61,750 bases of DNA, from positions 1 through 61,750 of IMG/VR virus record IMGVR_UViG_3300044941_000295; one strand, 5' to 3'. Position numbers and translations under genes: made by a program. Position 1 is the stretch's first letter. The number at the start of each line of letters is the position of its first letter. Positions 1 to 61,750 of this stretch are shown piece after piece. The notes beneath the pieces were generated by a model that saw only the letters and a list, made by a program, of their open reading frames with translations, made no database searches and was not told where the DNA came from. Origin of the DNA: a virus.

Positions 1-2559
1 CAATATAATGATAAAATTAAAAATAACATAAATGTTGTAGAGCCTAGCAAAAAAACTTTTAAATTTGTACAAGGTGTCGAAAAACCAAATAGACATTGGT
101 TTGGTTTGGGTAAAGGTTCTTGTAAAAATGAAGGTAAGGCGATGGGGCATTGCGGAAACGTTCCTTCGGAAGTCGAAGGGGATGAAGTTTTATCCTTTAG
201 GACTGAACATAAAATTGGAAAACGAACTTACCACGAACCTCACCTAACATTTATTTATAACAATGGTTTCCTTGGTGAAATGAAAGGTAGAGGAAATGAA
301 AAACCAGCCAAACATTATCACCGTGAAATTGCTAACTTACTGAAACATCCTAGGATTAAAGGAATAATGGGAGGAGGGTATGAGGCTAAAAATAATTTTC
401 ATTTTACCGATCTTTCTCCAGAATTACAAAAAGAAGTTTTAAACGCAAATCCAAACTTAATTACAATGGACGGTAGTGATGAGGATTTGCATAGAATTTT
501 GTATGGAAATGTTGATTTTCCAGAAAAACATAGAGATATTTTAAAAGAAATAGCCTATAACCCTAACCTTGACCCAAAACATCATGAAAGGTTGGTTAAT
601 GATGAAAACTGGGCTGTTCGTAGTGCAATAGCTTCTAACCCAAACCTAGACCCAAAACATCATGGAAGGTTGGCTAATGATGAGTCATGGCGTGTTCGCG
701 AGGCAATGGCCTCTAACCCTAACCTTGATCCAAAATTACATGAAAGGTTAGCTGGGGATGAAAACCTTTACGTTCGTGAAGCAATAGCTTCTAACCCAAA
801 ATTAGACCCAAAACATCATGGAAGGTTGGTAGGGGATAAGTCTGAAGATGTTCGTACAGCAATAGCAATTAACCCAAACCTTGATCCAAAATTACATGAA
901 AGGTTGGTTGGGGATGAAAATGAATATGTTCGTAAAGCAATAGCCTCTAACCCAAACCTTGACCCCAAACACCATGAAAGGTTAGCTGGGGATAAAAACC
1001 TTTACGTTCGTACAGCAATAGCCTCTAACCCAAATTTAGACCCAAAATTCCATGAAAGATTGGTTGGAGATAAAGAGGATAGTGTTCGTACAGCAATAGC
1101 CTCTAACCCAAATTTAGACCCAAAATTCCATGAAAGATTGGCTAATGATGAGGATTCGATTGTTCGTGAAGCAATAGCTTCTAACCCCAACCTTGACTCA
1201 AAACATCATGAAAGATTGGTTAATGATGAAAATTTGTTTGTTCGTAAAACAATAGCATCCAACCCAAACCTTGATCCAAAATTACATGAAAGGTTGGTTA
1301 ATGATAATTCATCGGTTGTTCGCGATACAATAGCTTCTAATCCCAACCTAGATTCAAAACATCAGGAAAGGTTGGTTGGGGATAAAGACAAATATGTTCG
1401 TAAAGCAATAGCCTCTAACCCAAACCTTGATCCAAAATTACATGAAAGGTTGGTTAATGATGGGGATTCGTTTGTTCGTAGAGCAATAGCCCTTAACCCC
1501 AACCTAAATTCAAAACTTCATGAAAAGTTGGTTGGGGATGAGGATTGGGCTGTTCGTAAAGCAATAGCTCGCAACCCCAACCTTGATCCAAGACTTTACA
1601 ACATCTTGCTTAAAGATAGTAATTCAGATGTTCGTGCAGCAATAAAAAAGAATCCTAGCTATATTAAATGGAAAGAAGAACAAGAAAAATCTAAGAATAA
1701 TATAAACAAATCAGAAAAAATTTTAGTGAAAAATACATATAATTATAAAATTCATAGAGATGAGGATAGGCCAGAAAAAATTTATGGAATTACGGCTTAC
1801 CACAATGGTAAGGAAATAGGCTTTGCAACTATAGATCACAAAGCGCAACATATAGACGACCCTTCTGAAATTTCCATAGACAGAGTTTATGTCAAACCAA
1901 AGCACAGAAGAAAAGGGGTGGCGACTTCTATGTATAAGTTACTAGAGGAACATTCTGGAAAAAAAATAATCCCTTCCGAAAATCAATCCCCATTAGCAAT
2001 AAAGCTTTGGAATAATCCCAATAGACCGTTTGGAAAAAGCGAGGGCTTTGCAAAATCTTCAAAAAGAAAAAAGCAAATACTAACAAAAAGCGAAAAATCA
2101 GATTTAAATAAATCCGATAACTTTATAAGAAGAGGGATTTTATTAGCTGCGCTTGCTGGAACCGTTCAGCATGTTCATGACAAATTGCAAGGACAAAAAG
2201 AGGAAGCGAGCAGACCCTACGCCTCCCAAGAGGTTGCGATAGAAAAGCCAAAAACAGAATCTGAAAAGGCTTTTGATGAGGCGCAAAAACAAGCCTTTGG
2301 TATTGCAGCAAAGGGTTGGCCGCTTTCCAGAAAATTAGCAAAAGAAACAATTAAGGCATATCCCGATCTTCATCAGCAGCACGGATACCTTCTTCACCTA
2401 TCCCCTTCTGCTTTTAAAGAAGTAATTAACAACAACCCTGAAATTAAAAAAGATATTGCACTACGTCATTACGATAAGTTACATGAAATGTTTAACGGGG
2501 ATAAAGATAAAATATTTGACGCATATAAAGCTAAATCTATGAAAACAAAAGAATTATAA
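1..2559 (+). CDS. LRV-repeat protein fused to GNAT acetyltransferase (5' partial)
   Basis: The reading frame is open from base 1, so the true start is upstream; a TTG at 106 is only an internal possibility. About 852 residues are visible. The N-terminal part (about residues 31-150) has motifs GHCGN, EPHLTF and GEMKGRGNEKP. Residues 187-550 are 14 tandem 26-residue units of the type NPNLDPKHHERL...VRxAIAS, which resemble leucine-rich-variant (LRV) helical repeats. Residues about 581-674 look like a GNAT N-acetyltransferase, with VYVKPKHRRKGVATSM as the acetyl-CoA loop. The C-terminal part is helical and of unknown role. The gene heads a virion-type cluster and precedes a lytic transglycosylase, so a virion or internal head protein is inferred. 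Substrate unknown. An N-terminal domain of this kind occurs, as far as I recall, in other phage structural proteins, but I cannot check that here. Confidence 0.75.
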   Translation, partial: QYNDKIKNNINVVEPSKKTFKFVQGVEKPNRHWFGLGKGSCKNEGKAMGHCGNVPSEVEGDEVLSFRTEHKIGKRTYHEPHLTFIYNNGFLGEMKGRGNEKPAKHYHREIANLLKHPRIKGIMGGGYEAKNNFHFTDLSPELQKEVLNANPNLITMDGSDEDLHRILYGNVDFPEKHRDILKEIAYNPNLDPKHHERLVNDENWAVRSAIASNPNLDPKHHGRLANDESWRVREAMASNPNLDPKLHERLAGDENLYVREAIASNPKLDPKHHGRLVGDKSEDVRTAIAINPNLDPKLHERLVGDENEYVRKAIASNPNLDPKHHERLAGDKNLYVRTAIASNPNLDPKFHERLVGDKEDSVRTAIASNPNLDPKFHERLANDEDSIVREAIASNPNLDSKHHERLVNDENLFVRKTIASNPNLDPKLHERLVNDNSSVVRDTIASNPNLDSKHQERLVGDKDKYVRKAIASNPNLDPKLHERLVNDGDSFVRRAIALNPNLNSKLHEKLVGDEDWAVRKAIARNPNLDPRLYNILLKDSNSDVRAAIKKNPSYIKWKEEQEKSKNNINKSEKILVKNTYNYKIHRDEDRPEKIYGITAYHNGKEIGFATIDHKAQHIDDPSEISIDRVYVKPKHRRKGVATSMYKLLEEHSGKKIIPSENQSPLAIKLWNNPNRPFGKSEGFAKSSKRKKQILTKSEKSDLNKSDNFIRRGILLAALAGTVQHVHDKLQGQKEEASRPYASQEVAIEKPKTESEKAFDEAQKQAFGIAAKGWPLSRKLAKETIKAYPDLHQQHGYLLHLSPSAFKEVINNNPEIKKDIALRHYDKLHEMFNGDKDKIFDAYKAKSMKTKEL
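559..1650 (+). repeat. 14 x 78-bp tandem coding repeat (LRV-like)
   Basis: Fourteen in-frame units of exactly 78 bp (26 residues) lie end to end. Each begins with Asn-Pro-(Asn/Lys)-Leu and carries a VR(x)AIA core; the next unit starts as NPSY and breaks the pattern. Units differ at surface-like positions while the Asn-Pro, Leu and Val-Arg positions are kept, which indicates selection on a repeat fold. Confidence 0.9.
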
Positions 2560-2570
2560 GAAATAGTTGC

Positions 2571-2609
2571 AGTCTCCTTGCTTATATGTTAAAGTTAAGT
2601 AGGGAGACT
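2571..2609 (+). promoter_or_regulatory. Hairpin that could mask the RBS of the transglycosylase
   Basis: AGTCTCC at 2571-2577 is the exact complement of GGAGACT at 2603-2609, which contains the Shine-Dalgarno sequence for the ATG at 2612. A T-G wobble extends the stem by one pair, and the loop is about 24 nt. If formed in mRNA it would limit translation of the lytic enzyme. This is a prediction by eye. Confidence 0.45.
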
Positions 2610-2611
2610 TT

Positions 2612-3106
2612 ATGAAAGCGTTTTTTTTATTATTTTTATGTCAAGTTTCTTTAGCTGATACTGCACTTTATAAACAAATTATTAAAAACAAGCCAAATAT
2701 TGACAAAAAATATGCAAAGCAAATCGCTCACCACGTTAACATGGTACATATTAAATATAAAATCCCAAAAAGGGTTTATGTGGCAATTTTAATGCAAGAG
2801 AGCAGTTACAATTTAAAAGCAGTCAATAAATCTTCCTCGGATTTTGGCATTGCTCAAATTAATTACAAAACAGCTACAGCCTTTAAATTTGACATAAAAA
2901 GACTGACAACTGATTTGCGATATTCGATTGAGGCAGGAGCTATTGTTATGGCCGATTTTTATCGGATGTACGGCAAAAAAGACCCTCTCTGGTTTACCCG
3001 CTATCACCATAGCAAGCCATCGCTTCGCAAACAATACCTTAAAAGTATCTCTCGTTGGATGACTAACGATTTGAAAGTATCTTATAGCCAATACTATGAA
3101 AACTAA
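2612..3106 (+). CDS. Lytic transglycosylase (SLT family), exported
   Basis: This 164-residue protein starts with a signal peptide (hydrophobic FFLLFLC segment, probable cleavage after SLA near residue 15). It then has an SLT-type muramidase domain: the catalytic Glu is E63 in MQESSYN, followed by SSSDFGIAQIN at about residues 74-84, the standard family motif. It would cleave the glycan strands of peptidoglycan in the periplasm. The start has a GGGAG ribosome site inside a possible hairpin. It overlaps the next gene by 11 nt. It could serve in lysis or as a virion cell-wall-penetrating enzyme; the position in a virion cluster fits the second role, the signal peptide the first. Confidence 0.85.
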   Translation: MKAFFLLFLCQVSLADTALYKQIIKNKPNIDKKYAKQIAHHVNMVHIKYKIPKRVYVAILMQESSYNLKAVNKSSSDFGIAQINYKTATAFKFDIKRLTTDLRYSIEAGAIVMADFYRMYGKKDPLWFTRYHHSKPSLRKQYLKSISRWMTNDLKVSYSQYYEN

Positions 3107-3389
3107 AAAAGAACATGAAGAGTTTTTAAAGATTGCAGAATGGGACGATGTTGCTGAAATTCTCGTTGATTTGGAACAGCATAGGCATCGTTTTAAAAAT
3201 GAAATGACCAAACAACAGCTCCAAGATTTGGATGAAATTATAGAGCTTTACGATAATTATCGAGCTGTATTGCTTGACAAAATTTCAAAAGAAACCTCTT
3301 TTAATCGCACTATGGGGTTAGAGATAAAAGAGGCGATTAATGAGATGACGGTCGGGACAGAGCTATCTGAGGATGATGACGTCTTTTAA
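3096..3389 (+). CDS. Small helical protein of unknown function
   Basis: This 97-residue protein is not recognised. It is rich in charged residues, with heptad-like helical stretches (DLEQHRHRFKNEMTKQQ) and an acidic C-terminus (ELSEDDDVF). It overlaps the 3' end of the transglycosylase gene by 11 nt, so translation may be coupled. No cysteine or membrane segment is seen. Confidence 0.6.
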   Translation: MKTKKEHEEFLKIAEWDDVAEILVDLEQHRHRFKNEMTKQQLQDLDEIIELYDNYRAVLLDKISKETSFNRTMGLEIKEAINEMTVGTELSEDDDVF

Positions 3390-3392
3390 AAA

Positions 3393-3402
3393 GCAATCTT
3401 TA
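3393..3402 (+). promoter_or_regulatory. Late-promoter-like block GCAATCTTTA
   Basis: This is one of seven copies of YAATCTTTA a short distance upstream of genes in this window. The AATCTTTA core ends 16 nt before the ATG at 3419, leaving room for a short leader with the AGAGG ribosome site. Promoter function is inferred from recurrence and position. Confidence 0.55.
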
Positions 3403-3418
3403 AAAGAAAGAGGTTTTT

Positions 3419-3946
3419 ATGGACATAAAATCAGAAGACGTCGCAGAAATCGTCGAAGTTGGCGAGCTAAATGGCGATAAAGTCAAAATGATCAAAACTT
3501 GGGGTGGTCTCCACGTAATGGTCGGAAAAAAAGACAAAAATAGTAAAAAGCCAGACGCCCTTGCTGCGGCAAGCCATAAAGCGTTGGCAGTTCACCAACT
3601 TGAAAAAATGTATGGTAATGATTTTAGACCTTCTATAATGAAATCAGAGGGTTACAATTCTGAGCAAGTATCTGATTTTCAAGTCACTCCCGAAATGTCC
3701 AAGGATCATCTGGAAATTCAGGCTATTCAAAAAAACAATCAAGTTGAATTTGTTGTCTCTAGGTTTGGTCTGATATTGGCTAAATATGGCTGCGAAATCC
3801 AAAAAAACGAATTAGTTCTGCTTGGATATCAAAAAAACAGTAAGGCTTCTGAAACTTTACAAAAGAATCAAGAGGATATTACAAAGTCTATCCAAAAAGC
3901 TATGACGGCTTTTATTGAAAAGAACAAAATCAATTTCAAAGTATAA
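3419..3946 (+). CDS. Unknown protein of the virion cluster
   Basis: This 175-residue protein is not recognised. The N-terminal half is small-residue rich (KPDALAAASHKALAVH), and the sequence carries two K-S-E tripeptides (DIKSED and IMKSEG). The C-terminal half is helical and lysine-rich. It follows a late-promoter-like block and an AGAGG ribosome site and ends in a TAATG overlap with the next gene, so the two are probably co-translated. Confidence 0.6.
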   Translation: MDIKSEDVAEIVEVGELNGDKVKMIKTWGGLHVMVGKKDKNSKKPDALAAASHKALAVHQLEKMYGNDFRPSIMKSEGYNSEQVSDFQVTPEMSKDHLEIQAIQKNNQVEFVVSRFGLILAKYGCEIQKNELVLLGYQKNSKASETLQKNQEDITKSIQKAMTAFIEKNKINFKV

Positions 3947-4164
3947 TGTCAGTTATTAATTTAGATTCAATTAGACATGCTAAAAAGCAGTCTAAATTAT
4001 TGAAATTGCTAGATTGCAAAGCCTCGCATACAGCTTTAGAAGTGTGCTTAAGCACTTTAAATATGAATAATTTAGAGGAATTAAACGAAGTCAAACAGTG
4101 TATAAAAAGAACTATTAAAAAACTAGAAAAGATAGATCAGGATGCCAAAGAAGAAAACATCTAA
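3946..4164 (+). CDS. Small helical protein of unknown function
   Basis: This 72-residue helical, lysine-rich protein contains three cysteines (residues about 25, 34 and 51). The start ATG shares its A with the preceding TAA stop. The 3' end overlaps the next gene by 23 nt. No family recognised. Confidence 0.55.
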   Translation: MSVINLDSIRHAKKQSKLLKLLDCKASHTALEVCLSTLNMNNLEELNEVKQCIKRTIKKLEKIDQDAKEENI

Positions 4165-5056
4165 ACCACAATTAAGCACATTACCTAAAACGGTTCCTTT
4201 GCCGGAAATGAGCTTTAATTTAAATAAAAGCGACGACTTTGTTAAGTCCTTAGGTGTTAAATTTGAGCATTATAGGGCCATCCCCTCCCCTATTGGCTTA
4301 AACGATCGAGGAGAATATAGGAGAGTTGACGCTCTGGACACAATTGCTGAAAACGGTATGCTTTATAAAAAGTGCGGAGAATTCACCGCAACGCTAGTAA
4401 GTAACAGCTCCAGCAAAAATAAAGTGGAAGGTGGTATATTTGATCAATCGACTGCTCGAATTATACTGCCACGGTATTATGACACCGACAGTCCAACACA
4501 TCCAAATGAAGAAATTCATCTTTGTGTGGGGGATAGAGTCTATATTAAGGACATGGAAGTTAAAGTTGTGAACTATCAAAGATGCGAATATAACCCTAAT
4601 TATTCCGATTACTTACAGTATCCTGCCCTTTGCGTGGAAATGTTGGTAGACTCTCGAGGAATTGAGTATAAAGAAGGGGTAGACTTTAAAATTGATAAAA
4701 ATGGAAATATCCAGTGGACTGGAGCTAAAACCCCCGGCATTGATCCTGACACTGGAAAGGGAAGAGTGTATTCCGTTCGCTATAAATACAACGCTTACTG
4801 GTATATCGTTTCAATTCCAAATGAGGTAAGAATTACGAATACGACCGAAGGTGGGATTAGAAAACCCTCCAGAATGCCGTATCAGGCTTATATCCAGAGA
4901 GAGTATGTGTACCATATTACACCCCGTAAGGATAATGAGCCAGAAAAACCAAGACAAATCGACCCCACCAGAAAAATACCCGAACCTACCACTCCCTTGC
5001 CAGTTAGCGATTATAAGGTAAAGGTAAATGTTGGAAATTTCAGTGAAGACGATTAA
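4142..5056 (+). CDS. Putative virion (connector or neck) protein
   Basis: This 304-residue protein is mostly beta-type, with aromatic-rich strands (FEHYRAIPSPIG, CVGDRVYIKDMEV and RVYSVRYKYNAYWYIVSIP). The N-terminus contains NKSDDFVKSLG and the C-terminus is proline-rich and charged. The pattern suits a phage neck or head-completion protein, and the gene lies between other virion-type genes. I do not recognise the exact family, so the role rests on context. Confidence 0.5.
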   Translation: MPKKKTSKPQLSTLPKTVPLPEMSFNLNKSDDFVKSLGVKFEHYRAIPSPIGLNDRGEYRRVDALDTIAENGMLYKKCGEFTATLVSNSSSKNKVEGGIFDQSTARIILPRYYDTDSPTHPNEEIHLCVGDRVYIKDMEVKVVNYQRCEYNPNYSDYLQYPALCVEMLVDSRGIEYKEGVDFKIDKNGNIQWTGAKTPGIDPDTGKGRVYSVRYKYNAYWYIVSIPNEVRITNTTEGGIRKPSRMPYQAYIQREYVYHITPRKDNEPEKPRQIDPTRKIPEPTTPLPVSDYKVKVNVGNFSEDD

Positions 5057-5060
5057 AAAA

Positions 5061-5082
5061 CAATCTTTAGCTTGAGGAGCTA
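5061..5082 (+). promoter_or_regulatory. Late-promoter-like block CAATCTTTAG and RBS-loop hairpin
   Basis: The AATCTTTA core is at 5062-5069, 17 nt before the ATG at 5087. Directly after it, TAGCT (5068-5072) and AGCTA (5078-5082) can pair as a 5-bp stem that presents TGAGG, part of the ribosome site, in its loop. The promoter call rests on seven recurring copies. Confidence 0.5.
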
Positions 5083-5086
5083 GTTT

Positions 5087-5557
5087 ATGAAACCTATTTT
5101 TGAATTGCTAAAAAGAGTTGTATCTGGATACGCAAAAGATCTTGGATCTATCTTTAACGAAGCCTACAATGAGCCTTCAGGAGCAATTAAGCAGATCATT
5201 GTAGAGCCAGTTGTGCGTAGGCCTGTAACTGCTTCTGACCTGATTCCTTTTGGGTCTTATGTTAAGGTGACTGGAACTACTTATCAATTACGTCTTTTAG
5301 GTAAGGCATACAACCCGCTTAAAGTTTACAGGAAAAACGAAATGGTTACTCAAGGCGGAAGAGTCTATATTGCTGAAGAAGATGGTATTACAGGAACGTT
5401 TGATGCGTCTAAATGGAATGATGTGGCTCCTGATATAATAGGCCCCATCACCATTCAAGCAGGTTCCGTCGTTTGTTGCGGAAGATTCCACAATAATGTT
5501 AACGCTGCGGGTTTTTTGATTGACGATGACTCAGAGATTAAGAAAAGTGAAATGTAA
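5087..5557 (+). CDS. Putative virion protein with a carbohydrate-binding-like strand motif
   Basis: This 156-residue protein has a segment near residues 82-108 (YRKNEMVTQGGRVYIAEED followed by GTFDASKWNDV). This looks like the short beta modules (xYxxGxxVxxxGxxYxAxxD...W) found in carbohydrate-binding families 5/12 and in phage tail or decoration proteins. The C-terminus ends in KKSEM. It sits between connector-like genes and follows a late-promoter-like block. A minor virion or decoration role is inferred. Confidence 0.5.
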   Translation: MKPIFELLKRVVSGYAKDLGSIFNEAYNEPSGAIKQIIVEPVVRRPVTASDLIPFGSYVKVTGTTYQLRLLGKAYNPLKVYRKNEMVTQGGRVYIAEEDGITGTFDASKWNDVAPDIIGPITIQAGSVVCCGRFHNNVNAAGFLIDDDSEIKKSEM

Positions 5558-6542
5558 ATTTTTTATTAAAAAATATTTAGGTGATAGCTTTGAATCGGAT
5601 ATGTTAAAATCTGAGGTAGGGGCTATTCTAAAGCCAGATGCCAATGCAAACGTACTTCCTCATGAAATGTACGTTTCCCTACAAATTGTGCCAAGGACAG
5701 TCATCTCCTTGTTGGTTCAAAAACTGAAGCCTCTTAAGCCCGGCCAACACACAGATATTGCATGGCCAACCGATTCGGGAGCTATTCACAATATTCATAT
5801 TAACAAAATTTCAAGTGATTTGTATTCAGGAGAGATTACAGGAGAGGGTAAAGTTTTAGCTAAATTTGGGTATAGAAGCTTGCCCGCTGTAGGGTTAGTT
5901 ATTATGTCCACTTATGAGCTGTATGACAAGGAAACTAATAAGCAAGACCTGCAAAACCCCCAAATCGACTATGACAAGGTTCAGAGAATTATTGACGAAA
6001 GAATCAGAATGCAAGCTCTTGTTGAAGATGTTGTAAGTAGGAAATTATCTGAAAGAGACGCCTTACAACAACTTATAATGCAAAGAATTAACGACTACTT
6101 AAGAGTTTCTGAATCAATTAAACAGGAAACACCTCAAGAAAATCAACATAACAATCTAGAACAATCCGAATATATGGAGGAGCATACAGAGGAAGAGTCT
6201 GATGAGCCAGAAATCGATGAGATTGATGTTGATAAAGAAGTGATTGAAGAAGTGGAAAACACTAAAAAAGATAAAAAAAATAAGCTTAAAGATTTTTTAA
6301 ACAAAAAAGTTAAAAAAACTGAAAGTGTTAAAATACTTAAGCAAGAAATTAAATGCCCCTACTGCAGCACAACTATTTTTAAAGGTGGAGATTCGATTGA
6401 TTTGTGCGTATGTTTTGGGGAAGATTTTGGAAACTCAATTAAAATTAAAAAAAACAAAAATAACGAATACACATTTAAATATCCTAAAAACTTTAGCATT
6501 GATAATGCCACCATGCTTTTAGGATTTTTAAAGAAAAAATAG
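5526..6542 (+). CDS. Unknown acidic protein with C-terminal zinc ribbon
   Basis: This protein has about 338 residues. The N-terminal third is a compact beta-rich domain (HEMYVSLQIVPRT...DIAWPTDSGAIHNIHI). The middle is very acidic and coiled. The C-terminus has a possible zinc ribbon: CPYC, then CVC about 20 residues later. The start is unsure: TTG 5520, ATG 5526 and GTG 5547 are all possible and none has a clear ribosome site. The gene overlaps the previous one, so coupled re-initiation is likely. Function unknown; the context is the virion cluster. Confidence 0.5.
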   Translation: MTQRLRKVKCKFFIKKYLGDSFESDMLKSEVGAILKPDANANVLPHEMYVSLQIVPRTVISLLVQKLKPLKPGQHTDIAWPTDSGAIHNIHINKISSDLYSGEITGEGKVLAKFGYRSLPAVGLVIMSTYELYDKETNKQDLQNPQIDYDKVQRIIDERIRMQALVEDVVSRKLSERDALQQLIMQRINDYLRVSESIKQETPQENQHNNLEQSEYMEEHTEEESDEPEIDEIDVDKEVIEEVENTKKDKKNKLKDFLNKKVKKTESVKILKQEIKCPYCSTTIFKGGDSIDLCVCFGEDFGNSIKIKKNKNNEYTFKYPKNFSIDNATMLLGFLKKK

Positions 6543-6551
6543 AGGTTTAAT

Positions 6552-8027
6552 ATGGCAAAGGTCTATCTAGCTTTGAATGGCGACAATGTGGGTTCTAAAA
6601 TTAGCGAAACCATTATGTCCAACAACCCTGAAGAAGTGCGTAAGGTATCTGCAAACTTTAATCAAGCTCATGCCGAAATTGACCAGTGGGTAGAAAAGAA
6701 TGGGGGTAGGGTTATTTCCGCTTCAGGAGATGAGGCTATCTACGAAATCGATGATTCTAAAATTAATGAATTGAGCCGTTTAGCTTCTAATTATGAATCC
6801 AAAACAGGGCACACGTTGACCGCAGGGGTTGGCTCCGATATCATGGAAGCGGTAAAAGCTATGGTTTATGGAAAAATGCACGATCCCGGTCAAATCATTC
6901 AGTATGACGAAGAAATCGATGAGGCTATTTCACCTAAAGAGGAAGCTCAAGCGGAAGAAATCGCAGAAGACTTAGATGAAGGCGATATGGAAGAGGAAGA
7001 CGATTCTGAAGAGCTTCCAGAGGACGACATGGAAGAGGACGACATGGAAGACCTTCCAGAAGATGAAATGGAAGAAGAGGATATGGAAGAGCTTCCAGAG
7101 GACGACATAGAAGAGGACGACATGGAAGACCTTCCAGAAGAGGATATGGAAGAAGAAGATGATTCTGAAGAGCTTCCAGAAGATGATTCTGAAGAGCTTC
7201 CAGAAGATGATTCTAAAGAGCTTCCAGAGGACGACATGGAAGAGCTTCCAGAAGAGGATATGGAAGAAGAGGATGATTCTGAAGAGCTTCCAGAAGAGGA
7301 TATGGAAGAAGAAGATGATTCTGAAGAGCTTCCAGAAGAGGATATGGAAGAGGGTGAGGGTACGGATGAAGAATCTGGCGAAGATGAAGATGCTGTGGTA
7401 ATGCCAAAAAACAAATTTATTAACGAACACAAAAAACTTGTTGACACCTTAAGATCTCCAGAGCATGAAGATGATTTGAAAGAAGCTGAAGATCAGGAAA
7501 AAGAATTGGAGGAATTCCAAGGTCGAGACAGCGACGCAGATATGTCGGAAGACGAAGATATGGAAGAAAGCTCTGATATTGACGGCGAGGATGAAGTTTC
7601 TGAAGAAGGGGTTGAACCATCTTCTGATGAAGAAATAGAAGATAATGAGGCGCCCGAAAATATGGAGGATCAAAGCCAATCACCTCTTCCTCATCCTTAT
7701 ATGCTTCATTCAGAGGAGCCAGAAGAAGGTCAAGATGAAGAAATGGAAGGGGAAGAGCAATCCGCCCAAGGCAATCAAGAGCTTAAGCAGAGAGTAATGC
7801 AAACCCTCATGTCTTTTAAGCAAAATAAAGATAAAATTGAAATGATGAAAGAAAGTGACCCAGAAATGTATAGAAATACAATCGATATGCTTAACCGCAT
7901 GATTGAAATGGCAAGACAGCTTCAGGCGTCACCTGATGCGGAAATGATGGAGCAAGCTCAACAGCAGCCGCCAATGCCTATGCAGGAGGAAGCTCCAGAA
8001 GTAAAAAAGCCGCTGGGCGGGATGTAG
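6552..8027 (+). CDS. GGDEF/mCpol-like palm domain with long acidic repeat tail
   Basis: This product has 491 residues. Residues 1-125 match the layout of a GGDEF/Cas10-type palm domain: strand 1 with a likely metal Asp (ALNGDN, D11), a helix, a hairpin carrying SGDE (S58-E61, the GGDEF position), then GHTLTAGVG, a helix and a final strand. This is closest to the minimal CRISPR polymerase (mCpol) style. Residues about 145-270 are degenerate Glu/Asp repeats (EELPEDDMEEDD type). The C-terminus is a Met/Gln-rich helix. The enzyme class is an inference from fold pattern; nucleotide cyclase or oligonucleotide synthase activity is possible but unproven. The gene lies among virion genes, so a scaffold or internal-protein role is an alternative. 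A -1 frameshift signal lies just before the stop. Confidence 0.7.
   Translation: MAKVYLALNGDNVGSKISETIMSNNPEEVRKVSANFNQAHAEIDQWVEKNGGRVISASGDEAIYEIDDSKINELSRLASNYESKTGHTLTAGVGSDIMEAVKAMVYGKMHDPGQIIQYDEEIDEAISPKEEAQAEEIAEDLDEGDMEEEDDSEELPEDDMEEDDMEDLPEDEMEEEDMEELPEDDIEEDDMEDLPEEDMEEEDDSEELPEDDSEELPEDDSKELPEDDMEELPEEDMEEEDDSEELPEEDMEEEDDSEELPEEDMEEGEGTDEESGEDEDAVVMPKNKFINEHKKLVDTLRSPEHEDDLKEAEDQEKELEEFQGRDSDADMSEDEDMEESSDIDGEDEVSEEGVEPSSDEEIEDNEAPENMEDQSQSPLPHPYMLHSEEPEEGQDEEMEGEEQSAQGNQELKQRVMQTLMSFKQNKDKIEMMKESDPEMYRNTIDMLNRMIEMARQLQASPDAEMMEQAQQQPPMPMQEEAPEVKKPLGGM
6985..7350 (+). repeat. Degenerate acidic coding repeats
   Basis: Imperfect units such as GAAGAGCTTCCAGAAGA and GATATGGAAGAAGA recur in the same frame and encode runs of Glu, Asp, Met, Leu and Pro. 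The spread of unit sizes suggests expansion by slipped or unequal recombination. A long Ser-rich open frame on the opposite strand is a shadow of this repeat. Confidence 0.8.
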
Positions 8028-8048
8028 TCAAGTCAACTCGCCTGCCCA
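7984..8048 (+). promoter_or_regulatory. Predicted -1 programmed ribosomal frameshift signal (dnaX type)
   Basis: Three elements sit in the order known from E. coli dnaX. There is an internal Shine-Dalgarno AGGAGG at 7984-7989. The heptamer A AAA AAG is at 8003-8009, in the frame gta-aaa-aag. After 4-5 nt comes a stem of GGGCGGG (8015-8021) with CCTGCCC (8041-8047), extended by T8014-A8048 and containing one G-U pair. Slipping back one base leaves the 491-residue frame 16 nt before its stop and enters an open frame that runs to 8293. Confidence 0.72.
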
Positions 8049-8293
8049 AAAAATCGACTAGACATATACCAAAGCCAAGACTGCCGCTAGGATGGGTTAA
8101 AGATGGCAAGATTAAAGTTAAGGATGGCGACACTGGAAAAATTATGTGGCGAGGGGTTCGTAGAGGTCTTAGTTTAGATTTTGACGGAGATCCAACCTCT
8201 GAAAGACATAACTATTCTGAAGCTAAAGTAATTAACACTCATTCGCCAAGATCAGGCAGACCTAGAAAACGCACCCCCGAAACAAGAGGGTGA
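8009..8293 (+). CDS. Basic extension read in the -1 frame of the palm-domain gene
   Basis: This frame encodes 94 residues after the slip and has no ATG, GTG or TTG that could start the whole segment. It reads AAGRDVVKSTRLPKK..., then GWVKDGKIKVKDGDTGK, IMWRGVRRGLSLDFDGDP and an Arg/Lys-rich end. The protein-like pattern fills a gap of 267 nt that otherwise has no gene. Joined to the upstream frame it gives a 580-residue product with a basic tail on an acidic protein. The alternative is a separate gene using a non-standard start codon. Confidence 0.65.
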   Translation, partial: AAGRDVVKSTRLPKKSTRHIPKPRLPLGWVKDGKIKVKDGDTGKIMWRGVRRGLSLDFDGDPTSERHNYSEAKVINTHSPRSGRPRKRTPETRG

Positions 8294-8294
8294 T

Positions 8295-9056
8295 ATGGCC
8301 GATTTTAAGATTACGGTTAATGTTGACGAAATAGCTCAACAACTTAATAAGAAAAAAGAAGAAATCCTATCTCAAACAAAAAAAGCTGTAAAAGGCTTAG
8401 CTATTGCCTCTCACGCCCATGTTCTGGAGCTTGCAGGTGATAAGTTAAAATCTCTTCAATCCAAATACAAAGATGCGGTAGATTTTGAACAGGTTGATGA
8501 TAACTTGTTTGTAGTGTCTTTGTCGAAAGAGGCTATGTGGATTGAAAAAGGACATGGAGCTTGGAGCATGTATGACAAGTTGTCATCTTCTCCAAAAGCT
8601 AAGACCTCAAAAGAAGGCCACAAATACCTGACCATTCCATTTGAGCACTCCAAAAAACCTTCCGAACAATCTGCAAAAGCAAGAGAAATTACCGATCAGG
8701 TTAAAAGCTTTCTTAAAAAAGAAAAAATCCCCTACAAAAAAATAGAATATAACCCCGATGGGTCGCCTAAAATGGGGCTAATTCATAAGTTCGACATTAA
8801 AAGTGCTAAACCTTCTGAAAAAGCTAAATTTCCTACCTTGCAAGGGGTGGCAATTTATCAGCGAAAGGATAAGGAAACGGGCAAAATTAAAAAAGATATT
8901 ATGACTTTTAGGGTGGTGTCTGAAAAAAATAAGGGGGATGGCAGGTGGGAATATCAGCCTAGAGAGGGTGTTAATATTTTTGAGGAAACCTATAAATGGG
9001 CTATAAACACTTGGAATCAACAGATTCTTCCTGCCTTAATTGACAGCTTAAAGTAA
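8295..9056 (+). CDS. HK97-gp10-like head-tail connector candidate
   Basis: This 253-residue protein begins MADFKITVNVDEIAQQL and continues with helices and the strand pair NLFVVSLSKEAMWIEKGHGAWSM. That order (N-terminal strand, helices, VxLxxxAxWxExG) resembles the gp10/neck-completion family that closes the head-tail joint. Middle and C-terminal parts are lysine-rich. It starts one base after the stop of the -1 frame. Family assignment is by pattern only. Confidence 0.5.
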   Translation: MADFKITVNVDEIAQQLNKKKEEILSQTKKAVKGLAIASHAHVLELAGDKLKSLQSKYKDAVDFEQVDDNLFVVSLSKEAMWIEKGHGAWSMYDKLSSSPKAKTSKEGHKYLTIPFEHSKKPSEQSAKAREITDQVKSFLKKEKIPYKKIEYNPDGSPKMGLIHKFDIKSAKPSEKAKFPTLQGVAIYQRKDKETGKIKKDIMTFRVVSEKNKGDGRWEYQPREGVNIFEETYKWAINTWNQQILPALIDSLK

Positions 9057-9063
9057 TCTTTAA
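9054..9063 (+). promoter_or_regulatory. Late-promoter-like block TAATCTTTAA
   Basis: The AATCTTTA core is at 9055-9062, overlapping the stop codon of the preceding gene and ending 14 nt before the ATG at 9077. An AAAGGA ribosome site lies between them. Confidence 0.55.
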
Positions 9064-9076
9064 TTAAAGGAATGAC

Positions 9077-10066
9077 ATGCAATTATACGGACTTTCTACT
9101 ACAGACGCTTTAATTAAAACAGCTATTGAGCTGGCAGTCGAAGATTTGATTAAAAATCCATGGGTTATTGAGCACATGTACAGCTCTTTTATAGAAAATC
9201 CAATACTTAATAAAAAGTATGGGTACAAAGAAATCGCAAGAGCTAAAGAGTTTCTTCTTAATAACAAAATCCATTTTTATCAAAAACATCGGAAAGATAA
9301 AATGGAGTTTCCTTGTATCACCATATCCCTATCTCAGACTTCGGAAGATGCTCAATTGGCGACTTTGGCAGATCAGTCACACATTGTTCATGAATACTCG
9401 CCCGAACAAATTAACAAGCCTATTTCTTATATAATCAAACCCACCCAAATTCTCTCGTATGACCCTCTCACAGGAATTATGGAGATACCAGAAAACGAAT
9501 CCTATAAGTATATAAGTGCTGGAATGTCAGCAATTAACCCTGATACGGGCGAAGGGTATGTAATAGAAGGGAAGGCGGGGGAGCAAGGTTTTCTTATCCC
9601 AAAAAACCTTGAAATCAATTTTGAGCGCATAGCTGTCATCCCCCAATACCTTACTTACCGCGCACGTATGGAGCGAATTGTGACCAAAGAGACCTACTCT
9701 ATTGGATGCCACGCTCATGGAGACCCTTCCTTAACTCTTTTCCTTTATAATTTGGTTAAGTATGCGTTATTACGTTACAGAGAAAGTCTTTTTGAACAAT
9801 TTAATTTTCAGTTAGGTACAATTACGGCTAGCGATACTATTGAGAATGACGCTTTTGGCGCCGATGATGTTTATTCTAGATTCATTACGCTAAGCGGTCA
9901 GGTAGAAGAATATTGGGTTAAAACACCATTTAGAAAATGGGAAGCTATTGATTTTATTGATAGACAGAACGATTTAGTTGTTTCGGGAATTAAGATTTTA
10001 TCTAATAAGACGGACGGAGAAGAGGAAGATGTTTGGACAACCGTTCAGGACAATGAGGAAGAGTAA
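9077..10066 (+). CDS. Putative virion (neck or tail-completion) protein
   Basis: This 329-residue protein has an N-terminal helical part, a central beta-rich domain (FPCITISLSQTSEDAQL, QILSYDPLTGIMEIP and VIPQYLTYRARMER) and an acidic C-terminus. It follows a connector-like gene and lies four genes before the sheath, so a neck, terminator or joining role is inferred. No enzymatic motif is seen. Confidence 0.5.
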   Translation: MQLYGLSTTDALIKTAIELAVEDLIKNPWVIEHMYSSFIENPILNKKYGYKEIARAKEFLLNNKIHFYQKHRKDKMEFPCITISLSQTSEDAQLATLADQSHIVHEYSPEQINKPISYIIKPTQILSYDPLTGIMEIPENESYKYISAGMSAINPDTGEGYVIEGKAGEQGFLIPKNLEINFERIAVIPQYLTYRARMERIVTKETYSIGCHAHGDPSLTLFLYNLVKYALLRYRESLFEQFNFQLGTITASDTIENDAFGADDVYSRFITLSGQVEEYWVKTPFRKWEAIDFIDRQNDLVVSGIKILSNKTDGEEEDVWTTVQDNEEE

Positions 10067-10073
10067 TCTTTAG
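10064..10073 (+). promoter_or_regulatory. Late-promoter-like block TAATCTTTAG
   Basis: The AATCTTTA core at 10065-10072 overlaps the previous stop codon. Only 4 nt separate it from the ATG at 10077, so if it is a promoter the transcript for the next gene would be leaderless or nearly so. Confidence 0.45.
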
Positions 10074-10076
10074 TGT

Positions 10077-10364
10077 ATGGAATCGAAAGATATTAAAATT
10101 ATTAAAAAAATGGTCAAGTCTATGCACAAAGCTTTTTGCAAGGCTTTTGATTATTCAGAAAAAAATAGGAAATCGGGTAAGGATGTCGTACAAGATATTC
10201 TAGACCCTAATTATACTGCAGAGGCAGATGAAAACAAAGTTCCGCCTAGAAGAACTGGGGTTATGTATAAGTCTAAAAAGAAGTATTCTAGATCGGATGT
10301 AGCTAAAAAGGCCACTCAAGCTCTTTTAGAAAAATACAAAAAACACAAAAAAAACAATCTTTAA
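10077..10364 (+). CDS. Small basic protein of unknown function
   Basis: This 95-residue lysine-rich protein has the centre VPPRRTGVMYKSKKKYSR and a strongly basic C-terminus. No ribosome site precedes the ATG, which begins 4 nt after a late-promoter-like block. Family not recognised; DNA or acidic-protein binding would fit the charge but is not shown. Confidence 0.5.
   Translation: MESKDIKIIKKMVKSMHKAFCKAFDYSEKNRKSGKDVVQDILDPNYTAEADENKVPPRRTGVMYKSKKKYSRSDVAKKATQALLEKYKKHKKNNL
10355..10364 (+). promoter_or_regulatory. Late-promoter-like block CAATCTTTAA
   Basis: The AATCTTTA core at 10356-10363 overlaps the end of the preceding gene and ends 20 nt before the ATG at 10384, with GGAAAGTTGGAGA carrying the ribosome site. 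Confidence 0.55.
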
Positions 10365-10383
10365 GGAAAGTTGGAGATTTTTT

Positions 10384-11007
10384 ATGTCAAAAATTTATTC
10401 GCCAGAAGAAGTAGCACGAGCGGTTTTGAAGCGTTGTCAAGAACTTGCAAACCAAAGTAAACTGGTTAAAAAAGAAATTTGCGAATCTAGCAAAGAAGAA
10501 GACGCCAAGGATGCTGCTGAAGAACATAAAAAGAAAGATAAGTCTCATAAAGAAACGAAAGAAAAAGATAAGAAAGCAAAAGAACATAAAGAAAAAGAAA
10601 TGGAAAAATGCGGAGATATGGAAAAATCCGCCAAGCATAAAGAAAAAGAAGTTGAAAAGTGCGGAGATATGAAAAAGTCTTCAAAACTTAAAGAATGGAT
10701 GAAAAAGAAGAAAAAGACCGACCTTAAAAAAATGTTCGGAAGAACTGCAACTTCAGCCGAAGGAAGTGTTGCTCCGCCACCGCCACCAGCGCCGGGCACT
10801 TCCATTGCCGACCAGATTGGTTTTGGTAAGGCTCAAAAAATGGACAAATGCGGAACCATGAGCAAAGAAGAGTCGCTAACATCTAAAGCGGTAGGGCTTA
10901 AGCCAATGGCTTCAGATAAAGTAAAACCGCCAAAAGCAGATGAAATGCCACCCAAACCTAAGGCAGCGACTACTCTTAAAAATTATATGGAAAAAAGAAA
11001 AAAATAA
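10384..11007 (+). CDS. Lys/Glu-rich protein with repeated K-C-G motifs
   Basis: This 207-residue protein is a highly charged helix (KKDKSHKETKEKDKKAKEHK) with three spaced copies of a K-C-G-(D/T)-M motif (EKCGDMEKS, EKCGDMKKS and DKCGTMSKE). A proline cluster (PPPPPPAPG) follows. It lies between late-promoter-like blocks and the sheath operon. Possible scaffold or head-internal role; function unknown. Confidence 0.55.
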   Translation: MSKIYSPEEVARAVLKRCQELANQSKLVKKEICESSKEEDAKDAAEEHKKKDKSHKETKEKDKKAKEHKEKEMEKCGDMEKSAKHKEKEVEKCGDMKKSSKLKEWMKKKKKTDLKKMFGRTATSAEGSVAPPPPPAPGTSIADQIGFGKAQKMDKCGTMSKEESLTSKAVGLKPMASDKVKPPKADEMPPKPKAATTLKNYMEKRKK

Positions 11008-11270
11008 TGGCACGTAAAAAAGATCAAGATATGGACACTGAAGATTACATGGAAGTTGCAAGGCAGCTTAGAGCTACCATGGTGACTATAAAGGAAGATA
11101 ATACGGACACTAGACAGGCTTTTCATAAGTTTTTCATTAAGATAAAAGAAAAATTGAATCTTAAACCTGAAATGGAAATTGTTCTATGGAAACACTTGCA
11201 AGCAACGGAAAACGATAAGCCTGAAAAGTTTGCAGAAGGTGTTCGTAGCTTTGGATATAACTTAAATTAA
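11007..11270 (+). CDS. Small helical protein of unknown function
   Basis: This 87-residue helical protein (EDYMEVARQLRATMVTIKED) ends near VRSFGYNLN. The start ATG shares its A with the preceding TAA stop, indicating coupling, and it lies directly before the sheath gene. A tail-assembly role is possible from position only. Confidence 0.5.
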   Translation: MARKKDQDMDTEDYMEVARQLRATMVTIKEDNTDTRQAFHKFFIKIKEKLNLKPEMEIVLWKHLQATENDKPEKFAEGVRSFGYNLN

Positions 11271-11286
11271 TTAGAAGGAGAAATAT

Positions 11287-13431
11287 ATGGCTCAAACTTT
11301 AACTACGTCTTTTATCACTACATCAGTGCCCGGCTCCTACGCTGAAACTCTGGTGAAGTCTGATCCTGTAGGTGTTGCAGCCTCAGGCGTTATTGCAATT
11401 ATTGGTGAAGCTGATGGTGGCGACAGTTTTTCTCAAGAAGAAGATCTAAAAGAAAACTTTTTTGGCCCAACACAGGTAGATCGCGTTACCCAGAAGTACG
11501 TCTCTGGCCCAATCGTTGACGCTGTAAGAATGCTAAGCACTCCTTCCGCTGATGCAGACATTACTGGTGCTCCAACTAGAATTTACGTACTTAAAACAAA
11601 CTCTTCAACTAAAGCAAGCTCCGCGCTTCCTTCGTACGGAACTATCTCTGCTAAAGTTGCAGGTGCCGATGGGAACAAAAATAAATACGAGATTACACAC
11701 GTTGATGATGAAATCGCCCCAGCACTGAGCGGTGCTACTATTACTAACTTTGCTGCCCTGTCTGGTGTGCAGTTTGGTGTTCGTTTGAATGGTGGAGCTG
11801 AAGTGGTTGTTGACTCATTTACAGGTGTACCTACCGACTATGACACAATTGGTGAAGTAATTAACCTTCTTGACACCGACCTTCCTGCGGGAATGTCATG
11901 CGTTGCAGGTACAGCTCCAAACTCAATCAAGATATTGATCGACCCTGACGCAGTTGCTTATCAAAAAGGATGGGGTAAGAGTTTTGAATTGATAGAGATC
12001 ACCCCCGGCGGTCTTGCTGCCTTAGGTTTGCAAGAAGGTCTGGTGGTTTCATCTGTTGAACCAAAAGCTCAAATCGACATTAAGAGAGCGGACATTAACT
12101 TAAATGAAAGCTTTAGCGCTGCCGCAGAAGTTGCACTTGCGTTGGGTTATCAAGGTACTACCGCTACTGTAACAATCACCTCTACCACTCTTTCAACAAC
12201 CGTTACTGGCGGATCTGGTGCTAACCTTACACTTCAATTGTCACAATTCTCAACCATTAAAGAACTTGCAGACTTCATCGCCTCTCAGCCCGGCTATTCA
12301 GCACAGGCTCTAGTTGGCTCTACCTCCCTTCCAGTATCGGCGCTCGACAAAGTAACTGCAGTTGGTATATGCTCAACGGGTGCTGGAAGAAAGTCAGGAA
12401 GAATTAAAAAGTCTGTCCATAACGTTAAAAAAGCTGTAAATGCAAGTCAGGCTGTTGAAATTACTGTCACTGCCAATGCGGGATTGCCAGCAGAGACAGC
12501 TAGCGCAGTGTTTTTGACGGGCGGAGCTAAAGGTGCGACTTTGGCCGCCAATATCGTTAGTGCTATCGAAAAGCTCGAAGGTATTGACGTTAACTTTATC
12601 GTACCTCTCTTTTCAAGAGATTCTGCCCAAGACATTTTGGATGGCAAAACAGAATCAGGCTCTTCTTATACCATCTCAGCTATTAATGCTGCAGTAAAAA
12701 ACCACTGCTTAAAAATGAGCACAGCAAAAAACAAAAAAAGCAGAACCGCATACTTGTCAATTTGGGGTAGCTACTCTGCTGCTAAAGCTGAAGCTTCATC
12801 TCTCTCCCACTACCGCATGTCCTTGGCGTTCCAAAAAGTAAGCCAAGTTAATGCTCAAGGGGAAATTGAAACCTTCTTGCCTTGGATGGCGGCAGTAAAT
12901 GCTGCTGGTATGCAGGCAGCTGGCTTCTATCGCTCTATCTTGAACAAGTTTGCCAATGTAGTTTCTTACATAGATCCTGCTGGATACGACTCTAACAATC
13001 TTGATGATCAAGAAGACGCTCTACTTGCTGGACTTCTGCCTCTAACCAAAGATGTTGCTGGAAATAAATGGTTGAGCGACCAAACTACCTATATCCTTGA
13101 CAAGAACTTTGTTTACAACAGCTCTCAGCTTGTTTACGTATCTGATCTTCTGTCTCTTGATCTCACCGCAAGTCTGCAAAGAGCCTTCGTTGGTAAATCA
13201 CTGGCAGATGTAGATGCAGGTACTGTAAGTGGATTTATAGTAAGCAAGGCAGACTCTTACAAGAAGCAAAAATTGATTGCTGCTTCTTCTGACGCTCCTG
13301 CTGGCTTCAAAAATCTCAAAGTCTCTATCAAAGGAGCGGTAACTGAGGTAGCTATAGAGTTTAAACCTAGCGGCTCTATTTACTTTATCCCTGTAACTAT
13401 CACTCTATCTCAAATAAGCTCAGAAGCTTAA
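11287..13431 (+). CDS. Contractile tail sheath protein
   Basis: This 714-residue protein begins MAQTLTTSFITTSVPGSYAE followed by an ASGVIAIIGEADGG segment. This is the typical N-terminal arrangement of myovirus tail sheath subunits, in which a flexible N-terminal arm is followed by the domain that surrounds the tube. A long variable beta-rich insertion (about residues 120-400) precedes a conserved C-terminal half (IVPLFSRDSAQ, then LPWMAAVNAAGMQAAGFYRS). The length is in the upper range for sheath proteins. A strong AGAAGGAGA ribosome site precedes the ATG and a factor-independent terminator follows the stop, so this ends the late unit. It identifies the phage as contractile-tailed. Confidence 0.9.
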   Translation: MAQTLTTSFITTSVPGSYAETLVKSDPVGVAASGVIAIIGEADGGDSFSQEEDLKENFFGPTQVDRVTQKYVSGPIVDAVRMLSTPSADADITGAPTRIYVLKTNSSTKASSALPSYGTISAKVAGADGNKNKYEITHVDDEIAPALSGATITNFAALSGVQFGVRLNGGAEVVVDSFTGVPTDYDTIGEVINLLDTDLPAGMSCVAGTAPNSIKILIDPDAVAYQKGWGKSFELIEITPGGLAALGLQEGLVVSSVEPKAQIDIKRADINLNESFSAAAEVALALGYQGTTATVTITSTTLSTTVTGGSGANLTLQLSQFSTIKELADFIASQPGYSAQALVGSTSLPVSALDKVTAVGICSTGAGRKSGRIKKSVHNVKKAVNASQAVEITVTANAGLPAETASAVFLTGGAKGATLAANIVSAIEKLEGIDVNFIVPLFSRDSAQDILDGKTESGSSYTISAINAAVKNHCLKMSTAKNKKSRTAYLSIWGSYSAAKAEASSLSHYRMSLAFQKVSQVNAQGEIETFLPWMAAVNAAGMQAAGFYRSILNKFANVVSYIDPAGYDSNNLDDQEDALLAGLLPLTKDVAGNKWLSDQTTYILDKNFVYNSSQLVYVSDLLSLDLTASLQRAFVGKSLADVDAGTVSGFIVSKADSYKKQKLIAASSDAPAGFKNLKVSIKGAVTEVAIEFKPSGSIYFIPVTITLSQISSEA

Positions 13432-13459
13432 AAAAAGGCCCCTTTCGGGGCCTTTTTTA
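13432..13459 (+). terminator. Factor-independent terminator (bidirectional)
   Basis: GGCCCC, loop TTTC and GGGGCC (13437-13452) are flanked by an A-run before and a T-run after. The hairpin follows the sheath stop by a few bases and also ends the converging minus-strand gene, so it can act on both strands. Confidence 0.92.
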
Positions 13460-13825
13460 TTTCATGTCAAATCCTAGACTTTCGGCTTCTTTTTTAGACA
13501 AAAAGTTTCCGCCTTTCTCGCCTTCCCTGCGAGTACGAATATAATCAATCTTTTTAAAAGAAATAAACGTTCCAGTCGGTTCTTGCACCATAAAAACTGT
13601 GCCGTCAGCAGCTTGGAATGTTTCTCCAACCCCCAAACTCATCAAGACCTGCTCTAGTTTAGTGTCCACCTCTTTAAGACGAGCTTTAAGGGCTTCTTTT
13701 TCGGCAACGAGACTCACCATAGAATCGCGTAGGCTGTTAACGGACGTCAATGGAGAGACATCCGCTACGCTTGTTGAGTTTAAGGATTCTTTTAAAGTTT
13801 CTAACTGTTCTTGTGTAAATTCCAT
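13457..13825 (-). CDS. Coiled-coil protein of unknown function
   Basis: This 122-residue protein has a central coiled coil (SLVAEKEALKARLKEVDTKL) followed by a small beta domain (ETFQAADGTVFMVQEP). A strong AGGAGG ribosome site precedes the ATG. It is the last gene of a three-gene minus-strand unit and stops within the shared terminator. Family not recognised. Confidence 0.65.
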   Translation of the reverse strand: MEFTQEQLETLKESLNSTSVADVSPLTSVNSLRDSMVSLVAEKEALKARLKEVDTKLEQVLMSLGVGETFQAADGTVFMVQEPTGTFISFKKIDYIRTRREGEKGGNFLSKKEAESLGFDMK

Positions 13826-13834
13826 ATTGCCCTC

Positions 13835-14032
13835 CTATTCAATTTCGTTTAAGTCTACTAAAATATTACCAGATCTGTCAAGTATCCCGTGGTTAATTAG
13901 ATTCATAGCATTTCTGCCATAAAAACCCTGCAAACTCCACGCAGCTCCTGTTTTAACCAATTCCGAAAATAATTTAATTTCATCTACTTCCGACAACATA
14001 CCTTCCTCATAAGCGATAACTTGGTCGATCAT
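13835..14032 (-). CDS. Small conserved phage protein of unknown function
   Basis: This 65-residue protein has the pattern MIDQVIAYEEGMLSE, ELVKTGAAWSLQGFYGR and a short hydrophobic end. The combination of an acidic helix, a K-T-G-x-A-W-x-L-Q-G core and YGR is, from memory, very common among small proteins of large phages, but no function is known to me. ATGA overlap with the upstream gene shows coupling. Confidence 0.65.
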   Translation of the reverse strand: MIDQVIAYEEGMLSEVDEIKLFSELVKTGAAWSLQGFYGRNAMNLINHGILDRSGNILVDLNEIE

Positions 14033-14235
14033 TGCATGCTCCTTTGTCTAGCCTTTTCTGCTTTATCTAGTAATTCTACAGCATAACTTAAAGCTTTGCA
14101 AGCTAATTTTATATAAATAAAATAGCTAGCGTTTTTTCCTGTTTTTTCAATGGTTTTCTCTATTTTCAACTCACCAAACTCAATGTTTAGAAGCTGAATT
14201 TGTTTTTCAATGGGTTTTTTAATATCTTTAATCAT
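14029..14235 (-). CDS. Small helical protein of unknown function
   Basis: This 68-residue protein starts at ATG 14235. A longer frame with TTG at 14253 exists, but the -10 element at 14242-14247 lies inside it, so the ATG 6 nt after that element is preferred and the mRNA would be leaderless. Helical and lysine-rich. ATGA overlap with the next gene. Confidence 0.55.
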   Translation of the reverse strand: MIKDIKKPIEKQIQLLNIEFGELKIEKTIEKTGKNASYFIYIKLACKALSYAVELLDKAEKARQRSMQ

Positions 14236-14241
14236 GACTGT

Positions 14242-14270
14242 ATATTTGCACAAAATGAGCTGAGAGTCAA
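14242..14270 (-). promoter_or_regulatory. Sigma70-type promoter of the minus-strand unit
   Basis: Read on the minus strand, TTGACT (14270-14265), a 17-nt spacer and AAATAT (14247-14242) are followed after 6 nt by an ATG. Hexamer match and spacing are good for an early promoter. It overlaps back to back with the plus-strand promoter at 14274-14282. Confidence 0.65.
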
Positions 14271-14273
14271 CCG

Positions 14274-14282
14274 TGGTATATC
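14274..14282 (+). promoter_or_regulatory. Extended -10 promoter TGGTATATC
   Basis: TGG plus TATATC is an extended -10 element. Five nucleotides (14283-14287) separate it from the ATG at 14288, which has no ribosome site, so a leaderless transcript is predicted. No clear -35 is visible. The same 8-mer recurs at other gene junctions. Confidence 0.6.
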
Positions 14283-14287
14283 AAATT

Positions 14288-14704
14288 ATGAAAAGAAAGT
14301 GCGCCTATACAGGAAAAGAGAGCCTTTGTACTGATAAGGTTATACCTAGAGAGTTGTCTGACGAAGAAATACATAATTGGACTAACTCTTTGCCGTGTTC
14401 AATTGAGTATAAGGAATCCAAAGGCGCAGATTTCCCTAATGACTTGGAGGCTGAGATTCATGAAACTTTCTATCTTCTGGAAATTTACCGATGGAAAGTT
14501 AAGTATTTAGAAAAAAAGTTAGAAATATTACAACAACAAAACAATACAAGACGGCCAATAAAAAAAACAGGGGCTGCTCAAAAAAAGAAAGAAAAAGCTA
14601 AGGAAAAGCAAATCGAAGCGGCAATAAAAGAAAAACAAATCGTAGAGGATAACTCTTTAAAAATAGAGGAGTTTTTAAATACCAAAAAGAAAACTTTATT
14701 TTAG
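14288..14704 (+). CDS. Unknown protein with coiled Lys/Glu-rich tail
   Basis: This 138-residue protein is started at ATG 14288; a GTG at 14273 is in frame but precedes the predicted -10 element. The N-terminus has CAYTGKESLCTDKVIPREL, which looks like a small Cys-containing HNH-like or zinc-like start but lacks the second Cys pair. The rest is a long charged helix. Probably leaderless. Function unknown. Confidence 0.55.
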   Translation: MKRKCAYTGKESLCTDKVIPRELSDEEIHNWTNSLPCSIEYKESKGADFPNDLEAEIHETFYLLEIYRWKVKYLEKKLEILQQQNNTRRPIKKTGAAQKKKEKAKEKQIEAAIKEKQIVEDNSLKIEEFLNTKKKTLF

Positions 14705-14711
14705 GTGGGCT

Positions 14712-14897
14712 ATGAATTGCGATGGATGCAAAAAAGAGTTTGAAGTGCTAAATGTATTCAGTCCCTATGGGCACGACAATCCCTTTATTAGAGAGGAATC
14801 GGCCAGAAACACGGGGTATTGTGATGTTTGCTTTAATATTAAACTGGAAGAGCTGGAAAGCATGGTATATGAGAATACGGAGGAGAAAACCGCATGA
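14712..14897 (+). CDS. Small zinc-finger protein
   Basis: This 61-residue protein has two Cys pairs: C-x-x-C near residues 3-6 (NCDGC) and C-x-x-C near residues 37-40 (YCDVCF), as expected for one zinc ribbon. It overlaps the chaperonin gene by 4 nt (ATGA). Function unknown. Confidence 0.6.
   Translation: MNCDGCKKEFEVLNVFSPYGHDNPFIREESARNTGYCDVCFNIKLEELESMVYENTEEKTA
14863..14871 (+). promoter_or_regulatory. Possible extended -10 promoter TGGTATATG for the chaperonin gene
   Basis: TGG-TATATG lies inside the preceding small gene, 22 nt upstream of the chaperonin ATG, and is followed by a GGAGGAG ribosome site. The 8-mer matches the junction motif seen elsewhere. It could be chance because it also encodes Met-Val-Tyr. 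Confidence 0.4.
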
Positions 14898-16660
14898 GAC
14901 GAGTCAAAGAAGCAGAAAAGATTTTTACCAGCGATTTAGATAAAATTCAAAACGTAATTGTTTCTACACTGGACGATGTAGCTAAAATTGTTGGATCTAC
15001 TCTTGGGCCGGGAGGGCGCGTTGTAGCGATTGAAAGTATGCTTCCAGACATCCCCCATTCAGTAACAAAAGATGGGGTTTCGGTATTTAGAAGTTTGGGA
15101 GCTTCCAACGCTCTTCAGCAGCTTATTATTGAAATTACACGTGAAGCGGCTATTAAGACCGTATCCGAAGCTGGCGACGGCACTACTACTTCAACTATTT
15201 TGGCTGCGGAATTTACTAAAAATCTCTATAAGTTTTGCAAAAATAATCCCAAATACCCGCCGCAAAAAGTGGCGCGAATTATTAATAAGCTTTTGAATCA
15301 GAAATTTTTACCCTACATTGATAAAAATGCTATTAAAATTTCAAGCAAGAAGAAAAATCTAGATCTTTTGGAAAAAGTTGCTAATGTGTCGGTAAATGGC
15401 GACTCCGATATGGCAAAAGCTGTAATCTCCGCCTTTGAAATGACAGGTTTTTCGCAGGGATCGCATATTACTATTCAGCAGCTTTCGGGCCCATCTGACA
15501 AATATGAGGTGAGTCTAATTGAAGGCTTCCCCGTCTCGATGGGGTATGAAGAGTCAATTGGTAAATTTCACCCTGCTTTTATTAACGATAAGGGTAAGTT
15601 GAGGTGTGTACTTGAAAAACCACTATTCATTCTGTTTGATGGTAAAATTACCGATATAGTCCAGATCAAGAATGCCTTGGAAGGTATTGGCCAAGAATAT
15701 ACCAATGGGAACTCAGATTTTAAAAACGTGGTTCTTGTAGCTCACGGCTTTTCCGACCAGATTTTGACAACCCTTGCTTACAATTTTAACGACCCAACAA
15801 CCATTAACGTTGTGCCGTTTAAAACTCCAATCAATGCGATTATTAACTCGGAAACACAATTCCTCTATGATTTGGCGGCGTTTACGGGAGCTAAGATTTT
15901 TGATATGAACAACCCTATAAACAATGCTAAGGGTGACGAATTTGGCTTCGGAATGGAAAGAATGGAAATTTATAGATTCCGAGCAACTGTAATTGGAGAC
16001 CCCGATCCCACACTGGTTGAAGTGAGAGCCGAAGAAATTAAACAGCAATCCAAGCAGGCCAGCTCCAAACTAGAAAAAATTCTATTGGAAGAGAGACTTG
16101 GTAAGTTGACTTCTGGAATTGCCGAACTTAAAATCTATGGAGCTTCTGTTGGCGAACTTAAGGAGAAGGCTGATCGTGCAGAAGACGCCGTATTGGCAGT
16201 AAGATCTACTTTAAGTGATGGGTGTCTGCCGGGCGGGTGTCGTACTCTGATCAACCTAGCTTTGGAGTTGCACGAAGACAAAGATCCCATTGTCAATGAG
16301 GTGGTGATTCCTAGCCTATTCGCTCCGTTTTACCGTTTATTGGAAAATGCAGGGTATAATTTAGAAGAAATTGAAAAGATTCTATCTCAAATGATTAGCA
16401 ATAAAGACCTAGTAATGAATGTGGAGACGGGGGAATTTGGTGAAGCGACTGCCTTAGGTATATTTGACGCTATGCAAGCAGTTAGGCAGTCGTTAATTAA
16501 CTCTGTAAGTATTGCCTCTACTTTAGGGACGTGCGGCGGTCTAATTGTTCAACCAAGAATTCGAGAGCTTGAAATTCAAGATGCTAAGGACGAAGCAAAC
16601 TTTAGAAGAACGTTAAATAACGCAGAACACTTTATAAATGAAGCTAATGAGAGGGGGTAA
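14894..16660 (+). CDS. GroEL-like (Cpn60) chaperonin
   Basis: This 588-residue protein is close to the normal GroEL length of about 547. Diagnostic motifs are present: LGPGGR (37-42), TKDGVSV (58-64), the ATP-binding GDGTTT (94-99, with the catalytic Asp of the GroEL family), and near the C-terminus AEDAVLAVRSTL followed by PGG, which keeps the Asp that completes the ATPase site. The apical domain (about 190-380) is divergent. It presumably forms a folding ring in the host cell for phage proteins. Lying next to TerL and head genes, it may fold virion proteins. An independent GroES-like candidate occurs at 30939. Phage chaperonins are known from a few large phages. Confidence 0.88.
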   Translation: MRRVKEAEKIFTSDLDKIQNVIVSTLDDVAKIVGSTLGPGGRVVAIESMLPDIPHSVTKDGVSVFRSLGASNALQQLIIEITREAAIKTVSEAGDGTTTSTILAAEFTKNLYKFCKNNPKYPPQKVARIINKLLNQKFLPYIDKNAIKISSKKKNLDLLEKVANVSVNGDSDMAKAVISAFEMTGFSQGSHITIQQLSGPSDKYEVSLIEGFPVSMGYEESIGKFHPAFINDKGKLRCVLEKPLFILFDGKITDIVQIKNALEGIGQEYTNGNSDFKNVVLVAHGFSDQILTTLAYNFNDPTTINVVPFKTPINAIINSETQFLYDLAAFTGAKIFDMNNPINNAKGDEFGFGMERMEIYRFRATVIGDPDPTLVEVRAEEIKQQSKQASSKLEKILLEERLGKLTSGIAELKIYGASVGELKEKADRAEDAVLAVRSTLSDGCLPGGCRTLINLALELHEDKDPIVNEVVIPSLFAPFYRLLENAGYNLEEIEKILSQMISNKDLVMNVETGEFGEATALGIFDAMQAVRQSLINSVSIASTLGTCGGLIVQPRIRELEIQDAKDEANFRRTLNNAEHFINEANERG

Positions 16661-16770
16661 TGTATAACCCCTCGGTCTTGCTTGAAGTTGGAAATCTTCG
16701 GAAAGAAATAGAAAGAATGAAAGAAAACACTCTTAAGAATAAAATTAAAAGATTTTTTGGGATTAAATGA
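16660..16770 (+). CDS. 36-residue basic protein
   Basis: The frame MYNPSVLLEVGNLRKEIERM... ends in a basic segment (KIKRFFGIK). It starts in a TAATG overlap with the chaperonin stop and ends in an ATGA overlap with the terminase start, which is the usual spacing for real genes here. Function unknown. Confidence 0.5.
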   Translation: MYNPSVLLEVGNLRKEIERMKENTLKNKIKRFFGIK

Positions 16771-19700
16771 TTAAAAATGAAGAAATAGAAAAGCTAAAAA
16801 AAGAGCTAATTTTTAAACCTCTTAATTCTAAAGAGGAGCTTAGAGATTGGCTCTATCTTTATTTTGATATCTATTTTCCTATGGGGGTTGTCTACCCCAC
16901 CTCTACTCATGGCCCTATTGACGCTATGTGGAGAATCTATGAGCTTTTTAAAACGGGCGAGACCAAAAAAGTCCCTCAAGCCGTGATGGTAGCTAGTAGG
17001 GACTCATTTAAATGCCAAGCAGAGGGTAGTAAGCTTATAACTAAAGAAGGCATCAAAAACATAGAAGACATTAAAATTGGAGATGTTGTCTGGACAGGAT
17101 TTTCTTGGCAAAAGGTAACTAATTGGATAGATGACGGAATAAAAGACGGGGTTAAAATTACTACGAAATATGGCTACAATTTTACAGGCACCCCAATTCA
17201 CAAATATTGGGCACTTAGGGACGGGGTTGAACAATGGATAGAGTCTAAAGATCTAGATCCCGAAAAAGACCTTATATGTCTTAACTCTAATGTAGATTTG
17301 CAGTTTAAAGTAAACAACGAAAAGTATGATTTAGGCTATTTTTTAGGAATACTTGTCGGCGACGGCTGCTTATCTTTTTTAGATTACGAAAAAAACTCCC
17401 CCTTTTTTGCTCTGACTACGGTAGACAACTATATAAAGGATTTTTTCTTTAATTTTTGTGAGAAAAATTGGGGTTATACACCTAAAATTGCGACCGATAA
17501 GATAACCTACAGAGTAAGCAAAAAAGATGCCATTAATTTTGTAAAAGAATGCGGTCTTAAAAATAGCCTTTCTTATCAAAAAACTGTACCAAAAATTGTG
17601 TGGACAGATAAATCCATTGCTCTTGGCTTTATAAACGGTGTCTTTGATACGGACGGTACGTTTGAAAAAACTAAGAAAAACGCTTTATTTCAGATGTGTG
17701 CCGAAACACTTTTGAGAGAAATGCAAATATTGCTTCTTTCTTTTGGGGTGGTGTCGTCTTTTAGAAAATCTAAAAATTTGGTTAAATTTAAAGACCCATC
17801 TTTAAAACAAAATCATTTGACTTGTTATCTAACGATAAACGGTCACGACCTCGTTAAATTTCAAAAACTTGGCTTTACAAATAAATCCGCAAAAGCTAGT
17901 AAATTTAACAACGACATTAAAAAACCTAACTGCCATGATGTAATAAGCTGGTCTCAATTAGGGTTTTTAGTAGAAGTAATGAACCTTAAAAAAATAACCA
18001 AGAAAACTGCTGGTAGAAAAATAAAAACACCCATTAATCAATATAGAAGTAAAACTTACGGCGGAGTCGCTACAGATAAGTTGGTACGTTTTATTGAGTG
18101 GGCAAAAGAAACTATTGAGATGGGTGGATATAGAGAAGAGGACATTCCTAAAGTAGTTGACTGCATTAAAAGAATAGAGTCGTTGGTTAAAAACAAATGG
18201 CTAACTTTTACTAAAGAGGATGTAAAAGGTGTTCATTTTTATGACCTAACAGTGGAAAATGACCATAGTTATTGGAGCAATGGGTCTATAAGCCACAATA
18301 CTTTATCCGCTGCCGCCATCGAAGTTCTTTTATTTTTGCATTTCAGACTGCCCATGGCACATGCCGCCGCCATTAAATTCCAAGCAGGGGCTTGTGTTAA
18401 CTACGTCAACACAATGTTCAGAAAAATCAGACCGTATCTTGAAGCTCATGGTTGGACAAAAACATCAGATAATAAAACCCTAATTGAATGGCGCACTCCA
18501 GAAGGTGACGATATCTCTCTTACTGTTTTGACTGCAACCAAAGAAGGGTTTAACAGCCGTCACGTACCTCTTATGGTTTTGGACGAGCTAGATCTTATGG
18601 ATGCAGGCGCATTCCAAGAATCTCGAATGGTTCCTTCAATGTATAAAGGTATGCACCCCTTGACGCTTATTCTTTCCACTAGAAAATTTGCATCGGGCCT
18701 TATGGAGTCCCAGATCGCCCTCACCCCAAAAATCGGCGGTGAAGTTTATCGCTGGAACATTATAGATGTATCTGAAAGAATTACGCCCGAACAGGCTGAA
18801 GTGGACAAACCCAAAGTTGTTCGGTATGTAACCGCAAACCTCCCAATGCAAAATTTGTCAGAAGAGGAATGGAAAGCCTTGCCCGATAAAGAAAAAAATA
18901 AATTTGAAAAGTTTGAAGCGTATGCAGGCATAGCAGAACATCCTTTATTGCCTGTTATGCGCCACTATCTTGTTCATAGACCTCAACAAGACCATGGCTT
19001 TTTGTACAAACCTGTAGAAGCTGTTTTAAACAACTTTAGAGGTACAACGCCTGAATTTGCTGATGCCCAGCTTTTATGCAACAAGCCAAGTTCGGCAGGT
19101 CTTGTATATCCCAGATTCGACTCTCATTTAAACGTACTTACTATACCCCAAGCTTGGGAGAAGATCACTGGTAGTGAAAACCGCTATGCTACTTATGAGC
19201 AATTAAGGCAGTTTTTAATAAAACTTGGGTGTGTTTTTATTGGGGGTGGAGATTTTGGGTTTAGCGACTCGACCGCTCTAGTGGTGCTTTGTGTTTTGCC
19301 GGGAGGACATATTTTGTTGGTGGATAGTTTTATAGCTCCCGGCCTTGAACCAGAGGATGTTGTAAAACAGATGCTAGAGATGAACGAAAAATGGCAAATC
19401 GATAGATGGTACACCGACCAAAACCGACCCGACATCATCAAAACTTTTGTAAGAAGGGGCGGCAAGGCTCCTAAATTCGACAAGGATGTTGCAGAGGGTA
19501 TTGGTGCTTTACAGTCCAAAATTGTGGACTCAAATGGCGTTAGAAGGTTTTTTGTTTTAAATGTGCCTGAAAATCAATTTGTGATTGATATGTTTGCTAA
19601 TTATAAATGGGCTCTGGATAGCAAAGGCGAGATTGTGGAAGGAAAGCCCTACCATGATAGAGACGGTGTTTCAGACATGGCTGACGCTATACGTTATCCT

Positions 19701-19913
19701 TTCCAGAACTTATTTGGCGCTTCCAAAAAAGTTACGTTTGCTACTGCAACTTCAGACCCCGCCTTAACAAAGCCTAAAATGACGGGCTCTTTGGAAGAAA
19801 TGGCTAAGCAAGCAAATAAGCAGCTTATGCAAGAAAAAATGAACGAGCTTGTTCCAGAATCTAATCGTCAACCTGAGAAAAAGAAGGGGGCGAGAAAGAT
19901 CCTTTTCATGTGA
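16767..19913 (+). CDS. terL: Terminase large subunit interrupted by an intein
   Basis: This 1048-residue precursor is about 619 residues after removal of a 429-residue intein (residues 83-511). The spliced Walker A would read SRDSFKTLSAA. Walker B is VPLMVLDELDLMD. The C-terminal RNase H-like nuclease has GGDFGFSDST (first metal Asp), a middle segment with WYTDQNRPD, and DRDGVSDMADAIRYPF (last Asp). It packages DNA into the prohead using ATP and cuts concatemers. It lies before a virion gene and the portal, the usual packaging order. The intein sits exactly between the Lys and Thr of the P-loop, so no ATPase forms until splicing. Confidence 0.93.
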   Translation: MIKNEEIEKLKKELIFKPLNSKEELRDWLYLYFDIYFPMGVVYPTSTHGPIDAMWRIYELFKTGETKKVPQAVMVASRDSFKCQAEGSKLITKEGIKNIEDIKIGDVVWTGFSWQKVTNWIDDGIKDGVKITTKYGYNFTGTPIHKYWALRDGVEQWIESKDLDPEKDLICLNSNVDLQFKVNNEKYDLGYFLGILVGDGCLSFLDYEKNSPFFALTTVDNYIKDFFFNFCEKNWGYTPKIATDKITYRVSKKDAINFVKECGLKNSLSYQKTVPKIVWTDKSIALGFINGVFDTDGTFEKTKKNALFQMCAETLLREMQILLLSFGVVSSFRKSKNLVKFKDPSLKQNHLTCYLTINGHDLVKFQKLGFTNKSAKASKFNNDIKKPNCHDVISWSQLGFLVEVMNLKKITKKTAGRKIKTPINQYRSKTYGGVATDKLVRFIEWAKETIEMGGYREEDIPKVVDCIKRIESLVKNKWLTFTKEDVKGVHFYDLTVENDHSYWSNGSISHNTLSAAAIEVLLFLHFRLPMAHAAAIKFQAGACVNYVNTMFRKIRPYLEAHGWTKTSDNKTLIEWRTPEGDDISLTVLTATKEGFNSRHVPLMVLDELDLMDAGAFQESRMVPSMYKGMHPLTLILSTRKFASGLMESQIALTPKIGGEVYRWNIIDVSERITPEQAEVDKPKVVRYVTANLPMQNLSEEEWKALPDKEKNKFEKFEAYAGIAEHPLLPVMRHYLVHRPQQDHGFLYKPVEAVLNNFRGTTPEFADAQLLCNKPSSAGLVYPRFDSHLNVLTIPQAWEKITGSENRYATYEQLRQFLIKLGCVFIGGGDFGFSDSTALVVLCVLPGGHILLVDSFIAPGLEPEDVVKQMLEMNEKWQIDRWYTDQNRPDIIKTFVRRGGKAPKFDKDVAEGIGALQSKIVDSNGVRRFFVLNVPENQFVIDMFANYKWALDSKGEIVEGKPYHDRDGVSDMADAIRYPFQNLFGASKKVTFATATSDPALTKPKMTGSLEEMAKQANKQLMQEKMNELVPESNRQPEKKKGARKILFM
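17013..18299 (+). mobile_element. Intein with LAGLIDADG homing endonuclease in TerL
   Basis: It starts with Cys (codon 17013-17015) in FK-CQAEGSKL and ends with His-Asn before Thr+1 (ISHN-T). Block A/B splicing motifs are visible (GDVVWTG; TGTPIHKYWA as the TxxH block). Two LAGLIDADG helices are present: LGYFLGILVGDG and ALGFINGVFDTDG, both keeping the catalytic Asp. The element therefore looks complete and mobile. It is inserted in the P-loop of the host gene. Confidence 0.92.
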
Positions 19914-19970
19914 TTTTTCGACAAAAACGGCCAAATAGCCGTAAATTTGCGAAAAAAAAGCTTTAAAAGG

Positions 19971-19980
19971 CAATCTTTAT
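19971..19980 (+). promoter_or_regulatory. Late-promoter-like block CAATCTTTAT
   Basis: The AATCTTTA core at 19972-19979 ends 19 nt before the ATG at 19999, with a CGGAGAA ribosome site between. It lies in the 85-nt gap after TerL, which also holds a weak hairpin (ACGGC/GCCGT, 19926-19941). Confidence 0.55.
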
Positions 19981-19998
19981 ATAAAATCGGAGAAAAAC

Positions 19999-20931
19999 AT
20001 GGCTAAATTAAATCTTCTAACCTCTATTCAAGTTTATAAAGACTCTTCCCCTACAAACAATCCGCTTCAATCAACCGCTAACTGGACTAATAGTCAGATT
20101 GGGGTTGAGGTGTCCGAACCAGAAACTAAAAACCTTAAAATCCAACCTCAACAGTCAGAAGTGCTGTTTTCTGGAGTTGTACCAACAGACGCAAATAACA
20201 CCACTCTATACAGCATCCAAAAAAAGGTAGGAGTTTCAAATATATACATCCTTTCTGCGGTTGGCGGAACATTGCCAAATTTTAGACAGAATCGAGGAGT
20301 TAACGCCAACAATACTACCCAAATCACTATTTCTAAATCAGGCGCTCTTATGACTTTAACCCATTCTGGAGGGACAGCGCCTAATTTCAGTAACTTACAG
20401 TTTGGAGATATTCTTGAATTGGGTAACTCTTTTGATGTCCTAAACCGTGGAAAATTTAAAATCCTTTCTTATACCTCTAACACTGTAACTGTTGAAAATT
20501 ATGCTGGAGTGGTTGAGGTTGTAACTTTAGCTAATGGAAACGACCTTATTGCTTATTCGGCTAATGGCGTTCAAGTTGGCCAAAAAGTTAAAATTGGCGC
20601 TAACTTTGCTGGTTATACTAGAGGTGTTTACGAAATTACTGATGTGGGCCCAAACCACTTAGAATTTAATTCAGCTAAGGGAATCCCCGCAGAAAGCAAC
20701 GTACTAGCATCAATCGTGGTATATAAAAATAGCAAAAGCTTTCTCTATATTGAATACGATAAAGTATGCTCTCTTACAATTAATGGGGTTGAGAGAAGCG
20801 GCCTAAAACCCCTGTCTGTAGGGGCCAAAAAAGCGGCGGGATTTGTTTTGGAAGTTAGTGATATGTATAGCGCAGAAATTAAAAACGAAAGCACAGATGC
20901 TATGAATGTTTTGCTTATTAGTGCGGAGTAA
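19999..20931 (+). CDS. Putative virion protein
   Basis: This 310-residue beta-rich protein has Asn/Thr-rich strands (NNTTQITISKSGALMTLTH; GQKVKIGANFAGYTRGVYEI). It is located between TerL and portal and driven by a late-promoter-like block. A decoration, head-surface or tail-associated role is likely from position. No recognisable family. Confidence 0.5.
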   Translation: MAKLNLLTSIQVYKDSSPTNNPLQSTANWTNSQIGVEVSEPETKNLKIQPQQSEVLFSGVVPTDANNTTLYSIQKKVGVSNIYILSAVGGTLPNFRQNRGVNANNTTQITISKSGALMTLTHSGGTAPNFSNLQFGDILELGNSFDVLNRGKFKILSYTSNTVTVENYAGVVEVVTLANGNDLIAYSANGVQVGQKVKIGANFAGYTRGVYEITDVGPNHLEFNSAKGIPAESNVLASIVVYKNSKSFLYIEYDKVCSLTINGVERSGLKPLSVGAKKAAGFVLEVSDMYSAEIKNESTDAMNVLLISAE

Positions 20932-20933
20932 CC

Positions 20934-22724
20934 ATGAGTGATAAGAAAAAAATCATATTGGATGCCGCAGAAGTATCGACAGCTCAAGAAATCCAAGACA
21001 TTTATAATGAAGCTGTTATAGCTAAATCGGCTGCACCAACGACAACCGCCGACCTTATTAAAAGTGCCATGGGTTTTGTTCAATCGGGCAAGCGAGTCCC
21101 CCGACTTGCTTTTAACGAAAATCCAATGCAAAAAGACTCCTACGCAGGCGTCTTTAAGTATAAATCAACATCCCTACCGTTTCAGGTAATTAAAAAAATT
21201 CGAGTTCAAAACCTCTTGGTCGCAGCAATTGTTCGCACCAGAGGCTCACAGATGTCCATGTTTGGACATATTAAAAATAATCGCTTTGATATTGGGATTG
21301 AGCTTAAAATCAAAAAACAATTTAAAGATAGTATCGAACCTGAAGAATTAGAGCAAATCAAGGACAGAATGGATCAGTTCATTAAACTGTTGCTTGATTG
21401 CGGAAAAACCGAAGGTCTTAGAGAAAAAGATAAAATGACTCTTTCTGAGTTTTTAAGCTTGCAATGCCAAAACGGCGTAAGTTTTGGCTGGTTTGGTACA
21501 GAGTTGATTTGGGAAGATCCCGGCACTTACAAAAAACTTCACAGGTTTAGACCAGTAGATTCAGGGAGTATTTATCACGCCCTTAAGCGTGGCGAATATG
21601 CGGAGGGCACTCGACAATCCTCAATCAGGTGGTTAGAAGAACAACAAGGCATTAAAATTAATAAAGACATCTTGCAAAAAGATGAATACGATTATGTGCA
21701 GGTGATAGACGGAACCCCTAGACAAGCATTTACCAGTAAAGAGCTTATTATGTACAATTTATATCCGACTACGGATATTGAACATAATAGTTACCCAATC
21801 ACCCCGCTTGACACTGTAATTAATGCCGTTACAACCCACTCCAGCATTGAAGTGTATAATAAGCTATATTTCCAAAACGGTAAGTCAGCTAAAGGTATGC
21901 TGGTTATTAAATCGGACAATATTGACGAAAATACCATTCAGGATATGAAGCAGCAATTCCAAGCTTCAATCAACAACGTCAATAACTCATTCAAGATCCC
22001 TATCTTTGGTGTCAGCAGAGAAGATGAAGTGGCTTGGATCAGTACCATGCCAAACCGCAAAGACGGTGAGTTTGAATATCTTTTTGATCAAACTACTCGA
22101 AATATTCTTGCCGCCTTTAACATGTCTCCTGACGAATTGCCCGGCTTTGCCCACCTAAGTCGAGGCGCAAACCAGCAAGCCCTGTCTGAAGGAAATAATG
22201 AGTTTAAATTGACAGCGCAGCGTGACTCGGGCATTAGACCGCTAATTCTAAAGTTTCAAGACTTTTTTAATGAAAAACTCTTTCCTTTGCTAGATCCAGA
22301 ACTAAGTCAGCTTTGCGATATCCATTTCTCAGGTCTTGATGCGGAAACCAGACAGCAAGAGTCTAACCTGCTTATGGCGGAAATGCCTATTCACATGACT
22401 TATGATGAAGTTATGGACATCGTAGACAAGACCGCTATAGGTGAGGAATGGGGCGGCCGAGTTCCAATGAACGAAAGGTATCTTCAAGGGATTGACAAAT
22501 ATTCGGACGTATCGGACATTGTTTCAAAGTTCTACAAAACACCGTCAGCGCAAGTAGACCCTGTTCTTAAATATAAACGAGATCAGTTCTGGATGCAGAA
22601 CATGCAGATGCTTTCTCAATTCAACCCTGCAGCTCTAAAAGCGTATTACGCCCCTAAACCACATGCACTTGATATTTTAAAAATGAACGTACAGGACATG
22701 TTAGAAGAAGATGAGGTAGAATAA
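20934..22724 (+). CDS. Portal protein
   Basis: This 596-residue protein has the length and order of phage portals: a helical N-terminus, the wing/stem with FPRPVDSG-like segments (HRFRPVDSGSIYHAL), and the crown-side segment IFGVSREDEVAWISTMPNRKDGEFEYLFDQ, written here in part. This is followed by MSPDELPGFAHLSRGANQQA, a frequent motif in portal C-termini. Immediately downstream of TerL and a virion gene. It forms the dodecameric DNA channel at the head vertex. No frameshift or truncation is seen. Confidence 0.82.
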   Translation: MSDKKKIILDAAEVSTAQEIQDIYNEAVIAKSAAPTTTADLIKSAMGFVQSGKRVPRLAFNENPMQKDSYAGVFKYKSTSLPFQVIKKIRVQNLLVAAIVRTRGSQMSMFGHIKNNRFDIGIELKIKKQFKDSIEPEELEQIKDRMDQFIKLLLDCGKTEGLREKDKMTLSEFLSLQCQNGVSFGWFGTELIWEDPGTYKKLHRFRPVDSGSIYHALKRGEYAEGTRQSSIRWLEEQQGIKINKDILQKDEYDYVQVIDGTPRQAFTSKELIMYNLYPTTDIEHNSYPITPLDTVINAVTTHSSIEVYNKLYFQNGKSAKGMLVIKSDNIDENTIQDMKQQFQASINNVNNSFKIPIFGVSREDEVAWISTMPNRKDGEFEYLFDQTTRNILAAFNMSPDELPGFAHLSRGANQQALSEGNNEFKLTAQRDSGIRPLILKFQDFFNEKLFPLLDPELSQLCDIHFSGLDAETRQQESNLLMAEMPIHMTYDEVMDIVDKTAIGEEWGGRVPMNERYLQGIDKYSDVSDIVSKFYKTPSAQVDPVLKYKRDQFWMQNMQMLSQFNPAALKAYYAPKPHALDILKMNVQDMLEEDEVE

Positions 22725-23347
22725 TGGAATCAATATACAAAACAAAATACCAAAGCCTTAAACAAAGATATCAAACAGACCTTGATACAGCTTTTCGTTT
22801 GGGATATGAAAAAGGCGCTCAAGACGCCCAAATAGAAGCCCAAATGCAACAAATACAGATGCAGCAACAGCAAATGGCGGCTCAACAGCAAATGGCGGCT
22901 CAACAGCAAGCCATGGGGCAGCCGCAAACGGGCGCACAAGGCGAGGAAATGTCTCCAGAAGAGCAAGCTACTGTAGGCGCACAAGGTGGTGAACAGCAAA
23001 TGCCACCAGAAATGGCGGGTGCGGCAGGAGGCGCTCCGATGGGTGGAGAGCAAATGCCACCAGAAATGGCTGAGCAAGGTGAGCTTGATGAGAAGATTCA
23101 AGAGCTAGAAAGTCTTCTAAGTAAAGGGGAAAAGCCTAAAATCCTTGATTTACGTAAAGTGGTTATGGAGCTTTCTTCTATTAGGAAAAATCAAATCGAA
23201 AACCTTAACAAGAAATCTAAAAAAATTGAAACTAAACAGAGATCTATAGTTAAAAATATTCTAAAAAAGTGGCAAGAAGAGTCAAAATCTGTAACGTCAG
23301 ATCTTGACAAAATTTTAGAAACTGAAGGTTTGAAGCTGGGTGAATAA
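22724..23347 (+). CDS. Gln/Met-rich protein between portal and MuF
   Basis: This 207-residue protein has the repeat QQQMAAQQQMAAQQQ near the N-terminus, Gly/Glu/Pro-rich middle units (GGEQMPPEMA repeated) and a charged helical C-terminus (KNQIENLNKKSKKIETK). It shares overlapping ATG/stop bases with both neighbours. The position between portal and MuF and the low-complexity composition suggest a scaffold or head-core role; this is inferred. Confidence 0.5.
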   Translation: MESIYKTKYQSLKQRYQTDLDTAFRLGYEKGAQDAQIEAQMQQIQMQQQQMAAQQQMAAQQQAMGQPQTGAQGEEMSPEEQATVGAQGGEQQMPPEMAGAAGGAPMGGEQMPPEMAEQGELDEKIQELESLLSKGEKPKILDLRKVVMELSSIRKNQIENLNKKSKKIETKQRSIVKNILKKWQEESKSVTSDLDKILETEGLKLGE

Positions 23348-24957
23348 TGAGAGGGCTTTCTTATGGCGCCCTTAAAAAAATAGCTAACCTAATAGACCAA
23401 CATTTTGATTCGATTGGTTTAAAATTTTTAGGGCTCATTCCAAAATCTAGAGGTAGCCGCATATTCTTTGACGCTGAACCAGACAGCTTGGTTTCTCTTT
23501 TCTTAGAAGCTCTAGACACTAAATCCCCCACCAAAACCGAGGAAGATACTTTAAAATCCATCCTTACTATAGCAGATGGGTATGTAGATGCCCTAAAAGA
23601 ACGCACAAAAGCTCAGGTGCTTCAGGATATAAATGCTTACGTCAACGACCAAAAACGCCAGAAAAAGCCAATTGATGTCAGCAAGGTGAATGAAATTTTT
23701 ACCGAAAAAATTGATAAAGCAAAGGCGCATTTTGAATTAATAGCGGGGCAGGAGAGCTACAAAACAAAAAACATTGCCTCTGCTTTAAAGTTCACAAGGA
23801 TTGGCGAAAGTTTAGGTGAAAGTGATCCGACAGTGTTCTTCGTGGTTACACATGACGACCGCACGGGCCCGTATGAATACATCCTTCACACACTACCCGA
23901 TAAAGTAACCCCACGCCTTTGGAAACTGTCTGAGGTACAAAGCTCTTATTATAAGCCGGGCGATCAATACCCAAGCTTTTCTGGGCTTCACGTTAATTGT
24001 TTTACTGAAACTCAAAAACTGTACACAAAAGAAGGACTAGTCACCTTCAAAGAACTTTTTGAAACCCAACAAAAACCAACAGTTATGGTTGATGGTAGGG
24101 TGATCAACAAAAAAATTCCAGCAAACCACCTAGGCAAGGAAGTGCCGGGACTGGTAAGGCTAGATCCTCACATTAAAAGGCCCGCTAGATTTTTTGAAAC
24201 AGAGCCAATTTTTTACACAGGCAAACAACCTGTATTAAGGCTGCATTTAACAAGCGGGCATGAAATAGAAGTTACAGAAAATCACGAAATGTGGGTGAGT
24301 ACAGGAAATGCCCAATGGGGAAAAAGAGTGGCTCACACCTTAAAGGTTGGTGATAAAATACCTTTAGCTGCCTATTCCGAATGTTTTGGTAAAGATCATT
24401 TCCCTGAAGAAGCTGAACTTATAGGTAATCTTTTCAGAAAAGATGTTCAAAAACCAAAAAAAGTGCCAGAAAGATTGTTCAAAGCAGACAAAGAAACCGT
24501 TTCCGCTTTTTTAAGAGGATTGTGCAAGGCAGATGAATATTTTGAAAGTAATCGTATAGTTTTATATCAAAATGACTTAGAATTTCTCAAACAAATTCAA
24601 CTGTTAATAAGTATGTTTGGTTTTGTATCTAAAATTCATCATCATAGCAAATCCTCAATGAAAACCATAACTTACTCTGACGACGCAAAATTTAAAAACG
24701 CTAAAATATCAAAAATAGAAAAATTAGGTGAACTTGATACTTATTGTCTTACTGAACCCATAACCAATACCGTCACCGTAAATGGTATAATTACAGGACA
24801 ATGTAGATGTAAACTTAGCTACTTACCTAAAGGTTACGGCTTTGGGAGCGACGGTAGAATCAAATTTATAGCCAAAGATCATGATGAATTTAAAGTACAG
24901 CGAGAAAAGTACGGACTTCCTGAAGTTCCTCAAAAAATATCTAAAAAAAGATCTTGA
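23347..24957 (+). CDS. MuF-like head morphogenesis protein interrupted by an intein
   Basis: This precursor has 536 residues. The N-terminal helical part leads to a conserved core (DDRTGPYEYILH, then FSGLHVN). After the intein (residues 218-485) the core continues as CRCKLSYLPKGYGFG, so splicing would restore HVN-CRCKLSYLP, the Cys-rich motif typical of phage Mu gpF-like proteins. The product joins the head near the portal. The spliced protein would be about 268 residues. It is the third head gene of the cluster, directly before early genes. Confidence 0.8.
   Translation: MRGLSYGALKKIANLIDQHFDSIGLKFLGLIPKSRGSRIFFDAEPDSLVSLFLEALDTKSPTKTEEDTLKSILTIADGYVDALKERTKAQVLQDINAYVNDQKRQKKPIDVSKVNEIFTEKIDKAKAHFELIAGQESYKTKNIASALKFTRIGESLGESDPTVFFVVTHDDRTGPYEYILHTLPDKVTPRLWKLSEVQSSYYKPGDQYPSFSGLHVNCFTETQKLYTKEGLVTFKELFETQQKPTVMVDGRVINKKIPANHLGKEVPGLVRLDPHIKRPARFFETEPIFYTGKQPVLRLHLTSGHEIEVTENHEMWVSTGNAQWGKRVAHTLKVGDKIPLAAYSECFGKDHFPEEAELIGNLFRKDVQKPKKVPERLFKADKETVSAFLRGLCKADEYFESNRIVLYQNDLEFLKQIQLLISMFGFVSKIHHHSKSSMKTITYSDDAKFKNAKISKIEKLGELDTYCLTEPITNTVTVNGIITGQCRCKLSYLPKGYGFGSDGRIKFIAKDHDEFKVQREKYGLPEVPQKISKKRS
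23998..24801 (+). mobile_element. Intein in MuF gene with a terminal Gln and decayed endonuclease
   Basis: It starts with Cys218 (CFTETQKLYTKEGL), has a TENHEMWVSTG block B, and ends VNGIITGQ before Cys+1. The last residue is Gln instead of Asn and the penultimate His is absent; both are known in a minority of inteins. LAGLIDADG-like segments (AELIGNLFRKD; FLRGLCKADEYFE) are degenerate. It is 268 residues, smaller than the TerL intein. Splicing is predicted, mobility is doubtful. Confidence 0.85.
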
Positions 24958-24982
24958 CGTTTAAACATTCCTGTAGGATAAT
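24954..24982 (+). promoter_or_regulatory. Sigma70-type promoter TTGACG-17-GATAAT
   Basis: TTGACG at 24954-24959, a 17-nt spacer and GATAAT at 24977-24982 precede the gene at 25013. A 7-bp inverted repeat (CATTCCT 24966-24972, AGGAATG 25003-25009) spans the -10 and the ribosome site and would form only in read-through mRNA. Confidence 0.75.
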
Positions 24983-25012
24983 CTTATTAAGATCAGCAAC
25001 AAAAGGAATGTT

Positions 25013-25315
25013 ATGACAGACCTGACAGTAGCCACAACAATCCTCCAACAACTTGGCGGTAAAAGATTTATCCTTATGACAGGGGCTAAAAATGTAGGTG
25101 GAGGGTCTGACTATTTATCTTTTACACTTCCTAAAAACTCAAAAAAGATTTCCCATGTGCTTGTTAAGTATAACAAGGGAAGTGACACCTATTCTATGAA
25201 ATTTATGAATGTTAGAGGTGTTAACGTTAAAAATGTAGCAACTTATGACGATGTATATTGCGATATGCTACAAGAATTGTTTACAAAAGAAACTGGCTTC
25301 TACACAACACTCTAG
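25013..25315 (+). CDS. Small conserved phage protein of unknown function
   Basis: This 100-residue protein has the pattern TILQQLGGKRFILMTGAKN, then SFTLPKN, YSMKFMNVRG and a C-terminal TGFYTTL. I have seen this arrangement in many phage early proteins but know no function. It is first in an early-type operon behind a strong sigma70 promoter. Confidence 0.7.
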   Translation: MTDLTVATTILQQLGGKRFILMTGAKNVGGGSDYLSFTLPKNSKKISHVLVKYNKGSDTYSMKFMNVRGVNVKNVATYDDVYCDMLQELFTKETGFYTTL

Positions 25316-25324
25316 GAGGAAAAT

Positions 25325-25417
25325 ATGAGACTGCCGAACTGGTATAAATCTTTTGGATGGAAAATTGATGTCCTAATTGTAGTAGCTGCTATGGTATATC
25401 TTTTGCAGAGAATGTAA
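25325..25417 (+). CDS. 30-residue single-span membrane protein
   Basis: The 31-codon frame starts MRLPNWYKSFGWKIDVL and has a hydrophobic segment (VLIVVAAMVYLL). A perfect AGGAGG ribosome site lies 7 nt upstream. Spacing to both neighbours is tight. Probably a membrane microprotein; role unknown. Confidence 0.6.
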   Translation: MRLPNWYKSFGWKIDVLIVVAAMVYLLQRM

Positions 25418-25418
25418 T

Positions 25419-25634
25419 ATGGATTTAGAAAAAATTAAAAACCACCCTAGAGTTGAGCTTAGAAAAAGACTTGTATCTCTGCATAAAATTACCAAGGGAA
25501 GCTATCTGAAATATTCTTCTACTGGAAATCTTTCCTTGTACAGTAAAGACGGTATAAAAATAGCAAAACTGGTGACTGACTGTGAAGGTGATAGTTATAT
25601 TAAATTTAACAATAGCATGAGTAAATATTTTTAA
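25419..25634 (+). CDS. Small basic protein of unknown function
   Basis: This 71-residue protein has a beta-like centre (YLKYSSTGNLSLYSKDGIKI). It starts one base after the membrane microprotein stop, with no clear ribosome site; a TGGTATATC element 19 nt upstream (25392-25400) is a possible promoter but is also coding. Function unknown. Confidence 0.5.
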   Translation: MDLEKIKNHPRVELRKRLVSLHKITKGSYLKYSSTGNLSLYSKDGIKIAKLVTDCEGDSYIKFNNSMSKYF

Positions 25635-25643
25635 GGAGCCTAA

Positions 25644-26072
25644 GTGAAAAAAGGCAAACATAGAACTTATGCCGAAAAAGAACGTGACGGTGAAATTAAA
25701 AGATTAAAAGACTCAAACAGAAGATTGAAAAGTGAAAACGACAGATTAAAATCAGAATTAAAAACGTACCGAGTTGCTTTTGAAAAAAATATTCAATTCC
25801 TAAAAGGTAAAACAAAAGATCTTACGGTTGAAGAGCTTATTGAGGGTGCAAAAAAAGAGCAAAGTCTCAAGGAGATCGAGACCCAAAAAGAACTCACCTT
25901 CAAGGAATTGGAGAAAAAATGGAAGTGCTTTAAATGCGGCACTGGCGTTATGAGGATTATTTCTTATATGCGCCCCGATGGGGCTTGGTACATACGTAAG
26001 TGCTCGAATTCACAATGCACTAACAGAACCAAAGCCCAGCCTTGGAATGACAAAGTAGAAGGCGTAAAATAA
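25644..26072 (+). CDS. Coiled-coil protein with C-terminal zinc ribbon
   Basis: This 142-residue protein starts at GTG 25644 behind AAGGAG. Residues 10-45 form a basic coiled coil (RLKDSNRRLKSENDRLKSEL). The C-terminus has two Cys pairs: CFKCG and CSNSQC, a zinc-ribbon-like arrangement. Nucleic-acid binding would fit; not shown. Confidence 0.55.
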   Translation: MKKGKHRTYAEKERDGEIKRLKDSNRRLKSENDRLKSELKTYRVAFEKNIQFLKGKTKDLTVEELIEGAKKEQSLKEIETQKELTFKELEKKWKCFKCGTGVMRIISYMRPDGAWYIRKCSNSQCTNRTKAQPWNDKVEGVK

Positions 26073-26086
26073 TTTTAAAAAATAGC

Positions 26087-26115
26087 TTGCATTTTGTTTT
26101 TGCGTGTTGTATTAT
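26087..26115 (+). promoter_or_regulatory. Sigma70-type promoter TTGCAT-17-TATTAT
   Basis: TTGCAT at 26087-26092, 17 nt, TATTAT at 26110-26115, then a GGAGGAA ribosome site and the ATG at 26135. Confidence 0.7.
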
Positions 26116-26134
26116 TTCTGTATCGGAGGAATTT

Positions 26135-26353
26135 ATGAATAACGTAAAAACTCTAAACAGACCACGCTACTCCAACCTTGTTGCCTCTATGTCTAAAACT
26201 ATCGTTAAACAAATGAATGCTTTTGAGTATAAGCATAAAAATATGCTACACTATATTAACCCCGATCTTGAAAAAAGAGCTTGGGCAGCAATTGACTCCA
26301 AAGATACTTTTAAGATGGACAAGATTATTAAAGAATTCGATAGCTTAATTTAG
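26135..26353 (+). CDS. Small helical protein of unknown function
   Basis: This 72-residue protein starts at ATG 26135 because the promoter and ribosome site lie in the longer frame that would begin at 26087. Helical and basic (MSKTIVKQMNAFEYKHKN). Family not recognised. Confidence 0.55.
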   Translation: MNNVKTLNRPRYSNLVASMSKTIVKQMNAFEYKHKNMLHYINPDLEKRAWAAIDSKDTFKMDKIIKEFDSLI

Positions 26354-26361
26354 GAGGCGGC

Positions 26362-26586
26362 ATGAAAACTAGACTAGAAAGAGTTCTTGACGCTTTAGGT
26401 TGGCAGGGTGGAACCGTCCACCAAGCCCAAGACGAACTAACTAAAATGGGCCTAAAAGGTTGGGAAATACTAGAGGACAGCCCAGCCAGCTTTGAGCACC
26501 TGCTTGAGCTTATAGAGCATAAGGTGAAACAAAAAAACAGAATGAAAGAGCTAAATATAAGTTTTGGTGCACCCAAAAAGGCTTAA
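26362..26586 (+). CDS. Small helical protein of unknown function
   Basis: This 74-residue protein has the motif RVLDALGWQGGTVHQAQDEL, then a long helix. RBS AGGAGG lies just before the ATG. No family known to me. Confidence 0.55.
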   Translation: MKTRLERVLDALGWQGGTVHQAQDELTKMGLKGWEILEDSPASFEHLLELIEHKVKQKNRMKELNISFGAPKKA

Positions 26587-26589
26587 AAA

Positions 26590-26814
26590 ATGAACGAAAG
26601 ATTTCGAGTTAAAACCAAAGATATGAAGACCAATAAGGTCTATGGCGGAGTGTTAGTAGGTGAAGTCCAGAAGGATATGCAAGGCAGGATCTGGTGGCAA
26701 AGAGCTAACGGAGAAGTGCAGCAGATTAATCCGCACCCCGACTCCCTTTGGATTGAAAAGGGAAGCGTTGAAGAGTGGGGCTTCCTTAAGCCAGACTTAA
26801 GAATTGTAACATAA
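26590..26814 (+). CDS. Small beta-rich protein of unknown function
   Basis: This 74-residue protein with strands around VYGGVLVGEVQKDMQGRIWW is the last gene before a strong terminator. No ribosome site of note; translation is probably coupled, since the ATG follows the preceding stop by 3 nt. Confidence 0.5.
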   Translation: MNERFRVKTKDMKTNKVYGGVLVGEVQKDMQGRIWWQRANGEVQQINPHPDSLWIEKGSVEEWGFLKPDLRIVT

Positions 26815-26820
26815 ATAACG

Positions 26821-26855
26821 TGGTCGTAACATTTTGGCGTTACGACCATTTTTTT
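26821..26855 (+). terminator. Factor-independent terminator
   Basis: TGGTCGTAAC and GTTACGACCA form a perfect 10-bp stem with an 8-nt loop (26831-26838), followed by seven T residues. It ends the small-gene operon starting at 25013. Confidence 0.95.
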
Positions 26856-26856
26856 C

Positions 26857-26885
26857 TTTACTTTCTTTAAAATATCCCGTACAAT
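26857..26885 (+). promoter_or_regulatory. Sigma70-type promoter TTTACT-17-TACAAT
   Basis: TTTACT at 26857-26862, 17 nt, TACAAT at 26880-26885. Six nucleotides later is the ATG at 26892 with no ribosome site, so a leaderless helicase mRNA is predicted. It lies directly after the terminator. Confidence 0.6.
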
Positions 26886-26891
26886 AAATCT

Positions 26892-27944
26892 ATGGGAAAT
26901 TATCAATACCAAGTAGACAGCGCCCTTAGAGTTTTAAACAACACCCTTAGCGGCAACTATATTGCGGGTGTGGTGGCGGCAGCTCCCGGCGCAGGTAAGA
27001 CCCAAATTTCCTTTATTTATATTAATGAGTATGTTCGGAAGTTTCCGAACGCTAAAGTTCTTGTTCTTACCCACAACATGAATGTCTTAAAAAACCAATA
27101 CTTAAACGACCTCGCCAACGCCCATGTTCGGATTGATTTTACGTTTGGCGATTTCCGAACACAAAACGTACAGGTTAAGGTTGGCATTCCCGCTTCTATT
27201 AAAAACCTTGATTGGACTAAGATTGACCTTCTGGTGGTGGACGAGGCCCATGAATATTGGGGCGAAAAAATGGTTACGGACATCTATAAGCGTTTGGCTC
27301 CAAACCACGTGCTTTTGCTGACAGGTTCTCCTTCCAGCTTTATTATGCACAACCATGCGGTTGACCGTGTTTACAAAAACAATAGAAAATACTTTATTGA
27401 TTTTATTGCAGGGTCTGATTTAGCTAAAAACGACGTATTTGCATCCGTTACCTTGGACTGCATAGATAGTGGTGAGACTACCGCCCAAAGTCTTGAAAAC
27501 GCCCTTAATAGGGCTAAAGCGCAAGGGTACGACATGAGCAAGATTATGATTGCTTGCGCTAATACTGAGCAGGCAAATATTGTTTCCTACCAGATGGGAA
27601 TTAGGGGGCGTAAGGTGGCGCTTTCTACATCCAACAATGACAGTGATTCTGCCGAGTTTGAAGCTTTTTTAAAAGGTGAAAAAGACGTTTTAGTTGTTGT
27701 CCGTAGAGGAATTCTTGGGTTCTCTGACAATAATTTATCTCTTGTTATTGACATGAAGTGCAGCCCTGATTTAGACACAAGGAACCAACTGTTTGCTCGA
27801 GTGCTGCGTAAGAGCCCAAAAGGTATTAAAAAGGCATACATTACCGTACCTTCTAAAGATAAGGTTAAAGGTGAAGTGGCCATGTTGAGAAAACTTGTTG
27901 ATTTTATGAAAAGAGAAAACTTCTCGACTTATTTGGGCGTTTAA
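26892..27944 (+). CDS. SF2-type DEAH-box helicase-like protein
   Basis: This 350-residue protein has Walker A APGAGKT (31-37), DEAH (117-120) in LLVVDEAHEYWG, and motif III-like TGSPSS. The C-terminal half has a short RecA-like second domain ending with GILGFSDNNLSLVIDMKCSP and a motif VI-like TRNQLFARVLRKSPK. Shorter than UvsW-type helicases. It may act in replication or recombination. Converges with the M15 peptidase gene, overlapping it by 4 bases. Confidence 0.75.
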   Translation: MGNYQYQVDSALRVLNNTLSGNYIAGVVAAAPGAGKTQISFIYINEYVRKFPNAKVLVLTHNMNVLKNQYLNDLANAHVRIDFTFGDFRTQNVQVKVGIPASIKNLDWTKIDLLVVDEAHEYWGEKMVTDIYKRLAPNHVLLLTGSPSSFIMHNHAVDRVYKNNRKYFIDFIAGSDLAKNDVFASVTLDCIDSGETTAQSLENALNRAKAQGYDMSKIMIACANTEQANIVSYQMGIRGRKVALSTSNNDSDSAEFEAFLKGEKDVLVVVRRGILGFSDNNLSLVIDMKCSPDLDTRNQLFARVLRKSPKGIKKAYITVPSKDKVKGEVAMLRKLVDFMKRENFSTYLGV

Positions 27945-28333
27945 TAATTCCAGCGCCGAACCTTGTCTTTTCTGGAATCAACGTGAATAAATTTCTTATT
28001 GTGCCTTGCGTCTCCGATCGCTTTGAAATGCTTTTCGCATGCAGCGTACAAGGCATTTAAATCAGACGCTGTAATGTCGGCAGCGTTTCCCTGAGGGTGC
28101 TGGCTTGTATCGGTCGAACCAATTGCCCTGTTGTGCTTAAGACAGCGGTAGCCGCTGGTTACGGTCATGGATTTTCCGTAATCGTCTCGAACTTTTTGAA
28201 GATCCTCAATCAATTCCTTGCTGATTTTTTGGTTTACGCAATCGGCGTTTTTACATTTACACTCAAACTCTAAACTATTGAAATTCTTAGAAAGTTGTAT
28301 TTTTTCACCTTTTTTCCATGTAAAATAACTCAT
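27941..28333 (-). CDS. Peptidase M15-type endolysin or D,D-carboxypeptidase candidate
   Basis: This 130-residue protein has motif SGYRCLKHN and then SxxSQHPQGNAADI with H79 and D86, and KFIHVD with H117, which together form the zinc site of M15_3/VanY-like D-Ala-D-Ala peptidases. It lacks a signal peptide, so if it acts as an endolysin it needs a holin or other export route. ACGGAGA ribosome site and a late-promoter-like block lie upstream. Small size fits a globular endolysin. Confidence 0.8.
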   Translation of the reverse strand: MSYFTWKKGEKIQLSKNFNSLEFECKCKNADCVNQKISKELIEDLQKVRDDYGKSMTVTSGYRCLKHNRAIGSTDTSQHPQGNAADITASDLNALYAACEKHFKAIGDARHNKKFIHVDSRKDKVRRWNY

Positions 28334-28353
28334 TTAAAAATCTCCGTTTTTAT

Positions 28354-28363
28354 TAAAGATTGC
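28354..28363 (-). promoter_or_regulatory. Late-promoter-like block on the minus strand (GCAATCTTTA)
   Basis: TAAAGATT at 28354-28361 is the minus-strand AATCTTTA. It lies 20 nt upstream of the M15 peptidase ATG at 28333, so the same late signal appears to drive a lysis-type gene on the other strand. Confidence 0.55.
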
Positions 28364-28369
28364 CTATTG

Positions 28370-28378
28370 TGGTATATC
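28370..28378 (+). promoter_or_regulatory. Extended -10 promoter TGGTATATC
   Basis: TATATC at 28373-28378 preceded by TGG. Five nt later comes the ATG at 28384. No ribosome site lies between, so a leaderless mRNA is predicted. It is divergent from the late block at 28354-28363. Confidence 0.6.
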
Positions 28379-28383
28379 TGATC

Positions 28384-29862
28384 ATGATAGAATTTGAAAT
28401 TATATCGCCATCAGTGGCACTTATACATAATTACCAGCAACACCTGCCGTCTTTGCGTAAGGAATTAACCTATAGAAATCTTACAAACGTTTACGCGTAC
28501 AATAAGCATAATCAGAAAAAATGGCTTCAAAGAAAAGACCCGATAGCGTTTGAGGAGGAGGCGGAAAGGCTTAAAAAACTTATTTATCAAAATATTTTAT
28601 TTAACCATAATGGAAAGCTCGCTACTTACCCGGGCATCATCCCTTACCTAAAAACCCCGCACAAAGTAGTCAATCGAATTGATTACCCGCCATTCAAGCC
28701 CCTTCCGTGGCAAGCTTCCCTACCCTTTAACCCTTATAGCTATCAAGAAGAAGCTGTGCGTAATCTCTTAGAGGCCAAACATGCCCATATCAGCGCTGCT
28801 ACTGGACTAGGGAAAACCCTTATTATTCTTATGCTGGCAAGAAATGCGGGGCTAGATATGGTGATTACAACCCCCGCACAATCTATTTTTGCTGATCTAC
28901 TAAAAGAGTGCGAAACCTACCTTGGGAAGAACGTAGTTGGAGCTTACGGCGATGGAAAAAAAGATCTCACTAAAAAAATAACTGTTGCAATTAACAGATC
29001 ACTTTCGATGGTGAAAGAGGGTACTCCAGCTTGGGAGTTTTTCTCAAAAAAGAAAGTTATGATCGTAGACGAAACACATGCGTTTGGCAGTGAAGATTTG
29101 TCTAAGACCGCGTTCGGATTACTTAAAGATATCCCCTATAGATTTTTTTTAAGCGCTACGCCAATCAGAATGGATGGAACGCAAACCTTGTTAAATGCCA
29201 TTATTGGTAAATGTGTTTTAGATATGGATTTGGAAAAGGGGATTAAGGGCGGTTATCTATCGCCCTTAAAATTTAAGATAATAAATACCAGAACCCCTAA
29301 TACTCTAAACTTTCAAGATCCGATTGAAGCTAAAAGAGAGTATTTTCTTAGAAACCCAAATATTGCAGAAATTGCAGGTAGACTTGGTAACGCCAATTGG
29401 ACGGTGAAGGGTGAGAACACCCTGATTCTGGTTGAAGAATTGCAACAGATTCAAATGATAGCCAAACATCTAACCGTTCCGTACGGATATGTCCATTCTG
29501 GCTCAAAAGCTGAAGCTGAGTCCTATGGCCTCAAGAAGGTGAACGCTACGGAAGAGATCGAAAGATTCAACAAAGGGGAAATAAAAGTCTTAATAGGAAC
29601 AAGGTCGGTCGCTACGGGAACGAATATTTTTTCTCACCACACCATCAACTGTATGGGCGGGACTTCGGAAGTCGCCACAATGCAAGGCGCAGTCGGCAGA
29701 TCCACAAGACAGACGGATAAGAGCAAATACGCCCAATATCACAAGCCAAAGCATTTTTGTGTTATTTACGATTTTAACGTAACTAACAGTGAAATAATGG
29801 TGCGACAGCTAGAGAAAAGGATTGAATTTTACCGACAATCAGGTGAGGACGTGGTATATTAA
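28384..29862 (+). CDS. SF2 helicase of UvsW type
   Basis: This 492-residue protein starts at ATG 28384, because the longer frame from 28360 includes the -10 element. Motifs: ATGLGKT (139-145), DETH (VMIVDETHAFGS), SATP (RFFLSATPIRMDG), TGTNIF and motif VI QGAVGRSTRQTD. A UvsW-like 3'-5' or branch-migrating helicase is inferred. It is the first gene of a unit that continues with a sigma-like gene. Confidence 0.82.
   Translation: MIEFEIISPSVALIHNYQQHLPSLRKELTYRNLTNVYAYNKHNQKKWLQRKDPIAFEEEAERLKKLIYQNILFNHNGKLATYPGIIPYLKTPHKVVNRIDYPPFKPLPWQASLPFNPYSYQEEAVRNLLEAKHAHISAATGLGKTLIILMLARNAGLDMVITTPAQSIFADLLKECETYLGKNVVGAYGDGKKDLTKKITVAINRSLSMVKEGTPAWEFFSKKKVMIVDETHAFGSEDLSKTAFGLLKDIPYRFFLSATPIRMDGTQTLLNAIIGKCVLDMDLEKGIKGGYLSPLKFKIINTRTPNTLNFQDPIEAKREYFLRNPNIAEIAGRLGNANWTVKGENTLILVEELQQIQMIAKHLTVPYGYVHSGSKAEAESYGLKKVNATEEIERFNKGEIKVLIGTRSVATGTNIFSHHTINCMGGTSEVATMQGAVGRSTRQTDKSKYAQYHKPKHFCVIYDFNVTNSEIMVRQLEKRIEFYRQSGEDVVY
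29852..29860 (+). promoter_or_regulatory. Extended -10 promoter TGGTATATT
   Basis: TATATT at 29855-29860 preceded by TGG and by CCGACA at 29832-29837 (partial -35). Five nt before the ATG at 29866, no ribosome site, so leaderless transcription of the sigma-like gene is predicted. Confidence 0.6.
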
Positions 29863-29865
29863 GTT

Positions 29866-30942
29866 ATGAAAAGTAAAAAATTTCATGTAGATACAGATTT
29901 TCAGCAACTAGCTCAACTTGTGGACTTTAAGCTCACCCAAAACAATTATAAAAAAATGTCTAAAAAAGAGCTTGAAAAAGTGCAGGAAAAACAAGTTAAT
30001 AACGTCTTCTCTTTGGAAGAAAGTTTTAAAAACACCCTTCTGACGAACGCAGAAGGTAAGCTTGTTTCAGTGTATCAAAAATTCATAGATTATATAAAAA
30101 AGGATGTTGGGAATATTTTGGTAGCTCAGTCGTATTTTAGAGAAAAGCAAAAGCATTTTACTAAAATATCTTCTTGCATTAAAAATGACCGACCCAAAGA
30201 TCTGACGGAATTTCATATAAATTACAATCTAATCTCCTTTATTGTGCAAAATTGGGGAGGGCCGCTTCCTCTTAAAGCTCAAGATATTTATGATCGCTTT
30301 ATAGAAGCCAGACAAGTGTTAATTGAAAACAACATGCCATTAGCAATTAACAGAGCTTTGACTTTTTATCGCAAAACCAACGAGAATGATTTGTCATTGC
30401 TTGATCTAATTAATATTTGTGTTACAGGGCTCGCTGTTGGAATTGATAAGTATTCGGGCCCATATTCTAAAGTTTGGCGATCCGTATGTATTGGTCGCAT
30501 GGTTGGATTTATGATTAAAGAGTATAGTGAAACATTTGTTAAGCTATACCCTACCGATAAAAAAATTCTTTACAGGGCGAATATAATTAAATATCGCCAT
30601 AAGATTGAGGACTTTGAGGAGTTAGCGGAGGCAGTTAATAAAAGTTTCTTAGAAGATAAAGCTAAGGGTATGCCAATCCCAAAACTACCTATTTCGGCCC
30701 ATACAATAAAAAGCCTAATGAATGCGGCCCATTACATTAGCACTGACAGTAAAATTAACGAAGACAACGAGATTTCTGATGAAGGTGCGGGGGTTTATGA
30801 TTACGTATCAGAATATGAAGGCTCGATAGATATGAGCGAAGAAGCTGAAAATCGAGATAGTTTGCTTAAATTAAGCATGGCTATTAAAAATTTGGACGTA
30901 TTGCCAAGAAAAATCATTCGTTTAAAGGGAGTTTCTGTATGA
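29866..30942 (+). CDS. Phage sigma factor with region 2 but almost no region 4
   Basis: This 358-residue protein has residues about 151-222 that read like sigma70 region 2: VLIENNMPLAINRALTFYR, then LSLLDLINICVTGLAVGIDK, which aligns with the LDLIQEGNxGLxxAxxK core, followed by the region 2.3-2.4-like SKVWRSVCIGRMVGF. A C-terminal 25-residue stretch (AIKNLDVLPRKIIRL) looks like the very start of region 4 only. This resembles T4 gp55, a late sigma that lacks region 4. It is the best candidate to read the YAATCTTTA block. The alternative is an unknown helical protein. Confidence 0.6.
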   Translation: MKSKKFHVDTDFQQLAQLVDFKLTQNNYKKMSKKELEKVQEKQVNNVFSLEESFKNTLLTNAEGKLVSVYQKFIDYIKKDVGNILVAQSYFREKQKHFTKISSCIKNDRPKDLTEFHINYNLISFIVQNWGGPLPLKAQDIYDRFIEARQVLIENNMPLAINRALTFYRKTNENDLSLLDLINICVTGLAVGIDKYSGPYSKVWRSVCIGRMVGFMIKEYSETFVKLYPTDKKILYRANIIKYRHKIEDFEELAEAVNKSFLEDKAKGMPIPKLPISAHTIKSLMNAAHYISTDSKINEDNEISDEGAGVYDYVSEYEGSIDMSEEAENRDSLLKLSMAIKNLDVLPRKIIRLKGVSV

Positions 30943-31247
30943 TTAGTGTCAATAACAAAATCTTTTGCGAAGCATATTCTGGAGGTAAGTCCTTGAAATC
31001 AGAGGTTAAATCGGGATTTGCCACAGTTCAGCAAAAAAACAACTTAGTCGGGCTTAGGGTTCTGGCTGATGCGACAGTCGCTTTTGGAACTAAGACCCTT
31101 GATATTCCCAAGGGTTCTGTGGTATTCTTTAATGAAGAAACATTGTATATCCACCAACAATACCATGCGCCTATTAAAAACAACGTTTTTGATGAGCCGT
31201 GCGTTGTTGCCGACTTCAACCATGTAATAGGGGTAAAAATTGGCTAA
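30939..31247 (+). CDS. GroES-like co-chaperonin candidate
   Basis: This 102-residue protein resembles GroES in length and in the order of strands: GLRVLADATV, TLDIPKGSVVFFNEETLYI, then CVVADFNHVIGVKI in the C-terminal position of the ESDILAI strand of GroES. There is no clear mobile loop motif. If correct it would pair with the phage GroEL at 14894. The start overlaps the sigma-like gene stop by 4 nt. Confidence is limited because the match is by pattern. Confidence 0.4.
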   Translation: MISVNNKIFCEAYSGGKSLKSEVKSGFATVQQKNNLVGLRVLADATVAFGTKTLDIPKGSVVFFNEETLYIHQQYHAPIKNNVFDEPCVVADFNHVIGVKIG

Positions 31248-32241
31248 ATTATTGGTGTGTGGCGACCCCCACACAATGATATCAAATCTAGAAGATTCTC
31301 AAAAGCTTTTAGATTTTATACTTGAAAATGCCTTAAAAGCAAAGGTAGACGGAGTTGTTTTTACTGGAGATCTTTTCCATAACCATGCGGTTGTTAGAAT
31401 TGAGGTTACGGACTTTTGGGTTAGAAATCTTCTAAAGCTGACTGAAAATAATTTAAAATGTATTATAATAGCAGGAAATCACGATATGGTGGGCGATAAA
31501 GCCAAGGAAGGCAAATTTAGCGCCGTAACCTCACTTGGCTTAATTCCAAACGTAATGGTAATTGATCAGAAAGATATAGTTACGTTCCCTGACAAAACAG
31601 TTTTGGCGCTTAGAGCTTATACAAGTGACCATGCACTTTTCATAAACGACTGTGCTGAAATGAAGGCAAAAGGCGCTAACTATTTAATTGCCCACCAAAC
31701 TTTCACTGGAGCGACCTATTCTAACGGTTTTTATGCTTCGGACGGTATTGATCCTTCACTTGTAGCTCAGGATCATGTTATTTCAGGTCACATCCACACC
31801 TCCATGCAGATTGGTAATTGCTTTTATGTTGGCAGCCCTAAAGCCGACAATATGGCAGACGCCAATATCCCCAAAGGGGTTTGGATTTTAAATTTTAAAC
31901 AAGATGGTTCTGGTTATAGCAAGGAATTCCTCTCAACAGATGCGGTAGTCACCTGCTATAAAAAGTTTAAGATTGTGGAAGGTGAGGATTTTCCTGTTTT
32001 AAATCCAGCGCACAAAAACTATCTAGAATTAGAGGGATCGAATATTTGGATTACTTCTATGAAAAAAAAGCTCAAGAATATGCAAAACCTACAGATTAAG
32101 GCAGTCCCAACAGACACAAAACTGTCCACATCAAAAGCAAGAGTTACAGATATAGAGGATTTCCTAACAAATCAATTTAAGCCAATCAACGGTCTAAAAA
32201 TAGAAGAGGTTCGTCAATTTATTAGGGGGCTTGATGAGTAA
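31240..32241 (+). CDS. SbcD/Mre11-like nuclease (gp47-like)
   Basis: This 333-residue protein starts at TTG 31240. Metallophosphoesterase motifs: CGDPHT (D-x-H), FTGDLFHNH (GDxxH), AGNHDM (GNHD), IAHQ and SGHIHTS (GHxH). The order and size fit SbcD and T4 gp47 nucleases that process ends with SbcC. The SbcC-like gene is 3 kb downstream. The start overlaps the preceding gene by 8 nt. Confidence 0.85.
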   Translation: MAKLLVCGDPHTMISNLEDSQKLLDFILENALKAKVDGVVFTGDLFHNHAVVRIEVTDFWVRNLLKLTENNLKCIIIAGNHDMVGDKAKEGKFSAVTSLGLIPNVMVIDQKDIVTFPDKTVLALRAYTSDHALFINDCAEMKAKGANYLIAHQTFTGATYSNGFYASDGIDPSLVAQDHVISGHIHTSMQIGNCFYVGSPKADNMADANIPKGVWILNFKQDGSGYSKEFLSTDAVVTCYKKFKIVEGEDFPVLNPAHKNYLELEGSNIWITSMKKKLKNMQNLQIKAVPTDTKLSTSKARVTDIEDFLTNQFKPINGLKIEEVRQFIRGLDE

Positions 32242-32650
32242 CGATAATAGCACAATTGTTGATAGTCATCGTAATATGCTGATGCTATCTAAAAACCTAA
32301 GCGATTTTCAAATTGAAAATCTAAGGCAGTGGCCATTTGTTTTTTTTAATGGCGTAGAAAATGTATCCGTATCTTGGAACTTTATAGAAGAAAAAGATGG
32401 AGAAGAGCTATTTAGTCCGGGATTTGTAACTTTTGACATTACAACCCAAAAAACAAACGATCTTGCAACATCGGTCGTGTTTTTAGAGTCTTGTGTTAAA
32501 CTTATGTTTTGGTCAGATACTAAAGTAAACATTTTAATTAATGGTGAACCATGGAACAGTCAAACAAAGTCATCAAATACCAAGAAGACTTCTCGGAAGA
32601 AGAAAACAAAGCGCTCCAAGAATTCATTAAAAATGGATGTCCCGGCTTAA
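32234..32650 (+). CDS. Unknown protein with Lys/Arg-rich tail
   Basis: This 138-residue protein begins MSNDNSTIVDSH; an in-frame TTG 3 nt earlier is a weaker start. The core FQIENLRQWPFVFFNGVENVSVSWNF resembles small phage beta-proteins. The basic tail (SQTKSSNTKKTSRKKKTKRS) overlaps the next gene by 100 nt in a different frame. Function unknown. Confidence 0.55.
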   Translation: MSNDNSTIVDSHRNMLMLSKNLSDFQIENLRQWPFVFFNGVENVSVSWNFIEEKDGEELFSPGFVTFDITTQKTNDLATSVVFLESCVKLMFWSDTKVNILINGEPWNSQTKSSNTKKTSRKKKTKRSKNSLKMDVPA

Positions 32651-33195
32651 CAAAAGTTGACGAGGACAGGACATTTGAGTGGTTTCGGCTTTACATGTCG
32701 GGCAAAAACTATGGAGAAATAGCCTCCATCTGTAACGTCAAAAAAGAACTTGTCCTGTATATTGGGAACAAGCTTAAATGGAATGAAAAAAGGATGTCTT
32801 ACTACTCAGAGATATCCTCAACCCTTCTTCAGAAGACCGTGACTGTTAAGGCAGAAAGTGCCAACACAATTGCTACTATGGTATCGGCCCTTAACCAGTA
32901 TTTTGGGGATAAATTTATCAATTATCTTAGAACTAAAGATGCTAAACATATTGACGGTATTGACTCTAAGATGCTGGCGCAATACTACAAGTCCTTGGAA
33001 ATGTTGGATAAATTGGTTCCAAGCTCCCCATCAGTTGCTGCAACCCCTGCCGTCAATATTAACGTTGGATCAAATGCCAAAATTGAGCAATCCCCTAATG
33101 GAGACGTCACTGTAACGACTGACGACTCCGCTAAAGAAATCTTGTCTGCATTAGCAAAATATAAAAAGAAATTGAGCGAAGAAGACGAGGGTTGA
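32551..33195 (+). CDS. HTH protein, possible terminase small subunit-like
   Basis: This 214-residue protein contains a helix-turn-helix-like segment (SGKNYGEIASICNVKKELV) followed by LYIGNKLKWNEKRMSYYSEI, a pattern used by small terminase subunits and other phage DNA-binding proteins. The middle is helical, the C-terminus disordered. It overlaps the previous gene by 100 nt. No terminase genes are adjacent, so TerS identity is only a suggestion. Confidence 0.4.
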   Translation: MEQSNKVIKYQEDFSEEENKALQEFIKNGCPGLTKVDEDRTFEWFRLYMSGKNYGEIASICNVKKELVLYIGNKLKWNEKRMSYYSEISSTLLQKTVTVKAESANTIATMVSALNQYFGDKFINYLRTKDAKHIDGIDSKMLAQYYKSLEMLDKLVPSSPSVAATPAVNINVGSNAKIEQSPNGDVTVTTDDSAKEILSALAKYKKKLSEEDEG

Positions 33196-33231
33196 CCTGC
33201 CCAAAATCCCATGATATGATTTTATCATGGG
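33192..33231 (+). promoter_or_regulatory. Sigma70 promoter with overlapping operator-like palindrome
   Basis: TTGACC at 33192-33197, 17 nt, TATGAT at 33215-33220 and six nt to the ATG at 33227. CCCATGATA (33208-33216) and TATCATGGG (33223-33231) form a perfect 9-bp inverted repeat that covers the -10 and the start codon. It could be a repressor site or an RNA hairpin, and the mRNA would be leaderless. Confidence 0.7.
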
Positions 33232-33601
33232 TTTCTTTATTGTATTCCTAGTTATTCAATCTTTTGGTCAAAATAACTCAACTTTTGACTACCTTCCCCC
33301 TCATAGGAGAGCTAGCAGGGCTGTGGACACAACTCAGAGAGCTATTTTAGCCTACCCCATGCCCAAAACAATTAAAAAGAATATCGAAACCAAGTTTATT
33401 AATTTAGCGGGAAAAGAATTCTCATCAACTATGGGGGTTTTTTATCTAATTTTTGAGAGAAAAGAAATTAGCACAAGATATTTTAACGGCTTAAGGCTTC
33501 CCACCCCCTTTTTTCAGGGATCAATAAGACCTGATTTAGGCTATAACTTTGAAACAAACAATGCCTACGGAGGCATATTTTACATAGGAGATTTTCCATG
33601 A
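33227..33601 (+). CDS. Exported protein of unknown function
   Basis: This 124-residue protein has an N-terminal signal peptide (MGFFIVFLVIQSFG) and a beta-rich mature part (GVFYLIFERKEISTRYF). Predicted leaderless. It is coupled by ATGA to another small protein. Periplasmic location is predicted; function unknown. Confidence 0.6.
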   Translation: MGFFIVFLVIQSFGQNNSTFDYLPPHRRASRAVDTTQRAILAYPMPKTIKKNIETKFINLAGKEFSSTMGVFYLIFERKEISTRYFNGLRLPTPFFQGSIRPDLGYNFETNNAYGGIFYIGDFP

Positions 33602-33840
33602 CACATTTAATTTTTGGCTTTATCCTTAGCTCAATCGGGAAAAATCCTGATATGGCATGTTTTGTGCCAAATAACGACACTGCTTACATGAGAGAAAGCT
33701 CTAGTCTTGAGAAAAAAATTGAATATAAGAACAACAGGGCGTTAGTTACAGAGAAGACTTCGCTAACTAACGGTTGGGTTTCCATTGAAAAGTATGGTAA
33801 AACAATTACCTTTCCCTTTGTCTGCAAAAAAATTAAGTAG
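33598..33840 (+). CDS. Small protein, possibly exported
   Basis: This 80-residue protein has a short hydrophobic start (MTHLIFGFILSSIG), a likely signal peptide, and a beta-rich end (ITFPFVCKKIK) with two cysteines. It overlaps the preceding gene by ATGA. Probably works with its neighbour in the envelope; function unknown. Confidence 0.55.
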   Translation: MTHLIFGFILSSIGKNPDMACFVPNNDTAYMRESSSLEKKIEYKNNRALVTEKTSLTNGWVSIEKYGKTITFPFVCKKIK

Positions 33841-33844
33841 ACAA

Positions 33845-33853
33845 TGGTATATT
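33845..33853 (+). promoter_or_regulatory. Extended -10 promoter TGGTATATT
   Basis: TG at 33845-33846 and TATATT at 33848-33853, with no good -35. The transcript would have a leader of about 30 nt with a GGAGG ribosome site before the ATG at 33892. Confidence 0.6.
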
Positions 33854-33891
33854 CACTTAAGGCATTATCGCCCAAACTACGGAGGAAAAAA

Positions 33892-34860
33892 ATGTTTAAA
33901 TTTATTTTATTAATGTTATTTACGATGTCGGGGGTTTTTGCCGCGGCACATAGCACAAAAAAAGATCTTCCAGATCTTACGGAAATCATTCTCACTGACG
34001 ATAACGTGATTTCTATGAAATCAGCTTTTACGTCAGATTCTGTCTCAGAGCTTATTGAGCAAGCGGCAAAGCTTGACTCGCGCCTGCCGGGCGGCCAGCC
34101 GATTTACCTGTTTTTGCGCACTCCCGGAGGTTCAATCCAAGCAGGGCTGGAGCTTTTTGAATACCTCAAGGGCCTTAATCGTCCTGTACATACTATCACT
34201 CTTTTTGCAGCCTCCATGGGATTCCAAACTGTTCAGCAATTGGGTAAGCGTTATATTTTAGAAAACGGCGTATTAATGAGTCACCGCGCCCGTGGTGGAA
34301 TTGACGGTGAGTTTGGTGGGGGAACAGCCCAGATGGATACTCGGTATGGTTTATGGCTTCGTCGAATCCAAGCTTTAGATGCTCATACCGTCAAACGCAC
34401 TAACGGCAAACAAACACTCAAGTCTTATCAGGCGGCGTACGCTAACGAATTGTGGCTTAACGGCAAAGAAGCTGTAGATCAAGGCTATGCTGATGCTGTA
34501 GTAAAGGTTAAGTGCGATGCGTCTTTAGAAGGAAAAGTAGAAAAATTGTCAATGAATTTTATTTTTATAACCATTGAAGTAACTATCCCAAAGTGTCCAT
34601 TGCGCACACGAATCATCAATACCCAAAGCAACATCCACACCAACCGTGGTGTAATGAAAATGCAGGATTTTGTCGCTATCAACCCTTCGTTTAAGACTTG
34701 TGAGCAAATTGAAAAAGAAAACGCCGCCAGCTCATACGCCTCAAAAGAGGTTGTATGTGCGCTAGATCCAAATCTAAACATGACTACAATTAATAACGAA
34801 ATCAAAAAAGCTACAGATTTTTTAATTAAGGACTTGTCTGAACATGTAATTAGAAACTAA
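33892..34860 (+). CDS. Exported ClpP/SppA-like serine peptidase
   Basis: This 322-residue protein starts at ATG 33892 (RBS CGGAGG) because the longer frame begins before the promoter. Residues 1-20 are a signal peptide (FILLMLFTMSGVFAAA). The ClpP-type fold shows LRTPGGSIQAG, then S108 in FAASMG and H131 in LMSHRA; the Asp is not certain. After about residue 210 a C-terminal extension with several Cys is unlike ClpP. A periplasmic ClpP-like enzyme is unusual because ClpP is normally cytosolic; SppA or related envelope peptidases are alternatives. Confidence 0.7.
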   Translation: MFKFILLMLFTMSGVFAAAHSTKKDLPDLTEIILTDDNVISMKSAFTSDSVSELIEQAAKLDSRLPGGQPIYLFLRTPGGSIQAGLELFEYLKGLNRPVHTITLFAASMGFQTVQQLGKRYILENGVLMSHRARGGIDGEFGGGTAQMDTRYGLWLRRIQALDAHTVKRTNGKQTLKSYQAAYANELWLNGKEAVDQGYADAVVKVKCDASLEGKVEKLSMNFIFITIEVTIPKCPLRTRIINTQSNIHTNRGVMKMQDFVAINPSFKTCEQIEKENAASSYASKEVVCALDPNLNMTTINNEIKKATDFLIKDLSEHVIRN

Positions 34861-34869
34861 GAGGTCTAT

Positions 34870-35115
34870 ATGTTGATTAAATTTTACTGCAATAATCCAG
34901 ACTGCAAAAACGAAATATCAAAGTTTTTTAAGTCTTACAAAGACATCCCACCTTTTTTGGATTGTGGAGCTTGTGGTGTAGGCAAGATGGAGAGGGAGTA
35001 TTCTGCTCCTTCCTCCAAGTCAACTATTGTGGTAGATAACGGCTTTCAGTCTAAATCCGTCGAAGTGTTGACCGAAGTAGTTGAAAGAGAGGAAAGAAAG
35101 GTTAATCATGATTAA
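34870..35115 (+). CDS. Small zinc-ribbon protein
   Basis: This 81-residue protein has Cys pattern CNNPDC and CGACG about 25 residues later, with ME-REYSAP following, an arrangement like FmdB-type zinc ribbons. The C-terminal tail is acidic. The stop overlaps the next start. Function unknown. Confidence 0.6.
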   Translation: MLIKFYCNNPDCKNEISKFFKSYKDIPPFLDCGACGVGKMEREYSAPSSKSTIVVDNGFQSKSVEVLTEVVEREERKVNHD

Positions 35116-35458
35116 ATTGTTGAAGCTTAAATTTCAAAATGTGGGTCGTTTTGTAGAAATGCAAAGTATTGATTTCACTAATAAAAGTAAGCTTCTTCAA
35201 TTTGACGCCAAAAACGAAAATACGGGAGGCTCCTCAGGTTCTGGGAAGTCTACCGTATTTCAATGTATTGATCTTCTTTTAGGAATTAATGGTGCTTCGG
35301 CTGCCACCCTACAAAGCCGCCTCACAAAGTCGGGTTTTTTTATAGAAGGGGAGTTTTTAATCAACGACATTCCAGTGACAATTTCTAGGTCAAAAAAAGA
35401 CGGCCTGATTGTAAGGACTCCAACAGAAACAGTCGAAGGAAATGCAAAAATAGCCTAA
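35108..35458 (+). CDS. SbcC/gp46-like ATPase, N-terminal half
   Basis: These 116 residues begin MIKLLKLKFQNVGRF and contain the P-loop SSGSGKSTVFQCIDLLLG. The frame is closed by two consecutive TAA codons (35456-35461) but continues without a frameshift into the rest of an SbcC/T4 gp46-like protein from 35462. The expected sequence there is of the type A-K-I-A-x-x-K-I-D. The two TAA codons appear to replace two ordinary codons. See the C-terminal half and the finding. Confidence 0.8.
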   Translation: MIKLLKLKFQNVGRFVEMQSIDFTNKSKLLQFDAKNENTGGSSGSGKSTVFQCIDLLLGINGASAATLQSRLTKSGFFIEGEFLINDIPVTISRSKKDGLIVRTPTETVEGNAKIA

Positions 35459-35461
35459 TAA
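35456..35461 (+). other. Two in-frame TAA codons inside the SbcC-like gene
   Basis: TAA TAA at 35456-35461 interrupts one continuous reading frame. The bases after them still read K-I-D-S-L-L-G-I-P-R-K-L-F in the same phase, a sequence that fits the SbcC/gp46 family. No frameshift is needed to join the halves. Confidence 0.85.
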
Positions 35462-35494
35462 AAAATCGACTCGCTGTTAGGTATTCCTCGTAAA

Positions 35495-37186
35495 TTGTTC
35501 GGCAAAATGGTTCATAAAAAACAGAAAGAGGGTGGGTTTTTTCTAGAGCTTACAGCCAAGGAAAGCTATGACTTTATGGTCGATTGTCTAGGACTTCAGG
35601 AATGGGAGTCTAAGTTGGACAAGATTAACGCCTTTTCTAAAGAGAAGGAGTTAACACTTATTCAGCTTCAAAATCAAATCAAAAACAACGAAGAGTTGTT
35701 GGGTAAATACGAATCTGATTTGTCGTCAATTACTAAACCTGCCGAGATAGATCAGAACGACTTGGATACAAAGCTAGATATCGCTTTAAGGGCGCTTGAT
35801 CAAGCCAAATCCAACATAGACACATTCAAAAATCAGCTAGCTCAGGAATTGCAAAACATAGAGCTGGAAAAGAATTCTAAGATCCCTCCCAAGCCTGAAA
35901 TGGCCGTTGATAAGGAACTTGACGTTCTTAAACAAGAACTAAACAGTATTGCTTCTAAGGAGCTAGAGGAGCGATCTGCGCTTAATAGCGCCCCAATAGA
36001 AGAAAAAATTAAAAACGCCCAGATCGCTCTCACTAACATTTCAAAAAAAGAGGTTGAGCTAGAAAATAAAGTTAATAAGGTTAAAGAGCTTAAAAAACAA
36101 AAAGAACATATTGTAGCAGCCACCTGCCCCACCTGTTCGCAAAAATGGGTTGGGGAATCTGCCGTAAAAAAAGTCGAACAGCTTTCAACAGAAATTGCCA
36201 ATCTTACGGCGGAAATTGTTCAGTTTAAAGACATAATAAGTAAAAAAGACATCATCACTAAAGCGCTGGACGGTCTGCGCCTAGAGAAAGAAAATAATGA
36301 TAAAATGTTATCAGAAATTGCTGTTAAATATGCGGAAATAAAAGCCGCTATTAACAATAAGATTTCCAACCTTAAAAATCTTGAAAGCCAAGCGCTTATT
36401 GAATGGAATTCCAAGAGGTTAGAGGTTATTAATAAATATGACAACCTAGCCCGAGAAAAAGAGAGACATTTTCAAAATCTTATCGGCGTCAATCAAGAAA
36501 CCCAACGGATGTGCGAGAATGACATAAACAACATTCGATCCTTAAAAGACAATTATCAAAAACAGCTAAGTGCTTATAATCAAATGACTTCAGCAATTGG
36601 CGTTAGGATTTCTGAGCTTAAGGAAAAAATAGCCCAAGATCGAGCATCAGAAGCTATTATCCAAAAAAACCTTTTGGTGGCAGCAGAATCTCACAGAGCT
36701 GTAAAAAATTACACTTTACAAATATTCCAAGATACGCTAAACTTTATTGGGGAATATGCAACTCAAATTTTGAATGCAGTTCCTGCCATGTCCAATGCGA
36801 CCTTGTATTTTGAAAATTGCAAAGAAACTAAGACGGGCAAGATCAAGGACGAGATTAATTGTATTATTAATTTAGATGGAGAGAATAATATTAACATTAA
36901 AACTTTATCGGGTGGAGAAAGAACGGCGGTGGATCTAGCGGTAGATTTAGCGGTTATTGAGGTGCTTGAATCTCAAGCAGGTAAGGGTGCTGACTGGATT
37001 GTGCTGGACGAACCTTTTACAGGTCTTGACTCGGTAGGGTGCGAAGCAGCTATAGACATTATTAAACAAATTGGACTTAAAAAAAGAATTATAATTGTAG
37101 ATCACAATCCAGAAGTCAAAGAAGTTATTGAAGAATCTATTATGGTACACAGACGTGGTTCCGAAAGCAACATTGTAGGAGGATAA
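35495..37186 (+). CDS. SbcC/gp46-like ATPase, C-terminal half
   Basis: This 563-residue frame is in the same phase as the N-terminal half. It includes RKLFGKMVHKKQKEGGFFLE, a coiled coil of about 190 residues, a zinc-hook CPTC near residue 200, further coiled coil, the signature LSGGERTAVDLAVD and Walker B WIVLDEPF. With the first half it gives a complete SbcC. The first usable start after the stops is TTG 35495 or ATG 35507, with no ribosome site, so separate translation would be poor. Candidate for read-through, recent inactivation or a sequence error. Confidence 0.82.
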   Translation: MFGKMVHKKQKEGGFFLELTAKESYDFMVDCLGLQEWESKLDKINAFSKEKELTLIQLQNQIKNNEELLGKYESDLSSITKPAEIDQNDLDTKLDIALRALDQAKSNIDTFKNQLAQELQNIELEKNSKIPPKPEMAVDKELDVLKQELNSIASKELEERSALNSAPIEEKIKNAQIALTNISKKEVELENKVNKVKELKKQKEHIVAATCPTCSQKWVGESAVKKVEQLSTEIANLTAEIVQFKDIISKKDIITKALDGLRLEKENNDKMLSEIAVKYAEIKAAINNKISNLKNLESQALIEWNSKRLEVINKYDNLAREKERHFQNLIGVNQETQRMCENDINNIRSLKDNYQKQLSAYNQMTSAIGVRISELKEKIAQDRASEAIIQKNLLVAAESHRAVKNYTLQIFQDTLNFIGEYATQILNAVPAMSNATLYFENCKETKTGKIKDEINCIINLDGENNINIKTLSGGERTAVDLAVDLAVIEVLESQAGKGADWIVLDEPFTGLDSVGCEAAIDIIKQIGLKKRIIIVDHNPEVKEVIEESIMVHRRGSESNIVGG

Positions 37187-37534
37187 GTGGAAGATTTAGA
37201 AATGCAAATCAAACAAGACATTCTCCAGTACATGAATATTTCGGAAAAAATGTCTTACAATGATAAAATTGATTTTTTGATGATGATTTTTAAAAAACAC
37301 ATCCTCATCAACAAATCCGACGTGATGCTTCATAAAAAAGATTTACAAGAGATCATTTCTAGATCTAAGCAGCTTTTTTCTGAAATGCCAGTACCAGTTG
37401 AAATGGATGGTTCGGACACACCTCTTAATCAAATGGAGATTCCAAATTTGTGCGTGGTTGAGTCCACTATAACATTTCTAAACAAAAATAATTGCCTTAA
37501 AAAGTTGCCAAAATTTAAATATAAGAAGAGATGA
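37187..37534 (+). CDS. Unknown protein
   Basis: This 115-residue protein starts at GTG 37187, directly after the SbcC stop, with AGGAGGATAA containing the ribosome site. Helical N-terminus, mid-segment DVMLHKKDLQEIISRSKQLF. Family not recognised. Confidence 0.5.
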   Translation: MEDLEMQIKQDILQYMNISEKMSYNDKIDFLMMIFKKHILINKSDVMLHKKDLQEIISRSKQLFSEMPVPVEMDGSDTPLNQMEIPNLCVVESTITFLNKNNCLKKLPKFKYKKR

Positions 37535-37800
37535 ATACGATTGAATTTAAAAAACCAGACCCTTACTGGAAAATCCAAAGGGTAAAACTCTATGCTGATA
37601 TAGGTACGTACACTTCTGTAGTTGAATTTGCGGACGGAATGTGCCATATCGTGGTAGATCAAGGATGTTGGAGAGTTGTTAATTGTGGTAGGTTTACCGC
37701 TCTATTGACGCCCTATTCAGTAGATTTATTAAAAAAATTACCAAGCAATCCGTACGATTATAAGCCGTACATGGATAGTCTAAACATACCAAAGGAGTAG
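37531..37800 (+). CDS. Unknown small protein
   Basis: This 89-residue protein has an aromatic and beta-type sequence (VKLYADIGTYTSVVEFADG; CHIVVDQGCWRVVNCGRF). ATGA overlap with the preceding gene. Function unknown. Confidence 0.5.
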   Translation: MNTIEFKKPDPYWKIQRVKLYADIGTYTSVVEFADGMCHIVVDQGCWRVVNCGRFTALLTPYSVDLLKKLPSNPYDYKPYMDSLNIPKE

Positions 37801-37802
37801 AT

Positions 37803-38093
37803 ATGTCAGAGCAAGACGCAGCAGCACTAAAAAAGAAAATGCAGAAAAAAGATTCCACTTTTACCGATTCTGTAGACGGCCTCCCAGCTACAGACATCAA
37901 ACAGAACATTCTTCTTTATTCAAAACATTTACACGACACCGAAATGGCGCTTAAAAATGACGAGGACATCAAAGAAGCTCAGGAGGCCCTTAAAGAAATG
38001 AAAGCTCCTTACACGGAAACTATGAAGATGTTGAAAGAAAAAATTAATTATCTACATCTGATTCTGAAGGACAAAGAGCTTGAAAAAGAATAA
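37803..38093 (+). CDS. Small helical protein of unknown function
   Basis: This 96-residue protein is a charged helix (EDIKEAQEALKEMKAPYTET) resembling small coiled-coil proteins. AGGAGTAG ribosome site before the ATG. It overlaps the next gene by 14 nt. Confidence 0.55.
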   Translation: MSEQDAAALKKKMQKKDSTFTDSVDGLPATDIKQNILLYSKHLHDTEMALKNDEDIKEAQEALKEMKAPYTETMKMLKEKINYLHLILKDKELEKE

Positions 38094-38721
38094 GGCTAAG
38101 GATAAGCCAATTTACGACAAGGATGGTCGTTGGGTTGAGGAGCGGGGGCGGATAAAGGGTGCTATTAGACGCGCCTTTCGCCTCCATCCTGCCTTAAAAG
38201 AGCTTCTTCAAGAGGCTAGGGTAGAGCTACCACCCAAGACTTTAAAGGACGGCTCTCTTGGCAAAAAAAATCAGGTGAGGTATAGATGCGCCTCCTGTGG
38301 TGAGCTTTTCAGTCAAAAAAATGTTCAGGTGGATCATATCAACACCGTTATTCCCTTGGACAAGTCTGAATCGGAAATGTCTTTTGAAGAGTGGATTGTG
38401 CTTACTGTTAGGGGTATTTTTTGTAAAAAAGAAAACCTCCAAGTGTTGTGCTCTACAAAAAAGAAAGACTTGCCTGCAGGAAAGCAGAGCTGTCATGGCG
38501 CAAAAACAGCTAGAGAAAACTTTATTCGTGAAGAGTTTAAACGTATGAAAGAGAACTCAACATCTTCTATTTACAAAGAGTTAGACGGCAAATCTACACA
38601 AGAAAAAATTGCTTTTTTTTCTAAAATGTATGATGATTACATGGTACATAAAGAAGAAGAGAGATTAGCAAAAGAGCGTAGAAAGCTTGAGCGTCTTGCC
38701 AAAAGAAAATCAAAAAAATAA
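38080..38721 (+). CDS. HNH endonuclease-like protein
   Basis: This 213-residue protein starts at TTG 38080. It contains CASCGELFS, VQVDHINTVIPL (H-N-type core DHI) and CKKENLQVLCSTKKK with CHG, a Cys-bracketed HNH zinc-finger nuclease arrangement. The C-terminus is strongly basic. It may be a homing endonuclease inserted between SbcC and ribonucleotide reductase genes, or a DNA-processing nuclease. Confidence 0.7.
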   Translation: MKKNKAKDKPIYDKDGRWVEERGRIKGAIRRAFRLHPALKELLQEARVELPPKTLKDGSLGKKNQVRYRCASCGELFSQKNVQVDHINTVIPLDKSESEMSFEEWIVLTVRGIFCKKENLQVLCSTKKKDLPAGKQSCHGAKTARENFIREEFKRMKENSTSSIYKELDGKSTQEKIAFFSKMYDDYMVHKEEERLAKERRKLERLAKRKSKK

Positions 38722-38735
38722 CAAAAGGATACACA

Positions 38736-39695
38736 ATGTCAATGACAACACCGAGGGCTACGTATAAGCCTTTTGTGTACGAACAGGCGTATAAGTATTG
38801 GGAACTACAACAACAGGCTCATTGGTTGCACACCGAAATATCAATGGCTGGGGACATTGCAGACTTCAAATCAAAACTAACCGAATCAGAAAAACATGTT
38901 ATAGGCCATATTCTAAAAGGATTTACACAGTCTGAGATCTTTATTGGCGAGTATTGGTCAAATAAGGTAGCAAAGTGGTTTAAGCACCCAGAAATTCAAA
39001 TGATGGCGTCCACTTTTTCCTCATTTGAGTCTATCCATGCGGTGAGCTATGCCTACCTGAACGATAGCTTAGGCCTTGACGATTATGAGGCTTTTTTGCA
39101 CGATCCAACCACTAAAGCCAAAATCGACAGGCTTATTACTACCAAAGGAAAAACTAAACAAGAAATCGCCAGATCTTTGGCAATTTTCAGCGCCTTTAAT
39201 GAAGGCGTAAATTTGTTTAGTTCTTTTGCGGTGCTTATGAACTTCCAACGTTTTAACAAAATGAAAGGACTTGGGCAAATTATTGCCTTTAGTATTCGTG
39301 ACGAAAGCCTTCATTCGGAGGCAGGCGTATGGCTTTTTAGGACGTTTGTTGCGGAAAATCCCGACATTTGGACAGATGAGCTTAAAAAAGATATATACGA
39401 CGCAGCCCGACTTACTGTTGAGCTAGAAGATAATTTTATCGACAAAGCTTTTGAGTTGGGTGATGTTGAGGGGCTTACAAAAGAAGATTTGAAAAACTAT
39501 ATCCGATTCAGGACTAACACCAAGCTCCAAGATTTGGGGCTTAAAATGAATTGGAAAAACGTCAATAAAGAGAGTATTGAAAGGATGATGTGGTTTGATG
39601 TTTTGTCAAATGGTGTCGAAATGCAAGACTTTTTTGCTGGTAGAGTTTCGACATACGCTAAAGGTTCAATTGATTGGAGTAAAATGTATGAGTAA
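38736..39695 (+). CDS. nrdB: Class I ribonucleotide reductase small subunit
   Basis: This 319-residue protein has the R2 helices: EISMAGDIADFK, FTQSEIFIGEYW, ESIHAVSY (E, H and radical Tyr, equivalent to Y122 of E. coli), and RDESLHSE (Glu and His). A four-helix metal-binding subunit that makes the tyrosyl radical. It directly precedes the large subunit, with overlapping ends, as a nrdB-nrdA unit. Confidence 0.88.
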   Translation: MSMTTPRATYKPFVYEQAYKYWELQQQAHWLHTEISMAGDIADFKSKLTESEKHVIGHILKGFTQSEIFIGEYWSNKVAKWFKHPEIQMMASTFSSFESIHAVSYAYLNDSLGLDDYEAFLHDPTTKAKIDRLITTKGKTKQEIARSLAIFSAFNEGVNLFSSFAVLMNFQRFNKMKGLGQIIAFSIRDESLHSEAGVWLFRTFVAENPDIWTDELKKDIYDAARLTVELEDNFIDKAFELGDVEGLTKEDLKNYIRFRTNTKLQDLGLKMNWKNVNKESIERMMWFDVLSNGVEMQDFFAGRVSTYAKGSIDWSKMYE

Positions 39696-41400
39696 CCTAG
39701 AAACACTTCAAAGACTTGGAAAAGCCCCTACTTGGTTAAAAGAGGAAGGTCTAAAAACCTTACAAAGTGGCTACCTTCTTCCATCTGAAGATCCAATTGA
39801 TATGTACAGAAGAGTTTCTGCGGCGGCGGCAAAGCAACTGAATAGACCTGAACTAGAAATCGAATTTTTTGAAATTATCTGGAATAATTGGCTGTGCCTT
39901 GCTACCCCCGTAGCCTCAAACATGGGAACAGATCGGGGTTTGCCAATTAGCTGTAACACCATCCACGTTGGAGATTCGGTAGATTCAATCTTTATGAAAA
40001 ACCACGAGCTGGCTGTCCTGTCTAAAAATGGGGCTGGGGTAGGGATCTATTTGGGCGATGTTCGCGGAAGAGGTACTCCTATTAAGGGTAATGGTAAGTC
40101 CGAAGGGGTTATTCCGTGGGCAAAAGTTTACGACACTACTTGTCTTTCTGTATCCCAAGGCTCTACAAGACGCGGAGCTGGAGCTGTATATCTTGATATT
40201 AGCCACCTTGACATTGAAGAGTTTATCAATCTTAGACGTCCTACTGGGGACATTAATCGTCGCTGTTTAAATCTCCATCATGCGGTATGTATTGATGATG
40301 AATTTATGAAAAAGGTAGAAAATGGAGACGAAAAAGCCCGCCACCTTTGGATGGAAATTATTAAAGCCCGTTTTGAGACAGGTGAGCCGTACCTATTTTT
40401 TAAAGACAATGTAAACAATCAGCGTCCAGAATGCTATATTAAGAATAATTTAATAATTAAATCTTCCAATATTTGCAACGAAATTTATCTTTATACAGAT
40501 CCAGAACATACGTTTGTCTGCTGTTTGTCAAGCTTAAATCTTGCCAGATATTTTGAATGGAAAGATTGGAAATCTAAATCAGGCAAAAGCCTTGTAGAGT
40601 TGACCACTTATTTTCTTGATGCCGTGTTGGGTGAATATATAGCAAAAGCCCGTTCAATTTTTGGTTTGGATTCTGCCGTTCGCTTTGCGGAAAAATCAAG
40701 AGCTATTGGTATTGGGGTTTTAGGGTGGCACACATTCCTGCAAGAGCAAGGGTTGCCTTTTGATAGTTTTCAGTCTATGATGTACAACAATATGATTTTT
40801 AAACAAATTAGAGAGCAAGCGGATAAGGCTACTGCGGATTTAGCTCGGGAATATAGCGAACCTAAATGGTGTAGAGGGTTTGGGCGCAGAAACACGCACT
40901 GTATTGCCGTTGCTCCTACCGTTTCAAACTCAATTATTTCAGGCTCCGTATCTGCAGGAATTGAGCCAATTGCTGCGAATGTATTTGCCCTTAAGTCCGC
41001 AAAAGGCACTTTCCTTAGAAAAAACCCTACTTTAGAAAAACTGTTGGAGTCAAAAAACAAAAACACACCAGACGTTTGGAAATCAATCTCTCAAAATGAC
41101 GGATCTGTTAAACATTTAGATTTTCTAACTCAAGAGGAAAAGGAAGTCTTTTTGACTGCTAGAGAAATCAACCAGTTTGCAATCATTAAGCAGGCGGCTC
41201 AGCGTCAGAAGTATATTGACCAAGGTCAATCCGTAAATCTGTTTTTTGCCAAAAACTCAGACCCTAGATATATTCACCAAGTGCACATGGAGGCATGGAA
41301 ACAAGGTTTGAAAGGATTGTACTATTGCAGAGCCGAATCTATTCTTAAAGGGGATATGGTAAATAGGCAGAAAGATGAATGCGCCGCCTGCGAGGCCTAG
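39688..41400 (+). CDS. nrdA: Class I ribonucleotide reductase large subunit
   Basis: This 570-residue protein starts at ATG 39688, overlapping the nrdB stop by 8 nt; the open frame to 39595 is a shadow. Active-site marks: PISCNT (thiyl pair Cys), SSNICNEI (radical Cys and Glu), VCCLSSLNLA and a C-terminal CAAC redox pair. The N-terminal ATP-cone is absent, as the protein starts with a catalytic-domain pattern, which is common in phage enzymes. Reduces nucleotides for DNA synthesis in concert with NrdB. Confidence 0.9.
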   Translation: MSNLETLQRLGKAPTWLKEEGLKTLQSGYLLPSEDPIDMYRRVSAAAAKQLNRPELEIEFFEIIWNNWLCLATPVASNMGTDRGLPISCNTIHVGDSVDSIFMKNHELAVLSKNGAGVGIYLGDVRGRGTPIKGNGKSEGVIPWAKVYDTTCLSVSQGSTRRGAGAVYLDISHLDIEEFINLRRPTGDINRRCLNLHHAVCIDDEFMKKVENGDEKARHLWMEIIKARFETGEPYLFFKDNVNNQRPECYIKNNLIIKSSNICNEIYLYTDPEHTFVCCLSSLNLARYFEWKDWKSKSGKSLVELTTYFLDAVLGEYIAKARSIFGLDSAVRFAEKSRAIGIGVLGWHTFLQEQGLPFDSFQSMMYNNMIFKQIREQADKATADLAREYSEPKWCRGFGRRNTHCIAVAPTVSNSIISGSVSAGIEPIAANVFALKSAKGTFLRKNPTLEKLLESKNKNTPDVWKSISQNDGSVKHLDFLTQEEKEVFLTAREINQFAIIKQAAQRQKYIDQGQSVNLFFAKNSDPRYIHQVHMEAWKQGLKGLYYCRAESILKGDMVNRQKDECAACEA

Positions 41401-41403
41401 TGA

Positions 41404-41412
41404 TGGTATATA
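41404..41412 (+). promoter_or_regulatory. Extended -10 promoter TGGTATATA
   Basis: TATATA at 41407-41412 preceded by TGG, just after the nrdA stop. An AGAGG ribosome site and the ATG at 41431 follow, so a short normal leader is expected. Confidence 0.6.
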
Positions 41413-41430
41413 AATAAAAAAGAGGTGTCT

Positions 41431-42435
41431 ATGAAAAACATATTTAATGAAGAATCACCAGTAAGCGAATACGACTTGCTTAACCAAAACGAAGTGGAGG
41501 ATCAGGTAGCTTTGGCACCTCGCACACAACCCCGTCGTCAATCCTATAGCCAGCAAATAGAGGATATTGCTGAAATGATGTCTCCGCCAAGCACAGAAGA
41601 TATTGCTTATGAGCTTGAAGAGGAAGAAATGAACGTAGTGGGCGAGGCTATGGTTCGGCTAGAACAGGCACGTCTTTACGATATGCTTATTAAGCACAAC
41701 CTATTTGAAGGGGTGGAAGCAAACCCAATTGCCCTTAAAAACGTTCAGGATGAGCTTAAAGCTTACATTGTGGAGCGTTTACAGATTCTTTTAGGGATTA
41801 AGCAGGAACAGCAGCCTGTCACTTCTATGCGAGTTGAGCTACCCTTTAATAAACTGGAAATTCAAGCGCTTAAAGATTTAGCGCACAAGCTGACAAAAGG
41901 CGCTACTGAAAAGATTCAGGAAAAAGAGACGGTAGAAGCGGTGCCTGAGCGTTCAGAACAGGCAATCAAACCCCTATCCAAACCTAAAAAATCTCAAGGA
42001 CTTAAGCCGCTAGCTGCTAAAAATCAACCTACAAAACAGGTTGCATTACCACCAAAAGAGGTTGCTCAGCCACGACAACAAACGCCTGTGGTGGTTAACA
42101 AAACCAAAAGAAAGGCTGTACCCTTGCCAAAAGAAAAAATTATAGCTCCAGACGGCTCGGTTTTAACCCAAGAAGAGCTGGCAATTGCTCAAGAGCAATT
42201 GGAAAAAGAAATGGAACTAGGAAAGTCCAAAAATCCATACGAAATGACTCATGACGAACTCATTGAAAGAAGTAAAAAAATTAAAGGACAAACCAAGTCT
42301 AGCAAGGTGAGGGGTTTGCCAATGCCTACGCCAGAACAAATGGCTGTGGTATATCAACAAAAACAAATAGAAAGATTAAGCCAAGACGAAAAAATGACCA
42401 GTATCCTTAATCGGGTACTAAAACAACAATCATAG
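41431..42435 (+). CDS. Charged low-complexity protein of unknown function
   Basis: This 334-residue protein starts at ATG 41431 with AGAGG; an in-frame GTG lies 6 nt earlier. The central part is Pro/Lys-rich (PLSKPKKSQGLKPLAAKN); helical ends carry EYDLLNQNEVEDQ and QEELAIAQEQLEKEM. No family recognised. Its position after nrdA and a promoter suggests a new unit. Confidence 0.5.
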   Translation: MKNIFNEESPVSEYDLLNQNEVEDQVALAPRTQPRRQSYSQQIEDIAEMMSPPSTEDIAYELEEEEMNVVGEAMVRLEQARLYDMLIKHNLFEGVEANPIALKNVQDELKAYIVERLQILLGIKQEQQPVTSMRVELPFNKLEIQALKDLAHKLTKGATEKIQEKETVEAVPERSEQAIKPLSKPKKSQGLKPLAAKNQPTKQVALPPKEVAQPRQQTPVVVNKTKRKAVPLPKEKIIAPDGSVLTQEELAIAQEQLEKEMELGKSKNPYEMTHDELIERSKKIKGQTKSSKVRGLPMPTPEQMAVVYQQKQIERLSQDEKMTSILNRVLKQQS

Positions 42436-42443
42436 GAGACTGT

Positions 42444-42998
42444 ATGACAAAAATGACCAAAACCAAAAAAGAAAAGAAAAACCTCTCTAGCACAGGCACT
42501 CTTACCGCTGCACAGCGCCTTGAAATGCTAGAGAAAACACTCCAAACTCATCGTCAAATGATCAATATCATTGCCGAGGAAATGGACAAAATTCAACAAA
42601 CTCAGCTAGCTCTTGCACAAAAAGTGGAAGCTACTATTAAGGTTTCTGAGCAACAAGATCTTGAAAAAAAGGTCACCCAGTTTATGGTTGACCAGCAAAT
42701 CAAGGATCTCAAAAGTAAAACAGATCTGCTGATTTCTCAAGGCGCATTAACACCGTCAGAAGAAGTAACCCAAAACAGCTTTGTTGTAGGAAAGGAGCTT
42801 ACTAAAGAAGGTGAAGTGGTATCTCCACGCACCCAAGCGTCAGTAGCCTCTCTTCCTGAAGAGGTACGGGAAAAACTAAAAGGTAAAAAAGTAGGCGATC
42901 TGGTTAGCTTTGGAGAAGACAAGCTTTCCTTTATGCTAGAAGAGGTGTATGAAATTGCAAGCGCTGTAGAAAAGCAGTTAGAACAAGCAGGTGCCTAA
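42444..42998 (+). CDS. Helical protein of unknown function
   Basis: This 184-residue protein has a coiled coil (RLEMLEKTLQTHRQMINIIAE) and a C-terminal LPEEVREKLKGKKVGDLVSF segment with a KVGD motif similar to FKBP-like domains of phage proteins. Identity not certain. AGGAGACT ribosome site. Confidence 0.5.
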   Translation: MTKMTKTKKEKKNLSSTGTLTAAQRLEMLEKTLQTHRQMINIIAEEMDKIQQTQLALAQKVEATIKVSEQQDLEKKVTQFMVDQQIKDLKSKTDLLISQGALTPSEEVTQNSFVVGKELTKEGEVVSPRTQASVASLPEEVREKLKGKKVGDLVSFGEDKLSFMLEEVYEIASAVEKQLEQAGA

Positions 42999-44240
42999 AT
43001 GGAACTAATTACGGAAGCAGAAGTATCCATGATCGTAGAGCTAAAGGAAAAAGGCTTTACGTGGGGAGAAATTGCTGAAAAAATAACCAAGAAGTTTGGA
43101 ATTAAAAGAACTTTGGATAGCGTCCGTAACTCATACCGACGCTATTCCGATATCGAAAGTACCCCTCAGAGTGTTGTCCGAAACATTAAGGATGCTCACC
43201 GAGCGCGTAGAGGTAAGGCGTCAATTGCGAGAGACAATAAAATTCTTATAGAAAATCAAATTCGTCAGGAAGATTTTTTGCAAGAATTTGAGGCTTTAAT
43301 AAAAAAGAACAAGCCAATTCTTTATAAGCCCGCCAAACCTGTCAGCAAAAAAAGCACAGAAAGGGTAGTGGTTATGCACCTATCTGATATGCACTTTCAA
43401 GCTCAAATTGATGAAGGTGAGATGGGCGGGCTAAACAAGTACGGATCTGCCGAAGAGGCAAGACGCCTAGCTTTGTTTACTCGGGAAGTGGCGGATTACA
43501 AACTTCAGCATCGAGACCATACGGAACTTATGATGGTAATTAATGGTGATATTCTGCAAGGGGTTATCCATGATATAGAATCTACGCCAACAATTACCAC
43601 TCAGGTTTCTGCCACTATGCACCTTTTAGGGCAGTCCATTAGCTACCTATCTAACTACTTTAAAAAAGTGAAGGTTGTGTGCACTTCGGGCAACCATGAG
43701 CGAATGATGCACAAATCCAATAAAGGCCGCCAAACAAGGCAAAAATGGGATTCATACTCTACAATTGTCTATGCAGGTCTTAAAATGGCCTTAGCTGCAC
43801 ACAAAAATGTGGAGTTTGTTATTCCAGAAACACCCTACGCTTATGTTGACGTTTTAGGCCATAAGTTTTTTATTACACACTCTGATACGGTATTGAATAT
43901 TGGATATCCCGGCAAGTCTATCGACATTCAACGTGCCAAAAACATAATCAACGACCTAAAAGAAGGTATTGGCGAAATTGACGTGGTTCTGGTAGGGCAT
44001 GTTCATGTAGATTGTAAGAACATCCTTCCAAATGGAACCGTTCTTATGTCTAACGGGTCTATGTCAGGGATTGACGAGTTTGCACTTAGCCTCGGAATCA
44101 CCTCGAACAATCCAACACAACAGATTTTCGAGGTGACAAAAAATCACCCCGTAGGCGACATGCGTAGCGTTAAACTTTCGGTAGCGGACAAAAACAAAGA
44201 TCTCGAAAAAATTATTAAACCTTTCAATGGAAAATTTTAA
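42999..44240 (+). CDS. Calcineurin-like metallophosphoesterase with N-terminal HTH
   Basis: This 413-residue protein has an HTH-like segment at residues about 15-45 (GFTWGEIAEKITKKFGI). The phosphoesterase core shows SDMHF, NGDILQG, SGNHERM and GHVHVD. A second, separate SbcD-like gene exists at 31240; this one is longer and has a different layout. A DNA or RNA phosphoesterase function is inferred. Confidence 0.78.
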   Translation: MELITEAEVSMIVELKEKGFTWGEIAEKITKKFGIKRTLDSVRNSYRRYSDIESTPQSVVRNIKDAHRARRGKASIARDNKILIENQIRQEDFLQEFEALIKKNKPILYKPAKPVSKKSTERVVVMHLSDMHFQAQIDEGEMGGLNKYGSAEEARRLALFTREVADYKLQHRDHTELMMVINGDILQGVIHDIESTPTITTQVSATMHLLGQSISYLSNYFKKVKVVCTSGNHERMMHKSNKGRQTRQKWDSYSTIVYAGLKMALAAHKNVEFVIPETPYAYVDVLGHKFFITHSDTVLNIGYPGKSIDIQRAKNIINDLKEGIGEIDVVLVGHVHVDCKNILPNGTVLMSNGSMSGIDEFALSLGITSNNPTQQIFEVTKNHPVGDMRSVKLSVADKNKDLEKIIKPFNGKF

Positions 44241-44245
44241 TTTTT

Positions 44246-44656
44246 ATGCGCAAAAAGACACTCAGCGACGAGTTAAGGGAAAAACTGTTTGATATAGAAG
44301 TGTCGTTATATCTGAACCAAGAAGATATGGGGGAAATAGCCGCTAAATTGACTGTGTTGAATCGATTGCAAAAAGATCTGATTTACAACATTGATTTGCA
44401 CAAATCAGGACTTGTGGTAACTTCTATAGATGAATATAAAAAAACGCTGAAAGATTTAAAAAAGACACGAGAGGAAATTGAAAAGATTTTAAAATTACAA
44501 AAGAAAATCGAAGATTCGATAAACAAATTGGTTGCTGAACACGAAAGGTATAACACACAATACGAACAAATCAGCGCTTTTGAAGAAAAAACAAAAGTTG
44601 TCAAAATGGAAGACTATGCAAAAAATAGACGAAATAAAAAAAAGAATAATGAATGA
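44246..44656 (+). CDS. Coiled-coil protein
   Basis: This 136-residue protein has long heptad-like helices (KKTREEIEKILKLQKKIED) and a basic end. It overlaps the following gene by 41 nt. Function unknown. Confidence 0.5.
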   Translation: MRKKTLSDELREKLFDIEVSLYLNQEDMGEIAAKLTVLNRLQKDLIYNIDLHKSGLVVTSIDEYKKTLKDLKKTREEIEKILKLQKKIEDSINKLVAEHERYNTQYEQISAFEEKTKVVKMEDYAKNRRNKKKNNE

Positions 44657-44837
44657 CGAGGACTTTATTAATAGTCCTAACCACAAAAACTCATTGAAGT
44701 GTTTTATCGCCAAAAACCCTGAAGGTGTTAGTAACGATAGAATTGCCAAGGTTTTGATGATTAGTGAGGAAGAAGTGGAAGAAATTTACCTTTCTGCCAT
44801 TGAAAAGCTAAAAGAAGGACTTGCGAGGTTTAAATGA
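44616..44837 (+). CDS. Small sigma-region-4-like HTH protein
   Basis: This 73-residue protein starts at ATG 44616 (GGAAG before it); a second ATG at 44649 is possible. The last half reads NPEGVSNDRIAKVLM followed by ISEEEVEEIYLSAIEKLK, which is the pattern of sigma70 region 4.2. This could be the phage counterpart of T4 gp33 or another transcription cofactor. Overlaps the coiled-coil gene upstream by 41 nt and the exonuclease downstream by ATGA. Confidence 0.5.
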   Translation: MQKIDEIKKRIMNDEDFINSPNHKNSLKCFIAKNPEGVSNDRIAKVLMISEEEVEEIYLSAIEKLKEGLARFK

Positions 44838-45469
44838 TTAGAGTTTGGATGGATTGCGAAACGTTTGGAATGAATCCCCGCGTAAATCCCGTAGCTACGG
44901 TCTATATGGCGCTGTACACTGAAACGGATGACTTCATTGAAGATATCGACCTTAAGGTTAAGCCAGATAGTATGGAGGGTGTGGAGATTGATCGTAAAAC
45001 GACAGAAATCCATGGGATTGTTTGGGAGGAGCATATTGCAAACCCCGAAACAATCACCTACTCGCAAGCCAAGGAAAAAATCCAACAGTTTTTGGAAAAA
45101 CACAAGCTTCCTAAAGTCAAAAAAAGCTTTAAGCCATGCGGACAAAACGTAGCGTTTGACATTAACTATCTTAAAAACACTATTTTTTCTCACGACGAAT
45201 GGGAAAAGTTGTTCCATCATCGGTTTCTAGATACTCTTGTCGTTCTCAATTTCTTACAGGATTTGGATTTAGTACCGTCTGATTTGGGCAGTCTTACGAG
45301 CTTAGTAGAATATTTTGATCTTAAAACAGGTGATTTCCATGACGCAAGAGCTGATATTAAAATGACTGTGCAGGTTTACAGAAAACAGAGGGAGTTGATT
45401 TTAGGCTTAAAAAGAGCTAGTATTATATCAAACGTAAACCTAGATCTGCTCAAGGTTGTGGAAGATTGA
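44834..45469 (+). CDS. DnaQ-like 3'-5' exonuclease
   Basis: This 211-residue protein has Exo I D-x-E at D7 and E9 (MDCETFG), Exo II in NVAFDINYLK and Exo III HDARADIKM (HxAxxD). DnaQ/oligoribonuclease superfamily. Directly followed by a DnaE-type polymerase with a TGATG overlap, so it is probably its proofreading partner. Confidence 0.8.
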   Translation: MIRVWMDCETFGMNPRVNPVATVYMALYTETDDFIEDIDLKVKPDSMEGVEIDRKTTEIHGIVWEEHIANPETITYSQAKEKIQQFLEKHKLPKVKKSFKPCGQNVAFDINYLKNTIFSHDEWEKLFHHRFLDTLVVLNFLQDLDLVPSDLGSLTSLVEYFDLKTGDFHDARADIKMTVQVYRKQRELILGLKRASIISNVNLDLLKVVED

Positions 45470-48400
45470 TGCACTACGTTAACATTTGTCACCATACAGA
45501 GTCGTACCTGACCGCATCTACGCTAAACGCTATGATACAAAAGGTCAAAAAAAACGGCTCGAATTATTTTGCCGTTGGTGAAAACGGCAGTCTTATATCT
45601 GCTCTTAAAGTGTATTACGCCGCATCTGCCGCTGGACTCAAGCCTATTATTGGGATTGATCTGTATTTTAAGGATGAGTTTTGTTCAATTATTAACGGCA
45701 CCCCTTCCGAACAAGCTAAGTATTTTAAATTACTAATGTTTTTTAGAGATCAGGCGGCATACCAGACGATGGTTTCAATGATCTCGGATAAGGGGAGAAA
45801 GAAAGTTAAGATAGGAGAAGATCACGAATACCCTCTTTTTAATTGGACGGACTTGGAGCGGCTATCTAAGCTTAATGTGTTAGTATCTTCCTCAAACATT
45901 GAAGATATGGTATCTAAACATTTGTTGTTTGATAGGCCAGATCTTTCCAAGAGATATTATGAGAGGCTGGTTGAGCTGTTTGGTGACAGATACACTCCTG
46001 CAATTTGCCCGTTTGAACACACCCATTATCAGGAAAGATTAATTGAGTTCACCTTAATTGGCAACAAAAAGATCCGATTGCCTCTGAATACTAGGGTAGA
46101 TACTGATTCTAAGGGTTTCAAAACTAAGGCGATAGATATCTATAAAAACCCAAAACGTTACAAAAAACTTTTAAGAATTTATTATAACGGACTTAAGTCC
46201 ACTGTTAAACTGGAAAATCAGGACATACTTGGCGTTGAAATGGTCAAGGATTTTGTTCAAATAGACAGGGGAGATATCCAAGCTTTAGCCAACAAACAGT
46301 TCATTGAGCTGCATGGAACAAATCTTCTTATAAACGATTATGCTTATTACGCGGATAAGGATGATAAAATTGTTCAAAACATGAAACTTGGGGAGGATGG
46401 GAAATGTCTTCACCAAGACTTGTACATTAGAAGTGCTGCTGAAACAGCTCTATATCTTAAAAACTTAGGATTGGCTCCTGAGCAAATTAAGGGCGTCTTT
46501 GAAAACACTCAAAAGTGGGCAAGTCAATTTGATGATTTTAAATTGAAGTATGATATTAAGTTGGTGGATTACGGCCCTGAACCCGAAAAGCTTTTAATAA
46601 AGGCTATTAAAGAGCGTGGGCGTATGAAGTGGGACGACCCACGATATGTAAAGCAACTGAAGGAAGAGCTTGATTTGCTGGTTAACAACGGCGTTGTCAA
46701 CCTATCCCCATACTTCTTGCCTTTGATTGAAATTTCAGACTACTACGTTAAAAATCACCGTCTGCCCGGCCCTGCCCGTGGATCTGCTGGTGGATTTTTA
46801 ATATCATATTTGGCAGGAATTACGCAAATTGACCCTATCAAATACGACCTAAGTACGGAGCGCTTTCTTACCAAAGATCGAGTTCAGCAGGGTAACTTCC
46901 CCGATATTGATTGGGACAGTGAGGGACGGGAGCTTTTGGTTGGGGAGGATGGAAATAGCGGGTTCCTGAAAGAGCGATTTGGTGATAAGTACGCTCAAAT
47001 TTCCACCAGAAACCTGCTACGCATTAAATCGGCTATTCTAGACGCCAATCGTTTCCTGCATGGCGAGGTGCAGCCTGAGATTCAGAAATTTTCCAAATCT
47101 CTTCCAAACACCCCTCAAGGGATTACTGATCACGATTTTATTTTTGGATATGAAAGCAATGACGAGCATGTGGCTGGGTTGTTTGAAATAAATGAAGACC
47201 TAAAAAAGTACGCCGAAGAAAGACCTAAGGAATGGGAAATTGTGAAAAAGGCTGTATCTCTATCCAGACAGGTTGGGCGTCATGCTTGTGCGCATATTTT
47301 GTCTAGCGAGCCTATCTCTAATATTGTGCCTGTTGTTAAGGTGGGAGAAATAGATCAGGTGACGGCTTTTGAGGCTAAAGAGTGTGAAAAAGCAGGACTT
47401 ATAAAATACGACTTTCTTGTAGTGTCTGCAATTAAAGACATCCGCATGTGTATTGACAATATTAACAGGAAAAATGGCGACAAATTTGAAGTAGGGTATT
47501 TTAATCATAAAGGTCAAAAAACCTATGTTTGGGATGTGCCCGAAGACACGGATGTGTTTAATATGATGGGGATGGGGGAAACGGAAACTGTGTTCCAGTT
47601 TAACACTACATCAGTCACCCCATTTGTTAAAGAAATCAGACCAAAATCAATTATTGAGTTGGCGACGATTACGGCGCTTGTTCGACCCGGCCCTCTGGAC
47701 TATATCGACAAGGATACTGGTAGAAATATGGCGGAGGAGTATATTGAAAGAAAAAGGGGAAGAAGTTTTTCTGACATTAAAGTGCTGGATAAGCTTATTC
47801 CCGAAACTCATTCGATTCTAGTATTCCAAGAGCAAATCACTAAAATTGCTAAAGAGCTGGGTGGAATGTCTATTGTAGACGCCGAAAACGTGCGTATTGC
47901 GATGGGTAAGAAAAAGCTTAAACTTATGGATTCTTTGAAGCCAAAGTTTATTGAGGGGGCAAAAAAGGTTATTTCCGAAGAAGAAGCGAACAAGGTTTGG
48001 GATATGATGGCAACGTTTGGGCGCTATGGCTTTAACAAAAGCCATTCCGTTGCTTATTCTGTAATTGGCTATACTTGTGCGTTTCTTAAATACCACTACC
48101 CTTTGGAATGGTGGGCTGCAGTACTGACTAATGCGGATACCAAGGAAATTAACGAAGTGTTTTACAAATATGTAAAAGATATTATGCTTCCTCCAGACAT
48201 CAACCTGTCTAAGGAAGAGATTACGATTGACTATGAAAAACAAAAACTGCGTCAAAAGCTTTCCGCCATTACAGGGCTTGGCGGAAAAGTGGCGGAAAAG
48301 ATTATTGCTGCAAGACCATTTAAGGATCTTAAGGATTTTGTTATTAAAAAGCCATGTGGCCCTGCTATGACTCGCCGCTTAATCTACATCGGCGCACTTG

Positions 48401-49080
48401 ATAGTCTTATGCCTGCCGAAGCCAATACAATGCTTAAGAAAATGTGGCTCTATGAGGAAACTGTAAAGCAGGTGGAGTGGGAAGCGAAAATTGAAGAATT
48501 GATGAAACAACCTGAATCTGAGGAGCGTAACGTCAAACTTCAAAAACTTAAAGATAAGGGGCGCAGCAAGGCCAAAATTGACCCATATTACATGGTCATT
48601 GATCCCCTTAAGGACTATCTCATTAAGAAAGAGATCTGCCCTACAATGAATTTGGATTTATATGAATTAATTAAAAAATATGCAAAAAACCTAACCATTT
48701 TCCCCCGAAATGGTGCGCACATGGCGATTGACAATAGAGGTTTTGAGGTATATTTAGCAGGGCCAAACGTTCTGGAAAAGATGGATTCTGCAGTTATTGA
48801 TAGGAACGCTTATTTTTGTGTGCCGGGTTACGTAATCAAGGCGGAAACGTTTACTTATGCCAAAAACACCAAAAAGGCCTATAAATTGATTATTGACAGT
48901 TCTGGATATATTTCAGAAAAGGTTATCTGGCCTGACTATGATACTGGCGAACTTAAATATCCCAAGTCCTTGAAAAAAGGATGTTTAGCTTTCTTCTTCT
49001 ACCAGAAGCGAGCTGAAAAAGAAGGGGTGAACATCTACCATTCGGTTGTTGAAGTTGAGGGTATTGACGAGGATGAGTAA
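45469..49080 (+). CDS. dnaE: DNA polymerase III alpha-like (C-family) polymerase
   Basis: This 1203-residue protein starts at ATG 45469, overlapping the exonuclease stop. Motifs: a degraded PHP start (ICHHTESYLT), then RLPGPARGSAGGFLISYL, NFPDIDWD (the catalytic D-x-D), VFQEQITKIAKELGGMS, and FNKSHSVAYSVIGYTCAFLKYH, written here in part. The PHP residues are not all kept, so a separate exonuclease is needed, which the neighbouring DnaQ provides. A C-family polymerase in a phage is unusual next to the AEP-type primase. Confidence 0.9.
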   Translation: MHYVNICHHTESYLTASTLNAMIQKVKKNGSNYFAVGENGSLISALKVYYAASAAGLKPIIGIDLYFKDEFCSIINGTPSEQAKYFKLLMFFRDQAAYQTMVSMISDKGRKKVKIGEDHEYPLFNWTDLERLSKLNVLVSSSNIEDMVSKHLLFDRPDLSKRYYERLVELFGDRYTPAICPFEHTHYQERLIEFTLIGNKKIRLPLNTRVDTDSKGFKTKAIDIYKNPKRYKKLLRIYYNGLKSTVKLENQDILGVEMVKDFVQIDRGDIQALANKQFIELHGTNLLINDYAYYADKDDKIVQNMKLGEDGKCLHQDLYIRSAAETALYLKNLGLAPEQIKGVFENTQKWASQFDDFKLKYDIKLVDYGPEPEKLLIKAIKERGRMKWDDPRYVKQLKEELDLLVNNGVVNLSPYFLPLIEISDYYVKNHRLPGPARGSAGGFLISYLAGITQIDPIKYDLSTERFLTKDRVQQGNFPDIDWDSEGRELLVGEDGNSGFLKERFGDKYAQISTRNLLRIKSAILDANRFLHGEVQPEIQKFSKSLPNTPQGITDHDFIFGYESNDEHVAGLFEINEDLKKYAEERPKEWEIVKKAVSLSRQVGRHACAHILSSEPISNIVPVVKVGEIDQVTAFEAKECEKAGLIKYDFLVVSAIKDIRMCIDNINRKNGDKFEVGYFNHKGQKTYVWDVPEDTDVFNMMGMGETETVFQFNTTSVTPFVKEIRPKSIIELATITALVRPGPLDYIDKDTGRNMAEEYIERKRGRSFSDIKVLDKLIPETHSILVFQEQITKIAKELGGMSIVDAENVRIAMGKKKLKLMDSLKPKFIEGAKKVISEEEANKVWDMMATFGRYGFNKSHSVAYSVIGYTCAFLKYHYPLEWWAAVLTNADTKEINEVFYKYVKDIMLPPDINLSKEEITIDYEKQKLRQKLSAITGLGGKVAEKIIAARPFKDLKDFVIKKPCGPAMTRRLIYIGALDSLMPAEANTMLKKMWLYEETVKQVEWEAKIEELMKQPESEERNVKLQKLKDKGRSKAKIDPYYMVIDPLKDYLIKKEICPTMNLDLYELIKKYAKNLTIFPRNGAHMAIDNRGFEVYLAGPNVLEKMDSAVIDRNAYFCVPGYVIKAETFTYAKNTKKAYKLIIDSSGYISEKVIWPDYDTGELKYPKSLKKGCLAFFFYQKRAEKEGVNIYHSVVEVEGIDEDE

Positions 49081-49809
49081 ATGAGTTATAGTAAATGTAT
49101 GAAAAATATCGCAAACATTTTTGCTATTCTTGTTTTACTTACGGTTTTTCTCTCGCAACCCTCGCAAGAGTGGGAATTTAAAAAAGCCCAAGCAAGCACC
49201 GCCCCTTTAGCCGCTATAGAGACTAGGGGGCGTATCGCTGTAATTGATACAGGAATTTCTACAAAACAGCTAAATTCTGATTACATGTGTAAGGACATGC
49301 CCGTTTTTACTGTTAATAACAGAACAGGTCTAGACTACAACGGGCACGGCACAAACGTTGTTGGATTGATTGCGGAAAGAATAGATAAAACCAAATACTG
49401 CATAACATCTTATTCTATGACACCCGGCAATTCCACTTCTGAGTATATGTATTTTCTTAGAAAGGTTTTGGAGCATGGTGCTGTAGGCGTAAATATTAGC
49501 CTTGAAGGGCCATTTGTAATTGAAGGAGAGGCCGAACTGCTAGAAAAAATTACAGAAAAGGCCAAGGTATTTGTAGCGGCTGGAAATGCAGTAGTTGATC
49601 TTGACGAACAGTGCAACGCATACCCTGCTTGCTACAGATTGCAGAACAAAAAAATAAATGTTGTAGGGAATAGAAGATTTTTTTGGAAATACAGTAATTA
49701 CGGTGACATAGTTAATATCTGGAAAGATGGTGTTAACAAAGGATTTCCTGCACTTACAGGATCTAGCCAATCAACTGCGATTGCTACTGGAGAGTTCTTT
49801 TCTAAATAG
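49081..49809 (+). CDS. Exported subtilisin-like serine protease
   Basis: This 242-residue protein has a signal peptide (IFAILVLLTVFLS) at about residues 13-25. Subtilase motifs: D56 in IAVIDTGIS, H89 in NGHGTN, AAGN for the oxyanion, and TGSSQSTAIATG at the C-terminus carrying the nucleophile Ser (S229), though the usual G-T-S-M/A is altered. It starts at the base after the polymerase stop. An extracytoplasmic protease on a phage genome is rare and could process an envelope or host-surface protein. Confidence 0.8.
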   Translation: MSYSKCMKNIANIFAILVLLTVFLSQPSQEWEFKKAQASTAPLAAIETRGRIAVIDTGISTKQLNSDYMCKDMPVFTVNNRTGLDYNGHGTNVVGLIAERIDKTKYCITSYSMTPGNSTSEYMYFLRKVLEHGAVGVNISLEGPFVIEGEAELLEKITEKAKVFVAAGNAVVDLDEQCNAYPACYRLQNKKINVVGNRRFFWKYSNYGDIVNIWKDGVNKGFPALTGSSQSTAIATGEFFSK

Positions 49810-49811
49810 CA

Positions 49812-49820
49812 TGGTATATT
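49812..49820 (+). promoter_or_regulatory. Extended -10 promoter TGGTATATT
   Basis: TATATT at 49815-49820 preceded by TGG, in the 27-nt gap between subtilase stop and the ATG at 49837. A CGGAGGAA ribosome site follows. Confidence 0.6.
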
Positions 49821-49836
49821 ACTGCACGGAGGAATT

Positions 49837-50562
49837 ATGATAACAGAAATTATTAAACAAATTAGAGACCAACAAAGCCTTTTAAAAAAAGAGATCGTAC
49901 CTGACCCACGAACTATGGCAACCCAATTAGGAAACCTTAAGCGAGCTGAAAACGAAATTAATCACCTATTTGTTGACCTCCGTTCGGAAGTTCAGAAAAA
50001 TCTAGTTCTTATCCTTGCAACGGGCAAAAACTCTAGTCAGTTTGCATCTATTGCAGAACAAAGCTTTGGATGTTTAAGTTTTAAAGCAGAGTCGGTTTAT
50101 GAGCGTCTGGCACAAAACGTTCATGAAACTTTTTTGGGCAAGCCAGCATCCCCGTCGATTGTAGAAATTGCTATTAGCAATATGAGCGATCTTGCGTATG
50201 AAATTGGAATTGTGGGCTATAATATGCCTATGTTTAAGTCTACTGACACGGTACAGCTTAACACACAGGAAGATGTCCAAAATTTAATCCAAACAATCTT
50301 TGTGCGTGACGTAGGCGCTGAGCTAGTAACTTTAATGGCAGTACATGATGCTGCTAAAAAGATCCTAGAAACCGACTTTGAAGGGAAACGAGTGCCAGTC
50401 ATTCTTCATACAACAAATAAAGAATTGGCGGATGCAATTGCAAAAGATTCAACCCGATTGACAAATAAAATTTTTACTGTAAACTGCACTAAGGAACAAA
50501 CTGAAAAAACAGTAGAAGATAAACTTAAAGAGCTTAGTAAAAAAGCCCAAGGAGGAGAATAG
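49837..50562 (+). CDS. Unknown protein of the replication cluster
   Basis: This 241-residue protein of mixed helices (LGNLKRAENEINHLFVD) and strands is expressed from its own extended -10 promoter and followed after one base by the SSB-like gene. No family recognised. Confidence 0.5.
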   Translation: MITEIIKQIRDQQSLLKKEIVPDPRTMATQLGNLKRAENEINHLFVDLRSEVQKNLVLILATGKNSSQFASIAEQSFGCLSFKAESVYERLAQNVHETFLGKPASPSIVEIAISNMSDLAYEIGIVGYNMPMFKSTDTVQLNTQEDVQNLIQTIFVRDVGAELVTLMAVHDAAKKILETDFEGKRVPVILHTTNKELADAIAKDSTRLTNKIFTVNCTKEQTEKTVEDKLKELSKKAQGGE

Positions 50563-50563
50563 T

Positions 50564-51586
50564 ATGGAAATTGGAAAAGCAAATTACGAAGGATCTAACA
50601 AAAAGAACCGTTTTAAAATTAAGGACGGCAACAATGTTTACCGCATTTTGCCACCAATGGGGAGCTTGGCTAAAAAAGGCAAATGGAGCCAATACTGGTC
50701 GGTTGTCTGGGGCTACCAAAACGCTGCTGGCAAAAACCGCCCGTTTGCGGATTGCCGAGTTGTCAACTTTAATACTAAAATGGTAGAAGTTGAGTCTGAG
50801 GCTTTTTTGCGCTCACAAAAGCTTAAAAAGGCTTTTGAAGATCTTAAATTTAAACTTAAAAACGGAGAGCCAGTAGACCCAAAACTTTTGGAAAAGTCCG
50901 AACAATTGAAGGATCGTTACAATATTGAAAACAAGCACTATGTAAACGTAGTAAACCTGCAAGGTGAGATTGGCCTTTTGAAGCTTGGCGCAAAAGCCAA
51001 AAAGCTTCTTGAAGCTGAAATCAAAAAGCTTATTGCTAAAGGTGTAGACCCTCTTTCTCTTGACAATGGTCGCTTCTTTAATATTTTCCGTGAAGGTCGT
51101 GGAAATGACACCGTATATCAAGTTACGGAATACAAAGAAAGTGTTATGATGAACGGTCAAGAGGTGGATGTGCCAAAAGTTCACAAAATGGATGAGGCTT
51201 TCATTTCTCGCTTACAGACTGAAGCTTTTGATCTTGGCAAGCTGTATGTAATTCCTACGGCAGAACAGGTTAAAGCTATTGTGGAAGGTGCAGACCCTGA
51301 CGTTGTGCTTGGTTTGAACAATCAGGAAGAAGTTGAGGAAGAAGCTGATTCTGACGAAGAAACATCCTCACCTGCGAGCAGCGCTGTACTCGAAGCAGCA
51401 CGTCTTGCAGAAGAAACACGTAAAGCTGAAGCTGCCCAACGTGAACAAATGGCAGCTTTAGAAGCTAAGCGTAAGGCTGAGGAAATGGCAAGGCAGGCAA
51501 CAGAAACCAAAGTGTCGCCAACTCCCGCCACAAGCATGAGCACAATGAGCGATGAAGAGTTTTTGAAGCAAATGGGGATTGCGTAA
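50564..51586 (+). CDS. Single-stranded DNA-binding protein (gp32-like)
   Basis: This 340-residue protein has an N-terminal domain starting NRFKIKDGNNVYRILPPMG and continuing with KGKWSQYWSVVWGY, the pattern of phage gp32-like ssDNA-binding proteins (basic, aromatic, OB fold). The C-terminal tail is low-complexity and acidic (MSDEEFLKQMGIA), as expected for a protein-docking tip. Context of recombinase, helicase and primase genes supports it. Confidence 0.75.
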   Translation: MEIGKANYEGSNKKNRFKIKDGNNVYRILPPMGSLAKKGKWSQYWSVVWGYQNAAGKNRPFADCRVVNFNTKMVEVESEAFLRSQKLKKAFEDLKFKLKNGEPVDPKLLEKSEQLKDRYNIENKHYVNVVNLQGEIGLLKLGAKAKKLLEAEIKKLIAKGVDPLSLDNGRFFNIFREGRGNDTVYQVTEYKESVMMNGQEVDVPKVHKMDEAFISRLQTEAFDLGKLYVIPTAEQVKAIVEGADPDVVLGLNNQEEVEEEADSDEETSSPASSAVLEAARLAEETRKAEAAQREQMAALEAKRKAEEMARQATETKVSPTPATSMSTMSDEEFLKQMGIA

Positions 51587-52090
51587 ATGTCAGATATTTC
51601 TAGAGGAGTCGATCTTGTAATACCCAAGTTCGGCTCCTCCGAACAAATTGTACTCCCAATGAGTGCCATTAAGGAAGGCGAAAGACGGCTGGTTGAGGCT
51701 AAAATTGTCAATCCAGCCACTTATTCCGAGTTGGAATTTGTTTTTGGGGAGGGTTATCGTGAGGCAAGGAAGAATGTCACGGTGATTGGTTACGAAATAT
51801 CTAAGGCGGAAAAAGCCCTCAGAGAAGCCAAATCAGTTGCTATATTGGATGATTATCCTGAATTTCTTAAGGAAAAAGGGTTAAAGGATAACGCTACGGT
51901 TAGGGATGCTTTCTTGGAAAAGCGTCCCGAGTATGTAGCGGCACAGGATCGCATTGATATGCTCAAAGCCATGCTCGATCTCATGGAAGGGAAGATCAAG
52001 GTGTTTGAGAATGTCACTAGGTATATGCGCAAGGAAATGGATTTGGTTATTAGAAGCGGTTCTGTTGACAGCAACAGATACATAAGATAA
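51587..52090 (+). CDS. Unknown replication-cluster protein
   Basis: This 167-residue helical protein has a C-terminal stretch (RDAFLEKRPEYVAAQDRI, then MRKEMDLVIRSGS). Its place directly between the SSB-like and recombinase genes recalls UvsY-like mediators of T4-type recombination, but no sequence motif proves this. Start ATG at the base after the SSB stop. Confidence 0.5.
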   Translation: MSDISRGVDLVIPKFGSSEQIVLPMSAIKEGERRLVEAKIVNPATYSELEFVFGEGYREARKNVTVIGYEISKAEKALREAKSVAILDDYPEFLKEKGLKDNATVRDAFLEKRPEYVAAQDRIDMLKAMLDLMEGKIKVFENVTRYMRKEMDLVIRSGSVDSNRYIR

Positions 52091-52098
52091 GGATATTT

Positions 52099-52260
52099 AT
52101 GAAATTTAATATTATTCAAACAGATTTGCTCACAAAAGAAACTCGCGTGGTTTTTTCTACAGACGATCAAGAACTGATGGAAATGATGTTAAAGGATTAC
52201 GTCCGATGGTCTACAGATCACCACGCTTATGAAGTAATTGAAAAAATGTCGGAGGAGTGA
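52099..52260 (+). CDS. 53-residue protein
   Basis: An uninterrupted frame from ATG 52099 behind AGGATA codes for a small protein (MKFNIIQTDLLTKETRVVFS), acidic at the end. It ends one base before the recombinase start, which fits a real gene of this operon. Confidence 0.5.
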   Translation: MKFNIIQTDLLTKETRVVFSTDDQELMEMMLKDYVRWSTDHHAYEVIEKMSEE

Positions 52261-52261
52261 T

Positions 52262-53308
52262 ATGGCAACTAAATGGGCAAAAGCACTAAGAAGCAATGAG
52301 GCTGCGGTTGATATGAAGTCAGACCCGTTTGCAAAAGAAAATGTTTTGCAATCCCCTAGTCCTAGTCTAAATTGGATTTTTGGTAAGGCAAACGGTCTTC
52401 CAAAAGGGGCGAGTATTATCACTTATGGCCCTGCTAAAGCTGGTAAATCACTTATTTCATACCTTTTTACTCAAAACGTTATGAATACAGACCCTGAAGG
52501 GATTGTGATTCGTTTTGATACTGAGATGCGGGCTAAATTTCAATCTACAAACATGTGGGGTTTTGACCCTGACCGTTTTATCGCTTATGACACAAATAAA
52601 CCTTCTGAAATTTTTGATTACATTGTGAATGAAGTGCAGCCAATGCTTCAGGACGGCATGCCCTTACGAATGATCATAATCGACTCCCTAACCGCAATTC
52701 AGGGTGTTCGTGAAGGCACGGCGACAGGTATTGAAAATCACCAAATCGGTGATAACGCATTGACCATCCAGAAAGGTTTGAAAATGATCCTTCCTGTAAT
52801 TCGCCGCTATAATGTTGGCCTGTTCTGTACATCCCATATTCGAGCCAACTTGGATGCGGGTATGTATGGGCCTAAAGAGAAAATGGCAGGCGGATACGCC
52901 CAAAAACACTTCTTTGAGTTCTTTATGTCGGTCAGACGTGACGGATCAAAAGAAGGCAAAGTAGACCTCTTGGGTAACGACCTGTCTAACAGCGATATTA
53001 AAGATATGAAAGGCAATAAAGAGCAAACGGGACACAAAATCTACGCCACCATGGACGATAGCTCTTTGGGAAGTAAGGGGCGCTCTGCCGAGTTTACTCT
53101 GGATTATTCTAGAGGACTGATTAACGTCCACGAAGAAGTGTTCCAGTTGGCGGTGAATACTAACGTAGTAGAAAGACCGAACAATCGAACCTACATATTC
53201 GGCGGCAAAACCTACACGTCCAAGGCTGACTTTATTACAGCTATTCGCGATAGTGAGGAAATGCAGCAAGAGTTGATGAAGAAAGTTTTACAAGTTTCTA
53301 ACGGCTAG
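52262..53308 (+). CDS. RecA/UvsX-like recombinase
   Basis: This 348-residue protein starts at ATG 52262, with GGAGGAG in the ribosome site; the frame from 52238 is a shadow extension. Walker A is GPAKAGKS (56-63), Walker B is RMIIIDSLTAIQ. The following stretch with a Gln-His-type interface and the mobile loop (KMAGGYAQKHFFEFFMSVRR) fits the RecA family. Together with the SSB-like protein it should perform strand exchange. Confidence 0.85.
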   Translation: MATKWAKALRSNEAAVDMKSDPFAKENVLQSPSPSLNWIFGKANGLPKGASIITYGPAKAGKSLISYLFTQNVMNTDPEGIVIRFDTEMRAKFQSTNMWGFDPDRFIAYDTNKPSEIFDYIVNEVQPMLQDGMPLRMIIIDSLTAIQGVREGTATGIENHQIGDNALTIQKGLKMILPVIRRYNVGLFCTSHIRANLDAGMYGPKEKMAGGYAQKHFFEFFMSVRRDGSKEGKVDLLGNDLSNSDIKDMKGNKEQTGHKIYATMDDSSLGSKGRSAEFTLDYSRGLINVHEEVFQLAVNTNVVERPNNRTYIFGGKTYTSKADFITAIRDSEEMQQELMKKVLQVSNG

Positions 53309-53315
53309 GAAGGTT

Positions 53316-53645
53316 ATGAAAGTACCTGTAGACATTGAGGTTTACAATACAAACGAAATCAAAGCAGGGAATGGCGTTTTAGATTTTGACGTAATGTTAT
53401 GGAAGACAAATAAGAAGGGGTTTGCTTGGGAGATTTACCTACCCAAACAGACCCTTTCTTTTCACACAGAAGTTTACAACCCTATTTCCGACGAATCGGT
53501 ATATCTATGGGAAAACATAGAGTTTGACCCATTAGAGTATGAGGTTAAAATCAAAAGCGATATAGGGGTGATTGGATTAGGAGGGTTTTATCCAAGTAGG
53601 GTTGAAGTGTATCCGAAAGAGAAGAAGTTAATAATTGTGTTTTAG
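53316..53645 (+). CDS. Unknown beta-rich protein
   Basis: This 109-residue protein has strand-rich aromatic sequence (DFDVMLWKTNKKGFAWEIYL; VEVYPKEKKLIIVF). Follows the recombinase by 7 nt. No family recognised. Confidence 0.5.
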   Translation: MKVPVDIEVYNTNEIKAGNGVLDFDVMLWKTNKKGFAWEIYLPKQTLSFHTEVYNPISDESVYLWENIEFDPLEYEVKIKSDIGVIGLGGFYPSRVEVYPKEKKLIIVF

Positions 53646-53663
53646 CCGATAAAGGGGGAAGGA

Positions 53664-54461
53664 ATGCGGCCAGAAGTGGACTTTAATGATTTAGTCATAC
53701 GCAAAAACTATTTGATCAAAACGTCAGGTAGAAATCTTGATCAAAAAATAAAAAAATTTGAAAATAATATTAAGATTACATCGAGCATGATGTATAATAA
53801 ATTTATTCATTCCTTCCAGAGGTCTGGGTTTGATCATGATGATATTTTCTCTCTTTCCAAGCTATACTCCCTTTACTATTTTGACCTGTACATGGACGAA
53901 AAAGACGGGGACGAGAAAAAAGAAAAAAATGGCTTAATTACGTTTATTCGTCAAAGAATGGAGTATTTGGCGAATGTGTGCGAAAGACAGTCCTCAAATT
54001 TCCATGTAAGCAAAAACCTTAGCGGTTTTTACGCTAAAACAAGCCAATCTAAAGATCTTCCCGACGACGTAATTATCGCCAACCCATCCGAGTATGGATA
54101 CCGCAGAGTTTATGAAACAGAACTTAAAAGAATTAAAAAATCCAGCAAGGGCGCTTGGGTCGATGCGGACGGCTATGAAGTTGTAAAATTAGAATTTTAT
54201 GATAAAATAACACCTGAAGAGTATCGGGATGTTTTGTACGCCAACACAGATCAGACCCCCGAAGATACAATATTAAAATTACAGGAAACGGAAAAGTTTC
54301 AGGCAAAAGTGATACAATTTGAAGAAAAAAGCATGGTAGATAAAATAAAATACCTTAACAATATCATCAAAAGAAGTAAAGACGCAGACAAAGTTCGCAG
54401 TGCAAAAGAACTATTAAAGATTATTAAAAAGAAAAATGAAGCAGCTTCTAGAGAAATCTAA
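53664..54461 (+). CDS. Sigma-like or unknown conserved protein
   Basis: This 265-residue protein has the segment HDDIFSLSKLYSLYYFDLY, then GLITFIRQRMEYLANVCERQ, which resembles sigma region 2 in part. The rest is helical. A second sigma-like protein is possible; otherwise a conserved phage protein of unknown function. AAGGGGGAAGGA ribosome site. Confidence 0.4.
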   Translation: MRPEVDFNDLVIRKNYLIKTSGRNLDQKIKKFENNIKITSSMMYNKFIHSFQRSGFDHDDIFSLSKLYSLYYFDLYMDEKDGDEKKEKNGLITFIRQRMEYLANVCERQSSNFHVSKNLSGFYAKTSQSKDLPDDVIIANPSEYGYRRVYETELKRIKKSSKGAWVDADGYEVVKLEFYDKITPEEYRDVLYANTDQTPEDTILKLQETEKFQAKVIQFEEKSMVDKIKYLNNIIKRSKDADKVRSAKELLKIIKKKNEAASREI

Positions 54462-54792
54462 CTTATTAAAGTGTAAGCATAATGAAATGCAGGGGGAGCT
54501 TATCTCCCTGCTATCTTCTTACGCTAAGACAAATTCACTTCAAAAATCAGACTTCCGCGTTGTGGCAACAGAGATCTTGGATTTTATTTCAGCAAGATGT
54601 AAAGATCAGGGCTTATTGGATAGCTATAAGCTATTTATCTTAAATAAGATCAAGTTGGCGTTTAATTGTGCGCTTAAAGTCCCAAAACAGGAGTTTGAGG
54701 TTTCGGACGATATGATGGATATCCCTATTGAGGAGTTCGAGGGAGCAAAGACGGACGAAGAATTTGTCAAACTCATGGGATGGGTAGAATGA
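54436..54792 (+). CDS. Unknown helical protein
   Basis: This 118-residue helical protein with an acidic end (PIEEFEGAKTDEEFVKLMG) overlaps the preceding gene by 26 nt and the helicase by 4 nt. Its tail is similar in type to acidic docking tails. Function unknown. Confidence 0.5.
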   Translation: MKQLLEKSNLLKCKHNEMQGELISLLSSYAKTNSLQKSDFRVVATEILDFISARCKDQGLLDSYKLFILNKIKLAFNCALKVPKQEFEVSDDMMDIPIEEFEGAKTDEEFVKLMGWVE

Positions 54793-55907
54793 ATAAGCAA
54801 CTGACCAAAGAGATAGTTGAAGAATCTTTAAAGATAGTGAAAGATCTATCTCAAAAAGAATTTGAGCTTAAAAAAGCTCGAATTGAGGTTCAGCATGAAA
54901 TTTTGTCCCAAAAGGCCAAGGAATTAGAGGGCTTTAAAAGCTTTAAGATTGGCGGAAATGACGAGCGAATTCATAAGCTTAGAGAACAAAACAAAGAATA
55001 CATTGAGCTTGCCAAAAAGGGCTCAGTCTTCTTAAAAAATGACGAGTTTAAGGGTCTTGTGCCCTTGTTTCCTAGAAACATGATTTTGGTGGGAGCGCAA
55101 ACAGGTGATGGAAAATCTACTCTCACCGCCAATATGACATACCAGTTTTTGGCTCAAGGTGAAAACGTTCTGGTAATTACAAACGAAGAGCACCCAACAG
55201 ATATCATGAATCGTGTTATCTGCTTAACTAAGGGGTGGTCATACCACGACCACACTAGCATTACGCCTGAACAGCAGGCTGAGTTTGATAGGATGTATCC
55301 AATCCTATCCCAAAAACTAGAGATTATTGATGATAACTACAATGGCGTAGGCGGCCTTACTACTACTCTGGAAGGTATTAAAGCTATTCAAAAAAGTCTT
55401 TTGGAAAACGAAAAAAAGTTTGGAATCATCATCTACGACTATTTCCAAAACACTAACACGTCCAACAAAAACCCATCCGCTTCAGGGTTTGAGGTCTTGC
55501 ATGAAGTTGGCAGGTCTTGGGATATCTTTAAAAACCAATATAACGCGCCAATCATCATTTTATCGCAGCTTAAGGCAGCTAGCGAAGAGGATAAAACCCC
55601 TTTTAAAGAAAGAATTGAAGGTAGAAAGTCCATTTACAACTTCTGTACTTGTGCTATCGAAGTAAAGGCAAACAAAGAAACCAGCACTACCGAATGGATT
55701 TTTAAGAAGTCGCGCTTTGCAAAGGCCATGGGGGTTACGGTTAAAACAGGGTTTGACAGGGGTAGATATGTGCCGTATAATAGGGAATTCGCAGCCAAAG
55801 TAGAACGTGAAAGAATGGAAAAGCAAATGGCTGAGATTAGAAAAAAAGATAGCGCCAAAATTAACGAGATTTTGGGCGCAAAACAAATGGAGGTAGAAAA
55901 TGCGTAA
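54789..55907 (+). CDS. DnaB-like replicative helicase
   Basis: This 372-residue protein starts at ATG 54789 (ATGA overlap). Walker A is GAQTGDGKST (102-111), Walker B-like IIIYDYFQN, a later SQLKAASEE for motif H3-like positions, and an arginine-rich end. The N-terminal domain is short and helical. Unwinds DNA at the fork. Adjacent to the primase. Confidence 0.85.
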   Translation: MNKQLTKEIVEESLKIVKDLSQKEFELKKARIEVQHEILSQKAKELEGFKSFKIGGNDERIHKLREQNKEYIELAKKGSVFLKNDEFKGLVPLFPRNMILVGAQTGDGKSTLTANMTYQFLAQGENVLVITNEEHPTDIMNRVICLTKGWSYHDHTSITPEQQAEFDRMYPILSQKLEIIDDNYNGVGGLTTTLEGIKAIQKSLLENEKKFGIIIYDYFQNTNTSNKNPSASGFEVLHEVGRSWDIFKNQYNAPIIILSQLKAASEEDKTPFKERIEGRKSIYNFCTCAIEVKANKETSTTEWIFKKSRFAKAMGVTVKTGFDRGRYVPYNREFAAKVERERMEKQMAEIRKKDSAKINEILGAKQMEVENA

Positions 55908-56358
55908 ATTAAATCAATTAAATTTAGTAGAATTTTTATATGCAGGAGTGTTAACTTTTCTGCAAGAAGTCCTTATGAAGTTTTCCCTTTTATCTAAAGG
56001 GAAGCTCGAAAAAATCCTCCTTAACATCTTTGACAGAGTGAGCGCGGCCCATTTTAAGTTATTTTTTCAAATGGATATTAAAGAAGTTTGCAAACAAATT
56101 CAAAGCCCCACATTAGATTCTCAAACAAAAAATTCTTTAATTTTTAATGTTGTTTTACCTTTTGCTAAAAGACAAGTTCGGATTCAAGCTAAAACCTGCA
56201 GGCTGTATTTGGGAGAAAAAATAGAAAAACAAATGCAAGACTTTTGGGTAGCGGTGTTGACGGCATCCATTTTTACAGGCCGCTCATTCAACGAAATAAG
56301 GGATGAAATGTTGAAAATGTTAGAGGAAAAGACTAATGCAACAAAAAAAGCTAATTGA
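55900..56358 (+). CDS. Unknown helical protein
   Basis: This 152-residue helical protein with hydrophobic helices (LNLVEFLYAGVLTFLQEVLM) overlaps the helicase by 8 nt and the primase by 23 nt. A helicase-loader or structural role would fit the position but is not shown. Confidence 0.45.
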   Translation: MRKLNQLNLVEFLYAGVLTFLQEVLMKFSLLSKGKLEKILLNIFDRVSAAHFKLFFQMDIKEVCKQIQSPTLDSQTKNSLIFNVVLPFAKRQVRIQAKTCRLYLGEKIEKQMQDFWVAVLTASIFTGRSFNEIRDEMLKMLEEKTNATKKAN

Positions 56359-57202
56359 GCTTTTATTTAACGAGGGGGAGACGGTTTGTGTTTCTCCCAA
56401 CAAGCTAGGCTATCATAGCATTAGTCAGGACATGGTTTGGGGCGAAAATATCAAGCTACAACCGCCTCCAGAAGCTTTTGACAGTACAGTTCGATGGTGT
56501 CACAGGAAAGACATACAGTTGATTGCCATAAACCCAATTAGCGGCTTTAGAAGAGATGAAAATGTAACGGCTTTTAGAAGCTTTTTGATTGAATTGGACG
56601 ACGGCGGATTAAAAGATCAGTTTGATTATATTAAATCTATAGGACTCCCCTATTCCGTCTGTATATTCTCGGGCAGCAAATCTTTACACTTTGCCGTCAC
56701 TCTAAATGAAGATCTTCCAGACGAGGATACTTATCGGCTATATTCTGAGTGGCTATTGAGGGTGGTTTCGAGGGCAGACCAAAAGACTAAAAACCCTAGT
56801 CGGTCTATTCGTTTTGCTGGAAATCTTCGACGTGAAACGGGTAAGGAAATGAAGATAGTTGACTTTAGGGGCAGGATTCCTCTTGCAGATCTTATGTATT
56901 TTTTATCCAAGCATCCTGACAAAGACCCTCGGCTAGAATATGTAAAGAGGTCTGTTGAGGTGACGGCAGAAGTAAATGGCGTGCCTGACTGGATCTGGAG
57001 AAAACTGGCTTCTGGGATTGATGAAAGCAAGGGGCGAAATAATGAGTGGTTTGGCATATTTATGGAATTTGCCAAGGCGGGGTATGACTACGAAAGCATG
57101 GTAAATATTCTAGAGGAGTATTTTACTCCTGAGCGGGATTTTACACGCAGGGAATGGAAAACAATTGCTAAAAGCGCATGTAAGAGGTTAAAAAATGGCT
57201 AA
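56336..57202 (+). CDS. AEP-type primase
   Basis: This 288-residue protein has a catalytic ELDD (86-89) in SFLIELDDG, SGSKSLHF (112-119) as the S-x-H motif, and NPSRSIRFAG. This layout is the archaeo-eukaryotic primase superfamily, not the TOPRIM DnaG. It lies next to the DnaB-like helicase, and serves as the primer-making enzyme for the DnaE-type polymerase. Confidence 0.8.
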   Translation: MQQKKLIELLFNEGETVCVSPNKLGYHSISQDMVWGENIKLQPPPEAFDSTVRWCHRKDIQLIAINPISGFRRDENVTAFRSFLIELDDGGLKDQFDYIKSIGLPYSVCIFSGSKSLHFAVTLNEDLPDEDTYRLYSEWLLRVVSRADQKTKNPSRSIRFAGNLRRETGKEMKIVDFRGRIPLADLMYFLSKHPDKDPRLEYVKRSVEVTAEVNGVPDWIWRKLASGIDESKGRNNEWFGIFMEFAKAGYDYESMVNILEEYFTPERDFTRREWKTIAKSACKRLKNG

Positions 57203-57809
57203 TAGAAAACTAAACAATGATGACGTTGAGCATTTTATAGATAACGACCTGTATATCCCGACAAGGACAGTTTATGTGGGCCCTACAGGCGAAGACGCCG
57301 AAACTAACGTCCTAATGGCGGAAAGAGCCATTAAAATCCTCCACATTTTGGACAGCAAATCCGACGATCCAATTGAGGTTCTTATGATCAATCCCGGCGG
57401 CTCTTTTGACGACGGCATGGCTATTTATGATGCCATCCAGCTATGCCGTAGTCCAATCACAATTAAAGTGTTTGGTTACGCCTATAGCATGGCTGCAGTT
57501 ATTCTACAGGCTGCTGACGAAAGGCTTTTGGCACCTAACGCTAAACTTATGATCCATTATGGCGAAGACGGTCTTGCCATGAATCACCCCAAAACCAACC
57601 GAAACTGGAAAAAACAAAACGACAAAGACTCTAAATGGATGAAAGATCTTTTTCTGGAAAAAATTAGGGAAAAACATCCCGACTTTCCCGAGTCTAAGTT
57701 AGAGAAAATGCTTGATTTTGATACAATTTTCTCTGCAGAAGAGGCGGTTGCTTTGGGTTTGGCAGACAAGGTTATGGAAGTGGCAAAAGGTCACACTCAA
57801 GAAGAATAG
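57195..57809 (+). CDS. ClpP-like serine protease (cytosolic)
   Basis: This 204-residue protein has the length of ClpP. Catalytic S98 in FGYAYSMAAV, H121 in KLMIHYGE, and an Asp in the region DFDTIFSAEEAVALGLAD. No signal peptide. Overlaps the primase gene by 8 nt. Unlike the exported ClpP-like gene at 33892, this is the ordinary type and may aid phage protein turnover or processing. Confidence 0.85.
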   Translation: MANRKLNNDDVEHFIDNDLYIPTRTVYVGPTGEDAETNVLMAERAIKILHILDSKSDDPIEVLMINPGGSFDDGMAIYDAIQLCRSPITIKVFGYAYSMAAVILQAADERLLAPNAKLMIHYGEDGLAMNHPKTNRNWKKQNDKDSKWMKDLFLEKIREKHPDFPESKLEKMLDFDTIFSAEEAVALGLADKVMEVAKGHTQEE

Positions 57810-57811
57810 CG

Positions 57812-57840
57812 TTGACAAGTTCTAGGTCGTGTTGTAAAAT
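57812..57840 (+). promoter_or_regulatory. Sigma70 promoter TTGACA-17-TAAAAT
   Basis: A perfect -35 (TTGACA, 57812-57817), 17 nt, then TAAAAT (57835-57840). ATG of the next gene at 57859, AGAGGTG ribosome site. Strong early promoter. Confidence 0.85.
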
Positions 57841-57858
57841 TGCCGCAAGAGGTGACGG

Positions 57859-58041
57859 ATGGAAAAACAGCTAGCAAACCATATTAAAAATCTTAAGAAG
57901 CACATGACAAGAGGGCAATTTGATCGTAGAAAGGTTAAGGATGATTTTGCCTTAACAATTTCGGTCACTTATATTGAAAACGCGATTAAAAAAGGTGAAA
58001 TTACTGAAAAACAGTTTAAGCAGGTTTTAAAAGGGAGATAA
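57859..58041 (+). CDS. Small basic protein
   Basis: This 60-residue basic helical protein (NLKKHMTRGQFDRRKVKDDF) is the first gene after a strong promoter. Function unknown; a host-directed early protein is possible. Confidence 0.6.
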   Translation: MEKQLANHIKNLKKHMTRGQFDRRKVKDDFALTISVTYIENAIKKGEITEKQFKQVLKGR

Positions 58042-58042
58042 C

Positions 58043-58522
58043 ATGGGCAACACACTAACTGTAATTTTGTTTATTCTTGGCGCCATTGGACTTTATCGAG
58101 TTCTTGATTTTTTAATGGCTGCCATTCTTGTAGTTAAGAAAGCTTGGGAAAAAAGCAAAATGTACCGAGAGCTGGAAAATAAAAGAAAAGAGCTGCTTAA
58201 AAAGGGCGAAAACCACTCTTGGGTAGAGGTTACTGGCCCAGACGGAACTAAGATTACAGTTTGTGAAAAAACAGGCTGGTGCCCATCTAGAAACTCATTT
58301 TTGTCCCTTTCTACTATTAAGGCTTTGAAGGCTATCGACAAAACCGAAAGAGAATACGAGGCTTTTAAAAAGCAGGAAATGGAAGAAATTGCGACTAAAA
58401 ATAACATGACACCTGCAGCTTTAGAGTCGCTTTATGTCGAACTTTTGAAAATTAAACCAAAATTCTATCTTATGCGTATGAAAAGTTTTTTAGAAGACGT
58501 AAAGGAAGGAAAAAATGTTTGA
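58043..58522 (+). CDS. Membrane-anchored protein of unknown function
   Basis: This 159-residue protein has an N-terminal membrane segment (TLTVILFILGAIGLY), then a charged domain with EVTGPDGTKITVCEKTGWCP. Overlaps the aminotransferase start by 8 nt. Function unknown. Confidence 0.55.
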   Translation: MGNTLTVILFILGAIGLYRVLDFLMAAILVVKKAWEKSKMYRELENKRKELLKKGENHSWVEVTGPDGTKITVCEKTGWCPSRNSFLSLSTIKALKAIDKTEREYEAFKKQEMEEIATKNNMTPAALESLYVELLKIKPKFYLMRMKSFLEDVKEGKNV

Positions 58523-59459
58523 TTTGGGTTTTGGTGATCCTGTATTGATTAGGTCTTGCCTTAAAAATATGCAGGCCCTGCAATTTGCCAATATGGGCTA
58601 CAGGCTTGAAGACGATTGCGAAAATGAGATTATCGCATGGGTGAAGTCGTACTATAAAAACATGTTCCATAAAGAGTACAAACACATCATGCTAACTCAT
58701 GGCGCTAACGGTGGGTTACACATGGCAGTTAAAACTCTAAAAAAGAGCAAAGACTACTTTTACATTAACGATCTTTCTTTTGCATGGTATAAGAAAATTC
58801 TTCAAACAGAAAAGGTGACAACTGTTTTGTCCAAAGACTTGCGGCAAGAGATGTCGGAAATGTCTTCAGTTTACATCGTAGATAGTCCGTCCAATCCTTG
58901 GGGGCATCAAATTCTTAATGACGATCTTAATAGCTCGACGGTTGTTTGGGATTCGGTTTACGCCTCCCCAATCTTTATGGATGCCTCTATTCTGGCAGCG
59001 CCCAAGCATACCATTATGGTTGGATCTTTAAGTAAGATGTTGGGCCTTTCAGGGCTAAGAATTGGTTGGATTGCAACTAATGACGACTTTTTGGCTGAAA
59101 ATTTGTCGTTTTATATCTCAACCTGTTACTGTGGTCTTTCAACTCCATCTCTTGAAATGGCTAATCAAATTATCCAAGACATTGATCTTAGACATTTTAA
59201 TTTTCAGGCAAAGCTGCACCTTGACTTTAACAGAGAAGAGTTTCAAAAACTAAAAAACATATTCTCTCTAGATGCCCCACCGTTTGGTATGTTCTACATG
59301 GGCGTACTTGATGACTTAAATAGAAAAATTTTGGAAAAAGCCAATGTTAAAGGGATTGAGTTAAGGGCCATGGACGGCTCTGAATATATTCGATTTAATA
59401 TGGCAGACGATTATCAAAAAACAAAGGAAGCTATTAAGCTTATTTTAAAACATGGATAA
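58515..59459 (+). CDS. PLP-dependent aminotransferase-like enzyme
   Basis: This 314-residue protein is shorter than normal fold-type I aminotransferases (about 390). Motifs: SNPWG (126-130, the NPxG site), D146 and Y149 in VWDSVYASP, K174 in SLSKMLGLSG as the likely PLP lysine, and R182 in LRIGW. The N-terminal arm is short. A metabolic enzyme on a phage suggests amino-acid or base-modification chemistry; substrate unknown. Confidence 0.82.
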   Translation: MFDLGFGDPVLIRSCLKNMQALQFANMGYRLEDDCENEIIAWVKSYYKNMFHKEYKHIMLTHGANGGLHMAVKTLKKSKDYFYINDLSFAWYKKILQTEKVTTVLSKDLRQEMSEMSSVYIVDSPSNPWGHQILNDDLNSSTVVWDSVYASPIFMDASILAAPKHTIMVGSLSKMLGLSGLRIGWIATNDDFLAENLSFYISTCYCGLSTPSLEMANQIIQDIDLRHFNFQAKLHLDFNREEFQKLKNIFSLDAPPFGMFYMGVLDDLNRKILEKANVKGIELRAMDGSEYIRFNMADDYQKTKEAIKLILKHG

Positions 59460-59532
59460 ATGTCAGTTTTATGAAGTATTTTGCGGCTGCGAATGGTGTC
59501 CGTTCCATTTAGACAATTGTGAAAAACCATAA
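59452..59532 (+). CDS. 26-residue Cys-rich protein (possible)
   Basis: The frame starts ATG 59452 within the aminotransferase end and reads MDKCQFYEVFCGCEWCPFH..., with five cysteines. Overlap with a stop is typical here. Short, so it may be chance. Confidence 0.35.
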   Translation: MDKCQFYEVFCGCEWCPFHLDNCEKP

Positions 59533-59548
59533 AAAGAGGGGAGCAAAG

Positions 59549-59785
59549 ATGAAACTCTATGAGGCTATAGCTACGGGTAAGCCACACAAAAGAAAGAATG
59601 ATAATTATGTTTATTTTGTCCCTCATGTAGGGGGAATAGGTTACAGCCAGCAGGACGTTATGGCAGATGATTGGGTTGTAAGTGACGGTAAAACCAGCCT
59701 TTTATCTGACACTGGTAAGACAAAAACAGAGCCTAAAGTCCTTAATTTTATGGAAAGATTGGCTAAAAAGTTTAAAAAAGATTGA
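59549..59785 (+). CDS. Small unknown protein
   Basis: This 78-residue protein starts at ATG 59549 with GAGGGGAG as the ribosome site. It has a C-terminal basic helix (MERLAKKFKKD). Family not recognised. Confidence 0.5.
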   Translation: MKLYEAIATGKPHKRKNDNYVYFVPHVGGIGYSQQDVMADDWVVSDGKTSLLSDTGKTKTEPKVLNFMERLAKKFKKD

Positions 59786-59852
59786 CTACACACCGCTCCT
59801 CCGTTTAACTTGTTGTAAAATAAGGGTTTTTTAATTATTTTAAAAATATGTT

Positions 59853-59884
59853 TTGCGTACATTAAATATTTAGTGTACACTAAA
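59853..59884 (+). promoter_or_regulatory. Sigma70 promoter with operator palindrome TTTAGTGTACACTAAA
   Basis: TTGCGT (59853-59858), 17 nt, TACACT (59876-59881). The perfect 16-bp palindrome TTTAGTGTACACTAAA (59869-59884) covers the -10. TACATT and AATGTA just outside extend the symmetry. It strongly suggests repressor control of the next gene. Confidence 0.75.
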
Positions 59885-59901
59885 TGTATCTGGAGGACGC
59901 T

Positions 59902-60387
59902 ATGCAACTTAACCACATCCTAGTTACTCGCCCTGAATACCAAAAGACTCTGTTTAATAAAGTTGTCGGTAAGAACGGCAAGACCTACTACTACAACGCC
60001 ACTTCTGTTTGGGTTGATGGCGACGGCAAAGGTATGGGCGGCAGAACCGTCACATACGAAATGCTTGAAGGGGGCGAAGAGGTTTTGAAGGGCCCTTGGC
60101 AAACCAACGTAGAAGACTTAAAGCAGCAAACGGGCGTTGATCTGACCGAAAACTTCTTCTCGTTTGGCTTGGTGTTTGCATCTAGACAGGACTCTATTCG
60201 GTTTACGGAAGGTGAAGATGTTGAGCCTCTAGTTTCTGACGCCGACTGGACTAAGGGCAAGTTTTGGGGTGCGCAAGATCGCATGACCGACATGATTTTA
60301 AAAATGGGCTTGGACTATATGTCTGATTTGGATATGGTAGTTATTAACGGTCTAGGTGGTGTAATGACAACACCCCTTAAATTTTAA
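59902..60387 (+). CDS. Unknown regulated protein
   Basis: This 161-residue protein starts at ATG 59902 with GGAGGAC; a longer frame from 59884 begins inside the operator. Beta-rich N-terminus (KNGKTYYYNATSVWVDGDGK) with glycine-rich segments. Its single-gene promoter with an operator suggests a specific role; function unknown. Confidence 0.55.
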   Translation: MQLNHILVTRPEYQKTLFNKVVGKNGKTYYYNATSVWVDGDGKGMGGRTVTYEMLEGGEEVLKGPWQTNVEDLKQQTGVDLTENFFSFGLVFASRQDSIRFTEGEDVEPLVSDADWTKGKFWGAQDRMTDMILKMGLDYMSDLDMVVINGLGGVMTTPLKF

Positions 60388-60397
60388 GGAGAACAAT

Positions 60398-61060
60398 GTG
60401 AAAGTAAAACTAATATCAATTACCAAACCTGTTTTTCACGAAATTGAACACTTTACTCCTGAGCAACTTATGGTGTATGTAGCGCGTGTGTCTAACCCTT
60501 CTAATCAAATGAATACTGCTACAGCGTCTAAATTGCTAGGGTATTGTATTAAAAACGGGCACTGGTCGGTATTTGAGCATGTAAGCTTCACAGTTGAAAT
60601 TAAAACTTCTAGGGCTATTGCGGCTCAAATTTTAAGACATCGCTCTGCCGTTTTTCAAGAGTTTAGTCAAAGGTATGCCGAAGCAATGAACAATGAATTT
60701 TATCCAGCTCGTAGACAGGACTTAAAGAATAGGCAAAATTCTTTTGATGATATGTCTCAAGAAGATAAAAATTGGTTTCAAAAAGCTCAAGAGGAAGTGT
60801 GGGACAAAGCTATAAACTATTACAAAGAAGCCCTTAAAAAAGGGGTGGCAAAAGAACAGGCTAGATTTTTACTACCTTTGTCTACTCAAACCACCCTTTA
60901 CATGACCAATAATGTGCGAAATTGGATTCATTATATTGATCTTAGAACTACTGAAGGCACCCAATTGGAGCATAGACAAATTGCAGAAGAAATTAAAGAA
61001 ATATTTAAAAAAGAGTTCCCGGCAATTGCGGAAGCAAAGGGCTGGCTAATATCGGAATAA
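60398..61060 (+). CDS. thyX: Flavin-dependent thymidylate synthase
   Basis: This 220-residue protein starts at GTG 60398 with AAGGAG just upstream. It has the ThyX signature RHRSAVFQEFSQRY (R80-Y93), the RHRxxSxxxSxR core being exact apart from spacing. It methylates dUMP using FAD and folate. Joined with RNR in nucleotide supply. Confidence 0.92.
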   Translation: MKVKLISITKPVFHEIEHFTPEQLMVYVARVSNPSNQMNTATASKLLGYCIKNGHWSVFEHVSFTVEIKTSRAIAAQILRHRSAVFQEFSQRYAEAMNNEFYPARRQDLKNRQNSFDDMSQEDKNWFQKAQEEVWDKAINYYKEALKKGVAKEQARFLLPLSTQTTLYMTNNVRNWIHYIDLRTTEGTQLEHRQIAEEIKEIFKKEFPAIAEAKGWLISE

Positions 61061-61088
61061 ATTAGTAATTAATACAAAAAGGAGATGT

Positions 61089-61229
61089 ATGGAAGCTTTA
61101 TTGAAGAAAAAAGAAGAACTTGAAATTAAACTCGACCATTATTCCCGTACAGATCGGGTCGCTTATGATCGAGTTTTGATGCAACTTTTTGAAGTAGAGA
61201 TGGATATCCTAGAGGCACTTAAACGCTAG
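61089..61229 (+). CDS. 46-residue helical protein
   Basis: The frame from ATG 61089 behind AAGGAGA encodes a charged helix (ALLKKKEELEIKLDHYSR). Directly followed by a terminator, as the last gene of the unit. Confidence 0.55.
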   Translation: MEALLKKKEELEIKLDHYSRTDRVAYDRVLMQLFEVEMDILEALKR

Positions 61230-61236
61230 GGTTGTT

Positions 61237-61269
61237 GAAGGATGAAAAGGACTTCATCCTTCATTTTTT
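61237..61269 (+). terminator. Factor-independent terminator
   Basis: GAAGGATGAA and TTCATCCTTC form a 10-bp perfect stem with loop AAGGAC, then ATTTTTT. It ends the plus-strand early/middle block. The following stretch to 61420 is very AT-rich and shows no gene. Confidence 0.93.
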
Positions 61270-61420
61270 AAATCTTACGTTTTATTTGAAGTATTTTTAA
61301 AATATTCTATTTAAAATTTAGTGCTAAAAACGTTTAAACTAAAATACTTATATAATTAAAATTACAAGATTTTTTGATATTATATTAAATTTATAAACAC
61401 AAATTTTGATTGCATAGCGA

Positions 61421-61750
61421 CTAAAATTTATTTAAAAATGATGAAAGCATAATATTAATAGGAAATTGAAAACGATTCATTGCCTTACTAAAACTGCCTG
61501 ATAAAATCCTAGCTGTAGTTGAGTTATTAGGTACACAAAATACTCTACCGTCTGGTAACAATACTCCACCATAAAAAGCATTAGAACCCGGATATGTACC
61601 ACTCGGAGTAGTTACAGTATCGGTTACAGGATTATAAATTCTAGCTGTAGTTGAGGCATAAGGTACACAAAATACTCTTCCGTCAGGTAACAACACCCCA
61701 CCAGCAAAAGCACCAGAACCCGGATATGTTCCAGAAGGAGTAGTTAAAGT
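61421..61750 (-). CDS. Kelch-like repeat protein (tail fibre/adhesin-like), 5' partial
   Basis: The minus-strand frame is open to the window edge; 109 residues plus stop are visible. It has 44-residue repeats of the form VLLPDGRVFCVP, STTARIYNP and TPSGTYPGS, as in bacterial kelch/galactose-oxidase-like blades. The C-terminus (SKAMNRFQFPINIML) follows the last repeat. A tail fibre or host-binding protein is likely in a phage; the function is inferred. Confidence 0.7.
   Translation of the reverse strand, partial: TLTTPSGTYPGSGAFAGGVLLPDGRVFCVPYASTTARIYNPVTDTVTTPSGTYPGSNAFYGGVLLPDGRVFCVPNNSTTARILSGSFSKAMNRFQFPINIMLSSFLNKF
61583..61750 (-). repeat. 132-bp coding repeats of the kelch-like gene
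   Basis: The segment AGAACCCGGATATGT recurs at 61583 and 61715, 132 bp apart, and the flanking bases are also nearly identical. The array runs off the window. Confidence 0.8.

Follow-up and report, generated by a model that had tools for sequence, protein, structure and literature searches.

The window, that is, the whole 61,750-nucleotide stretch of DNA analysed here, is a linear 61.75-kb virus record with 39% G+C, possibly a fragment. Judged by gene order and protein similarity, the virus is a distant relative of Myxococcus phage Mx1: the two have in common a helicase-sigma-phosphoesterase-terminase gene order, the proteins are 32 to 43% identical, and the Mx1 matches include a helicase (1e-62), a terminase (6e-47) and, for the gene at 29866, a "putative RNA polymerase sigma factor" (1e-35). 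Scans of viral contigs with single proteins or with a helicase alignment did not find close relatives. A portal alignment that included Mx1 recovered 80 related viral contigs, several of them 120 to 167 kb long; in around 40 of the 80, the portal is 51 to 61% identical to that of the window, and G+C content lies mostly between 31 and 45%.

Five genes of the window begin with an ATG located 5 or 6 nt behind a -10 element and have no Shine-Dalgarno (SD) sequence. They are listed below, together with a sixth start that had been proposed alongside them.

14029-14235, minus strand: 68-aa gene with the sixth named start
14242-14270, minus strand: possible promoter TTGACT-17-AAATAT upstream of 14235, with a weak -10
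14274-14282, plus strand: extended -10 TGG-TATATC, 5 nt ahead of the ATG at 14288 (TGG-TATATC-AAATT-ATG)
14288-14704, plus strand: predicted leaderless gene, 138 aa, with a conserved N-terminal KRKCxYTG motif
26857-26885, plus strand: sigma70-type promoter TTTACT-17-TACAAT, 6 nt ahead of the ATG at 26892 (TTTACT-17-TACAAT-AAATCT-ATG)
26892-27944, plus strand: predicted leaderless DEAD/ResIII helicase gene, 350 aa
28370-28378, plus strand: extended -10 TGG-TATATC, 5 nt ahead of the ATG at 28384 (TGG-TATATC-TGATC-ATG)
28384-29862, plus strand: predicted leaderless UvsW-like helicase gene, 492 aa, matching the Mx1 orthologue
29852-29860, plus strand: extended -10 TGG-TATATT, 5 nt ahead of the ATG at 29866 (TGG-TATATT-AAGTT-ATG)
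29866-30942, plus strand: predicted leaderless gene for a phage sigma factor of the diverged sigma-70 family, 358 aa
33192-33220, plus strand: sigma70-type promoter TTGACC-17-TATGAT, 6 nt ahead of the ATG at 33227 (TTGACC-17-TATGAT-TTTATC-ATG)
33227-33601, plus strand: predicted leaderless gene for a small protein, 124 aa

An earlier note on this DNA had ascribed the same layout to all six starts. We confirm it for 14288, 26892, 28384, 29866 and 33227; at 14235 on the minus strand, the -35 (TTGACT), the 17-bp spacer and the TGn are fair, the -10 (AAATAT) has only three of six matches, and the gene has no orthologue, so this start is no more than a possible case. The ATG at 59884 also lies directly behind a sigma70-like promoter, and the likelier start of that gene is 59902, after GGAGG, making it a short-leader case. 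As for the 29866 product, the window protein alone has no Pfam sigma match, and Pfam Sigma70_r2 is found in seven of 28 family members (best 9e-4); the family profile matches RpoD residues 374 to 570 (E 7e-10), a similarity in sigma-70 regions 2/3, and it is this profile that settles the assignment of the predicted protein as a diverged sigma-70-family factor.

Orthologues of the 78 window genes were located in all fetched loci, the start nearest to the aligned N-terminus was taken, and each start was scored for an SD and for a -10 hexamer ending 4 to 8 nt ahead of it. A search for the same spacing elsewhere in the window, which the earlier note had recommended, found it at exactly five of the 78 genes, namely the five confirmed above. 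The same rule applied to annotated starts yields one of 86 in T4, one of 73 in S-SSM5 and none of 55 in Mx1 (2/214 in total), and the Mx1 stretches examined differ from the window in having no TGGTATAT sites and no -10 at the leaderless spacing. Among orthologues, which are related by descent and therefore give non-independent counts, and whose start codons were picked by alignment, the layout is kept in 89% for 14288 (eight of nine), 85% for 26892 (n=13) and 57% for 28384 (n=23); the value for 29866 (65%, n=17) is somewhat high, since the sigma matches of one sub-clade were omitted because the alignment began too far in. An SD was found in 0% of the orthologues of 14288 and 26892, 12% of those of 29866, and 35% of those of 28384. 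For 33227, the sole detectable homologue (in L018) has TTGACC-17-TATCCT-6-ATG. Nearly all remaining window genes show the layout in around 0% of their orthologues and are mostly SD-led; the exceptions are genes with five or fewer orthologues, save one of 11 at 30939. The hexamers vary among orthologues (TATAAT, TATTAT, TAATAT, TACTAT, TAGAAT, TATATN), as do the spacers, and the distance stays at 5 to 6 nt. Conservation of the N-termini in the orthologue alignments supports the start codons of the leaderless genes. In the sub-clade mentioned above (L028, L029, L064, L071 and L073), the helicase and/or sigma starts are SD-bearing or of another kind, mostly SD-bearing, and L029, L064, L071 and L073 represent a natural switch of initiation mode.

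The earlier note had also considered this spacing unlikely to arise by chance, which holds for the extended -10 class and cannot be said of the sigma70 class by pattern alone. TGGTATAT occurs 15 times in the window against 1.4 expected, and three of the 18 extended -10 sites of the window have a long-frame ATG at exactly 5 nt (p ~2e-5 for this one given offset). In the pooled relatives, an ATG follows 5 to 6 nt downstream of 41/373 extended -10 sites and of 13/1248 permuted motifs, an excess of around 11-fold (p=6.5e-17). A pattern-only scan for the sigma70 class found no enrichment at 6 nt (10/1898 vs 99/19121), so this class rests on orthologue conservation. T4-like MotA middle promoters were ruled out because there is no constant activator box near -30, a common upstream word being present at only 13/50 leaderless sites. 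A Bacteroidetes promoter (TAnnTTTG at 14241) was likewise dropped, given that SD sites are common here and that the set shares a different word.

Bacterial RNA polymerase usually prefers a pyrimidine at -1 and a purine at +1. A T or C immediately precedes the start codon at 39 of 44 leaderless starts (89%; 42 ATG and two GTG), compared with 130 of 278 SD-led starts (47%; p=7e-8), a pyrimidine excess that we read as the signature of transcription starting at the A of the ATG. Over 373 sites, the spacing between the extended -10 and the following ATG is bimodal, with 50 sites at 5 to 7 nt, four at 8 to 13 nt, and 51 at 14 to 20 nt; thus, messages would either lack a leader or have one with room for an SD. 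With a gap of 5 nt, the A of the start codon occupies the sixth position behind the -10, which is short by the usual standards, and the 5′ end could therefore be displaced by 1 to 2 nt. On these grounds, we expect that, here and in distant relatives, a constant group of genes comprising two helicases, a sigma factor and a small protein is transcribed from the start codon onwards, without a ribosome-binding leader; the layout has persisted across deep divergence. Leaderless transcripts from two promoter classes, as originally proposed, are thus well supported by sequence conservation, and a third class, described below, had been missed.

The same promoter also stands ahead of genes with leaders. 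TGGTATAT precedes groEL (14894), 33886, 41431 and 49837, so that the TGTGGTATAAT promoter drives SD-led genes with leaders of around 10 to 25 nt, among them the following:

14863-14871, plus strand: extended -10 of the same class ahead of groEL (14894), with an SD leader, leadered in relatives too
41404-41412, plus strand: extended -10 of the same class ahead of 41431, with an SD leader, conserved in L118 and L129
49812-49820, plus strand: extended -10 of the same class ahead of 49837, with an SD leader

The gene at 14894-16660 encodes a phage GroEL-like chaperonin found throughout the lineage, 50 to 62% identical in the closer relatives and nearly always SD-led. In most contigs with a readable upstream region, its homologue has a promoter of the same class and an SD leader; this identifies the motif as a promoter rather than a signal for translation. 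The description of leaderless starts as recurrent was accordingly correct and at the same time incomplete: the lack of a leader depends on the gene, not on the promoter class, because TGTGGTATAAT also drives SD-led genes.

A further word, [CT]AATCTTTA, precedes SD-led genes, some of them structural, both in relatives and in the window (3419, 5087, 9077, 10384 and 19999), and it usually coincides with, or directly follows, the stop codon of the gene ahead of it. Its sites and the associated features in the window are as follows:

3394, 5061, 9054, 10064, 10355 and 19971, plus strand, and 28362, minus strand: [CT]AATCTTTA sites
10064-10072, plus strand: late-type word TAATCTTTA, 4 nt ahead of the ATG at 10077
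10077-10364, plus strand: 95-aa gene, a further leaderless candidate missed by the earlier note
28354-28362, minus strand: late-type word CAATCTTTA belonging to the gene 28333-27941, which runs leftward; 7 bp separate the word from the TGG of the helicase promoter (28370)

In five genomes, an SD-led start lies no more than 45 nt after 31/69 CAATCTTTA sites, as against 2/69 for the reverse complement. Judging from such co-occurrence, [CT]AATCTTTA or CAATCTTTA is probably a late promoter recognised by the phage sigma factor. An ATG lies exactly 4 nt after 7/146 [CT]AATCTTTA sites vs 2/394 controls (p=0.002), with almost none at 5 to 13 nt; these include the third class of candidate, 10077, whose layout is common to one of its three orthologues (the G005 orthologue, L116). 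The leftward gene 28333-27941 on the minus strand, behind the late-type promoter that adjoins the helicase promoter, encodes a 130-aa protein that looks like a putative peptidase or endolysin.

Some of the leaderless genes are tightly packed. The sigma factor gene at 29866 has its promoter embedded in the end of the helicase gene, across the final codons and the stop (GTG GTA TAT TAA), whereas in Mx1 the sigma start overlaps the helicase end (ATGA), and the promoter of that helicase gene (28384) is itself back to back with the CAATCTTTA ahead of the leftward gene at 28333. Among the relatives, the reversed late word (TAAAGATT or AAAGATTG) lies just upstream of 13/50 leaderless extended -10 promoters vs 0/68 SD-led ones, several of the 13 being helicase orthologues and hence non-independent; it is best read as a leftward late promoter. 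The simplest reason for the lack of leaders is tight packing; an early/late switch is possible. Other leaderless genes in the relatives encode DNA polymerase III alpha, thymidylate kinase-like and serine/threonine phosphatase-like proteins, an HNH/HTH protein, and SLT transglycosylases, so leaderlessness is concentrated in replication and regulation genes, though not confined to them.

Taken together, the comparative evidence makes it very likely that these leaderless genes are genuine in a phage lineage distantly related to Mx1. RNA polymerase would bind a TGTGG-TATAAT-like extended -10 at 14288, 28384 and 29866, and a full sigma70 -35/-10 at 26892 and 33227, and transcription would begin with the A of the start codon or around 1 to 2 nt away from it. 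The 5′-terminal AUG would then be recognised by host 70S or IF2-bound ribosomes, that is, by the ordinary leaderless route. The promoter and the start signal would be fused into around 20 bp, so that a gene could have a promoter of its own even where room is very limited. Expression would be early or middle, before the CAATCTTTA-driven late genes, which would probably depend on the phage sigma factor. AT-rich DNA ahead of genes could in principle give TATAAT-like words at many starts, as the 39% G+C of the genome and the unenriched sigma70 pattern would allow; nevertheless, only five of 78 window genes have the layout, it is retained in the orthologues of these genes, where such exist, but not in those of other genes, permuted motifs yield a tenth as many cases, and T4, S-SSM5 and Mx1 supply just two among 214 genes, so that we regard chance as highly improbable. 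It is also quite unlikely that the boxes are real promoters whose transcripts begin upstream, or a few bases into the gene, with another start codon behind a leader. Several of the reading frames do have alternative in-frame starts (28384 can be extended to a TTG at 28360), and a 5-nt gap is short for +1, but orthologue N-termini start at the same place, the Y(-1)A(+1) signature falls exactly at the ATG, and the TTG at 28360 has no SD ahead of it.

The earlier note had further suggested that altered or 70S ribosomes could serve these messages during infection. A phage-specific switch of this kind, with modified or 70S ribosomes favouring 5′-AUG messages, would fit a leaderless set made up mainly of helicase, sigma, DNA polymerase, nucleotide kinase-like and phosphatase genes, the make-up to be expected of a single expression class. 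Against it, the window and seven relatives (eight records, which may be incomplete) contain no homologue of IF3, bS21, S1 or MazF/PemK and most genes keep their SD, so we see no support for altered ribosomes; moreover, late structural genes retain SD sequences, groEL is SD-led under the same promoter, and a few leaderless starts belong to SLT transglycosylases or follow the late-type word. We consider such a switch very unlikely. According to a review on the subject (PMC9031893), leaderless 5′-AUG messages are read by the 70S ribosomes of ordinary bacteria. Initiation by 70S ribosomes is the established route for such messages and does without any phage factor. A regulatory role for leaderlessness is a more tentative proposal that strikes us as rather unlikely: early or middle replication genes and the late sigma would form a class of 5′-AUG messages with promoters back to back with late promoters, and the change from host sigma70 to the phage sigma would alter both the direction of transcription and the initiation mode, from leaderless to SD-led.

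Leaderless phage genes are already known. For instance, lambda cI is expressed in this way from PRM, as are cI and cro of the telomere phage PY54, the PY54 ends having been mapped by RACE (PMC4488713). There, as predicted here from sequence, the mRNA begins at an AUG directly behind the promoter; in contrast, the lambda and PY54 genes are regulators of the lysogeny switch, one or two per phage, whereas in the lineage of the window they belong to the lytic core, helicases and a sigma factor among them, throughout the lineage and with more than one promoter class. In Deinococcus-Thermus, expression with a "-10 region adjacent to ORF" is common, involving around a third of D. radiodurans genes and a TANNNT signal (PMC12340547), and leaderless genes, including TA-led ones, are widespread in bacteria (PMC3160421). 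These genes share with ours a -10 a few bases before the ATG, no SD, and conservation in orthologues, while the window differs from Deinococcus-Thermus in that only around 6% of the genes are concerned, with an extended -10 (TGTGGTATAAT) in a genome that otherwise relies on SD sites. T4, with gp55 and its late promoters, resembles the window in having a phage sigma, a UvsW-type helicase and a separate late word before SD-led genes; the late word is CAATCTTTA here and TATAAATA in T4, where the same rule detects no such leaderless set (1/86). What is new is the conserved, gene-specific set in lytic core genes, of which a limited search of the open-access literature found no report in any phage lineage. 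Such a set offers a rare natural comparison, in which the same promoter within one lineage is followed by a leaderless or an SD-led gene and the choice is kept gene by gene, and it makes the purpose of leaderless initiation testable in a phage. In addition, the phage sigma factor and the two phage-specific promoter words should help annotators to correct start codons in this uncultured group.

Some further features of the lineage may be mentioned. The only match in a genome contig was L087 (JAGWUP010000007.1), a 165-kb contig in an Elusimicrobia MAG and a distant member of the lineage, which is possibly a clue to the host or a misbinned phage; it contains 14 AATCTTTA sites against four expected, and its sigma gene is split into two pieces. 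In the window, the terminase large subunit (16767-19913) carries a long insert at around residues 82 to 508, from ...SFKC to ...SHNT, which is missing from the Mx1 terminase and is probably an intein. Pfam identifies a second intein (Intein_splicing), which has a LAGLIDADG domain (LAGLIDADG_3), at around residues 218 to 490 of a protein encoded downstream of the portal, at 23347-24957.
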